64,000 nucleotides of DNA, from contig OZ020519.1 in assembly GCA_963971425.1 (NCBI GenBank), positions 20,419,397 through 20,483,396 on the forward strand, written 5' to 3'. The DNA comes from Bryoerythrophyllum caledonicum (taxonomy: Eukaryota; Streptophyta; Bryopsida; Pottiales; Pottiaceae). Positions 1 to 64,000 of this stretch are shown here, piece by piece; position 1 is the stretch's first letter; each line of letters starts with the position of its first letter. The notes below the pieces were generated by a model, which was not told where the DNA came from, ran no database searches, and saw nothing but the letters and a program-made list of their open reading frames with translations. The position numbers were made by a program, and so were the translations under genes.

Positions 1-218
1 ATCTATAACTATAAAAGAATAGAGGATGAAGGGCGATCCTTTTGGATGAATGCGTGGATGAAAAATGGGCGCGCCGATGAAAAATGAGCTGAAAAACATC
101 CGAGTCTGGTCGGAGTTAGGGTATGCGCTGGGGACGCGTCGCATGGCGGAGGAGAATGCTATTGTGCGCAAGCTTTTTCGTGAACATGCAAATCACGAAA
201 CCCAGTTCGGAAAACCCA

Positions 219-326
219 CTACAAGATAAGAGGGGGAGATGGTGAGAGAGAGAGGACCTGCTGAGAAGATGCATTGGTCGCCGTGAACAGCATGAGTACC
301 AGGAGAAGCGTGAACGTCGACGCCAT
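219..326 (-). pseudogene. Captured signal-peptide-like first exon (copy A)
   Basis: On the minus strand an ATG opens a 35-codon frame. It starts MASTFTLLLVFMLFTATNAS, a textbook secretory signal peptide with a hydrophobic core and a small-residue cleavage region. A CAG/GT 5' splice site follows two codons later, and then comes a CT-rich intron-like stretch. This looks like exon 1 of a secreted-protein gene picked up by the Helitron, in the orientation opposite to the element. The rest of the source gene is not visible, so its product cannot be named. An identical copy lies at 5893-6000. Confidence 0.5.
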
Positions 327-1127
327 AGCTGATGATGTTGAACGAGAACCATACCACCGACACGATTCTTTGGGAACAATGAGGGAAGTGTTTTATGAAG
401 AGTTTGGGGCAAGGTATCTTCCGAATTGAATCTTCACATCCTTCATCCCAAGTACCACCTCAATCTCACATATTAACATCTTAGGAAATATGTTTTAGGT
501 TTAGGGTTGATGTCTGCGCCAATGCTTCAGCGTCAAGATCACAAAGAGGCACCCAGCAGACCGCACGTGATTCCTTAGAAGTTGCTCTTCATTTGCATTG
601 TAGCATTGATGGTGGCACTGGTGAGCGTGTAGATGAAGGGAGCGGGACGTTAGGCACGTCGAAGTTGGTTTTTGGACGTTCTGAATCGGATTCTAAAGGT
701 ACGAAGTGCACTCTGGGCGTTTTTTCCTCAACTACTCAAGCTGTTTAAAGGACGAAGCTAGCGAAGGTGGGAGGTAGGCGATGCATGCGGCTGATGACGT
801 TTTGGGACGGTGTGCGTGATTGCAGATTCAGGAAACCCGGAAAACATAATTCCACTTTCGTTGCAGTGGCTTTTATCGAAGCTTGGAGAGAGCAAACCAC
901 CAGTCCCATCCAAGGTACGTATGCCTGTCTCTTGCATTCAATCGATTTTGAGCATCTGAGTCATTTGTAGCCTCTTCCGGTGGCCTGGATTGTAGCTTGG
1001 TGGCCAAGTTCCTGTGGGTGCCTCTTTGGGGGGTTGATCTACGCCAATGCCGCAACGTCAAGATCACCGGCACGCACGGTTGCACTCCTATCTTCATCGG
1101 GAATGAAACAGGTCGCAGTTTTGCATC

Positions 1128-1567
1128 GTGCTGGGATTTTCCTCTAGCGTCGGGGACAAGTGCGTGCGGCACGCAATGAGCACGACGCCCACACGCCTGT
1201 CGGCCGAGACGCTCATTGGGAAGTACTGCACCATCGGGAGCTTCAGCACGCTGCGGTCGTGCACGGTGGAGGACGAGGCGGTCGTCGGACAGAGGTGCGT
1301 GTTGATGGAGGGCAGCCTTGTGGAGATGAACTCCATGCTCGGGTCCGGGTCTGTGTTGCCGCCCGGACGCCGCGTCCCTGCGGACGAGCTCTGGGTCGGG
1401 AACCCCGCGCGCTTCGTCAGGATGCTCACCAACGACGAGATCATGGCCATTCCCAAGCTTGCAGGCTCCGCGAGCTCGCGCAGGAGCACATGCAGGAGTA
1501 TCTGCCATATGGCACGGCGTACTTGGAAGTGGAGAAGCTGCGCCAGAAGATGAAGGTGCCGATGTGA
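1128..1567 (+). pseudogene. Captured gamma-carbonic-anhydrase-like (gamma-CAL) fragment, copy A
   Basis: The translation matches the C-terminal half of plant gamma-CA-like proteins, which sit in the carbonic-anhydrase domain of mitochondrial complex I. It has left-handed beta-helix hexapeptide rungs (LIGKYCTIGSF, VEDEAVVGQ, LMEGSLVEM), then PPGRRVPADELWVGNPARF, then a C-terminal helix ending YLPYGTAYLEVEKLRQKMKV. The last ~35 residues are in another frame. A single shift is needed near 1460, where the sequence TTGCAG/G resembles a 3' splice site, so incomplete splicing or an indel could explain it. The N-terminal half and transit peptide are missing. GC content is well above the surroundings, as expected of a captured exon. 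An ORF on the opposite strand is a shadow. Confidence 0.75.
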
Positions 1568-2295
1568 GGTCTGGAATTTCTCTCAATGCTTTGTGTCAAT
1601 TAGGGTTTGGATGCTCCTTCACAGAATTGAGGTATGAATTAGTTAATTGGAGACATTGCTGTTGTCATGTTTTGTTACGGCTTCTTGCATTGATGTTGAG
1701 CCGCTTGCCTCTTTGATTGGGGTCCTTTGTAGATTGTGGATCGGACTGCGGCTCTAATGGAGCTGTAATTTTCATCATTCTTGAAAGTGTTCCTTTGACG
1801 ACATTGATATTGGTGTTTTTGGTCGTGAGGGTTTTTACACTGTGGGAGGTAGTGAGTGTTCCTTTAAGAAGATTTTTTGGCTGAAGTTGCAATTTTTGGT
1901 CATTCAGGGAGGGTCGGTTTCCATGTGAAAGGGTTTTTTTTAATTGATGTTGGTGTTGTTGGTTATGCGAAGTTGACAGGTTGACACGAGTTTCACATTC
2001 ACCTTGGGCCTGCATATCAACAGAGCAAGCTTGACATGAAGAACATAGACGATAGTTGTGGTTTTACTCGGGCAGTAGTTACTCAATCTAAGCCTCATGT
2101 CGTAGGAGATGATAAGTAATTCTGTGCAAGGCTGCAACCACCCATATACAAACACGAGATTGGACTAACAAAAAAATTTACACTCTTGGTACTTGCAAAA
2201 TCTTGAACTTTCTGCCGCTCATAGATTTCGATTTGAGCTCATAGGTTTCAAAATACCAAGCACACAGACTTAAATTTAACACACCACCCTCCGCT

Positions 2296-2327
2296 CTCCC
2301 CGTTGGGACGACGGGTACCAACCCTAG
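2296..2327 (+). other. Helitron 3' terminus with hairpin
   Basis: CCCGT and ACGGG form a 5-bp stem around a 7-nt loop, followed by TACCAACCCTAG and then T. This is the replication-termination signature of Helitrons. The partner copy at 3892-3923 (minus) differs at two positions: one in the stem, one near CTAG. Confidence 0.8.
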
Positions 2328-2328
2328 T

Positions 2329-3798
2329 ATATATAAATACATATAGACATATATGTAGCAATACATGTAGACATATATGTATGAATACATGTAGACATAT
2401 ATGTATCAATACATGTAGACATATATGTATCAATACATGTAGACATATATGTATGAATACATGTAGACATATATGTATGAATACATGTAGACATATATGT
2501 ATCAATACATGTAGACATATATGTATCAATACATGTAGACATATATGTATGAATACATGTAGACATATATGTATCAATACATGTAGACATATATGTATCA
2601 ATACATGTAGACATATATGTATCAATACATGTAGACATATCTGTATAAATACATGTAGACATATATGTATAAATATAGATAGACATATATGTATAAATAT
2701 AGATATACATATATGTATAAATATAGATAGACATATATGTATAAATTCATATAGACATATATGTATAAATTCATATAGACANNNNNNNNNNNNNNNNNNN
2801 NNNNNNNNNNNNNNNNNNNNNNNNNNNNNNNNNNNNNNNNNNNNNNNNNNNNNNNNNNNNNNNNNNNNNNNNNNNNNNNNNNNNNNNNNNNNNNNNNNNN
2901 NNNNNNNNNNNNNNNNNNNNNNNNNNNNNNNNNNNNNNNNNNNNNNNNNNNNNNNNNNNNNNNNNNNNNNNNNNNNNNNNNTAGACATATATGTATAAAT
3001 ATAGATAGACATATATGTATAAATATAGATATACATATATGTATAAATATAGATAGACATATATGTATAAATTCATATAGACATATATGTATAAATTCAT
3101 ATAGACATATATGTATAAATTCATATAGACATATATGTATAAATTCATATAGACATATATGTATAAATTCATATAGACATATATGTATAAATTCATATAG
3201 ACATATATGTATAAATTCATATAGACATATATGTATAAATTCATATAGACATATATGTATAAATTCATATAGACATATATGTATAAATTCATATAGACAT
3301 ATATGTATAAATACAGATAGACATATATGTATAAATACAGATAGACATATATAAATATAAGTACAGATAGACATATATGTACAAATACATATAGACATAT
3401 ATGTAGCAATACATAGACATATATGTAGCAATACATAGACACATATGTAGCAATACATAGACATATATGTAGCAATACATATAGACATATATGTATCAAT
3501 GCATGTAGACATATATGTATCAATACATGTAGACATATATGTATCAATACATGTAGACATATATGTATCAATACATATAGACATATATGTATCAATACAT
3601 GTAGACATATATGTATCAATACATGTAGTCATATATGTATCAATACATGTAGACATATATGTATAAATATAGATAGACATATATGTATAAATACAGAAAT
3701 ACACATAGACATATATGTATAAATACATATATTCATATATGTATATATATATTTGTATATACATATATGTTTATTTATATATATACATATGTATAGTC

Positions 3799-3846
<48 letters not shown>

Positions 3847-3890
3847 TTATATATATATGTATTTATATATAAATGTATTTATATATATAT
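2329..3890. repeat. 24-bp minisatellite between two Helitron 3' ends
   Basis: A tandem array of about 24-bp units of the form TAGACATATATGTATnAATACATG, with variant blocks (caat/gaat/aaat, acatg/tcata/atag). Each unit contains the palindrome ACATATATGT. It grades into pure TA dinucleotides at 3720-3890. The long open frames across it in several phases arise because 24 is divisible by three. They are not genes. Confidence 0.9.
2782..2981. other. Assembly gap (200 N)
   Basis: Exactly 200 undetermined bases lie inside the minisatellite. The size is probably a placeholder, so the true array length is unknown. Confidence 0.98.
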
Positions 3891-4651
3891 ACTAGAGTTG
3901 GTACTCGTCGTCCCAACGGGGAGAGCGGAGGGTGGTGTGTTAAATTTAAGTCTGTGTGCTTGGTATTTTGAAACCTATGAGCTCAAATCGAAATCTATGA
4001 GCGGCAGAAAGTTCAAGATTTTGCAAGTACCAAGAGTGTAAATTTTTTTGTTAGTCCAATCTCGTGTTTGTATATGGGTGGTTGCAGCCTTGCACAGAAT
4101 TACTTATCATCTCCTACGACATGAGGCTTAGATTGAGTAACTACTGCCCGAGTAAAACCACAACTATCGTCTATGTTCTTCATGTCAAGCTTGCTCTGTT
4201 GATATGCAGGCCCAAGGTGAATGTGAAACTCGTGTCAACCTGTCAACTTCGCATAACCAACAACACCAACATCAATTAAAAAAAACCCTTTCACATGGAA
4301 ACCGACCCTCCCTGAATGACCAAAAATTGCAACTTCAGCCAAAAAATCTTCTTAAAGGAACACTCACTACCTCCCACAGTGTAAAAACCCTCACGACCAA
4401 AAACACCAATATCAATGTCGTCAAAGGAACACTTTCAAGAATGATGAAAATTACAGCTCCATTAGAGCCGCAGTCCGATCCACAATCTACAAAGGACCCC
4501 AATCAAAGAGGCAAGCGGCTCAACATCAATGCAAGAAGCCGTAACAAAACATGACAACAGCAATGTCTCCAATTAACTAATTCATACCTCAATTCTGTGA
4601 AGGAGCATCCAAACCCTAATTGACACAAAGCATTGAGAGAAATTCCAGACC

Positions 4652-5091
4652 TCACATCGGCACCTTCATCTTCTGGCGCAGCTTCTCCACTTCCAAGTAC
4701 GCCGTGCCATATGGCAGATACTCCTGCATGTGCTCCTGCGCGAGCTCGCGGAGCCTGCAAGCTTGGGAATGGCCATGATCTCGTCGTTGGTGAGCATCCT
4801 GACGAAGCGCGCGGGGTTCCCGACCCAGAGCTCGTCCGCAGGGACGCGGCGTCCGGGCGGCAACACAGACCCGGACCCGAGCATGGAGTTCATCTCCACA
4901 AGGCTGCCCTCCATTAACACGCACCTCTGTCCGACGACCGCCTCGTCCTCCACCGTGCACGACCGCAGCGTGCTGAAGCTCCCGATGGTGCAGTACTTCC
5001 CAATGAGCGTCTCGGCCGACAGGCGTGTGGGCGTCGTGCTCATTGCGTGCCGCACGCACTTGTCCCCGACGCTAGAGGAAAATCCCAGCAC
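4652..5091 (-). pseudogene. Captured gamma-CAL fragment, copy A'
   Basis: This is the mirror of 1128-1567, with the same frame break. One coding difference is visible: an Asp codon in copy A is an Asn codon here (base 4915). Because both copies share the frame break, capture and damage predate the duplication. Expression is unlikely. Confidence 0.75.
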
Positions 5092-5892
5092 GATGCAAAA
5101 CTGCGACCTGTTTCATTCCCGATGAAGATAGGAGTGCAACCGTGCGTGCCGGTGATCTTGACGTTGCGGCATTGGCGTAGATCAACCCCCCAAAGAGGCA
5201 CCCACAGGAACTTGGCCACCAAGCTACAATCCAGGCCACCGGAAGAGGCTACAAATGACTCAGATGCTCAAAATCGATTGAATGCAAGAGACAGGCATAC
5301 GTACCTTGGATGGGACTGGTGGTTTGCTCTCTCCAAGCTTCGATAAAAGCCACTGCAACGAAAGTGGAATTATGTTTTCCGGGTTTCCTGAATCTGCAAT
5401 CACGCACACCGTCCCAAAACGTCATCAGCCGCATGCATCGCCTACCTCCCACCTTCGCTAGCTTCGTCCTTTAAACAGCTTGAGTAGTTGAGGAAAAAAC
5501 GCCCAGAGTGCACTTCGTACCTTTAGAATCCGATTCAGAACGTCCAAAAACCAACTTCGACGTGCCTAACGTCCCGCTCCCTTCATCTACACGCTCACCA
5601 GTGCCACCATCAATGCTACAATGCAAATGAAGAGCAACTTCTAAGGAATCACGTGCGGTCTGCTGGGTGCCTCTTTGTGATCTTGACGCTGAAGCATTGG
5701 CGCAGACATCAACCCTAAACCTAAAACATATTTCCTAAGATGTTAATATGTGAGATTGAGGTGGTACTTGGGATGAAGGATGTGAAGATTCAATTCGGAA
5801 GATACCTTGCCCCAAACTCTTCATAAAACACTTCCCTCATTGTTCCCAAAGAATCGTGTCGGTGGTATGGTTCTCGTTCAACATCATCAGCT

Positions 5893-6000
5893 ATGGCGTC
5901 GACGTTCACGCTTCTCCTGGTATTCATGCTGTTCACGGCGACCAATGCATCTTCTCAGCAGGTCCTCTCTCTCTCACCATCTCCCCCTCTTATCTTGTAG
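5893..6000 (+). pseudogene. Captured signal-peptide-like first exon (copy A')
   Basis: An ATG at 5893 opens 35 codons ending at TAG 5998-6000. The first ~20 residues form a hydrophobic secretory signal. A 5' splice site (CAG/GTCC) at 5961/5962 suggests the exon originally ended after residue 23 and that the rest is intron. It mirrors 219-326. The source gene is unknown. Confidence 0.5.
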
Positions 6001-6178
6001 TGGGTTTTCCGAACTGGGTTTCGTGATTTGCATGTTCACGAAAAAGCTTGCGCACAATAGCATTCTCCTCCGCCATGCAACACGTCCCCAGCACAAATCC
6101 TAACTCCGACCGGACTCGGATGTTTTTCAGCTCATTTTTCATTGGCGCGCCCATTTTTCATTCTTTTATAGTTATAGA

Positions 6179-7687
6179 CTAGTGGGGTACCCGTGTCCTC
6201 CGAACACAACATTTTTTTGTAATGAGTCCCGGCCTCCCCGTCCCCTAGCCCTTTCCCCTCAATCCATCGTCCCCCGGTCCCCGTCCCCGTGGCCGTCCCC
6301 GTCTCCCGTCCCCGCCCCATCATTTTTTTTTGTGGGTTTTCTTGTCATGCTAATCCGGCAATTCTTGTTTTTTCTAACCCCACCCAGGTTAGGAATTACT
6401 GATCTCCAAGGTTTGAGATTAGGGTTCAGGGGGTCGATGCTCTAGTTGGAGGTTTGGGGTTGTGTTTTTGGGGATTTCGGGTTACCATATTGTTCATGGT
6501 ATCAACAACCTACAACTCATCCTCTTCCTCAGCTCCTTCATTACTAAAAGATTCCATGATCTGAGCCCAATCGATGAATTGTCATAGCTGCGTTCTTCAT
6601 CTCTTATGTTATTCACCTCAATGTCAGAGCGCTCATTATTCCATGGAAGAGACAGCAGATTGAGAAGCAGCTTGCCTTATAGCGTCTTAACCGTCTCATT
6701 GATTTTCCCGAGTAATGCCATGTGATCATACACGTTATGATCAATGCAAGTCAAATCAGCAACACTTCGTTTTTAGACAAAGCATGAAATATGCTCCAAC
6801 AACGTACCTCTGTCTAGAACCTAATTCCCGACCTCAGAGCTGAAACTTAGAGAACCTGTTCCGGAAAAAGAGACTATAAACTGACCAACGGCATCGCAAA
6901 TTACACCTCGAAATCGTAATTCACCTTCTTGATTTCCTGAGTAATGCTAATGTGATCAAGCATGCTCAAATTGGCATCATCAACGCTGCATCTTCGTGTT
7001 GAGCATGGAACTCGCTCAACTACATACAACTGTTTGTCCAAGACCTGATTCCCGCTCAGAAGTCCAACTTCTCCAAGTTTTGCGCCTCCTACATCGTCTT
7101 CAAGCCTCCAACGCGGCGTCTTCCTGAGAATTCTGAATGTCATCATATGAACAGATAGTATTGCTATTATACTCAAATAGCGTGAGACCTAGTGGTGAAA
7201 TTGTTCAACAGAAGCTCCGGCATGTGCGACGTCGTCCTCCCGTGGCCCTTGATCTCCTTGCTCAACTGAATACTCGACAGCTTAAAATGCACCGTGGTCC
7301 CTTGGGCAACGCCACAATCAGGAGTCCGTTCGGCTGCTTCCGATTCTCATTCACAACAAACATAGACGTAGACCCGCGGTTCGACGCGTACTTGACAATC
7401 TGCCTCAACTCGTAGCTCCCGCGCTTGTAAAACGTCGTGTTCGGAATCACCGTGAGAAGCTCCTTGATAAATCGCCGCGTCGGCGCAAAGCACTCCTGCG
7501 AGGTCATGATGAGCAGCTTCGGCGCATGCTGGCGCGTGCTGCTGATGCCGGACAACATGCCCGTGCCGCCGCTCTGCTGCGGCACCAAGCTCGTTGTTGC
7601 GGGTTTTCATCCAAAAGGATCGTTCATCCGTCGGCGTGTTCATCCATTTGACGCATTGTTCATTCTAAATTCTTTTATTATATAGGA
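6179..7687 (-). mobile_element. Non-autonomous Helitron B
   Basis: Read on the minus strand, it starts A/TCCTATATAATAAAAGAAT at 7687. It shares the AAAAGAAT run and the GATCCTTTTGGATGAA subterminal hairpin with copy A. It ends GGTACCCCACTAG at 6179, next to the T of copy A'. The 3' hairpin is GTGT..C/G..ACAC upstream of that. The interior carries an RPF1-like fragment (7262-7588). It also has a diverged internal duplication of about 215 bp (about 6700-6860 versus 6920-7075), visible as two copies of a segment with CCGAGTAATGCC/CTGAGTAATGCT. The GC-poor remainder has no supported gene. Confidence 0.7.
7262..7588 (-). pseudogene. Captured RPF1-like Brix-domain fragment
   Basis: The frame reads PKLLIMTS...FIKELLTVIPN, then [36 protein letters not shown]. 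This is the order and spacing of the N-terminal half of the Brix domain in ribosome production factor 1 (60S ribosome biogenesis, nucleolus). The similarity breaks down just after KGP, where the frame or an exon boundary is lost. Nothing of the RNA-binding C-terminal half follows. It is a Helitron-captured exon or exons and very unlikely to be functional. Other Brix proteins (IMP4, RPF2) fit less well because of the YKRGSYEL and NEDRKKPNGL-type segments. Confidence 0.6.
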
Positions 7688-10360
7688 TATACAAGTTTTG
7701 GTATCCGTCGTTCCGACCGGGGAAGGTTTTTTATTAGTGCTACTACTCCAACAATATTTTTGAGCGCATCGACTTATGCAAACGAGTGAGTTATCCATCA
7801 ACAATCAATTTATCCATCGGCTTATGCAACGACTTATCCATCGACTTATGCAATCGATTGAGGTGCTTGTTAGGGTTCTGAGTCTTGTCCCACATTCTTG
7901 CAATCTGCTTCTTCACATGACCACAATGTGTTTCGTTTTTGGAACTCCTGTACATGAAGTGGTGTCTATGCAGCTGTTTTTGCATTATTCCTCTTTAGAT
8001 TCTAGTGCATCTTTCAAGTTCCTTATGATTATCTGACTCATGATATCTGACTCGACATGTCTGAGGTTTGATGTGCACCTTGTAATTGAGGAATTTGTTA
8101 AGGTTTCGAATCGTGTCCTAGATTCTGCTACGCGCATAAATGCACGTTTCTTTTATTGAACAGTTGTAAAGAGATTGGTGTCCGTGCAGCTGTTTTTGCA
8201 TTTCAAGCAGAAGCCCTGTCGCTTATTCCTGCGATCTGTGTCTATCTTCTACACCTTGAGCTGACATTTAAACCATGTGAATTTCAGGAAGCGGTGAAGA
8301 GAGCACAACTGCTTCGAAACCTGGGAAACAGGTTTAAGTTCAGGGACCTGAAGGAGAAGCAGAACCGCCGAAGCTGTACTAGAATTTCTCAAGCGATTTC
8401 TGGATCAACAGATTTGGTGTGGTCGTGTTCATGCCTCTCCAGCTTCGTCCCGGCGTCTCATGTGGTCACGTCCACTTGGTCTCCACCCGCTGCTGCAGAG
8501 ATGAAAATTCGGGGGCGATCACGAAGCCCAAATGGAACGGAGCTGTCGTCGTCCGGGCGCTGGCCCTACCATTTCCCACTTTGTGCGCTCGTCCCGATTT
8601 TCCCTATCAAACATACAAATATTCTCAGGACAACCTCCATTCATCAACAACGACAGGTACCGTGACAGAGACGGCGGTTAAGGATCCTGATCACAGAATC
8701 TGGAAGCATGAATAAGAATGAGGCTTCAATAGAAAAAGAAAAAAACTCACTTGGATCGGCAGGGTCGTATGAGGCGCTGCAGAATAGGAAAACAACACCA
8801 ATAGAGATCCACCGATAAGTGTAGCGCCGGCATGGAAAAGAATCTCGTGCAAAGATAAAACTTTAATTCAGTTTGTTACGCACTTATACCAAGCGGGGTC
8901 CTGGTAAGACCATGGTGCGAGAAAAATATTCTTCTACATTTGAATGAGAGTGGAGCTTACCTCGACAATCCGAACATTCGGGATAAGATATTAGGGTGCA
9001 CATTCTGACTTAACTGCAAGTTGCGATTCCAATTCAGATTCAGGTTAATCAAAGACAAATAGGCACATAAAGATAGCAAAGACAAATAGGCACATAAAGA
9101 TAACAAACATAGTGTATTGCAGTTCGTTATATCATCAGAAAAACTCACCTTCGTCCATGTTGAATAACTCATGTGGTCATGTATAGAAGAGGGTTGACTC
9201 TTTCAAAAACTGGAAACAATGATAGTATTAAAACTCCAATTATTTATATATCTTGCACAAACGTGGTAAGCAACATTGCGATAAGAATACACACATTAAA
9301 TAAGACTGATTGATTTTTCAAATTTATCATGATCCAGACACCCAACTAAAATGAACAATGTTATTCAAAATTTTAAAAACCATGCAAGCAAGTCTCAAAT
9401 TTCAAGGAGGACTGTGGTCCACATCTTTGCTACAACTTTCTCACATTCCACAGACATGAGCTCAAACCCTAGAAGGCCACAATCCTATGCGATTCAACCT
9501 CCCAATCCCGGGCAAAGAATATCTCCCGATTCAAGCAACAAATTGGCTTGTCTCAAAATTCTCACAACACATCAAAATTCGTATACATGGTTTAAACTCT
9601 TCGTCTCGATCTTGACTTCAGATGCCGCCTCTCTCCTGGTCTCACTCACTTGTGACACAAATTCACTCTCTCGATTTTAGATGTCGACTCTCTCCTCAAC
9701 TCACTCACTCGTGATACAGAGTCACTCCTCTCACTCCAGACTATGCAAAGGAAACAAAAGAAACCACAAATCAACGCACCACCAGCTACTCTCCGAAAGC
9801 AGCAAACATCAACAACTCTCCAATCCGCAAAACAACAGCAAAACCCAAAGTCATTAAACCCCACATTCTCACACATGGCTACACACCCCAAACAAACCCA
9901 AACTCACCATCTCTGTTAGGATCCTGGTTCTGCCTCCCGGACGCCACAGCCCGCCGCTGCTGTATATTGACCACTAGGCTCATCGTCGCGCAAATCCCAA
10001 TTCGTGCCCACATCCCACCCAATTCGTGGCAACGCCCCAGGCCTCCTTCATTGCAACCGACTCGTGCGATCCCTCTCCAACTTCGTCCCAGCGTCTCCCG
10101 CGGTCACGTTTTCATACCTGCATTCCAGTTGATGTAAGATTGTTGTTCCAAAAACTTTGAGAAAAATTTGAGAAACCTACAGCCTCTGTTAAAACCTTAC
10201 TCCACAAAATCCACCGAAAAAAAAAACCCTAAACAAACTCTCCAACAATCGCAAGAAATCAACAAACCTACCCTGGCTACGGAACTCCGGGCTTGGCGCA
10301 GATCCGCACCGACGAACAATAGGTTATGCAGATGCGCCACAGTGCGCGGCGTGTACTCCA

Positions 10361-11365
10361 ATTGTGAGCCCAGTTAATGGTTCACATTTGGTTTTAGACT
10401 AACTATTTAGAAACTAGCAAATTAGTCAGACCATTGTGATTAGATGTAGTTAATTAGTAGTAGAGCTTTAGACTATCATTGAATTAGTGTTAGTAGAAGA
10501 ATCTGGTTGTTAATAGGAAAATAGATGTGCGAGAAGCAAAAAGAGACAAAATGAAACTTAAAGCGTGGTGCAAGTGGGAGAAGTAGAAGAATGAGCATTA
10601 GGGATGTAGAATATTAATTAGAGGTAGTGGAGTTAGATATCGAGGAATTTTAATTGTTGAATGATTATTGATGAAGTTAGTTTAGTGTTTTAATGATAGA
10701 GTAGAGTGTGGGAAAGACTCATATGGAAGAAGAATGAAGAAGAAAGAAGAAGAAAGACGAAGAAAGAAGAAGAAGAAGGGTTGGAGAAGGATTGCTAATC
10801 TTTTTGTTGGATTAATTAGAATCGAAATTATTGGGGGACTTGCAATTAGTTTGCAAATTGTTAGTTTAAATGATCTAGAACTTGGATTGGGGTGTATGAA
10901 TAGTCAAACCTAATGTTTCAATGTGTTTTAAACACATTGGTGAGGTTAATTTTGGCAAAAGGCCTTTAATTTAGGGGTTTTAGGCGTGTTCAGCCCTAAA
11001 ATCGGGATTAGGGCTAGAGTGATCGTGGGCCCTTGATCTTGATTAGGGGTTGTTAGGTTCAAGGATGGGGATGTGGCCGCCACCCTTGAGACTCTTCCTA
11101 CTTGTATAAGAGGGCTTGGTTGGCCAAGCTCTCTCTCTCTCTTGTGTGGGCGAAGCCATGTCCAAGTGCTCCCCCATTTACCCTTGTTTTGTAGAGCTGC
11201 GGTTGCATTGCTCTTGTGTGTTAGATATTTGAAGATTTAACGAGGAAGTTTACCAGTAGTTAGATCTTGCTCTTAGCTTTCTAGAGACACCAAGCATGTT
11301 GTGTTTGAAGCAAAGATGAGGAAGTTGTGATGGTTTTAGTATTGAGGGGTCTGCTGCTAACCAGA
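10361..11365 (+). repeat. Possible solo-LTR or retrotransposon leader
   Basis: This gene-free stretch begins TGTGAGCCC. It contains a TATA-like TTGTATAAGAGG at 11,102 and then a CT-microsatellite, as in LTR promoters. It is followed near 11,368 by TTTGGTGCGTC, the same string that starts the primer-binding site of the gypsy element at 46,608. Terminal inverted bases are not clear, so the exact ends are uncertain. Confidence 0.3.
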
Positions 11366-11369
11366 TTTG

Positions 11370-11820
11370 GTGCGTCAACTTTGGCGGACTACTGCGAGCG
11401 GACTACGACGGCTTTGAAGCTGATCTTTGGAAGGTGCGTGGAGCTTCAAGTTGGCCTTCCGTGGACACTAAGCACGTGCAATTCCGAGTGAAGACAAAGG
11501 AGTTATGGTCAATGAAGTGCGAGAGGGTCGACGGCCGCAAGAGTTGAAGGGCAGTAACTTTGGAGGCCCGTAAATTTTTATTGGTAAAAGGTTTTTTGGT
11601 GTTTTTTGCGTGTGCTGGAGCGGCGTGAAGTCTACCCCCTACAGTCCAAGTTTTGTGATCATTGGAGAACCGAGAAGGACGTGGCTGTCGATTAAGAGCG
11701 AGGAGGTCCTGCCGCCGGTAGTTCTCAAGCATCAACTTCGGTGGGCTAGTGCGGGCGAACCCCAACGACTTTGGAGCCGATATTTGGAGAATATGTAGAT
11801 CTGGAAGTCAGCTTTTCAAA
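11370..11820 (+). repeat. Diverged direct repeat
   Basis: About 90 bp near 11,371-11,460 recur at about 11,732-11,820. Shared blocks include CAACTTnGGnGG, CTAnTGCGnGCGnAC and ACGACTTTG. The pair is spaced ~361 bp. No coding function is apparent. Confidence 0.55.
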
Positions 11821-11870
11821 GGCCCTGGGAACGCTTGAAGGAGATCTACAACCACAAAGTTACAACTGTT

Positions 11871-12690
11871 TTAGTGACAGGGGGTCCTGCTGCCCTTCCG
11901 ACCCCCTTCAAACTCAATTTTTTTACTAATTGTTTTTTTTTTTTTTGCATGGTGTATTGTGGAGTTGAAGTATGAATGTTGTTGATGATGGGTGAAGGTG
12001 CATATGTGAAGCCCCAGCCTATGGCACGGTTCTGGTGCATCAACATTCATTTGCTTCTGTTCCAACCTAGGGTATTGTGTATGTTTTGTGAGGGTTGCTT
12101 GCATTAGGAATGGTCTAGTAACTTGGAGTTTTACGAGAGAGTGTGATAATTTTTATTTTTTCTTAAAATTTTAAAAAAAAATTAAAAAAAATAAAAATAA
12201 AAATTAAAAAAAACAAAAGTCAAAAGTGAAATCCGGGGGGGGAAAAGTAAATGTTTTAACCTAGAGTTAAAGTCTAATTCATTTATGTGAATTGAAGTTG
12301 CTTGAGTTAAATTTATTTACTTAGGAAAAAATATTTACTGTAGGTTAAACTTAAGTTACTTAGGGTAAGTTTAATTTACTTTGGGATTAATTGAAATTAC
12401 TTAATCTAATTTATCTTTGCGTGAATTTATATCTACTTTTAGGTTAACTTTATTCTAATTGGGTTAAACAATTTTATGGAAGTTAAGTGGTAATTCCTTG
12501 TATGCGATAAACATCATGTGGATTGGTATTGAATTACTAGAATGTGAGTGATTTTAACCCCCTACTACTAAACGTAATCAAGGGGGGTGAAATATCACTC
12601 ACACCAACTCCAAAGTAACCACCAAATGTACAAAGAAACGTGAGTGCATTTCTCAAATTTTCCATCTTGGTGATGGTCTTCTTGGTCTGT
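11871..12690. other. AT-rich non-coding stretch
   Basis: It contains a T-run at about 11,930-11,945, an A-rich simple-sequence block at 12,150-12,220, and dispersed TTAAGTTACTTAGG-like words. I see no gene. Confidence 0.6.
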
Positions 12691-12763
12691 TCTACGGTTA
12701 CGGTCTTCTTGGTCTGATAGGAGCGGCAAACGGACAGACACTGACGCCTGTTATAGTAGTAGA

Positions 12764-13075
12764 TCTATATGTATTGATACATATATGTCTATATGTATTG
12801 ATACATATATGTCTATATGTATTGATACATATATGTCTATATGTATTGATACATATATGTCTATATGTATTGATACATATATGTCTATATGTATTGATAC
12901 ATATATGTCTATATGTATTGATACATATATGTCTATATGTATTGATACATATATGTCTATATGTATTGATACATATATGTCTATATGTATTGATACATAT
13001 ATGTCTATATGTATTGATACATATATGTCTATATGTATTGATACATATATGTCTATATGTATTTATACATATATG
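12764..13075. repeat. 24-bp minisatellite, second locus
   Basis: About 12-13 nearly perfect copies of ATGTCTATATGTATTGATACATAT. This is the reverse complement of the unit at 2329-3890, and it again abuts a Helitron terminus, here a 5' end. The open frames across it are repeat artefacts. Confidence 0.9.
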
Positions 13076-13275
13076 AATATTTGTATAAATACATATATTC
13101 ATATATGTATTTATATATATATGAGTATATGTATTTATACATATATATATATATGTTATATATCAAACTTGTATGAATATATGCATATATATACTCTATA
13201 ACAGTTATATATACATGTGATATGTATATATGTATATACATTTATATATATATAGATATACATGTAAACATGTAT

Positions 13276-13311
<36 letters not shown>

Positions 13312-13918
13312 TACTTATATGTACATACATATCAGTATGGTTTATATATATATACATACATGTTTACATATTTATCTATATATACATATATAGACATTTA
13401 TATATATATATATACATGAATGTATATATATTTGTATATGTGTATGTGTATGTATATGTATATGTATATATATATATTTATATATGTATGTTTATATGAA
13501 TACATATATATACATATATATATATGCCAACTATATACATATATACATGTTCAAATGTATATGTATATACATATATACATATATATTATATATATTCATA
13601 TATATACGTATATATTCATATATATACGTATATACGTATATATATACGTATATATATTCATATATATATATACGTATATATATATTCATATATATATATA
13701 TACGTATATATATATTCATATATATATATATACGTATATATATATTCATATATATATATACGTATATATATATTCATATATATATATACGTATATATATA
13801 TTCATATATATATATACGTATATATATATTCATATATATATATACGTATATATATATATACATATATGTATACATATATATATACATATTTATATCATAT
13901 ATATATCATATATCTACT
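13076..13918. repeat. TA-rich microsatellite block
   Basis: Alternating TA/TATG/TACG dinucleotides with a ~30-bp periodic CGTATATATATATTCATATA motif at 13,610-13,850. It can extrude cruciforms. It contains no gene despite long frames. Confidence 0.9.
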
Positions 13919-14625
13919 TTTCAAACCTAGTACTTTTAATAGGGCATTTGCACTATTCTACATTTTACTTTTAGTGTAGTGTAGACTAAAAGCAAACCTG
14001 TACCCTATTGGTGAACTAGGCAATTAGCGTCGTGACAAAAAAATACAGTATATGCTAATTGCTACAATATTTGCATATTCTCGTTAAGTTTGTATGAAAA
14101 AGAAAATCACTCGTGCGCATTTAGCTTGTCAAGAGTAGTTCTAGAATATTGTGAGTAGATTCTGAGTATGAAAAGCGATTTAGATTTCTAGAACATTTAG
14201 GAATATCAACCATTTGGAAGATTTTTTTTGGAAAAATTTAGTTGAGGATTTGGAATGAAGGTGAAATTGGAAAATTAAATTAAAAAATCAAATGGAGAAG
14301 AAAATATTGAGAAAAAATTGAACTTAGATATGGAAATAAAATGGAATTGCATTATAAGGTCCAAACACTTGAGAAAGAAAACATTTAAAGAAGCCAACAT
14401 TAGAAGAAAAGAAGACTTGAAGAAAATAAAAATTAGAAAGATATACATTACAAGAAAAATAAAATGAAAAGAAAATACTTGTTAGATGAACATTTGAAGA
14501 TAAAAAACATTTGAAATTTTAATGTATAGAAAAATGAAAATTTGAAGAAGTATATCTTTGAAGAATGAAATTTATGAAGATGTATATATTTGAAAAATAA
14601 ACGGTTGACTTGGAAAGTAAAGGTA

Positions 14626-15411
14626 AAGAAAGGAAGGCTTTAGAAAAGTAAGGGTTCCAAGAAGTAAGGGTTAAAAAAAGAAGGATTTGAGAAAGTAAGG
14701 ATTTCAATAAGTAAGGGTTTATAAGTAAGGGATCTAATAAGAAACAGTTTAAAAGAGAGGGATTGTAAAAGCATGGGATAATAAAAAGTAAGGGGTTGAA
14801 AAAGTAAGGATTTGGAAAGTAAGAGATTGCAAATCTAAAGGTTCAAGAAACTATAGAAAAGTAAGGCTTTAGAAAAGTAAGGGTTCCAAAAAGTAAGGGT
14901 TAAAAAAAGAAGGATTTGAGAAAGTAAGGATTTCAAATAGTAAGGGTTCAAAAGTAAGGGATCTAATAAGAAACGGTTTAAAAGTGAGGGATTGAAAAAG
15001 TATGGGATAATAAAACGTAAGGGTACTAAAAAGTAAGGGGTTGAAAAAGTAAGGATTTGGAAAGTAAGAGATTGCAAATCTAAAGGTTCAAGAAACTATT
15101 GAAAAGTAAGGCTTTAGAAAAGTAAGGGTTCCAAAAAATAAAGGTTAAGAAAAGGAAGGATTTGAGAAAGTAAGGTTCCAAAAAGTAAGGGTTCAAAAGG
15201 AAGGGATCCAATAAGAAATGGTTTAAAAATGAGGGATTGAAAATTTATAGGATAATAAAAAGTAAGGGTTCCAAAAAGTAAGGGATTGACAAAGTAAGAT
15301 TTTGAAAAGTAAGAGATTGCAAATGTAAAGGTTCAAGAAACTATTGATTTGAAAAGTAAGGCTTTGAAAACGTAAGGGTCCAAAAAAGAAGGGTTTTGAA
15401 AAAGTAGGGGT
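14626..15411. repeat. Higher-order tandem repeat, ~230-250 bp period
   Basis: Three to four diverged copies begin at about 14,630, 14,862, 15,106 and 15,357 with GTAAGGCTTTnGAAAA. Each is built from 12-16-bp sub-repeats of the type AAAAGTAAGGnTTn. There is no coding potential. The preceding 13,919-14,625 is AT-rich and featureless. Confidence 0.75.
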
Positions 15412-15648
15412 TTGAAAAAAACTAGAAGTCAACAAGACTTCATTATGGCATGGCAACAATTAGGTGGTTTATTGGGGGTATCATTAATGGTGTTGGCGGC
15501 AACACTAATTGTCAACTTATTCATGAATAGAGTGCAAAGGTTAGTACACTATTGTGTCACTACACCAAAAGTGATATTTAGTGTACTAGCAAACTCTAAT
15601 ATTAGTATATATAATTTACAAACTATAGATGAATTCTTTTTTGAATGA
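15412..15648 (+). CDS. Hypothetical 78-residue membrane peptide
   Basis: A short open frame directly after the tandem array contains one strongly hydrophobic segment (LLGVSLMVLAATLIVNLFM). I do not recognise it. There is no ribosomal-context or splice support, and base composition equals that of the surrounding AT-rich DNA, so it may be chance. The following DNA to about 17.3 kb has no supported gene. Confidence 0.2.
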   Translation: MKKTRSQQDFIMAWQQLGGLLGVSLMVLAATLIVNLFMNRVQRLVHYCVTTPKVIFSVLANSNISIYNLQTIDEFFFE

Positions 15649-16619
15649 TGTAATTTTAAAACTGCAATAAAATGGTTTGACTAATGTGTTGCTAAGCAAG
15701 CGCCATCCACTATCATAATACTAAAATCAAAAGCAAAGTCATAAAGTCAGAAAATTGATGATGTCTCTAATTCAATATAAAGGCATGCATAAAAAATGTA
15801 ATTAAGTATTTAAACCATAACCCTAAAGGACCAAGTGTAAAAAGTGGGCATTTAAAAAGTTTGGTCAGGTTCCTATGGTGTCAATTTCCAACATTCGTTT
15901 TTCAAAGCTTTCCTACATTCCTTTTTCAAAGCTTTCCTACAGAAAAATATTACAGATATTTTAGTGGGAAAACATTTTTTTGCTAAATTGGACATTTGAA
16001 GAAAAAGTTATACTAGGGATTAGAATTTCAAATGGAAAGAGTGGGCACCTTGGGCACCTCCAAAAACTATTGCTAGGACACTATATTGTTCAAATGTGAG
16101 ATTTTCAGTACTCTATTGAATGCAGAGTATAAAATGAACCATTTGCTTGACTTAAAAAACTATAATCTTTCAATCCGTGTAGTCAAAATTTATGAAAATT
16201 TGAGAGTATATTACTCAATAAGTCTTAAATGAGATCCTACGGTATGAACTAAAAATCAAAGTTTTTGTTTCCTTCTTTGTTCATTGCACTAGAAACCAAC
16301 AATTTTGAAGTGTTTTTGGTGTAAAATTGTCACGGTACTTTAGAGGTTAAATATAGGTGTACAAATTATTGATTAATTGAACAATTAAACTAACCATTCA
16401 TTTCATCAGTCCATCATATGATTCAGTGAATAAATACTCCATGACTAATTGATGTATGAACTCTTTAATTAAATATTGGACATGCTTGTTTTTACCAATG
16501 ATATGCCTAGTTCTTGAATGAGCCATTTAATTCGCTTAACTTTTCTTCCTTACATGACATTTTTTCTTCATTACATTGATATAAGACGTCATTTCCTACA
16601 TAAATTGATTACTACCCAT

Positions 16620-16805
16620 GGCACCGGTTCACAAAATAAAGGATGTCACATTACACAAATGGATGACCGGTGGTACCCCGTTAACATTCAAAAGTAACCG
16701 GTGATAGGCTGTGGAAGGGAGATAACCGGTGATGGGAGGTCATGTGACTGGTGATAGGCGGTTGTGGAGACTTCTTCAAAGGGCGGGAAATTGTTTCAGC
16801 CGGTT
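16620..16805. repeat. Cluster of ACCGGT words
   Basis: Six occurrences of ACCGGT or one-base variants (16,623; 16,666; 16,697; 16,724; 16,749; 16,797), most followed by GATG/GATA, occur in under 200 bp. They lie about 0.9 kb upstream of the acidic-protein frame. They could be regulatory or element-terminal binding sites. Confidence 0.4.
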
Positions 16806-17730
16806 GCCATTGTCTCGCACCTTGTGGATGATGAGAAGGTGGCGCCAACCACAGTTTGAGAGGTGTAGGAAGAGCGCATGCTTGTGTGGAAGGGGAGATC
16901 TAGAGTGCTAGATCAAGGAAAATTTGGAGGCGACAAGTGTGGTAAGAATTGCAAACAAGATTGTCTCACCCAACATTTTGTTTTTTGTTAGGTAGAAGTG
17001 TGGTGCTTTCTAGCATAGTGTGTTAGAAACTTGAGGTGGAGCGCCGTGTGAGTGAGCACTAGGGATGGTGCTTTCTAAAGTAGCCCTTCATTTTCAACTA
17101 GTTGCTTGTGCATCTAAGTCTAAGAGGGTATTATTTGTTTATAGTGCACATGATAGAGAACTGTTGACCCATTTGAAGCGAATACGCGAATGTAGTGAAT
17201 CTGATGCTTACTAAATTGTAATGTGAGTGGGATTTTTGGATTTAGGTTTGAAAGTTTCTTGTCGATGTTGTGTCGTTCTCTTCTGTGCTCATAACTTGCA
17301 CCATCTTAGAAGTATGTGAAGCTGTAATTTGTTGATTACGATCATTTTTGGGTTTGGATGACCGTTTTATTGTATTCGTAATGTGTACTGTTTGTACTAG
17401 TTTGTACAGTATGTACCATTTGTACCAATATAACTGTTTAGTAGTTATTTTGAAATGCTTAACCTTGGCAGACATTGATATTTTGTGGTTCTTGATGTTG
17501 TCTGGTATACAATGTTGATCTTATGTTGTAGTTGCACGAGTCAAAAATCAGGAGGTGGAAAATGGGCTGGAGAAGACGTTGCCAGAGTTTTTGGCTTGAT
17601 CCAACCACAAACAGGTTTTTTGGCTTGATCCAACCTTCTCCAATTTTGTGCTATGTGTATTGTTTTATAGTTTTTTACCATTTTGTACACTAATGTCTTG
17701 TAAGGGCGGTTTGTCATTTCCAAGGTTGAA

Positions 17731-18758
17731 ATGGTTCGGTTCAAAGGAAGGGGCTCCAAGATGCTTTTGGGTAGGGGACGTACATTGGAAGGAAGAGGCA
17801 GTGGGAGATTGATTACAATGCGAGGGATCACCCGAAATGTGATAGCTGCAAGGGAGGAATTGCAACTCTTGGAAAAGATTGTAGATACTGAAGATGAGGA
17901 GCTGGACAATGAAAACGAGGAGCAAGATGGTGAAGACGAGGAGCAAGATGATGAAGATGAGGAACAAGATGATGAAGACGAGGGGCATGATGATGAAGAC
18001 GAGGAGCAAGATGGGGCAGACGAGGAGCAAGACGAGGGGCAAGATCATGAAGAGGACGAGCAAGATGAGGCAGACGAGGAGCAAGACGATAGGCCCGAGG
18101 AGCAAGACGATGGGCCTGAGGGCAAGACCATGAAGACGAGGAGGAAGGAGAACCCATGGAGAAAGAGGAAGTTGATGTGGAGTTGGGAAGGCTACCAGAA
18201 CCACCTCCATGTCTCACGACGGACTTCTTCACCAAGCACTATGGATTCAAAGATGAGGGAGCGAATCCTAGTAAGCTAACCAAATGGAAGGGCCAACCAT
18301 TTGACGATAGCAAGTATGTAGCTTTGTTTGGTGAGCCGGTTGGAAGAGAAGGACGAAATGGATACAATTGGAAGGCAGTGAAGCAGAGGAAGATCCGGCA
18401 AAGACTTGAAGAACTTCTTACTACTCTATACCAGAGGGTTGTAGTGCCACACCTCCTTCCTCACAAGATGGCCCGAGCAATCGTTTTGGAGGAAGATGGA
18501 GAAGCGGTCAACTGGGCGGCGTATGGGACTACCACCAAGAAGACACAACGAGAGGCGCATAAGAAAAATCTTGTGTGGCTTCAAAAGTTTAAAGAAACTT
18601 CGACAGCGGTGGCCCGTACAGAGTGGAGAAAGATCCAAGTGGATCCAAAGGAGCTCCACTCAGAGGTGGGCGAAGGTGGAAGGAGCTCCTTTGGTGGACG
18701 AATTTTAGATGGGGAAGAGTGCTACAACAGGTTATCTATTAACTTACCATCTACTTAA
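17731..18758 (+). pseudogene. Acidic Glu/Asp/Gln-repeat protein, frameshifted
   Basis: An ATG at 17,731 starts a basic N-terminus (MVRFKGRGSKMLLGRGRTL). From residue ~55 to ~130 there is a long repeat of EEQDDEDE-type units. The frame then shifts by one base near 18,120, inside the repeat. The continuation carries a conserved-looking, non-repetitive ~190-residue region (ELGRLPEPPPCLTTDFFTKH, KWKGQPFDDSKYVALFGEP, AYGTTTKKTQREAHKKNLVW). I do not recognise a family. The acidic tract suggests histone or basic-protein binding. The shift sits in low-complexity sequence, so slippage in the genome or in the assembly is equally possible. It is probably the 5' part of the transcription unit that continues toward the SET domain. 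Confidence 0.45.
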
Positions 18759-19022
18759 GTGTCTAGCCTATTTGTTAAGTGTTGAGCCTCACATGTAGAT
18801 TTTAATGTTATTTATTTTATTGTATGTTTTAGATTGCACAATGCGTACTATGAATGGTAATTTTTATATGGTTTGCCTACTAGCTAGTATTTGAGTTGGG
18901 TCACTGTGCAAGTGCTAGTTTGTTTTGTTTTTAAATACTTCAAAATGGATTATTGTATTGATCTGAACAAAATTGTGGTACAATGTACAGTTTCCTCCAT
19001 GATTGTACTCATAGGTATGTGG

Positions 19023-19640
19023 ATTGCCACATGTATGAATACATTGGGAGAGTTCTTGAGATGGAGAAATAGGAGTTGGAGGCTGCGGTGGATCTTGAGC
19101 GCCAAGTTGCATCAGCAAAAGACTCACAGAGGACCAAATGTGAGTATGAAACATGAGTTTTATCTTGCATGAAGTCAAAACAAAAGGATTATGAAAAGAA
19201 GGCACAAGAGCTACAGAGTCCTTCAGATGTGGCAGCAAAGAAGAATGTTTTGGAGGAATTAATGGAGGGCACAAGTGCGGCATTGGAACGGTTGCAAAGA
19301 GATGGAGTCATCTTATAAAAGGATCTAGAGCATCACATCGACCAAATTGCAAGGAAGCGCTTGGAAGTTGGAACTCTTGAAGTTGAGCATGGCCAACTTG
19401 GGCGTGCTTGAAGTAGCTTTCACTTGAGGCCTATGCCCATGGTATACACACCATCAAAGGAATCGTGTACTTCACAGGGTTCCCTTGATATTACAGATTG
19501 CGTGCTTTGTAGCTTTCCATTCCCCAACTATGAGATTGTGATCTCTAGTTGCAAGCATCTATACCATCCATGGTTTTGATGGTGAACTTTTCACAGTCAA
19601 AAAAGTGTTGTGCTTGTGGTTGCTCCATGGTTCAACCGAC
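19023..19640 (+). pseudogene. Coiled-coil plus RING-like zinc finger frame with four or more stops
   Basis: One frame runs through a Lys/Glu-rich coiled coil (for example ELEAAVDLERQVASAKDSQR, ARKRLEVGTLEVEHGQLGR). It continues into a zinc-finger-like segment CVLCSFPFPNYEIVISSCKH, then LYHPW, with C-x2-C and C-x-H-x2-H spacing reminiscent of RING-type fingers. The second half (KKCCACGC) is in another frame. Stops at 19,070, 19,154, 19,316 and 19,409 are TAG, TGA, TAA and TGA, each explainable by C-to-T change of CAG, CGA, CAA and CGA. The function would be protein-protein or ubiquitin-type interaction, but the copy is dead as read. Confidence 0.45.
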
Positions 19641-20289
19641 TGCTTGGACCGCAAGTTTCGGATGGAGGGGTGTGCCGGGTTGGGGGCAAGGACAAAGTGG
19701 AGGCAAGGATTTTCTGAGCATGATGTTGGAAATGGCTCCATCTATCGCTACATGTGTAGCATCTCGCAGTGACGCTGCTCGATCTCCAAAGCTCTATTCA
19801 TCCACACCAGGTGATGTGCTCTTCCCTATTTGTACAAATTGTTTGAAGTTGTACTACGTTGAATGTATCTATACATTGTTTTACAACAATTTCTTTCAAG
19901 TTGGATTTGTTTATACTTGTATTCAAGTGGATTTGTATATTATGTATTTGGTTTGGACATATGGTATTGAGAGGTCTAACCATTTGTACGCTTGTGTGTT
20001 TGTTTGTACTTGTATGCTTTTAGATCTTAGTTTTGTAGGACTTACAACTGAAGTTGGTCATTGGTTTGATTTGTTTGTACTTATATTCAACTGGATATGT
20101 ATGTTTGTTATTGGGTTTGGACTTGTAGTACTGACAGCATATACCATTTGTATATCACCATTAAAGTTTGTACATGTATACTTATATCGATGTATTTTTA
20201 GGACTTAAAATTTTGATTGTACATAGGTTCGTGTTTAGTTGCACTTTATTGTACTTTTTGGTACTACTAATTATCACTGACTTCACCTT

Positions 20290-20462
20290 TTTGTACTGGT
20301 GTGTACAAATGTGTACTAACGTGTATTGTTTTGTACCAAGGTGTATTGTTTTGTACTAAGGTGTATTGTTTTGTACTAAGGTGTATAGTTTTGTACTAAT
20401 GTTTATTGTTTTGTACTAATGTGTACTGTTTTGTACTAATGTGTATTGTTTTGTACAAATTT
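20290..20462 (+). repeat. 20-bp tandem repeat rich in TTGTAC
   Basis: About eight copies of GTGTATTGTTTTGTACTAAG with small variants lie in an intron-like spacer of the plus-strand gene. This is the densest patch of the TGTAC word in the domain. Confidence 0.8.
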
Positions 20463-21399
20463 GTTTGTAGTCTGTAATTGTAATTGTATTATTAATGTAT
20501 TTTGGTTTCGACTTATGATACCAAAAGCTCTAACATTGTTGTGCATTATTGTAGTAACCAATATTGGCGAATCAAACCTGGGGGTAGAAGAAGAGTCTCA
20601 ACCTCTACTCAAAACTGCAAATGAAGGTCCTACAATTGGTAATGAAGATTCTACACAAGTCACTATATCAACGTTGTAAGTACATCCATGCTCCGATAAT
20701 CATATAGCTTGTTATGTTTTATTTTCTTAGTTCATTCTCATTTATGCATGTTTTGTACATTACCACAAGGTTTATACATTATGTATTGGATTAAACCATT
20801 ATTTTATATAGGCCTATGCTTGTACAATATGTGCTTGTAGAGCCTGAGCATGTGGACCTAGGTAGCAATGTAGACCCCATTTGCCTGAGTGTATTGGGTT
20901 AATGAAGTCTTACTCATATGATATTGGATTTAGGTTGCCTTTGGAGCCAGCAATGCCGGTGGAGTCGGTGGCGCTTGTGAAGACAGTGGAAGTTGTGGAG
21001 CATGTGCAGAATCAAGGAAATTCAGACACTCCGGCTGGATCAAGTCACTAGAGGAGATCGAAAAGACCAAGGCCAGAGAAAAAGATAGAAGCCACCGCAA
21101 GTGAAGAAGACCAAGAGAAGAAACATGGGAAGGAAAAGACAAAGAAGAAGACCCATCCACGACCCAGAGTGAGAACATAATTTTTTTTAATACACTTTGT
21201 GGATTTACAATCGGCAGCTAGTTCAAGTTTGCAATGGCTTTCTATTTCCTTGGAAAAGTCAATGCCACCATTATATATCTTTGAATTGTTAAAGAGACTT
21301 TTTTACTAATATAGATTTTTTCTATGATCTACAAAGCTAACATGTTTATGAGGTTGTATTTCTAATTCATTTTTGTCCATAGGCACAACTATGGTTTGA

Positions 21400-22560
21400 T
21401 ACAATCGACTGATTCAAGGGACTCGAAGTTGTTCCAGTGTCCGTGTGCCTGGATAGCTTGAAGGTCCATGAATTACAAGAACTTACTTACATTAACCGCT
21501 CCAGGATGTCTGATTTTGCATCCCACCTATCTAAAGTCACAGTGGATTCCCCACAGTTTTGCCGTGATTACCAAAGCAATTGTCTTGGACAAGGTTGCAA
21601 TTGTGGAGTACGCACAGTCAAACAACCACCTTATACTACCCAAGGTCGACTCCGAAGTATCCTTCACCAAACTGTAAGTGTGAAATATATTTTCCGTCTT
21701 GTACCTTCTTGTACAATTTGTATTGCGCTTACCACTATGTACAATGTTGGTACATCCTATACGATTTTTTCAATTTCATTATGGTTTTGGTAGGAATTGA
21801 TGGAGGAGGTTTTGTTTTGCGATGGAGAGTGGTGCATGGAGTAAGACATTGGTGGTTGTCCTGGTCACATGAACAGAATTTTTTTGCAGGAATGCAATGA
21901 CGCATGCAAGTGTTTGCTCTCTTGTGGAAATCGGGTGGTCCAAAGTGGAAGGCGTATCCCCATACAAGTGTATTGGTCCGGAGTGAAGGTATGGGGACTT
22001 AGATCTAAGAAATTTATCAATAAGGGGACTTTTTGTGTTTGAGTATGTGGGGGAGATTGTGACTGATGCAGAGTTGCAGCATTGTAGGGCCTTGGTTAGA
22101 CTTGGGAAGTCAGAGGCGTACACTATGGCGCTCAATGCCACTTGGAAACCGGAGGAGGTCTATCCGAACAATGTTGGATTTTGCATTGATGCCACTAATT
22201 TCTCCAATGTTACAAGGTTTTTGAATCATAGGTATTTCCTTCCAACATCAAAATGTATGAAGACAATTTTACTTTGAGATTTATTTGGAAAATTGTGATT
22301 TGTATTAATAAAAAATGTGTGTGTGCATGTATTTTTTATAGATGTGAAGATGCAAACCTTATAGATGTTCCAGTGACGATTGACAACAGTGACATACGAT
22401 TGTTCCACGTAGCCTTTTTTGCACGAGTCAATATTCCGGCTTGGGAGGAATTGACCTGGGATTATGGCTGTTGCTTTGATAGATCACAAGTTAACGAGGT
22501 AGATGCAATATTTCCTTTCCATTGTCAATGAGGTAGCACTCGCTGCCAGGACAGTAAAAT
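21400..22560 (+). pseudogene. SUVR-type pre-SET/SET/post-SET histone methyltransferase domain
   Basis: A pre-SET-like segment (NCLGQGCNCG, then PYTTQGRL) ends at a GT donor at 21,674. After a short exon from 21,794, ECNDACKC...NRVVQ starts at 21,890. Then come FEYVGEI, FCIDATNFSNVTRFLNHR, an intron at 22,232-22,341 (GT..AG), CEDANLIDVPV and EELTWDYG. The NHRCEDANL and ELTWDYG boxes are the catalytic and cofactor signature of plant SUVR1/2/4-like H3K9 methyltransferases. One extra T in a T-run near 22,035 breaks the frame before FEYVGEI. A TGA at 22,529 replaces a post-SET Cys, because FHC, GS and C follow in frame. This is therefore a nearly complete but disabled domain inside mobile-looking DNA. 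Confidence 0.72.
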
Positions 22561-22608
22561 TGACGATTCAGCCATTCAACTCACACTTGACATTTTTTGA
22601 TCTTGAGT

Positions 22609-22652
22609 GAAATGATTCTACATGTTCTGTTTTGTACATGTAGAATCATTTC
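22609..22652. other. Perfect 17-bp inverted repeat (hairpin)
   Basis: Arms GAAATGATTCTACATGT at 22,609-22,625 and its exact complement at 22,636-22,652 flank a 10-nt loop. It lies just after the SET frame, between the convergent gene sets, so it could be a 3'-end signal, a small-RNA source or a MITE-like remnant. Confidence 0.85.
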
Positions 22653-22659
22653 AACCGGA

Positions 22660-25600
22660 ACTCTAAAACATTGAACAACTTCCATAGTTATATCACATTC
22701 TTATTATGTTATTGTTATATTGTTTTAATTCAAAATCAAGGTATTATATGTATGACATTTGTATCCGGTATAATGCTTGTACCAAATTATAAAAATTACA
22801 TAGAAGGTAGGATATTTCTAAACTAATGAATATACATAAATCGGGATACTCAGAAACCATCAATGTTTCATGACCTTTAGAATGACCACTAAATGCAATC
22901 TAAAAAATGAAATAATTAGCAAATAAACATGTGCAAAAAAAATACTGAACTGTTACAGTCTAAACCATCAATATGTCATGACTGCTGTGGTGACCGCCAA
23001 CTGCAAAGAAAATAAACTAATGAGCAAAAAAAATGTGTAAAAGATGTGCTCACAAGATTTGGTGATGACTATATCTAATGCTTTAAAAAATATAGAATTT
23101 AGTACTTCTAAGGATTTGAGTTTCTTTAGATGTACTAACCTAGCAACAATTAATCAAAACACTCCCAATAGTTTGAGTATGCAACAATTAATCAAAACAC
23201 TCCCAATAGTTTGAGTATGGCTGTAGACATTCTCTTTAGTCACTAGCAAAACCCATAAAATGCTCATCCTAAACCCAGTCCAATGCAAGAGAAACTATAA
23301 TATCATAGAAGAAACAATAAGATTTGTGTACAATCATCACAATTAATACAAACTAGCAAGTACAACTAGTACAACTAGTACAACTAAAACAATAATACTA
23401 TCTGGTACAAATAAAAAATGCTAAAAATAAAATTCCAAGAGTAAATATATTACGCAATTGTTTCCAACATGTACAATCACAGTACACTAAGTACAAATTG
23501 ATACAAACGGTACAAATAATGAAGTTGATGCCTAGTACAAACATATCATCATTCCACAAAGACAAGTATAACCTTTACAATTAGTACAAACAAAACAAAA
23601 AATTTTGACTAGAAGTACAAAATCTAAAACACCAAAATTTGCATACTTTGTACTTGGTTTTCACAGTAGATTTGTAACAAACTAGTACAAACAATACAAA
23701 TAGTATACTTGACTTGGAGTACAACATATGATCACCCCACATTGTACCTTACATTTGTTTTTACACAGTTCAAACTCTTCTAACAAACACTCCAAACAAC
23801 ATTCATACTTTCATGAGTACAAATCAATATTCCCAACTACAAATCACATAAATTTGGGTACAAAATGCGATTGCAAACAAACTTATACGAAGTAGAGCAA
23901 CTTACCACAAAACTGTTTTCTAGTTCATACAATCTCCAAATGATAGAATATTTAGTTGTACTCCTACCATAGAACACGTAATAAATATCCTAGACATAAT
24001 AGTAATCTGTGTACACACTAGAAAAAGTTAGTGGTAATGGATAAAATTATTTGTAACAATTGACCACCTTTCCAAAAAACTGTGATAGTATTTCTCTCCA
24101 AATCAACCTTGTTGCTAAGTAAAACATTCCAATACTAAATGGCTTACAAATCTTTTTCCAAAACTAAGAAGTTGCTTGAAGTTCTTCACTAAACTAAATT
24201 AAAGGAAAACGGCAAGAAACCCAAAAAGAAAGGAAGAATGCACATAGAACTTACCCTTTTCTGCAATGTGTATTGAAATGAACTTAAAAGGCACTATTGT
24301 TGCTCCCATATTGAAATCTGTATGTAAAATCCATTGTAAGATAGAGCACATACAAGCTACATATTGATTATACAAATTTGAAGTTCAAAATGGTACATAT
24401 CGTACAGTACTCGTACCAACCATAAGTCCTTGAAAGACAAACCTTCACGTCCTCTGATTAGCTGATTCACATGTGGTGGTAGGAGATTGGTGAAGGATTT
24501 CTGCATCTTCTAACACAACGTGCCCGAACAATGCCTCACTGCTCCTAATGGCTCGACTAAGAGAGCTGTCTATAGTATTACAAAGTCCTAGATAGAAGGT
24601 ACTATTGCCACACTGAGATTCAGGGGTTTCAGAAACATACCCATCAGTTGTTGTATTCGTAGATACAGGACAAGCGATGCACAATGGGAAGTAAGAAGTG
24701 ATGAGTTTCTGTACAAGTCTAGAGTTTTCGAATGGAAGGTAAGACATTCCTACAGATACAGATTGAGCGGTGCACAATAGGAAGTAGGAAGTGATGAGTT
24801 TCTAAACAAGTCTAGACTTTTGAAACGGAAGGTAAGACATTGCGAAAGAACGCAAACTGGAACAAAAACACACGCATTGCAAGAAAAAGAAGAAAAAGAA
24901 TCTCCTTACACTTCTTAGAGGTATCTCAACAATGACCAAGGTCTGAAAGTAGTGACTGACAAACAAGGCATCTAGGTTCTTGCGAAAAGCTGATCCAGCA
25001 GGGATTGTGATACCCCCTTATATCCCTTTGATACACTCATGATACCCCACAAAACCCCCTATATCCCGTATACTACCATGATACCCTATAATATACCTGT
25101 CATAGCCGTGACATACACATGTACTACGTGGTGACATAGTCCGCGTCACATTCCGTTACACGATACCCCGGGTTGCAAAGGTATATAGTATATAACTTCA
25201 AGGTATTAAGGTCAAAGTATTAAAAATTTTAATAACATTTAAGAGCATGCTATATATAAGTAAAAGAATAAAATCTTCCAAACATATAGAAACTTGTTAG
25301 TGAAAGTATGAAAGTAAAAGAATTAAATCATACGAAAGCATGGAAACTTGTTAGTAAAAGTACCAAAGTAAAAGAATCAAAATTTTCCAAATACATGGAT
25401 AAGTTTTGCCTCACAAAAAGTAAGAGTTTATTAATATCACATATCAATACAATGGGAACATAGATGGAACAACATTGCAAAGTGAGAATCAAAGTACAAA
25501 GGGCTAAGACCTTTTTTATGTCCTTATAAATGTATTTTGAAACCTCTACGTAATACTAATTGTGTGAATATTTTTAAAAATAGACCTGCGCACATAAATA

Positions 25601-26900
25601 TAGAAGGAAAAATAACATTTTCTTATGAATATTACAAGGTGAAGTAGAGAAGAGGGTAAAAAATGAGCTTGGAAAAAACACTAATATGGGATAAATATTT
25701 TTTTATGTTTCAATTGTTAAATATATATGTATAGACCTTTACATATATTACAAATAATGTAATGAATTTTCGTGTATTCCTTACACTCATACTTTAATTT
25801 AGTAAAGATTATTGCTTAATAAATAAAATAGAAATTGACCTTAGATTTAATTCTTTTAATATGATGTTTGAACTATTAGGTTTCTAAGCTTTGAAAAGAA
25901 TTAATTACTTTTCTCTGATAATTTTACTTTAGCACTTTCTCTTGTGTCATGTTAAGTTATGTTACAATTATAGATACAATTACAAGGACAAGCATGGTTG
26001 AGTGAAGTTACCATACCTCGTTGGAAACAATACGATTCCGATGGTAAGTAAGAAATTAAATAAAAAGCTTCATAAATATCACACGTTGTAAAGTATTTTA
26101 GTGTATACAATGTGTTTGGAATTTCAAAAAGGAAATGAGGATGGAACAGTAGTGTACAAAGGTAAGAAACAAAGTACATAGTGCTAAAACATTCTTTATA
26201 TACTACTTAATATATTTTCGAAGCTCTAAATAATTTTAATTATTGTAATGTATTTTTTTAATAGATGTAAATATATAAATATATAAAAAAAGAAAAAAAT
26301 ATATTTACAATATTACAAAGTGAAGCAGAGAAAAGGGTATAAAGAATAATATGGGGTATAACATTTTTATGTACTGTTAAATATATCTATGCTCCAAAAA
26401 AAACTGCAAAATGCAATAGACAAAAATATCAAAAGGTCTTACTGGAGAAAATCACCAAAAACCTCACGATTTGAATAGCGTGGTATGACGGGACATGTAC
26501 GGGTCGAAGATCATGTCAGATGGGTAGTTGAAAGCCCGGCACAAGCGCCACGAGGGGCTGCCACGACAACTTTCAAGTCCACCTTGATCCAGGTAACGAA
26601 GCCGACTTGACCAAGTCACCTAAAGGCTCTCTTGGTCATTCGGAAACACTTGGTATTGTCCTCTCCTATATACGACCCCATTTCCAAACGGACAGTCCAT
26701 GTGGGATAATGGAACAAGTCCAAACTTACCATGTTCTGAATGGTACAAACCATATTACTTGTACAAGTTGTACCATCAATATAATAGTGGTACAAGTTGT
26801 ACCATCAATATAATAGTGGTACAAACTATATAGTGAAATTCATACAACCAATACTTGAAGCAATACATGCTACGTTAATCAATGTAGTAAAGAAAATGTT
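22660..26900. other. Long gene-poor spacer with small tandem duplications
   Basis: No supported gene. Visible structure: a 38-bp tandem duplication at 23,142-23,219; GTACAA-rich DNA at 23,320-23,900; a ~100-bp tandem duplication at 24,664-24,845 (AGTGATGAGTTTCT in each copy); a GATACCCC-rich patch at 25,010-25,185; a ~60-bp unit repeated about three times at 25,250-25,400 (GAAACTTGTTAGTnAAAGTA); and a 31-bp tandem at 26,757-26,825 containing the palindrome ACTTGTACAAGT. The 25.2-26.4 kb part is poor in the GTAC word and may be a separate insertion. Confidence 0.6.
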
Positions 26901-26926
26901 CATGAATCATGAAACACTGTGTCATC

Positions 26927-29900
26927 CTAATTCTCATCCTCTCTTAATCTGTCTAATCCAGCCCAAATGGTAGCAATGCTGTCTTGACTGAAGCTATAAG
27001 TAACTTCTCCACCTTTGTGTCTACCCACTTTTGGAATCATAGCAAATTTACAATGCACAATAAGATGGGCATCAATATGCGCAGGTTGAGAGTTGCCGAG
27101 ATACACATAGCCATTGTTCCACTTTTGGTAGTAAGTACCTCGTACAACAAAATCTCCAACTTCATAATTTGGGCCCCATGGGCATGTGAATGCTGAAGTG
27201 ACTTGGTGCTTTGGCAAGGAGCATTGGAGAATATAAAATTCAACTCCTTCGGCGTTTCTTTCCATAGCAGGGACAACGAAGTTGTCACCTGGGTGAATGG
27301 GGTCAGCAATTTCTTCACCCTCCAGAGCCTCCTCTTCAAAGGTATCTTCTCCTTGATCCACGCAATCAAGCATAACCTCTCGTACTTCACTAAGGTTATA
27401 TGGTTTCAATTTCACCAAGTCCCAACCCTCTACATGAGATTTGTTAATACAATTAGTGCAATCAACATCAAAGCAATAAGCACAAAAGCATGATAATTTT
27501 TGAACAAACAACAAGGTTGGATCAGTAACAGAAAACGAGTGCAGTGAATGAAGAGCCTGAGAGCCTTTAACTGTCTGGCAGTCAAAACTGCATTCCCTCA
27601 TGCAATCTTTGGGAATTTCCCAAAAATGCCTACGCACTTCTTTGTATTCTCAATATTTGTATCCACTTGTCCTCTCATTGTCTCATTGAGAAAACAAACT
27701 ACGTCGTGCGCATTTTGCATCCTTCTCCATGTGTCATGTAGTTGAGATTGCCGTAAAGTACGCTTGACAACAGCACCTGCACCATCCCACTCCCCCTTTC
27801 CATGGCCAGTGCCAAAAAAATTCCAATTCATGGTGCAACCATTGGTGAGGCCAGGATACCTTGCAACAAAGTATAGGGCTCGAGCACCTTTGAATTGGCT
27901 TGCACATCCGTCGGACCATATAACATGGTGTTTGGGGCGAATCCTTGCTAAATACAAAAACAGATTAATGACCACAACATATAAAATAGTTGTTTAATTC
28001 AGTACATATCGTACAATTTGTGTATTTTAAGAGAATTAGGTACAATCTCGTATATATAATACATTTCAGTACATGTTGTATAGTTTAGTACATACTGTTT
28101 ATTCATTCGTACATGTTGCACTGTATACTTCACGGAAAAAAAATAAAGAATATAGTTAACATACCTTGCAACTGTAGCCATTGCCAGTGCTGCATCAAAC
28201 AATGCTGAACAAAGAGAGAATCATGCTTCTCATCATCTGATATATAAAAATGAGAATCCTTTCCAGTTTCTCCATTTCCATTTATTATGTAAGTAATATG
28301 CACTAGAATAGTAATTTGAGTTGAACACCAATACATGCTTTGTATTTGGTTTTGAATCTCAAAAGTGTAGTTCTCCGCATAATCAATATGTGATAAAATC
28401 ATGCCTTCACCCATGCATTGCATTGACCGCTTGCAATGGTCATCCTACCACCTTGCAATGAAGTTATGCCTGACAAATTCGGGTAATTTGGACTTCAAGT
28501 ATTCAAAAAACACTATGGTAGAAGTCTCCTTATATGCTTCTACAATCTTCTTCCGTGGCTTTCCCTCTTGAGTGAGTCCAATAACTTCATTCTCAAAACA
28601 CTTCCATGTAACAAGTGTTGATGTGGAAGATTCTTCAGGACAAATTGCCAACTTCAAAATACCGCAATCTATGCATGTACCCATAACACATGATAGTGCA
28701 TGCCACTCCGCATTCTCCGGTTTTGAACAAACGATTTCTTGCCAAAGCGATGTTGTTCCACCATATGTCTTCAAGTGGGCTTGACAATTTGCCCCTTCTA
28801 TCAGAGTATGACAAACTTCACACAGACACTTACAATTATTAAGAAAGTGGAGTCCTTTTCTTGTATCTCGAATTCTATTGAATCTTTCTCTAAGCATGTC
28901 AATCTCAACATGGTAGCGACAACATCATACATTCCTTTCATTACAGGCTCTAACAAAATATGGCTTCAATTTTTCAAATGCTCTCATTTTGATTACAACA
29001 TCAGGATGCGCTTCTACAAATCTGTTATAGAATGTCGTCTGCATACAAGTCTAGAAACTATAAGAAGATATCAAACTATGAACAATATTGATACAAATGG
29101 CATAAAACTGATACATAATGTACTGAAAGGTAAAAAAAAATACATCATACACTAAACTGTACATAATATAGTCGAAAGAAGATATAATGCAGCGAACTTT
29201 TAATTATAAGATTTGGCACAATATGAAAACCATACAGAATGTACTAAAGCATGGAAAATATACATACCTGAGTTTCAAGCAAGTAGTGAGTGCAGTGTCT
29301 TTCGTATCTCTTCCAACTTATCTACTTTTGAACGATCTCCTTCTTGTTGGGACTTATGCGAGTTTCTTCAATCCACCATTTTACAACGATGTCTCTAATT
29401 TCTTCAGACATACCTGGCCTCTTCTTTCGACTTGCCAACACAAAAGGCCTGTTGCCCAAACGCATACTCTTGCATTGTGATGCTACCCTTAAGTTATATG
29501 GATTCACCTTTAAAATCCTAGACAAAGCTTTTATGTTTTTTACATCTGAAGATACAGCTGCATCTAGAAGAACAACCTTCCTAGCAAGCTTGTCTAGTAA
29601 TTGAACACCCTTAATGGCCTCCAACTCTTTTTGATAGCTCTCCAAAAATTGAAATTGAACCATTGCATTTAGTTTACAAGGGTAATAGTTTGGAAGGAAT
29701 GACCTGATGCGCTCATCCTCCAAAAAACACTCCATGATCTTCACTCTTGAAGATGCGGTAGGACAAGCTTGCATCTTAGTCGTGGAAAAATTCACGATCT
29801 CGGGTACCACATGACATACTTTGCGTGAAGACAACTCACTACCTTCTTCTCCATTTTCAGAGGTAGTGGCAAGCAATCTTGCTTCTTCTTCTCTCTCCTT

Positions 29901-30059
29901 CTGCAGTTGCCGACGTTTCTGTTGTCTATCTGCTTCTCCATCTCTCAGACTATCTCTAGTTGCAACGTACTCCTCAGCCCTTGCATGAGGACCCTTCTTT
30001 TTTGATGCTGCACATTTATCTACAACACGATTATTTCCCATTGCCCTTAACGCTGACAA
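26927..30059 (-). pseudogene. DDE-like transposase of an unnamed family (SDGCxxQFK type)
   Basis: Minus-strand exons, 5' to 3': 30,059-29,268 (basic/coiled N-terminus, then SRKKRPGMSEEIRDIVVKWW); 29,040-28,165 (Cys-rich CRYHVE..., then HIDYAENYTFEIQNQIQSMYW and SDDEKHD); and 27,957-26,927 (VIWSDGCASQFKG, NFFGTGHGKGEWDGAGAVVK, CQTVKGSQALHS). Introns have GT..AG ends. The acidic residues in DYAEN, SDGC and GEWDG are arranged like a DDE/RNase-H-fold triad. The same three boxes occur, as I recall, in uncharacterised transposon proteins of plants and cnidarians. A C-terminal region (GDNFVV...KFAMIP) may be BAH-like. Stops near 29,322, 28,932 and 28,445 and a frameshift near 27,650 disable it. Assignment as a transposase is by motif logic. 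Confidence 0.6.
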
Positions 30060-30683
30060 CCATATACTCTAAAAAGAAATGAAATACTAGTCTACCGCTG
30101 TCAACACTTCACCTCAAACCGCCATCAATCTCATGTACATTGCCATCATCTCTGTAAAATTCATCCCCTAAATCTACTTACAATCAGAAACAGGTCAAAT
30201 ACAGTGCCCTAAACGTCGAGCACATTGCCTTCATCTCTAAACAAGTCGACGTCTCCACAATCCTAGACCCAAAATCAAGGTGGCTGAAGTACTAAATCTA
30301 CGAAGAGCATACATTCTATATGGACATTGATCAACTGTACAAAGAATGTACAACAATAAGAAGAGAGTACAGTTTTGGCAATAATTATGTGAACGAAAAA
30401 GAATTGTCAGCTGTCAGAAGATACGACAAATACACCATGTGCACAGATTTGCCGGCATATTTGAGATCCAAAATTTCATACTAGTTGTACTCGTTGTACT
30501 GTTTGTAGTGGAGAATCAAAGACGGCCAGGGGGTCGACCGTAGTGTGCATTCACCCCCAAGTCAAAAGGCATCTGATCACACAAATTCCAAGGAAAAATC
30601 AAGCCAAATCCAAGTTCAACTCAAGGCCTAATCTAGGAATGAACACTGACGTACAAAACAAGATTTTGTACGTACTTTCGAGC

Positions 30684-30764
30684 TCACTCCACGAGTCTTT
30701 TCTTCTCTTCCTTCCTCCTCTCCTTCTTGGTGCTTTGGCTGGGAGTAGGATTGGGTGTAGCCAT
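30684..30764 (-). CDS. Possible short upstream exon of the minus-strand gene
   Basis: An ATG at 30,764 (minus) opens 26 codons of very basic sequence (MATPNPTPSQSTKKERRKEE...). It is immediately followed by GTAC-rich DNA. It could be the original first exon or simply a chance frame. No splice donor was verified. Confidence 0.25.
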   Translation of the reverse strand: MATPNPTPSQSTKKERRKEEKKRLVE

Positions 30765-31439
30765 CACGGGAGCTATAAGATATGACAACAAATCTGCAGG
30801 CAAGGTGAAAATCGGTTAGGGCGTAGATGACTAAAGAGGGGGCGGTCGGGGCTCACTAGAGGTCAACGTGGCATCCAAGCCGTCCTGATTGAGCGGTCCG
30901 GGCGTCGGGCTCGGATGGGGCTTGGATCAAGCCGGCAGGACTAGTTCCTGGCTCGGAATCTCAAAGATAATATCCTACTCGCATGCACGCCCGGACTCAA
31001 CTCCAGTCTGCACTAGAAGATGAAAGTAAGTGGAACTCTCACTAGTGGATGTTCCAAGATGAGGTAGACTCTACAAATCGGCACTCTTCAGTGTCAAATA
31101 TACGACATCTCCAGGAGGGAGTTGGCGTGGTCGGATTGTAGGTGGAGGCTCCATTGTGATGCCCGTGCTTTCCTTCCAACCGTATTGCGCCTGCGTGGTG
31201 ATTTCTGAGGGAGGTTATACGCGGAACCTCCCAAGTTTGGAGTCTGTGATGGGATGTCCAAGTTGACAAGGTCGACCGCGTCGTTCCTACCACAATGGTC
31301 TAGGTCAACCAAATCTGGTTCCTCTTGATTGGTGTCCGAGCTCTGCCTCCTCTCGTGGCTTCTGAGCTCTTGCTTTTGTCCGATCGTGCTCCTCGCTCTC
31401 TATTATGGTCTAATTCCTTTTCCTCGCATGGTCGTGCTC

Positions 31440-31592
31440 CTTAGAACTCAAGGGCTCGATTTTGGGCTCGGCTCGGGCTCGAGCCTAGATTTGGGCTCGG
31501 ACTCCGATTTGGCTTGGGTTGGGGCTCGGGCTTAGGCTTGGGACTTGGGCTTCAGGTTTAGCTCGGGCTCGGGCTCGAAGATTTTTTTATTC
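31440..31592 (+). repeat. GGGCTC-rich low-complexity DNA
   Basis: Irregular repeats of CGGGCTCG/TTGGGCTCGG. They lie between the GTAC domain and the copia fragment. The surrounding 30,790-31,750 has no gene I can support. Confidence 0.7.
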
Positions 31593-31754
31593 ATTTTAAG
31601 GATTCTAAAGTAAGCCATTGTTTTATTTTCCCTAATTTTAACTAGGAACTAACACTATTCTATTTTAATCCCCAAACTTAATTACATAGTCTAAGATTAA
31701 CGTTCCTAACTATCTAACTAACTAAATCTCTTTTTTAAATCCGTCGTACAACAA

Positions 31755-32582
31755 TTATCTCGGATGATAGTGAAAGTCGTGATTCTGTGAAGGAGGAGAG
31801 GATGGATGTCGAAGAAGAAGGTGCAAGCGTGGCGCCTTCATCAACACCACCATCAAGCGATGATCATGATGTGGGTAGCACAAAAGGGCCTCGGCATCCA
31901 AGGAGGAAACGGCGATCGCCATGAGAGAGGTGGATGAATCACATCTTGCCGCAACATAAGGTAGAACGGGCCAATGTTGCATCTCTCAAGGATCCATTGA
32001 ACTTGTATGAGGCTTTGTGATCAGAGGATGCACGCAAGTGGGAGGCAACCATGCAAGAGGAGTATGACTCACTCATGGAATATAGGAACATGGACATTGG
32101 CTCCTCTTCCAAAGGATCACAAGAGCGTAGGGTGCAAGTGGGTGTTTCTCACGAAGAAGGATGCTATGGGAAAAGTTGTGCGGCACAAGGCAAGATTGGT
32201 GGCAAAAGGATACTCTCAAGTTGCAGGAGTCGACCTCCTTGAGACCTTTGCTTCCATGGCAAAGTTCACCACCATTAAGTGTATTCTTGCGCTTGGTGCG
32301 GCGTGGACTTTGAGATCCATTAAATGGATGTGAAGACAATATTTTTGAATGGAGAGTTGGAGGAAGACACCTTCATGGATAAACCGCAAGGGTTTGAACA
32401 AAAGGACTTTGAGCATCTTATGTGCAAGCTCAAGAAGTTGTTGTACGGGCTGAAGCAATCACCAAGAGCATGGTACCAACAAATCGACGTTTTCTTCACA
32501 AAGGAGGGCTTTACAAGAAGCCAAGCTAACCACTTTTAATACATCAAGCAAATGGATGAGTATTTGTTGATATTGCTCATCT
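31755..32582 (+). pseudogene. Ty1/copia reverse transcriptase, 5' part (interrupted)
   Basis: Across a few stops and frame changes the DNA encodes the copia RT start: MQEEYDSLMEYRNMD, LPKDHKSVGCKWVF, RHKARLVAKGYSQVAGVD, then MDVKTIFLNGEL and CKLKKLLYGLKQSPRAWY. It stops at YLLILLIY, exactly where the catalytic YVDD box should follow. The missing continuation (YVDDLIILAS) is at 63,930 onward, so the RT has been split by the 31.3-kb insertion. The upstream part includes an acidic stretch, as in many copia polyproteins before RT. Its own LTRs are not visible in the window. Confidence 0.85.
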
Positions 32583-32607
32583 ATGCTGTATTTAACTATT
32601 TCTGGAC
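32583..32607 (+). repeat. Left terminal inverted repeat
   Basis: The 25-bp terminus shares ATGC, ATT and AACTATTTCT(G/A)GAC with the right end. Target duplication ATCT lies immediately outside. An internal partial copy of the shared core (ATTCAACTATT, minus) lies at 63,398-63,408. Confidence 0.75.
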
Positions 32608-32626
32608 TTTGCAAAGTCCAGAAATA
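32597..32626. other. Perfect 30-bp palindrome at the left terminus
   Basis: TATTTCTGGACTTTG is followed directly by its exact complement. It overlaps the inner 11 bases of the left terminal inverted repeat. It is absent from the right end, so the element's ends are asymmetric. Confidence 0.85.
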
Positions 32627-33086
32627 AGGAAGAAGGATTTCAGTGTAGTAGAATAGTGGCACCAAAGAGATTGAAAGGGATACACATAAAACTAATCTTA
32701 ATCATTCAGCCGGATATCTCCGGATGATTTCAGTCACACGATACGAATCGATTACAGTGATAGAACCTTGCTCAAGGCAAAGTACAATATTATCGACAGA
32801 AATCCTACTAACTCGATTTTCTTCCCAGGGAGTACTAAGGGTTTGCCTTGAGCAAGTGATTTTAGAGCAGGAGGCATTGATATGTCATGGATGCCGTTCA
32901 AACAGCAGGAGATAGCCGGTCGAAAGCAGGGAAATCAGAAAATATTTGGTCATTTTTCAAAAACAAAATTGCTTTTTCGGAAGGGAGTCCTTTTACAACA
33001 CCAATACATACTTGATCAAATCTACGAGACAACATTGATTGGTCTGAGTGAAACTCCTGGATGGAAAACCAATACCTATCCTCGCA

Positions 33087-33539
33087 CTACCTCTGAAGAC
33101 TTCTAAAGATCTTTCCAGTGCGCCGGTGCGTACATGTCCGAATCAACTCAGACCCTGTGTCACAACCAGTTTGAAATGGGCTGCAGCCGCCCTCCGAAGA
33201 AGATTCCTCCTTGTCTTCATACCATGGGTCGTCCTCCTCCTCTTCTTCAACCGAAGCACCTCCAAAGACAGTCTCATCTTCATCAGAGTCGACCTCGTTC
33301 TCGTCCTCCGCTTCATAGTCGCTGCCGTCCTCCTCCTCTTGAACATACTTGCTCTCAGCGTCCTCCTCCAATTCGTCCAGAACACACCGATTGGAACCTA
33401 TCGCCCTTGTGTACCCGACTTGAAAGCGAAGTATTCGTCCCTTCTCCGAACCCTGAGCCTTGCTCACCATCCTTCGTGAAACTCTCATGTCTACCGAATC
33501 AAATTCTTCCCTCTCCTTCTTCCTACTTGCGAAAGCCAT
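33087..33539 (-). CDS. Acidic hypothetical protein (150 aa)
   Basis: An intact frame begins MAFASRKKEREEFDSVDMRV. A basic first third is followed by a strongly acidic middle (DYEAEDENEVDSDEDE, VEEEEEDDPWYEDKEE). I recognise no family. Similar acidic short proteins often bind histones or basic DNA-binding partners, but that is inference. It is one of the few unbroken frames of the large element and lies near its left end, pointing outward. GC content is higher than that of the flanks, supporting coding. There may be further exons. The interval 32,627-33,086 contains one variant palindrome (32,710-32,723) and no gene. Confidence 0.45.
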   Translation of the reverse strand: MAFASRKKEREEFDSVDMRVSRRMVSKAQGSEKGRILRFQVGYTRAIGSNRCVLDELEEDAESKYVQEEEDGSDYEAEDENEVDSDEDETVFGGASVEEEEEDDPWYEDKEESSSEGGCSPFQTGCDTGSELIRTCTHRRTGKIFRSLQR

Positions 33540-34121
33540 CTCCTCTCTCTCAACCCTGGCAATGGACTGACAAGACTAACAAGTTGAAAGACAAAACATA
33601 TAAATTAGTGCAGACCTGAACTCTCTCTTATACTATCCTCCCTATCCACCCATTAATTACAGTTCTCGAGCGTAGGTAAAAGAAGAGTCATTGATTTAAG
33701 TCGCCATAACACCGAGACTGATAGATATAAAGGTTGATTCCACAGACACGAATGACCAACATGGTAGGCCATGAGTCAAGCGTGCTGTCGTAACGTGATG
33801 ATAGGAAGTACAATCTCCGTTGTCAACCATTAGCATCACTTGAATGATAAGAAGGATCTCGTACAACTGATATAAAGTGTGTAATTGACCGTGCATTTTC
33901 AACTTAGTTGTGGCATGTCATAAATCTAAGAAGGAACCAGCCACAGGAATAACCAAAAGGTCTCTGATACATTGTTGAAAGTTCCATCGTAAGATAAAAT
34001 GCAGTATTGTAGTCACAGAAGATCTCCGGATATGATACAAAACTATTCAAAACACCTAGGTATGCTCAAAATTGGGAAATGTGGACCCCATTATTGAGAA
34101 TGAGGGATGTCAATCTCCTAA

Positions 34122-34425
34122 TCGGAGATCTCCGGCTAGATCTCACCGACTAAAACATGGCAATACATGAACATCCTTACGTCCACAAAATTTAACTTCC
34201 ATAGCCGGAGATCTCCAGTAAGCATTCGGAGAGACGTGATGGTCTAAATATATACCGGTGGCATAATCTAGTCAACAAAAATTCTGTCACTACTCAATGT
34301 ACCCAAATTATAGTGAATGGAAGAGCACACTTTCGATCCTCTTCACGATGACTGGCGAGAGCTGAAAGGAGGGATGCCGAACTCGGGCCCAGATAATAAT
34401 CGCCTCCACAGCCGGAGATCTCCGG
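34122..34425. repeat. Palindromic 14-mers downstream of the DUF7869-like gene
   Basis: CCGGAGATCTCCGG is perfect at 34,412-34,425, with one-mismatch copies at 34,122-34,135 and 34,205-34,218. All lie in the non-coding 3' flank of the minus-strand gene. The interval 33,540-34,517 has no other supported feature. Confidence 0.85.
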
Positions 34426-34517
34426 TGCTCTTCCGTGTGGACGTAGCAACTCTACGAGATTTTTCACAAAGAGAATTTCACAGAACTGAATTATACATAG
34501 AGGGATTGATCAATGAA

Positions 34518-37500
34518 TCAAGAATCAGCGGCATTCGCTTTCTCTAAGTTCACAAGCGTTGCTTCTTTCATTTTCCGTAAAATGGACCTCGTAAGTTGGT
34601 TAACTTTGCTTGACCAGCTCGCAAACAACACGGAACTCACATGACACCAAACAGGCTTCTCTTGGTCTGCAACCCAAGTGGCTTTCCAACAGTCCTGGTA
34701 CTTCTTCTTCAGATTCTTCTGCTTGTTATCAAGCTCCCAATACTTAACGAGGAATTTCCCGTAGTTGACATTATCATCTTTCGTGACAACCTCTGAAACT
34801 GCTCTTCCCTGCCAGATAGGATAGATGTCAGGATAATTAGGTCTTACTAAAACCCAGGAGCCATGACGAATGTCACGCCAAGGATTAAAAGTAGACTTAA
34901 GGGCTTCATTAGCGGGTCCGCAGTAAGACTCAAGAACCTCATCCTCAGGAGTGACATCCAGTGGTTGTGGAAGCAATCCTAGCGGATTTGAACCTCCCTC
35001 ATGAGGGCCTCTCCAATCATGGGCAGGCCAAAATCCCTCTTCGAGTTCGGAAGGCGTCTGTGGAAGTGGCTTATCTAGCTCGTCGATGACGCCCTTCCAG
35101 TACTGAAGGTATGGGCGGATGGAGTCCGCATACCCTGCGCACTTAGTCATTCCGGACGCCCAGTAGTCAACGTACTTCCGAAGCCCCGTCTCTATAAAGT
35201 TTTTGTTCTCCGTCACTTTCCTGGCCTTGTCTCTGGCAACATCTTGGTTTTCGACAGGGCTCTGCTCCTCATTACCCCATATAGGTTGAAAGGGACGGGC
35301 TTGAGAGATCCTGTTGGAAGCATGGGACGTCCGAAGTCATCTACCTTCCAAAGTTTTATCGGCTCTCTGTTCATGGGTAACCACTCTGCATCAACGACAG
35401 ATTTCTTGAACTTCATGACCGGAACACCGTCATTGTCAACGTAGAACTTGAAAAGATGCATATCACTTAGTCCTACCAGACGTGCCGCCCCTCTGCATAG
35501 ATAGCCATCGACATACGATTTAAAATCGGCGACCTCTTGGATAACTTCCGGCATGAAGGCTAGTTTCTGTGACTTCATGTATGCCTTCATCAAATCCGCT
35601 AGAATATATGTACTGCTTTTCTTCAGTTCTTTCGATTGATGACTAAAGTATGCATCAATATCTTCATGCGTATGTCCGACCACCAAGAAGCCAACTTGTA
35701 TCTTCATGAAAACACCTCGAGCAGTTAGCAGTGATAAGAATGCCATCAAATATTGGTTCTTGTTGTCTTTCGCTGAGTTGTCAAGCTGTAGAAACAATTT
35801 TGGTGGCAAAAGCTTTGGTCTCTTAAAAGCACTCGGCTCCACGGGCTCTAAAGCGTCAACGCACCTGCTCTTTCCCCTCACGAGCGCCGCGAACATCGAG
35901 TTTGGAGGAGGGTGCTCGAAGAGCGCTCGTGTCTTATGTAATGGTGCTCCCTCAAGCCGCCGAAAAAGTTTTGTTAGAGAGGAGATGGTGGCGTTCGAAT
36001 CTCCAGGCCATAAAGCAGGAGCATAGTGAGCATACGCTTCGTCGACATGACCGTGAGCCACCATTCCAGTGACATTCATGGGAAGCTGTCCAAGACCAGA
36101 TGTCGCCTTAGTAGTCCTCCACATGCGTGGAAGGGCAGTCTTCGCAGTGTCCATCTTGTCGTGAATGACACAAAGAAAGGTCAGCGGCTTTGCCTTCAAC
36201 TCCTCTCTCCATGTCGCGTAAAGCTTTCGACAAAATTATTGGTGATTCAAGTAAGCCTGCCTGTTGCTATAGAATAGCTCGTAAGCGGGCGTTCCCTTTG
36301 GAGTCGTCAGTAAGAACTGATTGAATTCATCGCAAGTACTGCATTTTGCGAAGGTGCTTCCAGATGGCTTAATAGCAACATTCCCGAAGAATTCCTTTCT
36401 AACCCTACTAACTGTGGACTGACTTACAGGAGGGAGACCGTAGGAGTCGTTTGTCTGCAAATTGAAATAATTATCCAGTGAGAAGAGAATTTCAGAAGAA
36501 CAATCCAATAGACAGTGCAAAGTACAGAGTAAAGCAATTGAAGATCAATGCATGTCAACGATGACACAACGAGAGATCTCCGGTTCAGAAACTAGAACTT
36601 TGGTCGACTGAAAAAAAAAAGTTCAAATCCATAGCATTATGCAGGGACTGATAACGTACAGCATTGACGCTGGCTCGAATTTGCTTCCAATTGTTTCCCG
36701 CAAGAAGATACTTGAGAGTGTCAATCCGACCATTCCCGACACTCTGCATTTGGTGAGGCATTTTATCCGCGTTGTCATTAATAATCAACGTCATTGACCC
36801 CATCGCTTATATCGTGGCAAGCCATGGGCGCTTGATGCCCTTGTTACCGTGAGTTGCATTGATGATTCCTCTACTGAAATGTGCGATGTACGAGTGAAAC
36901 GTGGACTTCCGAATTCCATGGATCGTGTACCATGCAACTGAGCAGACCTTCGTTCCCAATAGAGTGACGTACTTTCTCTTCCGGTCCCCGTCAATGGAGT
37001 GGAACTGCCCGCCTACCAAGATCCCATACTCCTTTTGGTCTTCAAAGGATTTGTCATAGAAATCATGTCTAACAGAAAGAGTCTAGGATTGTTGAAAATA
37101 TTGGCAGCATCGTCTGGGACAACACCTTTCCGAGCTGACTTTACGAATTTCGTCATCCGTAGTCGTTTTGGTGTACAAAGATTCCTTCTTGTTGAGGTCT
37201 TGCGTCGGGAAATGAAGCGGTAAGGCTCCTTTGCACGACCCTCCAAATGAGCACCAGAATCAGGTTGTTAAGGCAGGGATGCAAAATGATCTATTCTGCA
37301 TTTCAAAGACCGCCTAGAAGGAAAACAACATTCAAGAATGGGCCACGATACATGACTCATAATTCTCTCCGTGTCCCCCACAAAAGCGTCGAGGACAGTT
37401 ACACCAATATTATCTTCTCCCAAACATCCACTACGGAAATGATTTGCTGATAATGCGGCCATGATTCTTCCAGAACAGAGTACCAACATATTCCCGTCCA

Positions 37501-37972
37501 AGCGCTGCACTTCAAGTCCAACCCATTGCTCTCGTGGTAGGAAAGGGGACTCGTCGGACCGGAGATCTCCGGTTGGAATCTTGACATCCGCCCTACTCCA
37601 CAGGACCGTCCGCCGAAGTGTGTATACAAGTGAACCGTATCCGCGTTGCAAGGGTATGAGTGGAAATTCTTCCGCCAAGGACGTTATGGCCATTGGTCTA
37701 AGTAATACGAACTCATTGGAACCGACTGGTATGTCAACTCCAAGCCATTGACCGACGGAGTGAACCTCGACAATTGTCGCTTCTCCAATTTTGCCTGAAC
37801 CTGGCCTCATAAGATTTACGGACAATCCTGACCACAAAACCTCTGACCTTCCAGTAGACTATTGGGATGGATCATCTTCTTCCGTGTAATCCGCTGGTCT
37901 AAAATCGAGGCACTGGGCTGCGACCATGGCAAGATCGTCCGAGTCACTCTCCCACCAATCAGAGTCAGACAT
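34518..37972 (-). pseudogene. DUF7869-like transposase candidate
   Basis: The start at 37,972 gives MSDSDWWESDSDDLAMVAAQ, an acidic N-terminus. Next come a C-x-A-W-Y segment (VCSVAWYTIHGIRKSTFHSY), a zinc-knuckle-like FAKCSTCDEF, HDKMDTAKT, LQLDNSAKDNKNQY and VGFLVVGHTHEDIDAYF. The last three boxes, in this order, typify proteins catalogued as DUF7869, widespread in transposon-rich genomes. Their acidic residues could form a DDE-type active site. A C-terminal module (GSWVLVRPNYPDIYPIWQGR ... KYWE) resembles a BAH-like chromatin reader. One intron (36,521-~36,584) holds a variant palindrome. Stops at 37,861, about 37,268, 36,809 and 36,238 and a frameshift near 35,260 disable this copy. Confidence 0.6.
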
Positions 37973-38086
37973 TCTCCCGGCCTCCGTCGGTGGATGTTCG
38001 GCTGGTGGCCGATAGCTTTAGTAAGTGAATGAGTGGATGTGGATTCGAACTGAATATCCAAGGTCAAAATCGTAGGGTGTGTCTAG

Positions 38087-38383
38087 CCGGAGATCTCCGG
38101 ATGACTAGATAATGATCAACAACGATGACTTTTTGTGTAAGTGAGGATGAGAAGAGTGGAGCTAAAAGTTCCATTTGTATCTTACCGGAGATCTCCGGTT
38201 AATCCGAACCAGGCTGCCGTGATAACTTTCAATAGTCATTTTGCACTTGAATAGCCGGAGATCTCCGGGTACCCTGGGCTCATAAAATGGGACAGCCAGA
38301 TGTTTTAGGGATAGTTGCCGTGGTCTGCAAGCAAGCATGGCAGAATCCTGACTGTCACACCTAGAACAGCCGGAGATCTCTGG
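38087..38383. repeat. Four palindromic 14-mers upstream of the DUF7869-like gene
   Basis: Perfect copies lie at 38,087-38,100, 38,185-38,198 and 38,255-38,268, and a one-mismatch copy at 38,370-38,383. They begin 115 bp upstream of the ATG at 37,972, spaced 98, 70 and 115 bp. The position suits operator or transposase-binding sites. Another perfect copy at 37,559-37,572 lies inside coding sequence of the first exon (encoding TGDLR). Confidence 0.85.
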
Positions 38384-39444
38384 TTTGATTTTATGTTGTC
38401 ATCGAAACATTTGGCGGACGGAATATTCGAGGGTGTGGCAGAAAGATTCACTTGCCAATCCCTGAGAACTGTTCGGATTCACACCCCAATCAGTCACGTC
38501 ATCTTACTTCTTGAGTCAAAATATGTTAGGCACTCGAGATTTGATTGTATATTAGGAGACAAATTAGTTACTGAATCACTACACGACAGCTCCCGATCGA
38601 CTTCAAGGGCAGAATGCAACACAATCTACACCAATCCTCTCAAATTGAATGCGGATACGGAATTTTACGAGGAAACAAACCTAACACTCCTGGAATACTG
38701 TCAAATTGTTTCCCTGCAGAATTTTAGCACGATGTTGCGCACGCAAACACTCTCACTGACTGGCTCAGCTCCCATAGTATCCCAAACCTCCAGAGCAAAA
38801 AATGATGAGAGCTGAGTTGAAGGATACTCTTATCAACCTCCTCATCAACTCCTGGTGGGAAATTTCAGGCGCTCAAATTTGAAACGAATCTTGGACATGC
38901 ATACCCTATCATAGTAGCTGTTGTACACCATCATGATAGTGCGCATTCTTCGACGTGCCCACGACCGAGGCCACATTTCACTCATGATAAATGAAAGGCT
39001 TGTACTCTTAGGATGACCGTATTGTAAGGAATCCATCTAGTTCCCAAAGTGCTGCAAATTAGAAAACGGAAGATGAAGTATGCCCCATAGTGTATCTTTG
39101 TGTTTACTAGGGCCGTATCACGTCATGGACTATGTCACAGTATAATATAATCGTATTAAACTTCTCGTAGTCACCATTGTAAATAAAATTATACCCTACC
39201 CATGGAAAACAGTCGGCCCTCTACTGCCCACTTGTATTGTTCAACTGGCAATACAGGACACAAGTAGAACGTCGGCATTCGTTACCAATTTGAATTATCT
39301 CCAAAATTTCCTAGTTCGATAGAAGTTATTTGGCTGTTTTTGAAGATACGTGTAGAAATAAATAATTGAGCAGATGCTTTTAGAAGTACAACAACCTGGT
39401 CCTATGAATTCGGGTACAGCTTCCGTGGTCAGGCTGGATTGTAC

Positions 39445-39612
39445 ATCAGGGTTTAGGGTTTAGGGTTAAAAGTTCAGGGTTCAGTGTTTAGGGTTTAGGG
39501 TTCACGGTTTCTACTTCACGGTTTGGGGTTGAAGGTTAAGGGTTCACGGTTTGGAGTTGAAGGTTAAGGGTTCACGGTTCACGGTTCACTGTGGAAGGTT
39601 CTGGGTTCATGA
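39445..39612 (+). repeat. Degenerate telomere-like repeats
   Basis: Several GGGTTTAGGGTTTAGGG runs degrade into GGGTTCACGGTTT and GAAGGTTAAGGGTTCACGG units. This is interstitial plant-type TTTAGGG-like DNA inside the spacer between the divergent genes of the large element. The spacer 38,384-41,900 otherwise has no supported gene. Confidence 0.65.
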
Positions 39613-40239
39613 AGGTCGAGGGCCTATATCACCTTTAAATCTATAAATTAAAATTAGTTTGATACTATGAACTATAACCTTAAATTTATCGATAACTATA
39701 ACTTAAAAAAAAACTGGATACAATAGAGTGTAAGGAAATTTAGGGATAATTGAACAATAACTATTTAAGACTTTGATACATTATAATTTAGTTAGAGGGA
39801 GAATAAAGAAGAGAAGGAGGATAATGGATTTAATTTTAGAGTAGACTAGTTGTTGGTGCTTGCTTTGCAATGCATTAGCCCAACCATTTTTATGTATTTT
39901 TAATATTTAAAAATACTAAAAAATGAAAGGTGGAATGATTCAGTGTACTGTTGACACCGCGGTTTACTGTAGCGTTTTTGTAGTTCACAGCATGGTTGAC
40001 TACGCAATAGTTCACTCCGTGGTTTATTGCGCAAATTATGATTTTAGTAGTATGGCTAGGAGTTGGCGCTTGCTTTGCAACGCATTAGTTCAACCATTAA
40101 TGTAGTTTTAATATCACAAAATATTTAAGAAGAAAGGTAACAACAATGTATATATCTCTTTGAAACCTATGCATGATTTAATAATGTAATAGAATAGAAT
40201 AGAAAAAATAATTATACTATTACAATAGTACAATATTAT

Positions 40240-41440
40240 TAACCAAGGATGGATATTGAGTAGGAGGGGAAAGTAAAAATAAAATAAATTAAAATCAAGG
40301 GAGAGGGAGAGTAAGGGAAGGACAGTAATTGAGAAGGAGAGTAAGAGAGGCAGGGACTTGAGGGATTCATTTTTAGAGTAGTTTATATTTTTAGAGTATG
40401 TAATAAGGGGAATCTTAAAAAAATCAAAATAAGAAAGAAAGATGGAGAGGGAGAGTAAGGAAGTGAGGGAGAATAAGGGATAGGGAGAGTAGAGAGGGAG
40501 TGTAAGGAAGGGAAGGAGAGTAAGTGAGGAAGAGTGCGGGATTGTTTTTATAGTAGTTAATTAATTTTAGAATGTGAATTTATTGAAAGAAGGAAAATCC
40601 AAAAAATAAAATTCAAAAGGAAAATAGAGATGGAGATGGAGAAGGAGAGGAGAGTAAAAGTATAATAAATTAAAAACAAGTAGGAGGGAGAGTAAGGTAG
40701 GGAGAGTAAGGTAGAGAGGGAGTAAGAGAGGGAGAGTAAGGGAGGGATTTATTTTAAAGTAGTTTATATTTTTAGAATATGCCACAAGGGGAATTTAGGG
40801 AATTTAAAAATAAATAAAAAATAGAAAAGAGATGGAGAGGGAGAGTAAGGAAGTGAGGGAGAATAAGGGATAGGGAGGGAGAGTACGCAAGGAAGAGTGC
40901 GGGATTGTTTTTTAGAGTAGTTAATTAATTTTAGAATGTGAATTTATTGAAAGAATGGAAATCCAAAAAAATAAAATTCATAAGGAAAATAGAGATGGAG
41001 ATGGAGAAGGAGAGGAGAGTAAAAGTATAATAAATTAAAAACAAGTAGGAGGGAGACTAAGGGAGGGAGAGTAAGGAAGAGAGGGAGAGTAAGAGAGGTA
41101 GAGAATTGATGGATTCATTTTTAGAGTAGTTTATATTTTTAGAGTATGTAATAAGGGGAATCTAAAAATAAAATCAAATGTAAAAAAGAGATGTGGAGGG
41201 AGAGTAAGGGAGAGGAAGAGTAAGAGAAGGAGAGTGCGGGATTTATTTTTAGAATAGTAGGTTAATTTAAAAACGTGTAATTATTGAAATCACGGGGAGT
41301 CTAAAAATTATTAGAATCAAGATTAAAAATGAGATGGAGATGGAGAAGGAGGGGAGAGTAAAACATAAATAAGAAAAACAAGTGAGGGAAAGAAGGGAAG
41401 AGAGTAACGGAGAAGGAGATTAAAGTTTTTCACTTATGAC
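40240..41440 (+). repeat. Purine-rich GGGAGAGTAAGG array with ~370-bp period
   Basis: Short AGGGAGAGTAAG-type repeats are organised in longer units. A segment with TAGTTAATTAATTTTAGAAT recurs at about 40,553 and 40,917, with ~150 bp of near identity after each, and a third weaker copy is near 41,250. The strong purine strand bias is consistent with triplex-prone spacer DNA. Confidence 0.75.
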
Positions 41441-41949
41441 GTTTTAAATTCAAGTATAATGATTACTCTAATACCCGGTGAACCTGAGTATCTACTGTAG
41501 TCATATGTAATACCCAGGAAACCGGGTATCAATACGTCTTGTCACGCATGCTCACGACATTGACAATGTCATGATTGTGAAATGTACACATTGTATATGT
41601 ATGTGATTAGAGCTGATTTTTTAGTTCACCCACTGCCATCATGAGCCGTTACACCCTTGAGCCGTCGAGCTTGTCCATTTTGGGTTAGGGGAACTCCAAG
41701 CATCAACCCTTTCTTGATTTTTATGGGTTTTGTCTTTGTAATGTCGTAGGTAGTGAGCGGAAGTGGCGGGAGGGGTTTTTTTCATGGTTTGCGCAATAGG
41801 CGTCAACGCATTAGGTTAAGGCGGTGTGCGCTGTGAGAGGCTGTCGGTGTGCAAGGTGAGTGTTGATATAAGTAAGGGACATTGAGCGTATCGTCGAGAG
41901 GTTGTTTCTGGATATAGACTGAAGGTCGGAGAGCAGGATTGGAAGAGAG

Positions 41950-44179
41950 CGATTGAAATAGGCATTTAAATTTAGCGAGTGCCTTGGTTCACAAGCGAAG
42001 CGAAAACGACGTTGGGGTTGAGGGTGGCATCTTCACAAACGACCACGACGTACGGGCGCGCCGATTCGGCCAGTGAAGAGGTATGTACTATTTCAAAGAT
42101 TAAAATTCAGTGTCATCAAATATCGTAGTTGCTCAGGACTGCTTAGAATCGGCACTGGGGCATGTACATGGTTTGGTACGTGCCATTAGGGTTCAAGAGA
42201 CTCAAGTAATTTTGATGTTGTTAGACATTTAAGTGGAATTGTAGGGCTTAGGGTATAGGGTTCTAGTGTCCTATGCATTCAGTTTAGAAGGTCCGTAAAT
42301 GAGCATGTTATACAGTGTTGAAATTAATTCCGCGGAATTCTTGTCAATTAGATCTGGACCTTAGATTCTAGAGCATTTGAGAAATTGTAGAGTTTGTGAA
42401 GCTGAGTTGCTCAATGTTGATGTTATTCAGAGCAATTCCTCGAGGAGGTTTGGGAATTGGCGACTGGAGCTGGAACGTCGGGTGAGACATCATGGCAAGG
42501 AGACCGGTAAGTCCACAACATTGAACTGTTTACGCTGTGTCTGAGCGACCGTGTGTGGATTCTTTATTTGAGTGTGATTCGAATTTGTTCTTTTGTTTCC
42601 GAGCGGGTGTATGACAATGAGGAACACTTGAATGATGAAGAGAAACCTCAGAAGTTGAGTACTAGAATTCAGATGTCTGTTAGGCTATAGTCGATTGATT
42701 TTTTGTTGTCCCCTGAACAAAAGTGTGTTTCAATTCATGTATATGCGTGTGATTATGGTATTGTACGAACCTTTGAATGTGCTTGTCTATACTGAGTCTT
42801 TCGAGTCCGGTCCGGTTCAATGTGAGAAGAGTAATCTATGTACAAACGTCACATTTGCGTTCCATCAAAACATTTGCAGATTCAATTTCCTGTGTGTAAG
42901 GTCGGTTTTTAAAAGCATTGTGTGAGCATTTGATACGTTTCTTTGTGTTTTCTATTTTGAAACATGTATTTTGAGTATGTCAAACTTCCAGAGTAGAATG
43001 TCAAACTTCTCTGTTAATGATTGTGAATATACGCGTGATGGTCAGTAGCGATTAGTGCAATGTAATGCCGTACTTGCTGCAGCCAGAGATATCCGGTTGC
43101 ATCCTAAACGGAATATGGAGTTCCAATAATCAACCGGAGATCTCCGGATAATGTCGAGGTCTGATGAGTCTTAAAATATATATCCACGATTTAGTAAATC
43201 TGGGAAATAGCTGGAGATCTCCGGACGTTACGAAGCAGTGCATTTACGCGCGGATGAAGATGTGAATATCGTGAAACTCTTCATTGTGGTCATCATCCGG
43301 AGATCTCCGGTTCATGACAGAAATGGATCCGTCTGATCCGCACCAAATCGTTCCTGGACGGATGCATTCGACTTCCACAAATCAGCCGGAGATCTCGGGA
43401 TACTTTCGCGATGGGCTTGAATGAAAACGAACCCCATTGCTGTTCAAAATCCAAAATAGAACTGGAGATCTCCGGACGTTTCTAGTAAGTTTCGATACCC
43501 CCTCACGAGGACTATAGATCTTGCCTGCCAAACCGGAGATCTCCGGCTGAGCGCATGCAAGATACTTCAAGCGATTTGAGATCATTTGAGTGTCTGTAGA
43601 TTTGATAATTGTGCGAAGACCTCCCCTAACTGGGGCAGTGTTAAATTGATTTAGAAGCTTGTTCCATGGATTCCATCCCTAGGAACGCATCCGGTTTTGA
43701 ATTACGGACTCCCAATAGATTACCGGTTAATTGCAGTGATTTCTAACTGCCTGTTTATTCTTTCGATATCATCTTGTAGGAATTTGTGGACAACCACACT
43801 TCCGACTGAATGTCGTCCTGGGAAGCTTGGGGTGTTTGTAGAGTATTGGCTCCCTAAGTTTGTCTACAGAGGGGTTCACAATGTCGGCTACGTCTACACA
43901 TGCCGAAAGAGCATTAGCGAGTGGGGCATGAAGCTCGTGAAAACCCCTGAAGAAGCCTGGGAATTCGTCCCTCAACTTCGGATTGGCAAATGGGGACACC
44001 CCAACATTGGACTCGAGGTTCTGGAGATGCAGGGTCTTGATGACGAGGTTTGCCTCCTCGTCGTCTAGGAGAACGTGGACTCATCCACCGAGCCTCTCAT
44101 ATATGGCTTGATCCTAGAGTCATCTAAGATATTGGATGCAATGGTGGAGACATGCCAGAATGAGAACTTCTTATATGGC
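41950..44179 (+). pseudogene. 5' part of the long plus-strand cargo gene
   Basis: Candidate exons with GT/AG edges: a basic stretch ending at AAGAG/GTATGT near 42,079; AG/AGCAATTCCTCGAGGAGG to CG/GTAAGT (about 42,429-42,506, possibly EQFLEEVWELATGAGTSGET); a short acidic one near 42,605 (VYDNEEHLNDEEKPQ). Then, after an AG at 43,779, a clear exon reads RPGKLGVFVEYWLPKFVYRG ... ISEWGMKLVKTPEEAWEFVP and continues past a TAG at 44,066 to the retrotransposon at 44,180. Frame and sense continue at 57,977 beyond the insertion. The protein is unrecognised at this end. The intron upstream of 43,779 contains seven palindromic 14-mers. The early exons are tentative. Confidence 0.4.
43083..43546. repeat. 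Cluster of seven palindromic 14-mers
   Basis: Perfect copies lie at 43,134, 43,297 and 43,533, one-mismatch copies at 43,211, 43,386 and 43,462, and a two-mismatch copy at 43,083. The step is 51-89 bp. All lie in a probable intron or 5' region of the plus-strand gene. It is the densest cluster in the window. Flanks differ between copies apart from a few shared short extensions (CCGGACGTT twice, CCGGTTGCAT shared with 63,519). Confidence 0.88.
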
Positions 44180-46606
44180 TGTGAGCCGCCAAAACGACTC
44201 CCGAGGATGAATGGACCGCACATCAATTGTGTTAGGTTCAACTAGTAGTTGAAGTGGGTAATCCAATAGGATTAACCCATGATTTTTGATCAATATGGCT
44301 AAATGGCCTTTCCGTTCACTAATTCCTTAAATAGGAGCCACTCTATGGCGACCACGGATTTTATTAAGTTAACCAACAAAATAATTAGAAAGGAAAAAAA
44401 GAAGGAGGTTTAAAAGCCCCTAAGAAAATGGTTGGAAGAGTCCAAAAGGTGGGGCAAACCCCTCGTCGATCACTAGGGAAAATTAGGAATTACCCCAAGC
44501 AAGGGGAATTCAATCTAGGTAGATTAATTGATTTAGCAACCTTGGAATTAACTTAATGGCTCACTTATTGGAGATCATGCACACCCATGTGGCATGGAGT
44601 TAATGTTTAGATTTAGATATTCCTTGGTTACTGGGACACCCACTCTTGTTAAATGCAAGGGTGGCACGGAATTAGTAGTCATAGGGTTAGTAGGTCTTGT
44701 AAGAAGAATCCATTTATGGGAGAAGGCCAAAGGCGGCAGGGAACCATCTTTGGGAACTCAAGGAGAGCAAGGGTTGGGGGGTTACCCCCTGGAAGAACTG
44801 GGACATTCAGGGGGATGAGAGAGGCGTAGGAAAAGAGAGAACAGGGGTGTGGAGAGAATGAGAGCAGGAAGTCCCGGCCACTAAGAGTGCGAATTAGGTT
44901 AGGAAGAGCAAGGGTTAAAGACGATCAAGATCGCGAGGAAGAGCAGGGGCTGAAGACAATCAAGATCACAAGGAACGAGACGGCCAAGATCACCAGGGGC
45001 TGAAGACGATCAAGACCACGAGGAACGAGACGATCAAGAGCAGCAGGAGCTGAGACGATCAAGAGCACGAGGAACGAGACGGCCAAGAGCAGCAGGAGCT
45101 GAAGACGATCAAGAGCACGAGGAAGAGCAGGAAGAGCTAAAGACGATCAAGATCGCGAGGAAGAGCAGGGGCTGAAGACGATCAAGATCGCGAGGAAGAG
45201 TAGGGGCTGAAGACGATCAAGACCACGAAGAACAAGACGGCCAAGAGCAGCACGAGCTGAAGATGATCAAGATCACCAGGAGCTGAAGACGACCAAGATC
45301 ACCAGGAGCTGAAGACGATCAAGATCACCAGGAGCTGAAGACGACCAAGTTCACCAGGAGCTGAGGACGATCAAGATTACCAGGAGCTGAAGACGACCAA
45401 GATCACCAGGAGCTGAAGACGATCAAGATCACGAGGAACGAGACGACCAAGATCGCGAGGAAGAGCAGGAGCTGAAGACGATCAAGATCACCAGGAGCTG
45501 AAGACGATCAAGATCACCAGGAGCTGAAGACGACCAAGTTCACCAGGAGCTGAGGACAATCAAGATCACCAGGAGCTGAAGACGACCAAGATCACCAGGA
45601 GCTGAAGACGATCAAGATCACGAGGAACGAGACGACCAAGATCGCGAGGAAGAGCAGGAGCTGAAGACGATCAAGATCACCAGGAGCTGAAGACGATCAA
45701 GATCACCAGGAGCTGAAGACGATCAAGAGCAGCAGGAGCTGAAGACGATCAAGATCACCAGGAGCTGAAGACGATCAAGACCACGAGGAACGAGACGGCC
45801 AAGATCACCAGGGAGCCTCTCCTCACCCCCCGGCTAGTAGTAAATTCCTTATGCAATAAGGAACACTAAATTTCTAAATACTAAAACCATGCGGAAGCGT
45901 TGCCAATTTTTTGCTAGAATTAGGGTTTGCTTCACACTCAACTAAACAACCGGATAATTGGTCATTAGTAAGTAAAATCAGCCGGAGGTTCATTCGCAAC
46001 GAGGTTGAGGTGGGATACTTGTGTGAATGGATGTGGTATATGCGTGGAATGTGATTCACGATCTTGGATACATCATATGTTGAAGGTGCACTGCTGGTCG
46101 CTGGCTGTGAGGTCCAGGGTCGAGTCAAGTGATCAATTGAATGCTGCCATCATGTTAAGCACAAAAAACTAATAAGAATCAAAAAAACAAACATAAGAAT
46201 CGGAGTTGAAGTCAAGGAGATAATTAGGATTATAAGTTGGTAGAAAATAGGGAAGCCTGTCAGCTGCCAACTGGTTCCAGGGTCACACCTAAGCCTGAAC
46301 CTGATCATTAAGGGTCTAATCAAGTTCGGAATGCTCAATTGAACCCATGAGCGTTGACAACGTTGCATTCGGAGCCCTAGAGGAAAAGTTACACTTGTTC
46401 AGAGGTGGGTTCAATTAGAAGGCTGGATTAAGTCACCACCTCACTAGTTAACCACAAGGAACCCAAGTGAACATGAGACGTGTCGCCATGCTTGTATAAG
46501 TTGTGTATGAATGGGCTGAGGGTTGGTTACACAAGCAACCAGGCCCCATATTAGGATCTTGTGTTCAAGATAAGCCAACCTTTAGGGGCGGTTTATTTGG
46601 CTCACA
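44180..46606 (+). repeat. 5' LTR (2427 bp)
   Basis: Inverted ends are TGTGAGCC/GGCTCACA. About 44,930-45,815 is an internal minisatellite of 24-27-bp units (GGAGCTGAAGACGATCAAGA and variants). Outside that array it differs from the 3' LTR at only a handful of positions. Confidence 0.92.
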
Positions 46607-46608
46607 TT

Positions 46609-46624
46609 TTGGTGCGTCCGCCGG
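46609..46624 (+). promoter_or_regulatory. Primer-binding site
   Basis: TGGTGCGTCCGCCGGG lies two to three bases after the 5' LTR. It resembles the TGGCGCC...GCCGGGGA tRNA-Asp sites of plant gypsy elements, with changes. The following leader to about 48,100 is non-coding. Confidence 0.55.
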
Positions 46625-48101
46625 GAGGAGGCGTGTTCATGGTTGATTGTGCTAATCGTTCTATCGTTGGATGTAAGGTACAAACGCAATTAGCCTTATG
46701 GCGTATGGAGCAGCATGGGGCAACTTGAGGTAAGTGTCCTACTTGCTCGTGTGTGGTGAGTGATCATTTGAATGGTGAATGTTTTTGGAATGGTTGGAGG
46801 TATTGTATATGAATGAATGCCAAGTTGTGTTTAATGGTGGGGGTCTAAAAGGGAGTGAGGTTTTCCCGACCTTCCAACCACAAAACACTTTGTATTGGAA
46901 GGATCCCCTTCTAGGCTTGTGGCTTGAGTTGAGCAAGGGGCCTAGGGGTGAAAGGTTGAGGCCCTCCCACGGAAATCCACAAGGATTTCCCGTGAGCCCC
47001 TAGGTCGAAGGGGAAGGGTACAAGTGCCCGGGTATGGGACAAGGGCGTCCCTTCCTTCAGCCCACGCTTGACTAACCACCAAGGTAAGAACAACTTCGTG
47101 TCACTTGAACGGTTGACTCCAATGTTGCAAGTTAACGCTATGTATGTGTGAATGAGCTACTTGGAGGGGAGTTGGAGTCGTGGACGCATCCAAGAGGTAG
47201 GGGTGCTGATGGAAGGAGCGCTGCGTACGGTATGTCCACTACACCCTCTTTTTAGGACCACGAGTAGTAAATAGGACCAACTTGGATGTGGTGACCACAC
47301 TAGGGTTAGAAAACCCTGATTTCCCACTTGAGCCGTGTGGAACACTTGCCTTAGAACCGCTAGGTTTGGCCAACCACGAAATTGCATGCAACAAATCTGG
47401 TGCTAACAAGTGGAGTGGCTGGAGTTGCTTTAAGGTAAGTTATCCCCGTCTAAAATATTATATGCGACTCATGGGTTGGCCTTAGAATCGTTAGAGAGCG
47501 AATAGGTCCACGGTCGACTTCAACTAATGGTGACAGGGTGGCTGGAGATGCATCAAGGTATGTCTTCTTCACGGTGATAACATTGTATTCACACCTTGTT
47601 GCATGCCATCCTGTAATGGTGTCGTTTTCCTCCTAGTAGGTAATGCCTAGTTCAAGGTGGTAAAAGGTGGAAGGGGGGATACCAAAGATACCGAGGAACC
47701 CCACCTTTTATCGAATTGAGGCCTAGGTCAGCCCCAGAGTAAGGATCTGTATCGTGTGGTGCCAATTGGGGAACAACTTTCCAACGGGGTGATACTCGTG
47801 GAGACATTCCTCAGTTTGGTTAACCTTTTGTCGTTACTCTTGAAGGGTAGTCCTTAATAGGATTCTTCGGCGGCCTCATCGAGCTAAAACTCCACCACTA
47901 AAATTGGGTCTTGGTCTTGAGTCAGTCCATCCTCGTGATAGAATTGGGAGTAGGTGTGTGGGAAACACCCACTCACTGATCGAACTAGGCCGGGCTCGTG
48001 TAGATCCACCCACGACCTCGACAACTTCGACGGGAAGCCTTTTGGAGGACATGACTACCATCCACGACCCACTGGACCCTATTTTTTGGATCTTAGAGTA
48101 G

Positions 48102-50952
48102 ATGTCCCGTGCCACAAGGTCCCAAAGACCTTCCCTCACACCACCGTGGGAACCAGCGAGTGAAAGAAGGAGTAGGTCTAGGGAACTCACCGAGGACACA
48201 GCAAAGGGGTTCTTGGAGGTACAACTAGAGGCTCTGCTCGCCCCCTTCCTTCCCTTCCCCCCATCTCTTCCTTCCACTTCATTCAATCCGGTGAATACCA
48301 CTAACACCACTAGCCCACGAAACACCCCCTCAGCCCCTACCATGGCCTCTGGGGGACCACCCTCGGTGCGGCCTCCCATTAATCCCTTGGTTCAGCCAAG
48401 GGGTTTACCCATCTTAGTGCCCGAGGGCTTACAAGCGGCGCCTATGCCACCCAATTTGCCCACCTTTAGAGGAACCAAAGATGAAGACCCCTCCGCACAC
48501 GTAGAACGTTTTCTTGAGCTCCTCACGACGTGCCTCATCACCAACACCGATTATTTCCTAGTGTGGTTTTCGTGTACCTGATGGACGCCGGCTACGAGTG
48601 GTATAGGAATCACCCCCCTGGTACCTTTGAGGATTGGGATAGCCTCATGAGGGCCTTTTTGGAGCACTTTAGACCCGAGGTAGGTCAAAATAATGCCCTC
48701 ACAGCCTTAGCCGCACTACGCCAAGGCCCAGAGGAGGAGATCACGACCTACATTAGGAGGTTTGAGCTGGTGGTTACAAGGTTTGTGGGAAACCTCCTCA
48801 CCAATGACACCCTAACCCAATTCTTTATCCAAGGGTTCAACAATGAGGGAACCATTAGGGAGATTTTGAAGGTCCGCCCCACATCGTTAGACACTGCCAA
48901 GGCACAAGCTAGGCTAATAGAGCAAGTCGATCGAGACCAAGAGCGTATGTGGTAGAAGGAAGAGCACCACATCCCTAGTTTTATACCTATCCATGCCAAG
49001 GGCAAGGGACCAACCCAGAACCTAACGCAGGAGCCCCGGTTGCCCAAGCCCCCATGTGGAACTACTATGCTCCACCCTTGAATGTTAGGCCACCGGTAGC
49101 TCTCCCCGAACTCACCTATCACGAAGAGCGGGGCACATGGAAGGAGGAAATGAAGAATGAAATCCTCCAAGGCCAACAAGGCTTCCAGGACCAATTAGCT
49201 CAACAAATCAAGGCCATGCAAGACCAAATGGCCTTGTTAATTAAAAACCAAGTCCCTAACCCCACACCTCTACCCATAGAGTCAGGTAGACATGCCTCGG
49301 GCCTATGGTGCACTCAATGTGGCCAACCGGGGCACACCAATTCCTTCTGCACCACCCCAGCGGCGGCACCGCAGTACCAGATCGCTCAACCCCCGTATGT
49401 GCCTCCCCATAGGAATCAACCACCGGTGGCAGCTAACTATGGCCCGCAAGGCTATACACCACCAAACCCAGGTTATGGGGGACCTCTACGACCACGGTAT
49501 GAAACCCATCACGCTTGTGGCAAGAGACACGCACCTGGGCAGTGTCGGGTCGAAAGTCGAGTAGTATGTGGTAACTGTGGGGGTAATCACCCTACCCAAG
49601 TGTGTCGAAGACCGGATAAGGTAATCCCCATGCCTCCTCCACCGGGGAACTACCCTCAGCAAGCTCAAGACCATTTGAGAGGTGCACGCAACCCTACCGG
49701 TGATAATACTCTTAGGCCACCTAGCCTCTACTATGACTACAACAACAACCGCCAAAGTCAAACTCCCGCAATGGGGGTTAATACCAAGGACGGTTACATC
49801 CCTATAAACCAAGGGCAAAATCGTGGAGGCCAACAAAACCATGGGGGGCAACAACACCAAGGACCACAAGATGTCCGCTATGCCACCATGTCAAGTGAAA
49901 TCGTGTCCACACAAGGCCCTTCCCTCACTGAGCTCAATGTCGTTTTCCAGGAGATTAGCACAACCAAGGAAGCAAAACCTTGTGAGTTACCCGCATTGGC
50001 CGTCCAGACCCGGTCTAACCGATGCGAGCCTAGGTATTCGAGCCCCCCTCCACCCATACCAGAAGAGGGTGAGCCCTCAGAGGAAGATTCACCTCACTTC
50101 TCTGATCTAAACAATGCCACCAAGGAGGCGGTGGAGGGCACTAAACGGGCCAATCTAAAGTCTTCCCATGGGAAACTTAGGTCCCAAACACCATCATCCG
50201 CTTCCCAAGAACCATGGGAAGGGCCCCCGGCCCCTAGTTCCGAGGTGGACACACTCCCACGGGTCGAGGGACACGTAGGAGAGGGATCTTACGATTTATG
50301 GGCGGATTTGAGTCGCCTCAAGGCAGACATCACCATAGCCCAATTATTGGAGGTATCCCCACCCATGAGGAAGGTCCTTAGGTCGGGCACCCCGGTGAAA
50401 CAGAGGCCTAAGGCAAGAGTTAGATTGGCAGCTCGTGTAAAATCCGCACACCCCAATATCGAAGTCAAGGCGGTCCAAATTGAGGTATCAATCGTGGATA
50501 AGGTGGTACCCAACGTACTAGTCGACGGTGGTAGTGGTTTGAACATCATGCCCCTTTCGACTATGGAGAAATTGGGGTTGGACATCACGGAACCATCACC
50601 ATACATTATCAACATGGCTAATCAAAGCTCGGAGGCCCCGTTAGGCCAAATTAGTGGTTGTAAAGTTACCACAGGGGATGTAGAGTATTCCCTCACCTTC
50701 CAAGTCATTCGAATGCACTCCAATAAGGGGGCATACCCCTTGCTACTAGGAAGACCTTGGTTGCGAATTGCCAATGCCACGGTAGAATGGGGAGGACCGC
50801 AACCAAATATCACCTACGGACCTCCGGAGAATCCTACTACGGTCCATATCCAACCAAGTAGGCTAGGACTTTGCAATGGTTGTATGGGCTCTTCGGAGGA
50901 TGAGTCGCAAGAGGTGTTGACAAAAGGATCTTCCAAGAAGGTGAAGTTCGCA
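48102..50952 (+). pseudogene. gag, nucleocapsid and protease region of the gypsy element
   Basis: A retrotransposon gag domain (WYRNHPPGTFEDWDSLMRAF, GQNNALTALAALRQ, FIQGF) spans about 48,450-48,950. It is broken by a one-base shift near 48,570, a TAG at 48,953 and another shift before 49,054. From 49,054 an open frame carries two zinc knuckles, CTQCGQPGHTNSFC (C-x2-C-x4-H-x4-C) and CGNCGGNHPTQVC. Then, after a Pro/Gln-rich linker, comes a retropepsin (VLVDGGSGLNIM, about 50,516-50,551) with DGG in place of the usual DTG/DSG. The frame runs into the CACTA insertion at 50,953. The products would form the capsid and cleave the polyprotein. Confidence 0.85.
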
Positions 50953-52362
50953 CACTATAAGAAACCCGTGTTTTTAGTGACAGGGCAACTAACGTGCAAT
51001 TATGTTTTGTGCAGCATCCGGCACGTCAACGTTGACGTCCAAAAAAATCCGTTATAATTGACATGCGAAAAACATGCCAAAATCTCAAAAAACAGGCCCA
51101 CGTATTTTAAAACATCACAAAAACTTGGGGGTTGAAGGTGTTAAAAGTCTGCCATGTGGCTGCCACGTCGCGTCCACGTCATCGCAACATGGACGGGCAG
51201 TGCCACATCTCCAACTTTTTCATCCGGGCCCTTGGTAATGTGGCCCATGATGTGGCGCATGACGTGGCATTAGATTGTGACTAGGCTTGCATACGTGGAC
51301 CCGCCATTTTATGACGTGGCACCTTTAAAATATGACGTGTCACTTTTTAAAATATGACGTGGCATGTCCAATCAGCATAGTTTAATGCAATAATTAATTG
51401 TGGACAGTGTAAATTGGGACGTCATTTCTAACACGGTATGTTTTCTGTGACGTTCGTTATGACGTTTTCTGTGACGTTCGTTATGACGTTTTCTGTGACG
51501 TTCGTTGAGATGGAGGTCACCAAAAACAAGCACCAGGTCAGCAAAAGCAAGTGCCATGTCACCAAAAAGAAGCGCCATGTTACCAAAAAGAAGCGCCATG
51601 TCATCAAAAAGTACCGTATCACTTTAAGTTTCAAGGGTAACTCAAATTCACCCAAATAGATGGATGAAAGTGAATCACTCTTGATTCAAGTGTGATGAGA
51701 TAGGAGAGAAGGCCTTACATATATACAATGGGATGCACAAGTGGTGACAATCCATATGGGATTATTGAATTTGTCATGGTATTAGCCTCGTGTTAGCATA
51801 AACATTAAAATGTCACAGTAGACGTCCATCCAGACGTCTGTTCCAACATCCTCTTTGCCTACGTGGCAGCTGATTTCAACCTTGCCTACGTGGCACAAAC
51901 ATTTTTAAAAGAATCCAATTTCTACCTTGCCTACGTGGCTCAAACATGTTTTTTGTGATGTCAGTAAGGACATTCACGTTTTTTGTGATGTCAGTAACGA
52001 CATCCACGATTTTTTTTAGGGGTCAGCCCATCTCCATTGTGTTTTAACCGTTGGGAAGTGTTTTACGGGAGGTTGCAGTAATAATCTCGAAGTTACTCAC
52101 AGTAACGCTGAAACCCCCTGCCGACGTGGCATTGTCACCTTTCTGAGGACGTTGTCTAAAACATGACTATGTTCACTAGGACGTCCCGCAAAAAAAATAC
52201 GTTTATGCTCACATCTCTGCGTTTTTCCGCCAATTTTTCCATGTTTGGTGCAACATCCACCAGAATCCGAGAGCCCAAGGCTCGGCCCGTTCGCAAAAAC
52301 ATGTTTTGAAAAACACACTTGATCACAGCTAACGTCACAAAAATCACGGGTTTCTTATAGTG
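50953..52362. mobile_element. Non-autonomous CACTA (En/Spm-like) element
   Basis: The 1410-bp element starts CACTATAAGAAACCCGTG and ends with the inverted sequence, flanked by the 3-bp duplication GCA (50,950-50,952 and 52,363-52,365), as CACTA elements require. Subterminal ACGTGGCA/TGACGTGG words occur in multiple copies (51,253-51,365; 51,862-51,940; 52,122). Internal short tandems include GACGTTCGTTATGACGTTTT and an AGCGCCATGTCACCAAAAAG unit. There is no transposase, so it depends on an autonomous relative. It interrupts the polyprotein frame between protease and RT. Short frames inside are incidental. Confidence 0.9.
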
Positions 52363-55300
52363 GCACCACACAAAGAGGTGGATAGAGCTCAACCCTCGAG
52401 GGCCAATGTGATGCCATTTAAAAGCATGGGACCGGGCCTTTATGAATGGGTCCCCACCGGGGAGTTTGTAGACTGGTTGAGGGAGCACCCCACCTCGAGC
52501 GCGGACGAAGCCATATCCGTGCATTTCATCGATAGTGAGCTCATCGACGGGGAAACCGGATTGGGACTTAGCCTAGTCCCCCTTCTCGATGACCTAGAAC
52601 CTGCGGCGGTATTTGGACTGGATGTTGATGGCACACAAGAGAACGAGTTGGAAGTGTTGGGAAGCGAAGGCCCTCTCAAACCCTCCCTCCACTTCCGTAG
52701 GACATCCACCGGTATACTAGCTAGTGGTTCTGGGGCAACGTACCCCCAAGTTCCGAACGACTGGTACCAGGGACCTACCAAACAACCACACGTACATCAT
52801 GATGATTGGAAATTGATGGTGGTCTCTCACGAGGCGGAAGGAACCCGGAGTATAAAGGTGGGCGTTGGGTTGACCGAGGAAGAGTTAGTGGAATACAAAG
52901 CACTAGTGGTGGAGTTTGGGGACATCTTCGCGTGGTCATACAAGGACCTCAAGGGCATTCCCCCGGCGGTAACGCAGCATCACATCCCCCTTCTCCCAGG
53001 CACTACTCCCATTAGACAGAAAGAGCGGCGCATGAACCCTAACCTGCAGCTCATTGTCAAGGCAGAATTGGAAAAACTACTCCAAGCGGGGTTCATCAAG
53101 CCTGTGGAGATATCCGATTGGGTCTCCCCCATGGTGTTAGTTAAGAAGAAAAATGGGAAGCTACGGGTGTGCATTGACTATAGGAAACTCAACCACCACA
53201 CCCAAAATGACCACTTTCCCTTGCCCTTTATCAACACTATTTTAGAGGAGATAGGTGGTCATGAGCTTTACACGTTTATGGATGGTTACTCGGGCTACAA
53301 CAAAATCTCCATTGCTCCCGAGGACTATCACAAGACCGCCTTCACGACCCCGTGGGGCACGTTCATCTACTTGGTCATGCCTTTTGGGCTTTGTAACGCC
53401 CCTTCCACATTCTAGAGGGCCATGACCTATGCTTTCTCAGACCTCTTACATAAATCAATGACGGTATTCATTGACGATTTTAGCACCCAGTCCACAAAGA
53501 CCGACCACCTCAGGTGTGTGCGGCAAAGTTTCGAGCGGTGTAGGCGCACCGGCATCGCTCTCAATCCCGGAAAGATTTTTCTCGCCGTAGAGAAGGGAGT
53601 CTTTCTAGGATTTGTGGTTTCCAAGGAGGGTAGAGAGCCACACCCCGACAAGGTGAAGGTCATTGTGGAGTTAAGCCCTCCCACAACCGTCAAAGAGGTA
53701 CAGAAAACCCTGGGGCACATAGGATGGTATCGGGAGGTTATCCATGACTATGCAACGAAATCCATGCCCATTACTCGACTAATCCAAAAGAACATAAGAT
53801 TCGAATGGACTCCCCATTGCGAAGAGGCCTTCGAAGTCTTGAAAAAGGAATTAACCACCTACCCGGTTTTGAGGCCCCCGAATTGGGAGTTGCCCTTCGA
53901 CAACTTTTGTGATGCATCTGCGGTGGCTGTAGGGAGCACCTTATGCTAACCCGTGGGCCATACCGGCAAGGACCACCCCATTGCCTTTGCAAGTAGGCAA
54001 TTAAACCCTGCCGAAAAGAACTATACCACCACCGAACGTGAGTGCTTGGCAATGGTCTTTTCGGTCAAAAAATTTCGCCACTACTTGTTACTCAACCCCG
54101 TAGTGTTCTACGTGGATCACATGGCCATCAAGTACCTTGTCAACAAGGCGGACTTGAGTGGTCGTTTAGCGAGGTGGGTCTTACTTTTAGAGGAGTTTGA
54201 CTACACGGTGGAATACCGCCCGGGGCGGATGCACCTTCAAGCGGATCACCTCTCACGCCTCTCAGAGGAACTTGGTGTCGTCCCCATTGATGAGGCCTTG
54301 ATAGACGAGGACTTGTTCAAAGTATCCTCCATTCCCTCATGGTACAATTTAGTGGCCAAATTCCTTACTACCCACCTTCTACCGGATTCATTGTCCAAAA
54401 ACGAGCGTCGGAAGGTTCGTCTCTATAGCCGCCACTTTACCATAGTAGGGGGCAAATTGTACCGTCGTGGAATTGACGGCTTACTACGTCGATGTGTGAC
54501 ATCCGTGGAAATCCCCACGATCCTCTCAGCCTGCCACGACAGCGCATGTGGAGGGCATTTCTCTGGGACCTTGACGGCCCAAAAAGTCCTTCGCGCAGGC
54601 TACTATTGGCCCACACTCTTCCAAGACGCCCATGAGTACACCAAGCGATGCGACGCTTGCCAACGGTATGCCCGAAATGACCTCCGAATGAACATGCCAC
54701 TACGCGTATCCTTGCCCTTGGTCCCATTCGAGAAGTGGGGTATTGACTACGTGGGGGAGGTGCACCCTAGCTCTTCTAGTGGAATGAAGCACATTGTGGT
54801 AGCAACCGAATATCTCACCAAATGGGCCGAGGCTCGAGCAGTAAAAACCAATGACGCAAGTCATGCGGCCAAATTCTTGTTCGAGCAAATCATCACACGG
54901 TTTGGTTGTCCCAAAATCCTCATTAGTGATAGAGGGAAACACTTTTTGAACGAGATGATCGAAGCCATGACCACTCGGTTCAAGATCAACCATCGTAAGA
55001 CCACCCCTTATCACCCTCAAACCAATGGGCACACCGAGCGAGTTAACCAAACCCTCGTGAATATCTTGAGGAAGACGGTCACCAATTCCAAGAGGGATTG
55101 AGACACGAAACTCCCCGCTGCATTATGGGCCTACCGAACCACCTTCAAGGTGACCACCCATGCTACCCCCTTTTCGTTGGTGTATGGCATTGAAGCCATT
55201 TTGCCAATTGAGTTCGAGATCCCCTCCTTGCGAGTGGCCGTGACCGAACGATGGTCCATGGCCACGTCCTTAGCTGTCCAGTTAGAACGATTGGAGGAGC

Positions 55301-55587
55301 TCGATGAGATGCGCCGATGGAGCGCCCAACACATGGAAGCCATCCAACGTCGAAGGAAGATTGCCTTTGACAACCGAAACAAAGTCCGGTCACTACAACC
55401 GGGCAGGCTAGTCCTCCTCCAAGATGCGAGGAGAATGGATTTCCCTGGCAAGTTTGATGCCTTGTGGTTGGGACCATATCTTGTGAAGGAGGTTTTCCCC
55501 AACAACTCCATTCAACTCCAAACCCTTAACGGCGAGGATTTTTCCACACGAACATCGGGCAACCGATGCAAAGAGTACAAAGTGTGA
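52363..55587 (+). pseudogene. RT, RNase H and integrase of the gypsy element
   Basis: One frame runs through the pol domains. RT spans 53,030-53,480 (SPMVLVKKKNGKLRVCIDYR, then the catalytic box VFIDDF near 53,470, a FIDD variant). RNase H spans 53,880-54,290 (CDAS, TERECLAM, ADHLSRL). Integrase has an HHCC finger at 54,530-54,665 (H..H..CDACQ) and a DDE core (WGIDYVG, SDRGKHF, NGHTERVNQ, about 54,736-55,045). It ends with a non-chromodomain C-terminus. Three in-frame stops, TAG 53,413, TAA 53,947 and TGA 55,099, replace codons normally CAG, CAA/other and TGG. All are C-to-T/G-to-A type changes. Confidence 0.92.
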
Positions 55588-55733
55588 AATTGCTCACAAC
55601 CTTCACGATTGAACCTCCAAATTGGGGTTACAGCCACGGCCCATTTGGGCACGAAAAGATCGAACTTGACCGTGTGCCCATGCAAAAGAGTTGGGTTTTC
55701 TGCCTCTTCGAGTTGTCCCAGATGGCCGCCATG

Positions 55734-57971
55734 TGTGAGCCGCCAAAACGACTCCCGAGGATGAATGGACCGCACATCAATTGTGTTAGGTTCAACTAGT
55801 AGTTGAAGTGGGTAATCCAATAGGATTAACCCATGATTTTTGATCAATATGGCTAAATGGCCTTTCCGTTCACTAATTCCTTAAATAGGAGCCACTCTAT
55901 GGCGACCACGGATTTTATTAAGTTAACCAACAAAATAATTAGAAAGGAAAAAAAGAAGGAGGTTTAAAAGCCCCTAAGAAAATGGTTGGAAGAGTCCAAA
56001 AGGTGGGGCAAACCCCTCGTCGATCACTAGGGAAAATTAGGAATTACCCCAAGCAAGGGGAATTCAATCTAGGTAGATTAATTGATTTAGCAACCTTGGA
56101 ATTAACTTAATGGCTCACTTATTGGAGATCATGCACACCCATGTGGCATGGAGTTAATGTTTAGATTTAGATATTCCTTGGTTACTGGGACACCCACTCT
56201 TGTTAAATGCAAGGGTGGCACGGAATTAGTAGTCATAGGGTTAGTAGGTCTTGTAAGAAGAATCCATTTATGGGAGAAGGCCAAAGGCGGCAGGGAACCA
56301 TCTTTGGGAACTCAAGGAGAGCAAGGGTTGGGGGGTTACCCCCTGGAAGAACTGGGACATTCAGGGGGATGAGAGAGGCGTAGGAAAAGAGAGAACAGGG
56401 GTGTGGAGAGAATGAGAGCAGGAAGTCCCGGCCACTAAGAGTGCGAATTAGGTTAGGAAGAGCAAGGGTTAAAGACGATCAAGATCGCGAGGAAGAGCAG
56501 GGGCTGAAGACAATCAAGATCACAAGGAACGAGACGGCCAAGATCACCAGGGGCTGAAGACGATCAAGACCACGAGGAACGAGACGATCAAGAACAGCAG
56601 GAGCTGAGACGATCAAGAGCACGAGGAACGAGACGGCCAAGAGCAGCAGGAGCTGAAGACGATCAAGAGCACGAGGAAGAGCAGGAAGAGCTAAAGACGA
56701 TCAAGATCGCGAGGAAGAGCAGGGGCTGAAGACGATCAAGATCGCGAGGAAGAGTAGGGGCTGAAGACGATCAAGACCACGAAGAACAAGACGGCCAAGA
56801 GCAGCACGAGCTGAAGATGATCAAGATCACCAGGAGCTGAAGACGACCAAGATCACCAGGAGCTGAAGACGATCAAGATCACCAGGAGCTGAAGACGACC
56901 AAGTTCACCAGGAGCTGAGGACAATCAAGATTACCAGGAGCTGAAGACGACCAAGATCACCAGGAGCTGAAGACGATCAAGATCACGAGGAACGAGACGA
57001 CCAAGATCGCGAGGAAGAGCAGGAGCTGAAGACGATCAAGATCACCAGGAGCTGAAGACGATCAAGATCACCAGGAGCTGAAGACGATCAAGAGCAGCAG
57101 GAGCTGAAGACGATCAAGATCACCAGGAGCTGAAGACGATCAAGACCACGAGGAACGAGACGGCCAAGATCACCAGGGAGCCTCTCCTCACCCCCCGGCT
57201 AGTAGTAAATTCCTTATGCAATAAGGAACACTAAATTTCTAAATACTAAAACCATGCGGAAGCGTTGCCAATTTTTTGCTAGAATTAGGGTTTGCTTCAC
57301 ACTCAACTAAACAACCGGATAATTGGTCATTAGTAAGTAAAATCAGCCGGAGGTTCATTCGCAACGAGGTTGAGGTGGGATACTTGTGTGAATGGATGTG
57401 GTATATGCGTGGAATGTGATTCACGATCTTGGATACATCATATGTTGAAGGTGCACTGCTGGTCGCTGGCTGTGAGGTCCAGGGTCGAGTCAAGTGATCA
57501 ATTGAATGCTGCCATCATGTTAAGCACAAAAAACTAATAAGAATCAAAAAAACAAACATAAGAATCGGAGTTGAAGTCAAGGAGATAATTAGGATTATAA
57601 GTTGGTAGAAAATAGGGAAGCCTGTCAGCTGCCAACTGGTTCCAGGGTCACACCTAAGCCTGAACCTGATCATTAAGGGTCTAATCAAGTTCGGAATGCT
57701 CAATTGAACCCATGAGCGTTGACAACGTTGCATTCGGAGCCCTAGAGGAAAAGTTACACTTGTTCAGAGGTGGGTTCAATTAGAAGGCTGGATTAAGTCA
57801 CCACCTCACTAGTTAACCACAAGGAACCCAAGTGAACATGAGACGTGTCGCCATGCTTGTATAAGTTGTGTATGAATGGGCTGAGGGTTGGTTACACAGG
57901 CAACCAGGCCCCATATTAGGATCTTGTGTTCAAGATAAGCCACCCTTTAGGGGCGGTTTATTTGGCTCACA
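55734..57971 (+). repeat. 3' LTR (2238 bp)
   Basis: It is 189 bp shorter than the 5' LTR because its internal minisatellite (about 56,490-57,175) has fewer units. The sequence before it (GAGTTGTCCCAGATGGCCGCC) is not an obvious polypurine tract, which is unusual for a transposed copy. Confidence 0.92.
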
Positions 57972-58980
57972 ATGGCCCTCCCAGGTGTGATACTTGGATG
58001 CCGGAGTACGTTAATGAGCAGTGGAAGTGGATGGCAGAAGCACAAGAGAAGTCCGAAAAGCCCGTTCCGGACCCAACTCCCATACTGTCTGTGACACCAA
58101 AATCAATCCCGAGAAGAAAATGCAAGACCACCTTGAAAACTTTGACCCCATGTTCCTCGTCGCGGGCGGAGAAGGGAAAGAAAGCAAAGGCCGATGAACC
58201 TGGCCTCGCGATCGAACAGTGCCTGAACTTCACACAGGCTGACGTCGCCAAAATGAAGCGGACTAAAGTTGAAGCAATTGGCAAGGTTCTGGACGACGCA
58301 TTCAAAAACATTTACGTAGTCGAGAATAAGCCTTTGACAGTAGAAGACCCTGTCATAAAGAAGGATGTCGTGAAGCTCGTTCATTTCAATAACCTGCACA
58401 GGGCCCCCCTTGGAGGATTAGTGTACAGGGGCATCCTGAAAGAACGGCTTGAAGGAATCATCAACGCAACTCGCGCATCCTCGAAGGCCACGACACGTGA
58501 GATTCACATTCGAGTCCTGCCACTGAAGAAGAAATGTGAAGGAAGTAAGGTGGAGTTCTTTGCGACCAAGCCGACGAAGGAGGACTACCTAAGGGACTCG
58601 ATACACTTTTACATTATTGGTGGTCAGCATACTGTGGCAGAGCACAAGATCTTGTCACACGAACTGCCATCAGCGTGGACGCTCGAAATAATCTCGCACT
58701 TCTCTATCATCCTGGTTTGGACCAAACCGGACCCCAAAGACATGACCCTGCTACAACTCTCGCGCGCTCTCAACCAAGATCTGACGGGTGTGCGGAAGGA
58801 GCAGAGTTTTACAGAGCAGTTGCAAACGTGTAGAGTGAAGTGGTTTGAGTTCGGAAAACCTGCCCCCCAACTCTATGGTCGTCCACAATCTGACGAATTC
58901 TCGGTAAGCTTACATTCTCCTCCTCAATAAATTTCAATTTAATCAATGCGCTCATTCTTCAAAGCAACCAATCCAATGTA

Positions 58981-58994
58981 CCGGAGATCTCCGG
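58981..58994. repeat. Palindromic 14-mer in a 123-bp intron
   Basis: A perfect CCGGAGATCTCCGG sits within the intron 58,904-59,026. It is followed by GGTGCTC, as at 34,412. Confidence 0.9.
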
Positions 58995-60729
58995 GTGCTC
59001 ACACATTGAGTTATATATTATTGCAGACGTTCCAACGACAAGTAGTGCCGACGGTTTTCACTCACCTCGGCAAAATTGACCCAAAAGATGCAAAGGTCCC
59101 TCTTCTATTCGAGATGGATGACGCGGTGGTCCAGAAGTGGATCCAAATCAATAGGATGTTCGTCGCTGGACTCCTACCAGACTCGAAGGGGAAGACGGGC
59201 GACCTAGCTAAGCTGAAGCGGAAACCTCTGGTGCAGAACGACTTCAAGCCACTCTATAAAATGAGCGCTAAAGACCTGGACTACCTCGCGGAGTTAGTGC
59301 TCGCAAAGAAGGTCTGTGTGATGTCCTCCAAAGCGGCAAACCAAGGTACTATGAAAGGGCAGGCCAAGACTCTCGAAAACGCGGCAAACAAGGAGAAGAG
59401 AATCCGGGCAATGAAGTATGAACTGATGTTAAATTACAAGTCCCACCTCCTTCCCTCGAAGGCTGCTGACTTCGTCCCTTACACGAAGGAGCACTGGGAC
59501 GCCTTTGCGGAAGAGTGGGATATTGGACGGGTCCAGCTCGAGTCCTTGGTGGACGCCGCTAATTACTCTGCCAAGGGTAAAGCTTGGCTTGAGGGTCGAC
59601 TGAAGGCGATTAACAAGGAGACCAACCCCACCCTAGACGTCCTTGTGTCCATTTGGAGTCAAGACATTGTTGAAGATGCTGCCGAGGCCACACCCACGGA
59701 TGACACGTCCCTATTTGACTCCAAATACACCTGCAGGGTTCTGCCAGAGAGAGGGGGCGAGATCGCCGAAGTACTTATCATGCCGGACATTTAGGAGTGG
59801 CGTAACGTCAATGACTCTCACTTTTACTTCTTTTTCCTCTATCGCGTGAAAGAAGACATATGCCCTGCACAGGTCCTGGATGCGTTGGACTTCAGAACCA
59901 TTTTCAACCATCTAGAAGTGGACACGAAGGACGAGAGGACGAGGGTCAGATCACCGTCCATTCTTATCACCGATGTCGCGGGATTCGTTGAATTGAAGAG
60001 GTACATCAGTCTTTGGCAGAGAGAGTTCAGGGGCAAGGTGAAATTGTCGGCGACGCATGTGGTCTACTACCTCCCCCACCCAGGTGATTGGTTTCCGACC
60101 CCAGTAATCAGGGTTGAGGAGGCAGTGTACTGTGTATTCCTATATGAATACGACTCGAGCGAGACGTCTGCTCATTCATTCAAGAAGCTCTACAAAGTCC
60201 ACCCGGACAAAATGCCGGCCTTCTTTTCAGCTGCTCAACATCAAGAAACCATCCAGCGCTGGTAGCAAATTGGTGTCCCACAGCTGAGGATCTCGGTCCT
60301 CGATTTGTTGTTCACGGGGTCCATTAGAGAGGGTATGGTAGTCGTCAATGTCCATGGTGGACCACATTTAACATACCTCGGCTTGGTAAGCAGGACATCC
60401 TTCCCAAGCACTTCAGCGTCAAAGATTTTTGGTCCGAAATCAGTTATATGTTTTGGATGACGCCTTATGCAGGTTTTTTCTTGCAGACTCATGACGCGCG
60501 GGTCCTCGAGATTGTGAACAACAAAGATGCCAAACTCAAGGCATAATCTTGTGCAGAAGAAATATTCAAGTACCACTTGAATATCTTAGCCGACGTACCC
60601 GACGCCGTTGCCAAAGAGGCAAAGTAGACTGCAATCACTGGATCAACCCCAGGCGTTGGGGTTCAAACACGGGCAATGTTGAGGATGAACTACACCGGCG
60701 AGGTATAACGCCTAAGAAAACTACATGAC

Positions 60730-60855
60730 CCAGAGATCTTCGGCTGTTCATACGTTTAGGATGCCTTCCATATTTTAGGGCTCTTCTTTATCATGGCCAT
60801 GCTCAGTTTTAGTTCGCCTAGTAGATAAGTATTACTTTGAACCGGAGATCTCCGA
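60730..60855. repeat. Two palindromic 14-mer variants in one intron
   Basis: CCAGAGATCTTCGG at 60,730-60,743 and CCGGAGATCTCCGA at 60,842-60,855 lie within the intron 60,703-60,925. A further one-mismatch copy in the last exon is at 61,260-61,273. Confidence 0.8.
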
Positions 60856-61974
60856 GTGTATGATACCGTTTTCTTTTGTATTGCATCCTAATGTTTTTTG
60901 CACTGACTTCGTCTATGTGACGCAGACGTTTGATGCCACGATGATTGAAGTTGATGTGTTGTTTGAACCGAGTTCATCAACGGCTCCCAACATTAGACTC
61001 CAGTCCTTGGCCACAGCCGCGCGGATCATCGATACGGGCACCCCAATTGATCCCATGCAGTAAAACGTTGATGAACCACCTCTTCCTATCAGGCAAGCCT
61101 CACCTAGTTTGACAAGCAACTCTACTCCGGACGCTAGACTGGGTACCTCTCAAAAGGAAACCAGTTGGCATTCCAGAATACCACGTTCTCCTCCGCCAGA
61201 TCTGGACGATGATACGGAAATGTCCGATTTTTTGGAGTTCGACAACACTCACAGAGCAGCCGGAGATCTCCCGCTAAACGACCCTTCAAGGACGTCGCGT
61301 CCTGAAGTGGATGTTGTGTTTAAGAGTGCCGGGGACTTGACGTTGCGTGACACCGATCAAACGATGGATGAGGCATCGGCGCAACAAACATTGCGTAAAT
61401 TACATGCTATGAGCTCTCTGCGCAGCCCTCCGTGGAGCCACGGGCAGCTGGCTCAAAAAGAGAAGAAAAAAGCAACCGCGAAGAATGCTGTGGTGAAAGT
61501 TCCTCCTCGTCCACCTACAATTCAGACAAGGGCCCAGAAAGATAAGGTGAATAGTTACTTGTCCATCAAACATTCTTCATTGTTCTAAGGATAGTTCACT
61601 CGATACAGACCGTATTCTTACCACCTCATTACTGGTATTCATGTGTCGGCATGATCAACACAGTCGAAGGATGTCGGTGTTAGAAACCCCGTACAAACTG
61701 CTTAAGTCGATGGTGTAGCTTAGACCTCTAGGGTTACTCCACCTACTGTCCTAGGTGCCTAATATGTACATTCATACTTACTTGACATCATCTACTCAGT
61801 GCTTCTATTTTCCACCAAACATCTCAGGATTGTGAGTAGGGAACACTTCTATATGTATGATTGCAATTTCTTTGTGCTGAACTACTTCCACATCTCAGTC
61901 TACGTACTCATATTTTGGGTTTAGGTCTGAAGAAGTTTACTACGATCGTCCGAGAGCCTCTAACCGAGGATTAG

Positions 61975-62598
61975 GTAACAAAACAACGGGTTTATCATGT
62001 TGTGTTTGACTTAAATGGAGTTCTTGTACACAGGGGGGAATTTAAATAGGGACAACCGAGAGACATCAAAGTAAGGCCTGGTTCCCTTAAACTCCTAAAC
62101 TTCGTGGGAGAGAAGGCTACTGTCTCATTTTGGAGCAGTGTAATGGAAAAGAATATTGTGGATATCATCAAGGAGTTGCGCAAGAAAGGTGCTACCATTC
62201 CGGAAGGCGCCAAAATCCTGACGCAGGCCAATTGCACAAAAACATCATATATGCTTCCATCCCATGCAAAGAAGCCAATTTTCCTAAAGGACCTGACAGT
62301 TTATAATAGGAAAACGTCGCCCACGTCTCCAAAGGATGTCTTGCTTGTGGACGATACCCTCGTAAAGAACGTCCTTAACGATCCCTTTAGCGCAGTTCAT
62401 CCGCCATCATGGACTGGGTTTTTGGATGAAACTTGGTTGACCACCATGTTTCTCCCATGGCTCTCTGGACTGCTAGCGTCAAATGAGAATGTTCCCGACA
62501 TTATTAGACGGAATTCATTGAGGTTTGCCAGTGATCCAGTAGACAAGAATTCCCCTAAGGCCCGCTCCGTGGTGAAAGGCATAATTTTGGCGCCTTAG
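61975..62598 (+). pseudogene. FCP1/NIF-type HAD phosphatase-like gene
   Basis: The frame reads VYHVVFDLNGVLVHRG, the HAD motif I in the plant DLNG form, with the nucleophilic Asp present and the second Asp replaced by Asn. Then ATVSFWSSVMEKNIVDII corresponds to motif II (xWSS), FLKDLTVY follows, and VLLVDDTLVKNVLN ... HPPSW carries the motif IV DD. TWLTTMFLPWLSGLL ends the domain. This order matches the NLI-interacting-factor/FCP1 homology domain, which dephosphorylates Ser/Thr of nuclear targets in characterised members. One TAG at 62,047 interrupts it between motifs I and II. Upstream exons were not resolved. It follows the long gene on the same strand with a 390-bp spacer and lies within the large transposon. 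Confidence 0.6.
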
Positions 62599-62846
62599 AA
62601 CAATGAAGTATACTGGATATTATAAACTCTATGCTTTGAAAATGTTAAGTCAAGCATGTCTGTGGGATTTTGACCTTTCAATTTTGAAGATAAATGTTGT
62701 TGTCAATAACGTTATTTGTTGAGGTCTTTCTTTTTATTTGTTATTGTTAGTGTCTCGCCCCCAAACTTCACCCTACAATATCTTTGAACACTATTGAGTA
62801 TTCTTCTGACAATTTTGACTACGGAACGTTGGTCTGCGAGGGGCAC

Positions 62847-62860
62847 CCGGAGATCTCCGT
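62847..62860. repeat. Palindromic 14-mer variant
   Basis: CCGGAGATCTCCGT lies between the phosphatase-like gene and the next frame. Two further variants lie at 63,519-63,532 and 63,692-63,705 near the right end of the element. Confidence 0.75.
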
Positions 62861-62943
62861 TCGAGGATGTCGCTTGTATTCCTCCTACCATATTTTTTCT
62901 TCGTTTCAATGTTCAATTTCTAATTCTATGGTCGTTCCATCTT

Positions 62944-63233
62944 ATTCACAAGTCATAATCATATCTCTCTGCGGTCCTCTCTGCTCGGACGAGGTCCTTG
63001 ACTTGGCCAAGTCCTACTCCACGCAGCTACCTTCCTTTGATGATACGGCTGATGTTATTCGAATACTTCTGCGGTATTTCAATGTCGGGATCCGGTCTCC
63101 TATGCGTCTAGATAGGCTCATGGAGGCGGCCCAAGTGTTATTACCCCCAGACATCTTATCAGATATTCTTTTTTGCTATGCCAGCAAACAGACTCGAAGG
63201 CCTAGCTATGTTAGGTTTTCTCCACATCTTTAG
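62944..63233 (+). CDS. Hypothetical exon near the right end
   Basis: The segment encodes DEVLDLAKSYSTQLPSFDDT, then ADVIRILLRYFNVGIRSPMR and a Leu-rich helix (LMEAAQVLLPPDILSDILF). The amphipathic pattern and codon use look coding rather than random. I do not recognise the family. The upstream part of the same frame (from 62,784) runs across a palindromic variant and is probably intron or flank. It may be a final exon of the phosphatase gene or a separate small gene. From 63,240 to the terminal repeat I see nothing supportable. Confidence 0.3.
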
Positions 63234-63900
63234 GAAGGCCTCATTTAATCCTAGAACAAGGCATTATTTGTGGCCTAAATGTGTTGTTGGAGATCTAGTT
63301 CTATTCAAGAATCCTAGAAAGGCTATAGTCCATTATTTAACATTTGGGAGACACCATACAGGACGGGTAGAGGGCATCTATAAAGCACTTAAATTATAAT
63401 AGTTGAATCGATTCTCCGTAGATTACATGCGCCTCTCAGCAACGGCCACCCTTTATTTATTATATGACACTTTTTAATATTGAAACAGATTAGTACTGGA
63501 CTCTTACTCTGATCACATCCGGAGTTATCCGGTTGCATGTTCGATCAGTTGCGAGTAATTTTTGTCCGCATCTCTGTCCCATTTTGCCCTACCACATTTT
63601 TTCCAACCACACATTTGTGATGTACATTATGTCCATCAATTTCTATTTCCAGGACTCGGTTCTTCTTCTGAATTCCACTTTGATTTTCACCCGGAGATAT
63701 CCGACTGCAATTTGCGGACTCACGTATTGTCTAAATTCAAATTTGATTGCTCTAGCCATTTCTTCCTTCATAAGTGTCATTGGTGATGCATTTAATGCTT
63801 GAAAAGTTCTCTAAACTCCTCGACTTTTATGCTTCACTATCTTTTATGAAGCACATCTCCAGATCTTTCTTTTAGTCGTTAGTCCAAAATTCACCTCATC

Positions 63901-63925
63901 GTCTAGAAATAGTTGAATTGGGCAT
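63901..63925 (-). repeat. Right terminal inverted repeat
   Basis: Reads inward as ATGCCCAATTCAACTATTTC plus TAGAC. It pairs with 32,583-32,607. ATCT follows directly at 63,926-63,929. Confidence 0.75.
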
Positions 63926-64000
63926 ATCTACGTGGATGACTTGATAATCTTGGCTAGCTTCTTGGCCAAGTTGGCGTGGCTCAAAGGGAAGCTCAACTAG
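63926..64000 (+). pseudogene. Ty1/copia reverse transcriptase, continuation
   Basis: After the target duplication the frame reads YVDDLIILASFLAKLAWLKG. This is the catalytic YVDD box and following segment of the same copia RT whose N-terminal part ends at 32,582. It runs to the window edge. Confidence 0.85.

Follow-up and report, generated by a model that had tools for sequence, protein, structure and literature searches.

A ~17-kb multigene transposon with a putative DUF7869 transposase and a private palindrome in the moss Bryoerythrophyllum caledonicum

What splits a copia reverse transcriptase (RT) in Bryoerythrophyllum caledonicum, and is the intervening DNA mobile? We analyzed a window, the whole stretch of 64,000 nt studied here (GCA_963971425.1, contig OZ020519.1, positions 20,419,397 to 20,483,396, forward strand), in which the RT reads ...LLILLI Y, breaks off at 32582, and picks up at 63930 as YVDDLIILA. 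Joining the left flank through ATCT (32579 to 32582) to ACGTGG (63930 onward) gives the RT codons CTC ATC TAC GTG GAT GAC. The interrupted copia copy also has an in-frame stop upstream of the split. The boundary features are as follows.

32583..63925, no strand: transposon copy including a nested retrotransposon (split copia RT, 4-bp target site duplication [TSD], terminal inverted repeats [TIRs]; nearly all scored copies share the boundaries)
32579..32582, no strand: left TSD, ATCT (sequence)
63926..63929, no strand: right TSD, ATCT (sequence)
32583..32607, + strand: left TIR ('CCA' copies with ATGCCATATTTAACTATTTCTGGAC)
63901..63925, − strand: right TIR, matching the left TIR at 20/25 positions in the window copy
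32597..32626, no strand: perfect palindrome of 30 bp (hairpin), present at the left end alone (sequence)

The first-pass annotation had proposed a DNA transposon inside the RT, with imperfect inverted ends of about 25 bp and an ATCT duplication, such that removing the interval and one ATCT restores the RT. The rejoined codons, the TSD, the TIRs, and other copies confirmed this reading. The ATCT duplication around the window copy is exact, and a TIR score of at least 20 matches occurred in 39 of 1,000,000 random 25-mer pairs from the window. The hairpin stretch gave 39 opposite-strand matches beside 40 left ends.

Other copies with both termini, which the first-pass annotation had suggested looking for, were found in the 437-Mb host assembly, with ends in common and 4-bp duplications. 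With the window copy counted among the scored end matches, 38 of 40 left ends started at query base 1 (the remaining two at bases 2 and 7), and all 40 right ends stopped at query base 200, the last base. Of 28 copies, 16 were read at both ends; in the other 12, the DNA fetched showed no right end, which was farther out, lost to truncation, or shifted away by insertions. The TSD was an exact 4 bp in 12 of these 16 copies and had 3 of 4 letters equal in 4, and the TIRs were identical (25/25) in 6. The exact TSDs are AT rich, with A or T at 42/48 letters. Ten fetched copies, five of which span the whole element, shared 91 to 93% identity with the window copy at the positions aligned. A rearrangement that split the copia RT around a nonmobile interval is contradicted by the copies at many unlinked sites that have these boundaries and carry TSDs, and we give this reading virtually no weight. 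The element is a real, unusually large mobile element with many copies in one genome, and its TIRs and fixed-length TSD at unrelated sites are those of a cut-and-paste transposon.

The window copy is itself interrupted.

44180..57971, + strand: nested gypsy long terminal repeat (LTR) retrotransposon (LTRs 44180 to 46606 and 55734 to 57971), with its own TSD, ATGGC

Nine of ten other copies are continuous at this site and lack the gypsy element. Subtracting it leaves 17,546 bp, in agreement with the ~17.5 kb first estimated.

The element carries at least three genes, which we call G1, gene B, and the NIF-like gene. The first has the DUF7869-like character initially assigned to it.

34518..36454, − strand: exon 2 of G1 (approximate bounds), encoding the DUF7869 core; putative transposase
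36662..37971, − strand: exon 1 of G1 (approximate bounds; ~437 aa; sequence)

The G1 stop is TGA in 10/10 other copies. We found 46 DUF7869 relatives and aligned 41 proteins (G1 plus 40 of the 46 matches). In this alignment D129 and D132 are present in 40 proteins (one gap), D255 in all 41, and D295 and D297 in 40, and D129-D255-D295 (alignment numbering) is a candidate catalytic triad. A G1 profile had no match in the PDB at an E value of ≤10. Based on the aspartate pattern, G1 is most likely the transposase. G1 has DUF7869 homologues in Physcomitrium (45% identity), Ceratodon (46%), and Riccia (32 to 37%), and the records consulted name no element. Single-sequence and profile searches of viral contigs showed no G1 relatives. 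In prokaryote genomes, 54 pattern matches included three loci, all in metagenome-assembled contigs, and we take these to be eukaryotic contamination.

We compared the codon positions of variants common to at least two copies with those of single-copy variants, cutting G1 into four in-frame pieces. Shared variants in G1 were enriched at codon position 3 (79/178, P = 0.0014), and single-copy variants were not (195/557). The signal came mainly from the exon 2 core (33/62), with little or none in the last part (15/47). G1 was thus under past purifying selection, with a signal that is uneven along the gene.

The long gene B lies on the opposite strand and is interrupted by the gypsy element.

42492..42676, + strand: first two small exons (proposed; ATG and GT/AG in the sequence)
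43785..44179, + strand: exon 3, part before the gypsy insertion that splits it (sequence, copies)
57977..58898, + strand: exon 3, rest (sequence, copies)
59030..60380, + strand: exon 4 (sequence, copies, codon-position test)
60488..60700, + strand: exon 5 (proposed; sequence)
60928..61588, + strand: exon 6 (proposed; stop TAA in 7/7 mapped copies)

Its product of ~1,200 aa is an orphan, with no relatives detected for the parts tested. Three open reading frames (ORFs) from exons 3 and 4 matched 0 Pfam families at an E value of ≤1, residues 140 to 600 had no relative among 5,294 protein candidates, and the best PDB hit, a ribosomal protein with an E value of 0.1, was not significant. The ParB/DGQHR likeness first ascribed to this gene therefore found no Pfam, protein, or significant PDB match in the parts tested. 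GGQHTVAEH is the sole motif in gene B that recalls ParB/DGQHR. We also considered a ParB/parS-like system, an idea made attractive by the palindromes described below, and rejected it when sequence searches gave no ParB match.

Shared variants in gene B were enriched at codon position 3 (82/168, P = 2.4e-5), with no such enrichment among single-copy variants (231/649). The signal lay mainly in exon 4 (35/54), with little or none in exons 5 and 6 (17/46), and gene B was also under past purifying selection, unevenly along its length. This large orphan has the strongest codon-position-3 signal, as might be expected if gene B were the catalyst of transposition and G1 an accessory. We regard that arrangement as improbable, since the tested parts of gene B have no relatives; the aspartate core of G1, in contrast, is nearly invariant across 40 aligned relatives.

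The third gene and a nearby ORF were as follows.

61950..62598, + strand: gene for a NIF/FCP-like phosphatase, with uncertain start (Pfam NIF; TAG stop in 6/6 mapped copies)
33090..33575, − strand: acidic ORF with no support as a gene

The FCP1/NIF-like identity held up, with a Pfam NIF match above the cutoff of 21.8 bits both for the open part (33.9 bits, E = 3.2e-8) and with stops read as Gln (46 bits, E = 6e-12). The protein had no PDB match at an E value of ≤0.01. NIF/FCP phosphatases have a DxDx catalytic motif; this protein has DLNG instead, with Leu, Asn, and Gly invariant in 10/10 aligned proteins. A profile search of viral contigs found no NIF relatives. Shared variants leaned to position 3 (12/24) short of significance (P = 0.068), a weak sign of purifying selection on this gene. 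The acidic ORF had been listed as one of at least four genes, and we rejected it as a gene because shared variants, at 9/12/9 for the three codon positions, showed no enrichment. Single-copy variants in this ORF do tend toward position 3 (36/81, P = 0.024), for which we have no explanation. The multigene character of the element stands with the DUF7869, long, and NIF-like genes; the ParB label and the acidic protein do not.

The window copy is decayed. Its G1, B, and NIF reading frames contain 10 in-frame stops where the remaining mapped copies have sense codons; the exceptions are one copy with TAG at one of these sites and one copy with a gap at a different site. Its G1 also has frameshifts. 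Nearly all in-frame stops first encountered were TAR, which suggested an alternative code (TAA/TAG = Gln); the nested gypsy frame also has TGA. We rejected this code because other copies have sense codons at these positions and the conserved gene ends use TAA, TAG, and TGA. Since the G1 alignments of all ten fetched copies contain stops, we saw no working copy.

What is new here is a private palindrome of 18 to 20 bp (core CCGGAGATCTCCGG) scattered in the element, with 25 sites within 2 mismatches versus 0.045 expected by simulation.

38087..38383, no strand: four palindromes upstream of G1 (sequence)
43083..43546, no strand: seven palindromes in the proposed intron that precedes exon 3 of gene B (sequence)
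34016..34425, no strand: four palindromes in the stretch from the left end region to the G1 3′ end (sequence)
63519..63704, no strand: two palindromes near the right end (sequence)
32710-32723, no strand: one palindrome near the left end (sequence)

The 46,454 other bases of the window contain 0 sites. Genome-wide, there were 2,718 exact matches versus 3 for a reversed control. Within the element, 23/25 sites are noncoding and 2/25 are coding (P = 5.6e-5). Palindrome columns were not more conserved among fetched copies than their flanks (0.960 versus 0.950), which is as expected for decaying copies and gives no positive proof. The palindrome looks like the site of a dimeric protein, arranged like the VANC motifs of VANDAL transposons. 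Spm has subterminal TNPA sites, and palindromes also occur near both ends of this element. The sites could therefore serve the transposase or end synapsis, or be a by-product of short-repeat dispersal, with no silencing role; this is a real possibility, and we lean away from it because most palindromes lie in the interior, within introns and upstream of G1. Dispersal is further opposed by the confinement of conserved sequence to the ~20-bp symmetric site; with nothing conserved beyond it, no longer repeat was copied.

How does this element, which we read as a cut-and-paste transposon with a VANC-like palindrome array, relate to known groups? VANDALs are Mutator-like with a 9-bp TSD, and the piggyBac TSD is TTAA; here the TSD is 4 bp, of mixed sequence, and DUF7869 is present. 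In the available text of PMC5735166, VANC motifs are short and lie densely upstream of the genes of their own element and within the introns of these genes. The present element is similar in having a dense private motif by its own genes and a transposase with accessory genes. The VANC motifs (YAGTATTAY) are described as lying in one orientation, often in tandem repeats, whereas the sites here are two-fold symmetric with unrelated flanks. Mutator/VANDAL TSDs of 7 to 12 bp (PMC10741241, as excerpted) also differ from the 4 bp here. Polintons/Mavericks resemble the element in size (15 to 25 kb), in having several genes, and in a DDE-type enzyme, putative here (per the accessible portion of PMC6431247), but their TSD is given as 6 bp (PMC10045372, in part), and Pfam scans of the tested ORFs showed no polymerase, protease, or ATPase domain.

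The first-pass annotation had held that familiar superfamilies with 4-bp TSDs do not match the ends and cargo of this element. We find no support for this claim, since Sola, as described in the part of PMC10741241 available to us, has 4-bp TSDs, a DDD transposase, TIRs of 11 to 1124 bp, very variable termini, and sizes that can exceed 15 kb, and it occurs in the moss Physcomitrella. Sola2 is described with AT-rich 4-bp TSDs and 12- to 21-bp TIRs (PMC3627910, in part). We consider it an even call whether the Sola superfamily (Sola1/2/3) includes this element as a large and gene-rich member, a reading that refines our explanation rather than opposing it. The mostly AT-rich 4-bp TSDs, as in Sola2, the 25-bp TIR, the aspartate core of the putative transposase, the large size, and the moss relatives favor it; the likeness is by description, and gene B, the phosphatase, and the palindrome array are absent from the Sola descriptions in those portions of PMC10741241 and PMC3627910.

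Set apart likewise by descriptions, the element might instead belong to an unnamed superfamily defined by DUF7869 transposases, which we think rather unlikely. DUF7869 was not mentioned in the literature searched, outside of which most subscription papers lie. The ATGCC termini (ATGC..GCAT) differ from the TG..CA of Ginger, whose TIRs are 40 to 270 bp (PMC10741241) versus ~25 bp here, from the CC..GG of piggyBac, which also has a 4-bp TSD (PMC10045372), and from the TA..TA of IS3EU, as far as the consulted parts of these sources describe them. The ends do not discriminate the element from Sola, because Sola termini are very variable (PMC10741241, same portion). The element is probably a new kind of member within a known broad group rather than wholly new.

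Taken together, we think it likely that this is an abundant ~17-kb cut-and-paste family with a G1 transposase, accessory genes, and a self-recognition palindrome. G1 would bind the ~25-bp TIRs, excise the element, and insert it at AT-rich targets, where a 4-bp stagger would yield the 4-bp duplications seen at the copies. Gene B and the NIF-like phosphatase may be accessory proteins whose function has been preserved in the active lineage by selection, which was evident for B and G1 and only suggested for NIF. A dimeric element-encoded protein (G1 or B) most likely binds the two-fold symmetric 18- to 20-bp site, and the bound palindromes, clustered upstream of G1 and in a gene B intron, may maintain expression of the element genes, a role like that of VANC motifs in VANDAL. 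A bolder proposal, which we hold only tentatively and do not favor, is that a non-Mutator plant transposon independently evolved self-recognition, with a dimeric gene B or G1 protein acting on ~20 palindromes against silencing, a dedicated phosphatase partner, and a DUF7869 multigene superfamily.

These findings reveal a gene-rich 17-kb TIR transposon that is present in many copies in a single genome, tie the uncharacterized DUF7869 to mobility, and bring to light a ~1,200-aa orphan protein that bears signs of past selection. The palindrome signal of 2,718 versus 3 makes transposon self-recognition directly testable by binding assays.

The junctions proposed by the first-pass annotation are exact: the copia frame loses sense after 32582 and picks up again at 63930. 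The inverted ends and duplication that it had claimed are also present, as imperfect 25-bp terminal inverted repeats (TIRs; 20/25 matches) and ATCT. A 20/25 match was reached by 39 of 1,000,000 random pairs drawn from the window. A gypsy element with its own 5-bp duplication interrupts the transposon, which without it measures 17,546 bp, in agreement with the ~17.5 kb first suggested.

Features of the window copy and its surroundings
58-6161, inverted arms of 2,357 nt, 98% complementary, flanking 12/24-bp satellite arrays and a 200-N gap (2782-2981)
28130-30113, minus strand, long coding-looking stretches, including FVRHNFIARWQDD
32583-63925, the transposon copy inside the copia reverse transcriptase
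32597-32626, 30-bp perfect palindrome (hairpin), left end only
33090-33575, minus strand, acidic open reading frame (ORF)
39440-41450, within the transposon, TTTAGGG-like tract, then purine-rich repeats at intervals of ~340-380 bp; strong GC skew
44180-57971, nested gypsy element

The inverted arms are possibly an assembly artefact or a true palindrome. The minus-strand stretches at 28130-30113 had no Pfam match at E≤0.5 and look like another transposon gene. In most fetched copies, too, the purine-rich repeats align in many registers. The nested gypsy carries a 26-bp tandem array in both LTRs (44901-45900 and 56455-57250); in-frame stops interrupt its polymerase frame, yet its two LTRs share 98.8% identity across the first 1,446 bp.

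The transposon is a real high-copy, unusually large multigene element. In the 437-Mb eukaryotic host assembly, the left 200 bp matched at 40 scored places, 38 of them from base 1, and the right 200 bp at 40, all stopping at base 200 (window copy included in both). Most of the first-look candidates (297 left, 278 right) carry no score, and the left total may include the hairpin on both strands; 39 opposite-strand hairpin matches lie beside the 40 scored left ends. Ten copies, each read for 20 kb, are 91-93% identical to the window copy at aligned positions, and five of them span both ends, with lengths of 16.8-17.3 kb. Of 28 copies, 16 gave both ends; for the remaining 12 the DNA fetched showed no right end, which lies farther out, is truncated or has been shifted by insertions. 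The 4-bp duplication recurs at all 16, exactly in 12 and with one mismatch in 4, and the two TIRs are identical (25/25; ATGCCATATTTAACTATTTCTGGAC) in 6. On G000:C7 (10201753-10203973), two left ends lie ~2 kb apart in opposite orientation. Past the right end of copy c1a (G000:C1; L031 and L032 joined, reversed), positions 19737-19937 are 44% identical to the C terminus of G1, the DUF7869 gene (residues 1014-1080), and this stretch could perhaps represent a second, diverged DUF7869 element adjoining the copy.

Target-site duplications (TSDs)
Exact, 12 copies: ATCT, AATT, TTAT, TAAT, GAAG, AAAT, TTAC, ATAT, ATTT, TTCA, TAAT, ATCT
One mismatch, 4 copies: CTAA/CCAA, CTAT/CTTT, AGTA/ACTA, TAAT/CAAT

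G1 lies on the minus strand, its two exons encode about 437 and 644 amino acids, and it matches DUF7869 (8.6e-45). Among the 7,998 candidates with most shared words, scoring identified 46 relatives, including an environmental protein (68% identity) and proteins of the mosses Physcomitrium (45%) and Ceratodon (46%) and the liverwort Riccia (32-37%). From these relatives we infer a bryophyte host. Three DUF7869 relatives (L076, L077 and L078) lie on contigs filed as bacterial metagenome-assembled genomes and are probably eukaryotic contamination. When the window's protein was aligned with 40 of the 46 matches, D255, N256, K262 and VGHTH were invariant and D129, D132, D295 and D297 nearly so, a pattern expected for a DDD enzyme. 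Gene B, on the plus strand, has about six proposed exons encoding ~1,200 amino acids. A search of 5,294 candidates gave no relative of its residues 140-600, the three ORFs scanned, all from exons 3-4, matched nothing in Pfam, and one 232-residue stretch had no significant PDB match (best E 0.1). For the NIF-like gene, 137 candidates yielded 9 relatives, and the PDB offered no match at E≤0.01; its protein has DLNG where NIF/FCP phosphatases canonically have DxDx.

The window copy is decayed. At each of its 10 in-frame stops the other mapped copies have a sense codon, except that one copy shares the TAG at 61972 and one is gapped at 59792. True gene ends are kept (TGA 34518 in 10/10, TAA 61586 in 7/7 and TAG 62596 in 6/6 mapped copies), and the ten other copies also carry stops of their own. 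Variants common to at least 2 of 11 copies fell at codon position 3 in 79/178 cases for G1 (P 0.0014), 82/168 for B (P 2.4e-5) and 12/24 for NIF (P 0.068), with P values that treat sites as independent. The position-3 share was 195/557, 231/649 and 40/109, respectively, for single-copy variants, and near one third in noncoding controls. The excess lies mainly in the G1 core (33/62) and B exon 4 (35/54), with little or none at the end of G1 (15/47) and in B exons 5-6 (17/46). G1 and B were thus under protein selection while the family was active, and NIF only perhaps. The acidic ORF, previously counted as a gene, lacks the signal (9/30 shared variants).

The transposon holds 9 exact occurrences of a short palindrome, CCGGAGATCTCCGG, and 25 within 2 mismatches, versus 0.045 expected from first-order simulations; the remaining 46,454 bases of the window hold none. 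Information extends symmetrically (A at -2 in 21/25, T at +15 in 20/25), followed by weak C and G, and then ends. The palindrome is thus a two-fold site of 18 to 20 bp and not a longer repeat copied around. Sites cluster upstream of G1 and within an intron of gene B; 2 of 25 lie in coding DNA (P 5.6e-5), which makes up 46% of the transposon by our gene models when the acidic ORF is counted as coding. The exact sequence matches at 2,718 places across the genome, versus 3 for the reversed control. Full-length copies (the window copy and five others) carry 7-12 exact sites (mean 9.7), giving an estimated ~280 full-length equivalents. The first 50 listed matches form four clusters, with element-like spacing (within 150 bp, best-fit offset and orientation picked) in 16/16, 13/16, 7/7 and 11/11 sites; the opposite orientation still places 11, 11, 6 and 8, which makes the agreement a loose one. 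Among decayed copies, palindrome columns were no more conserved than their flanks. The VANC motif of Arabidopsis VANDAL21 is likewise enriched in noncoding parts, both within introns and ahead of the genes that the element carries, and methylation loss accompanies VANC binding (PMC5735166). The palindromes are alike in arrangement; a protein that would bind them is inferred.

The first-pass annotation matched the element to no known superfamily with 4-bp duplications, but Sola, as described in two sources, fits: 4-bp TSDs, a DDD transposase, variable ends, some elements >15 kb and presence in Physcomitrella (PMC10741241), with AT-rich TSDs in Sola2 (PMC3627910). On these printed descriptions, the evidence does not need a new superfamily, and membership in Sola is a candidate placement. 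Mutator, Ginger and piggyBac fail on duplication length or ends (PMC10045372, PMC10741241). The word DUF7869 was absent from the open-licence literature searched, and among the titles and abstract starts listed there for published relatives, for giant or moss DNA transposons and for Sola, none described this family, which does not prove that it is undescribed. The family is most likely a novel form within a known broad kind, set apart by its array of palindromes and by the orphan gene B.
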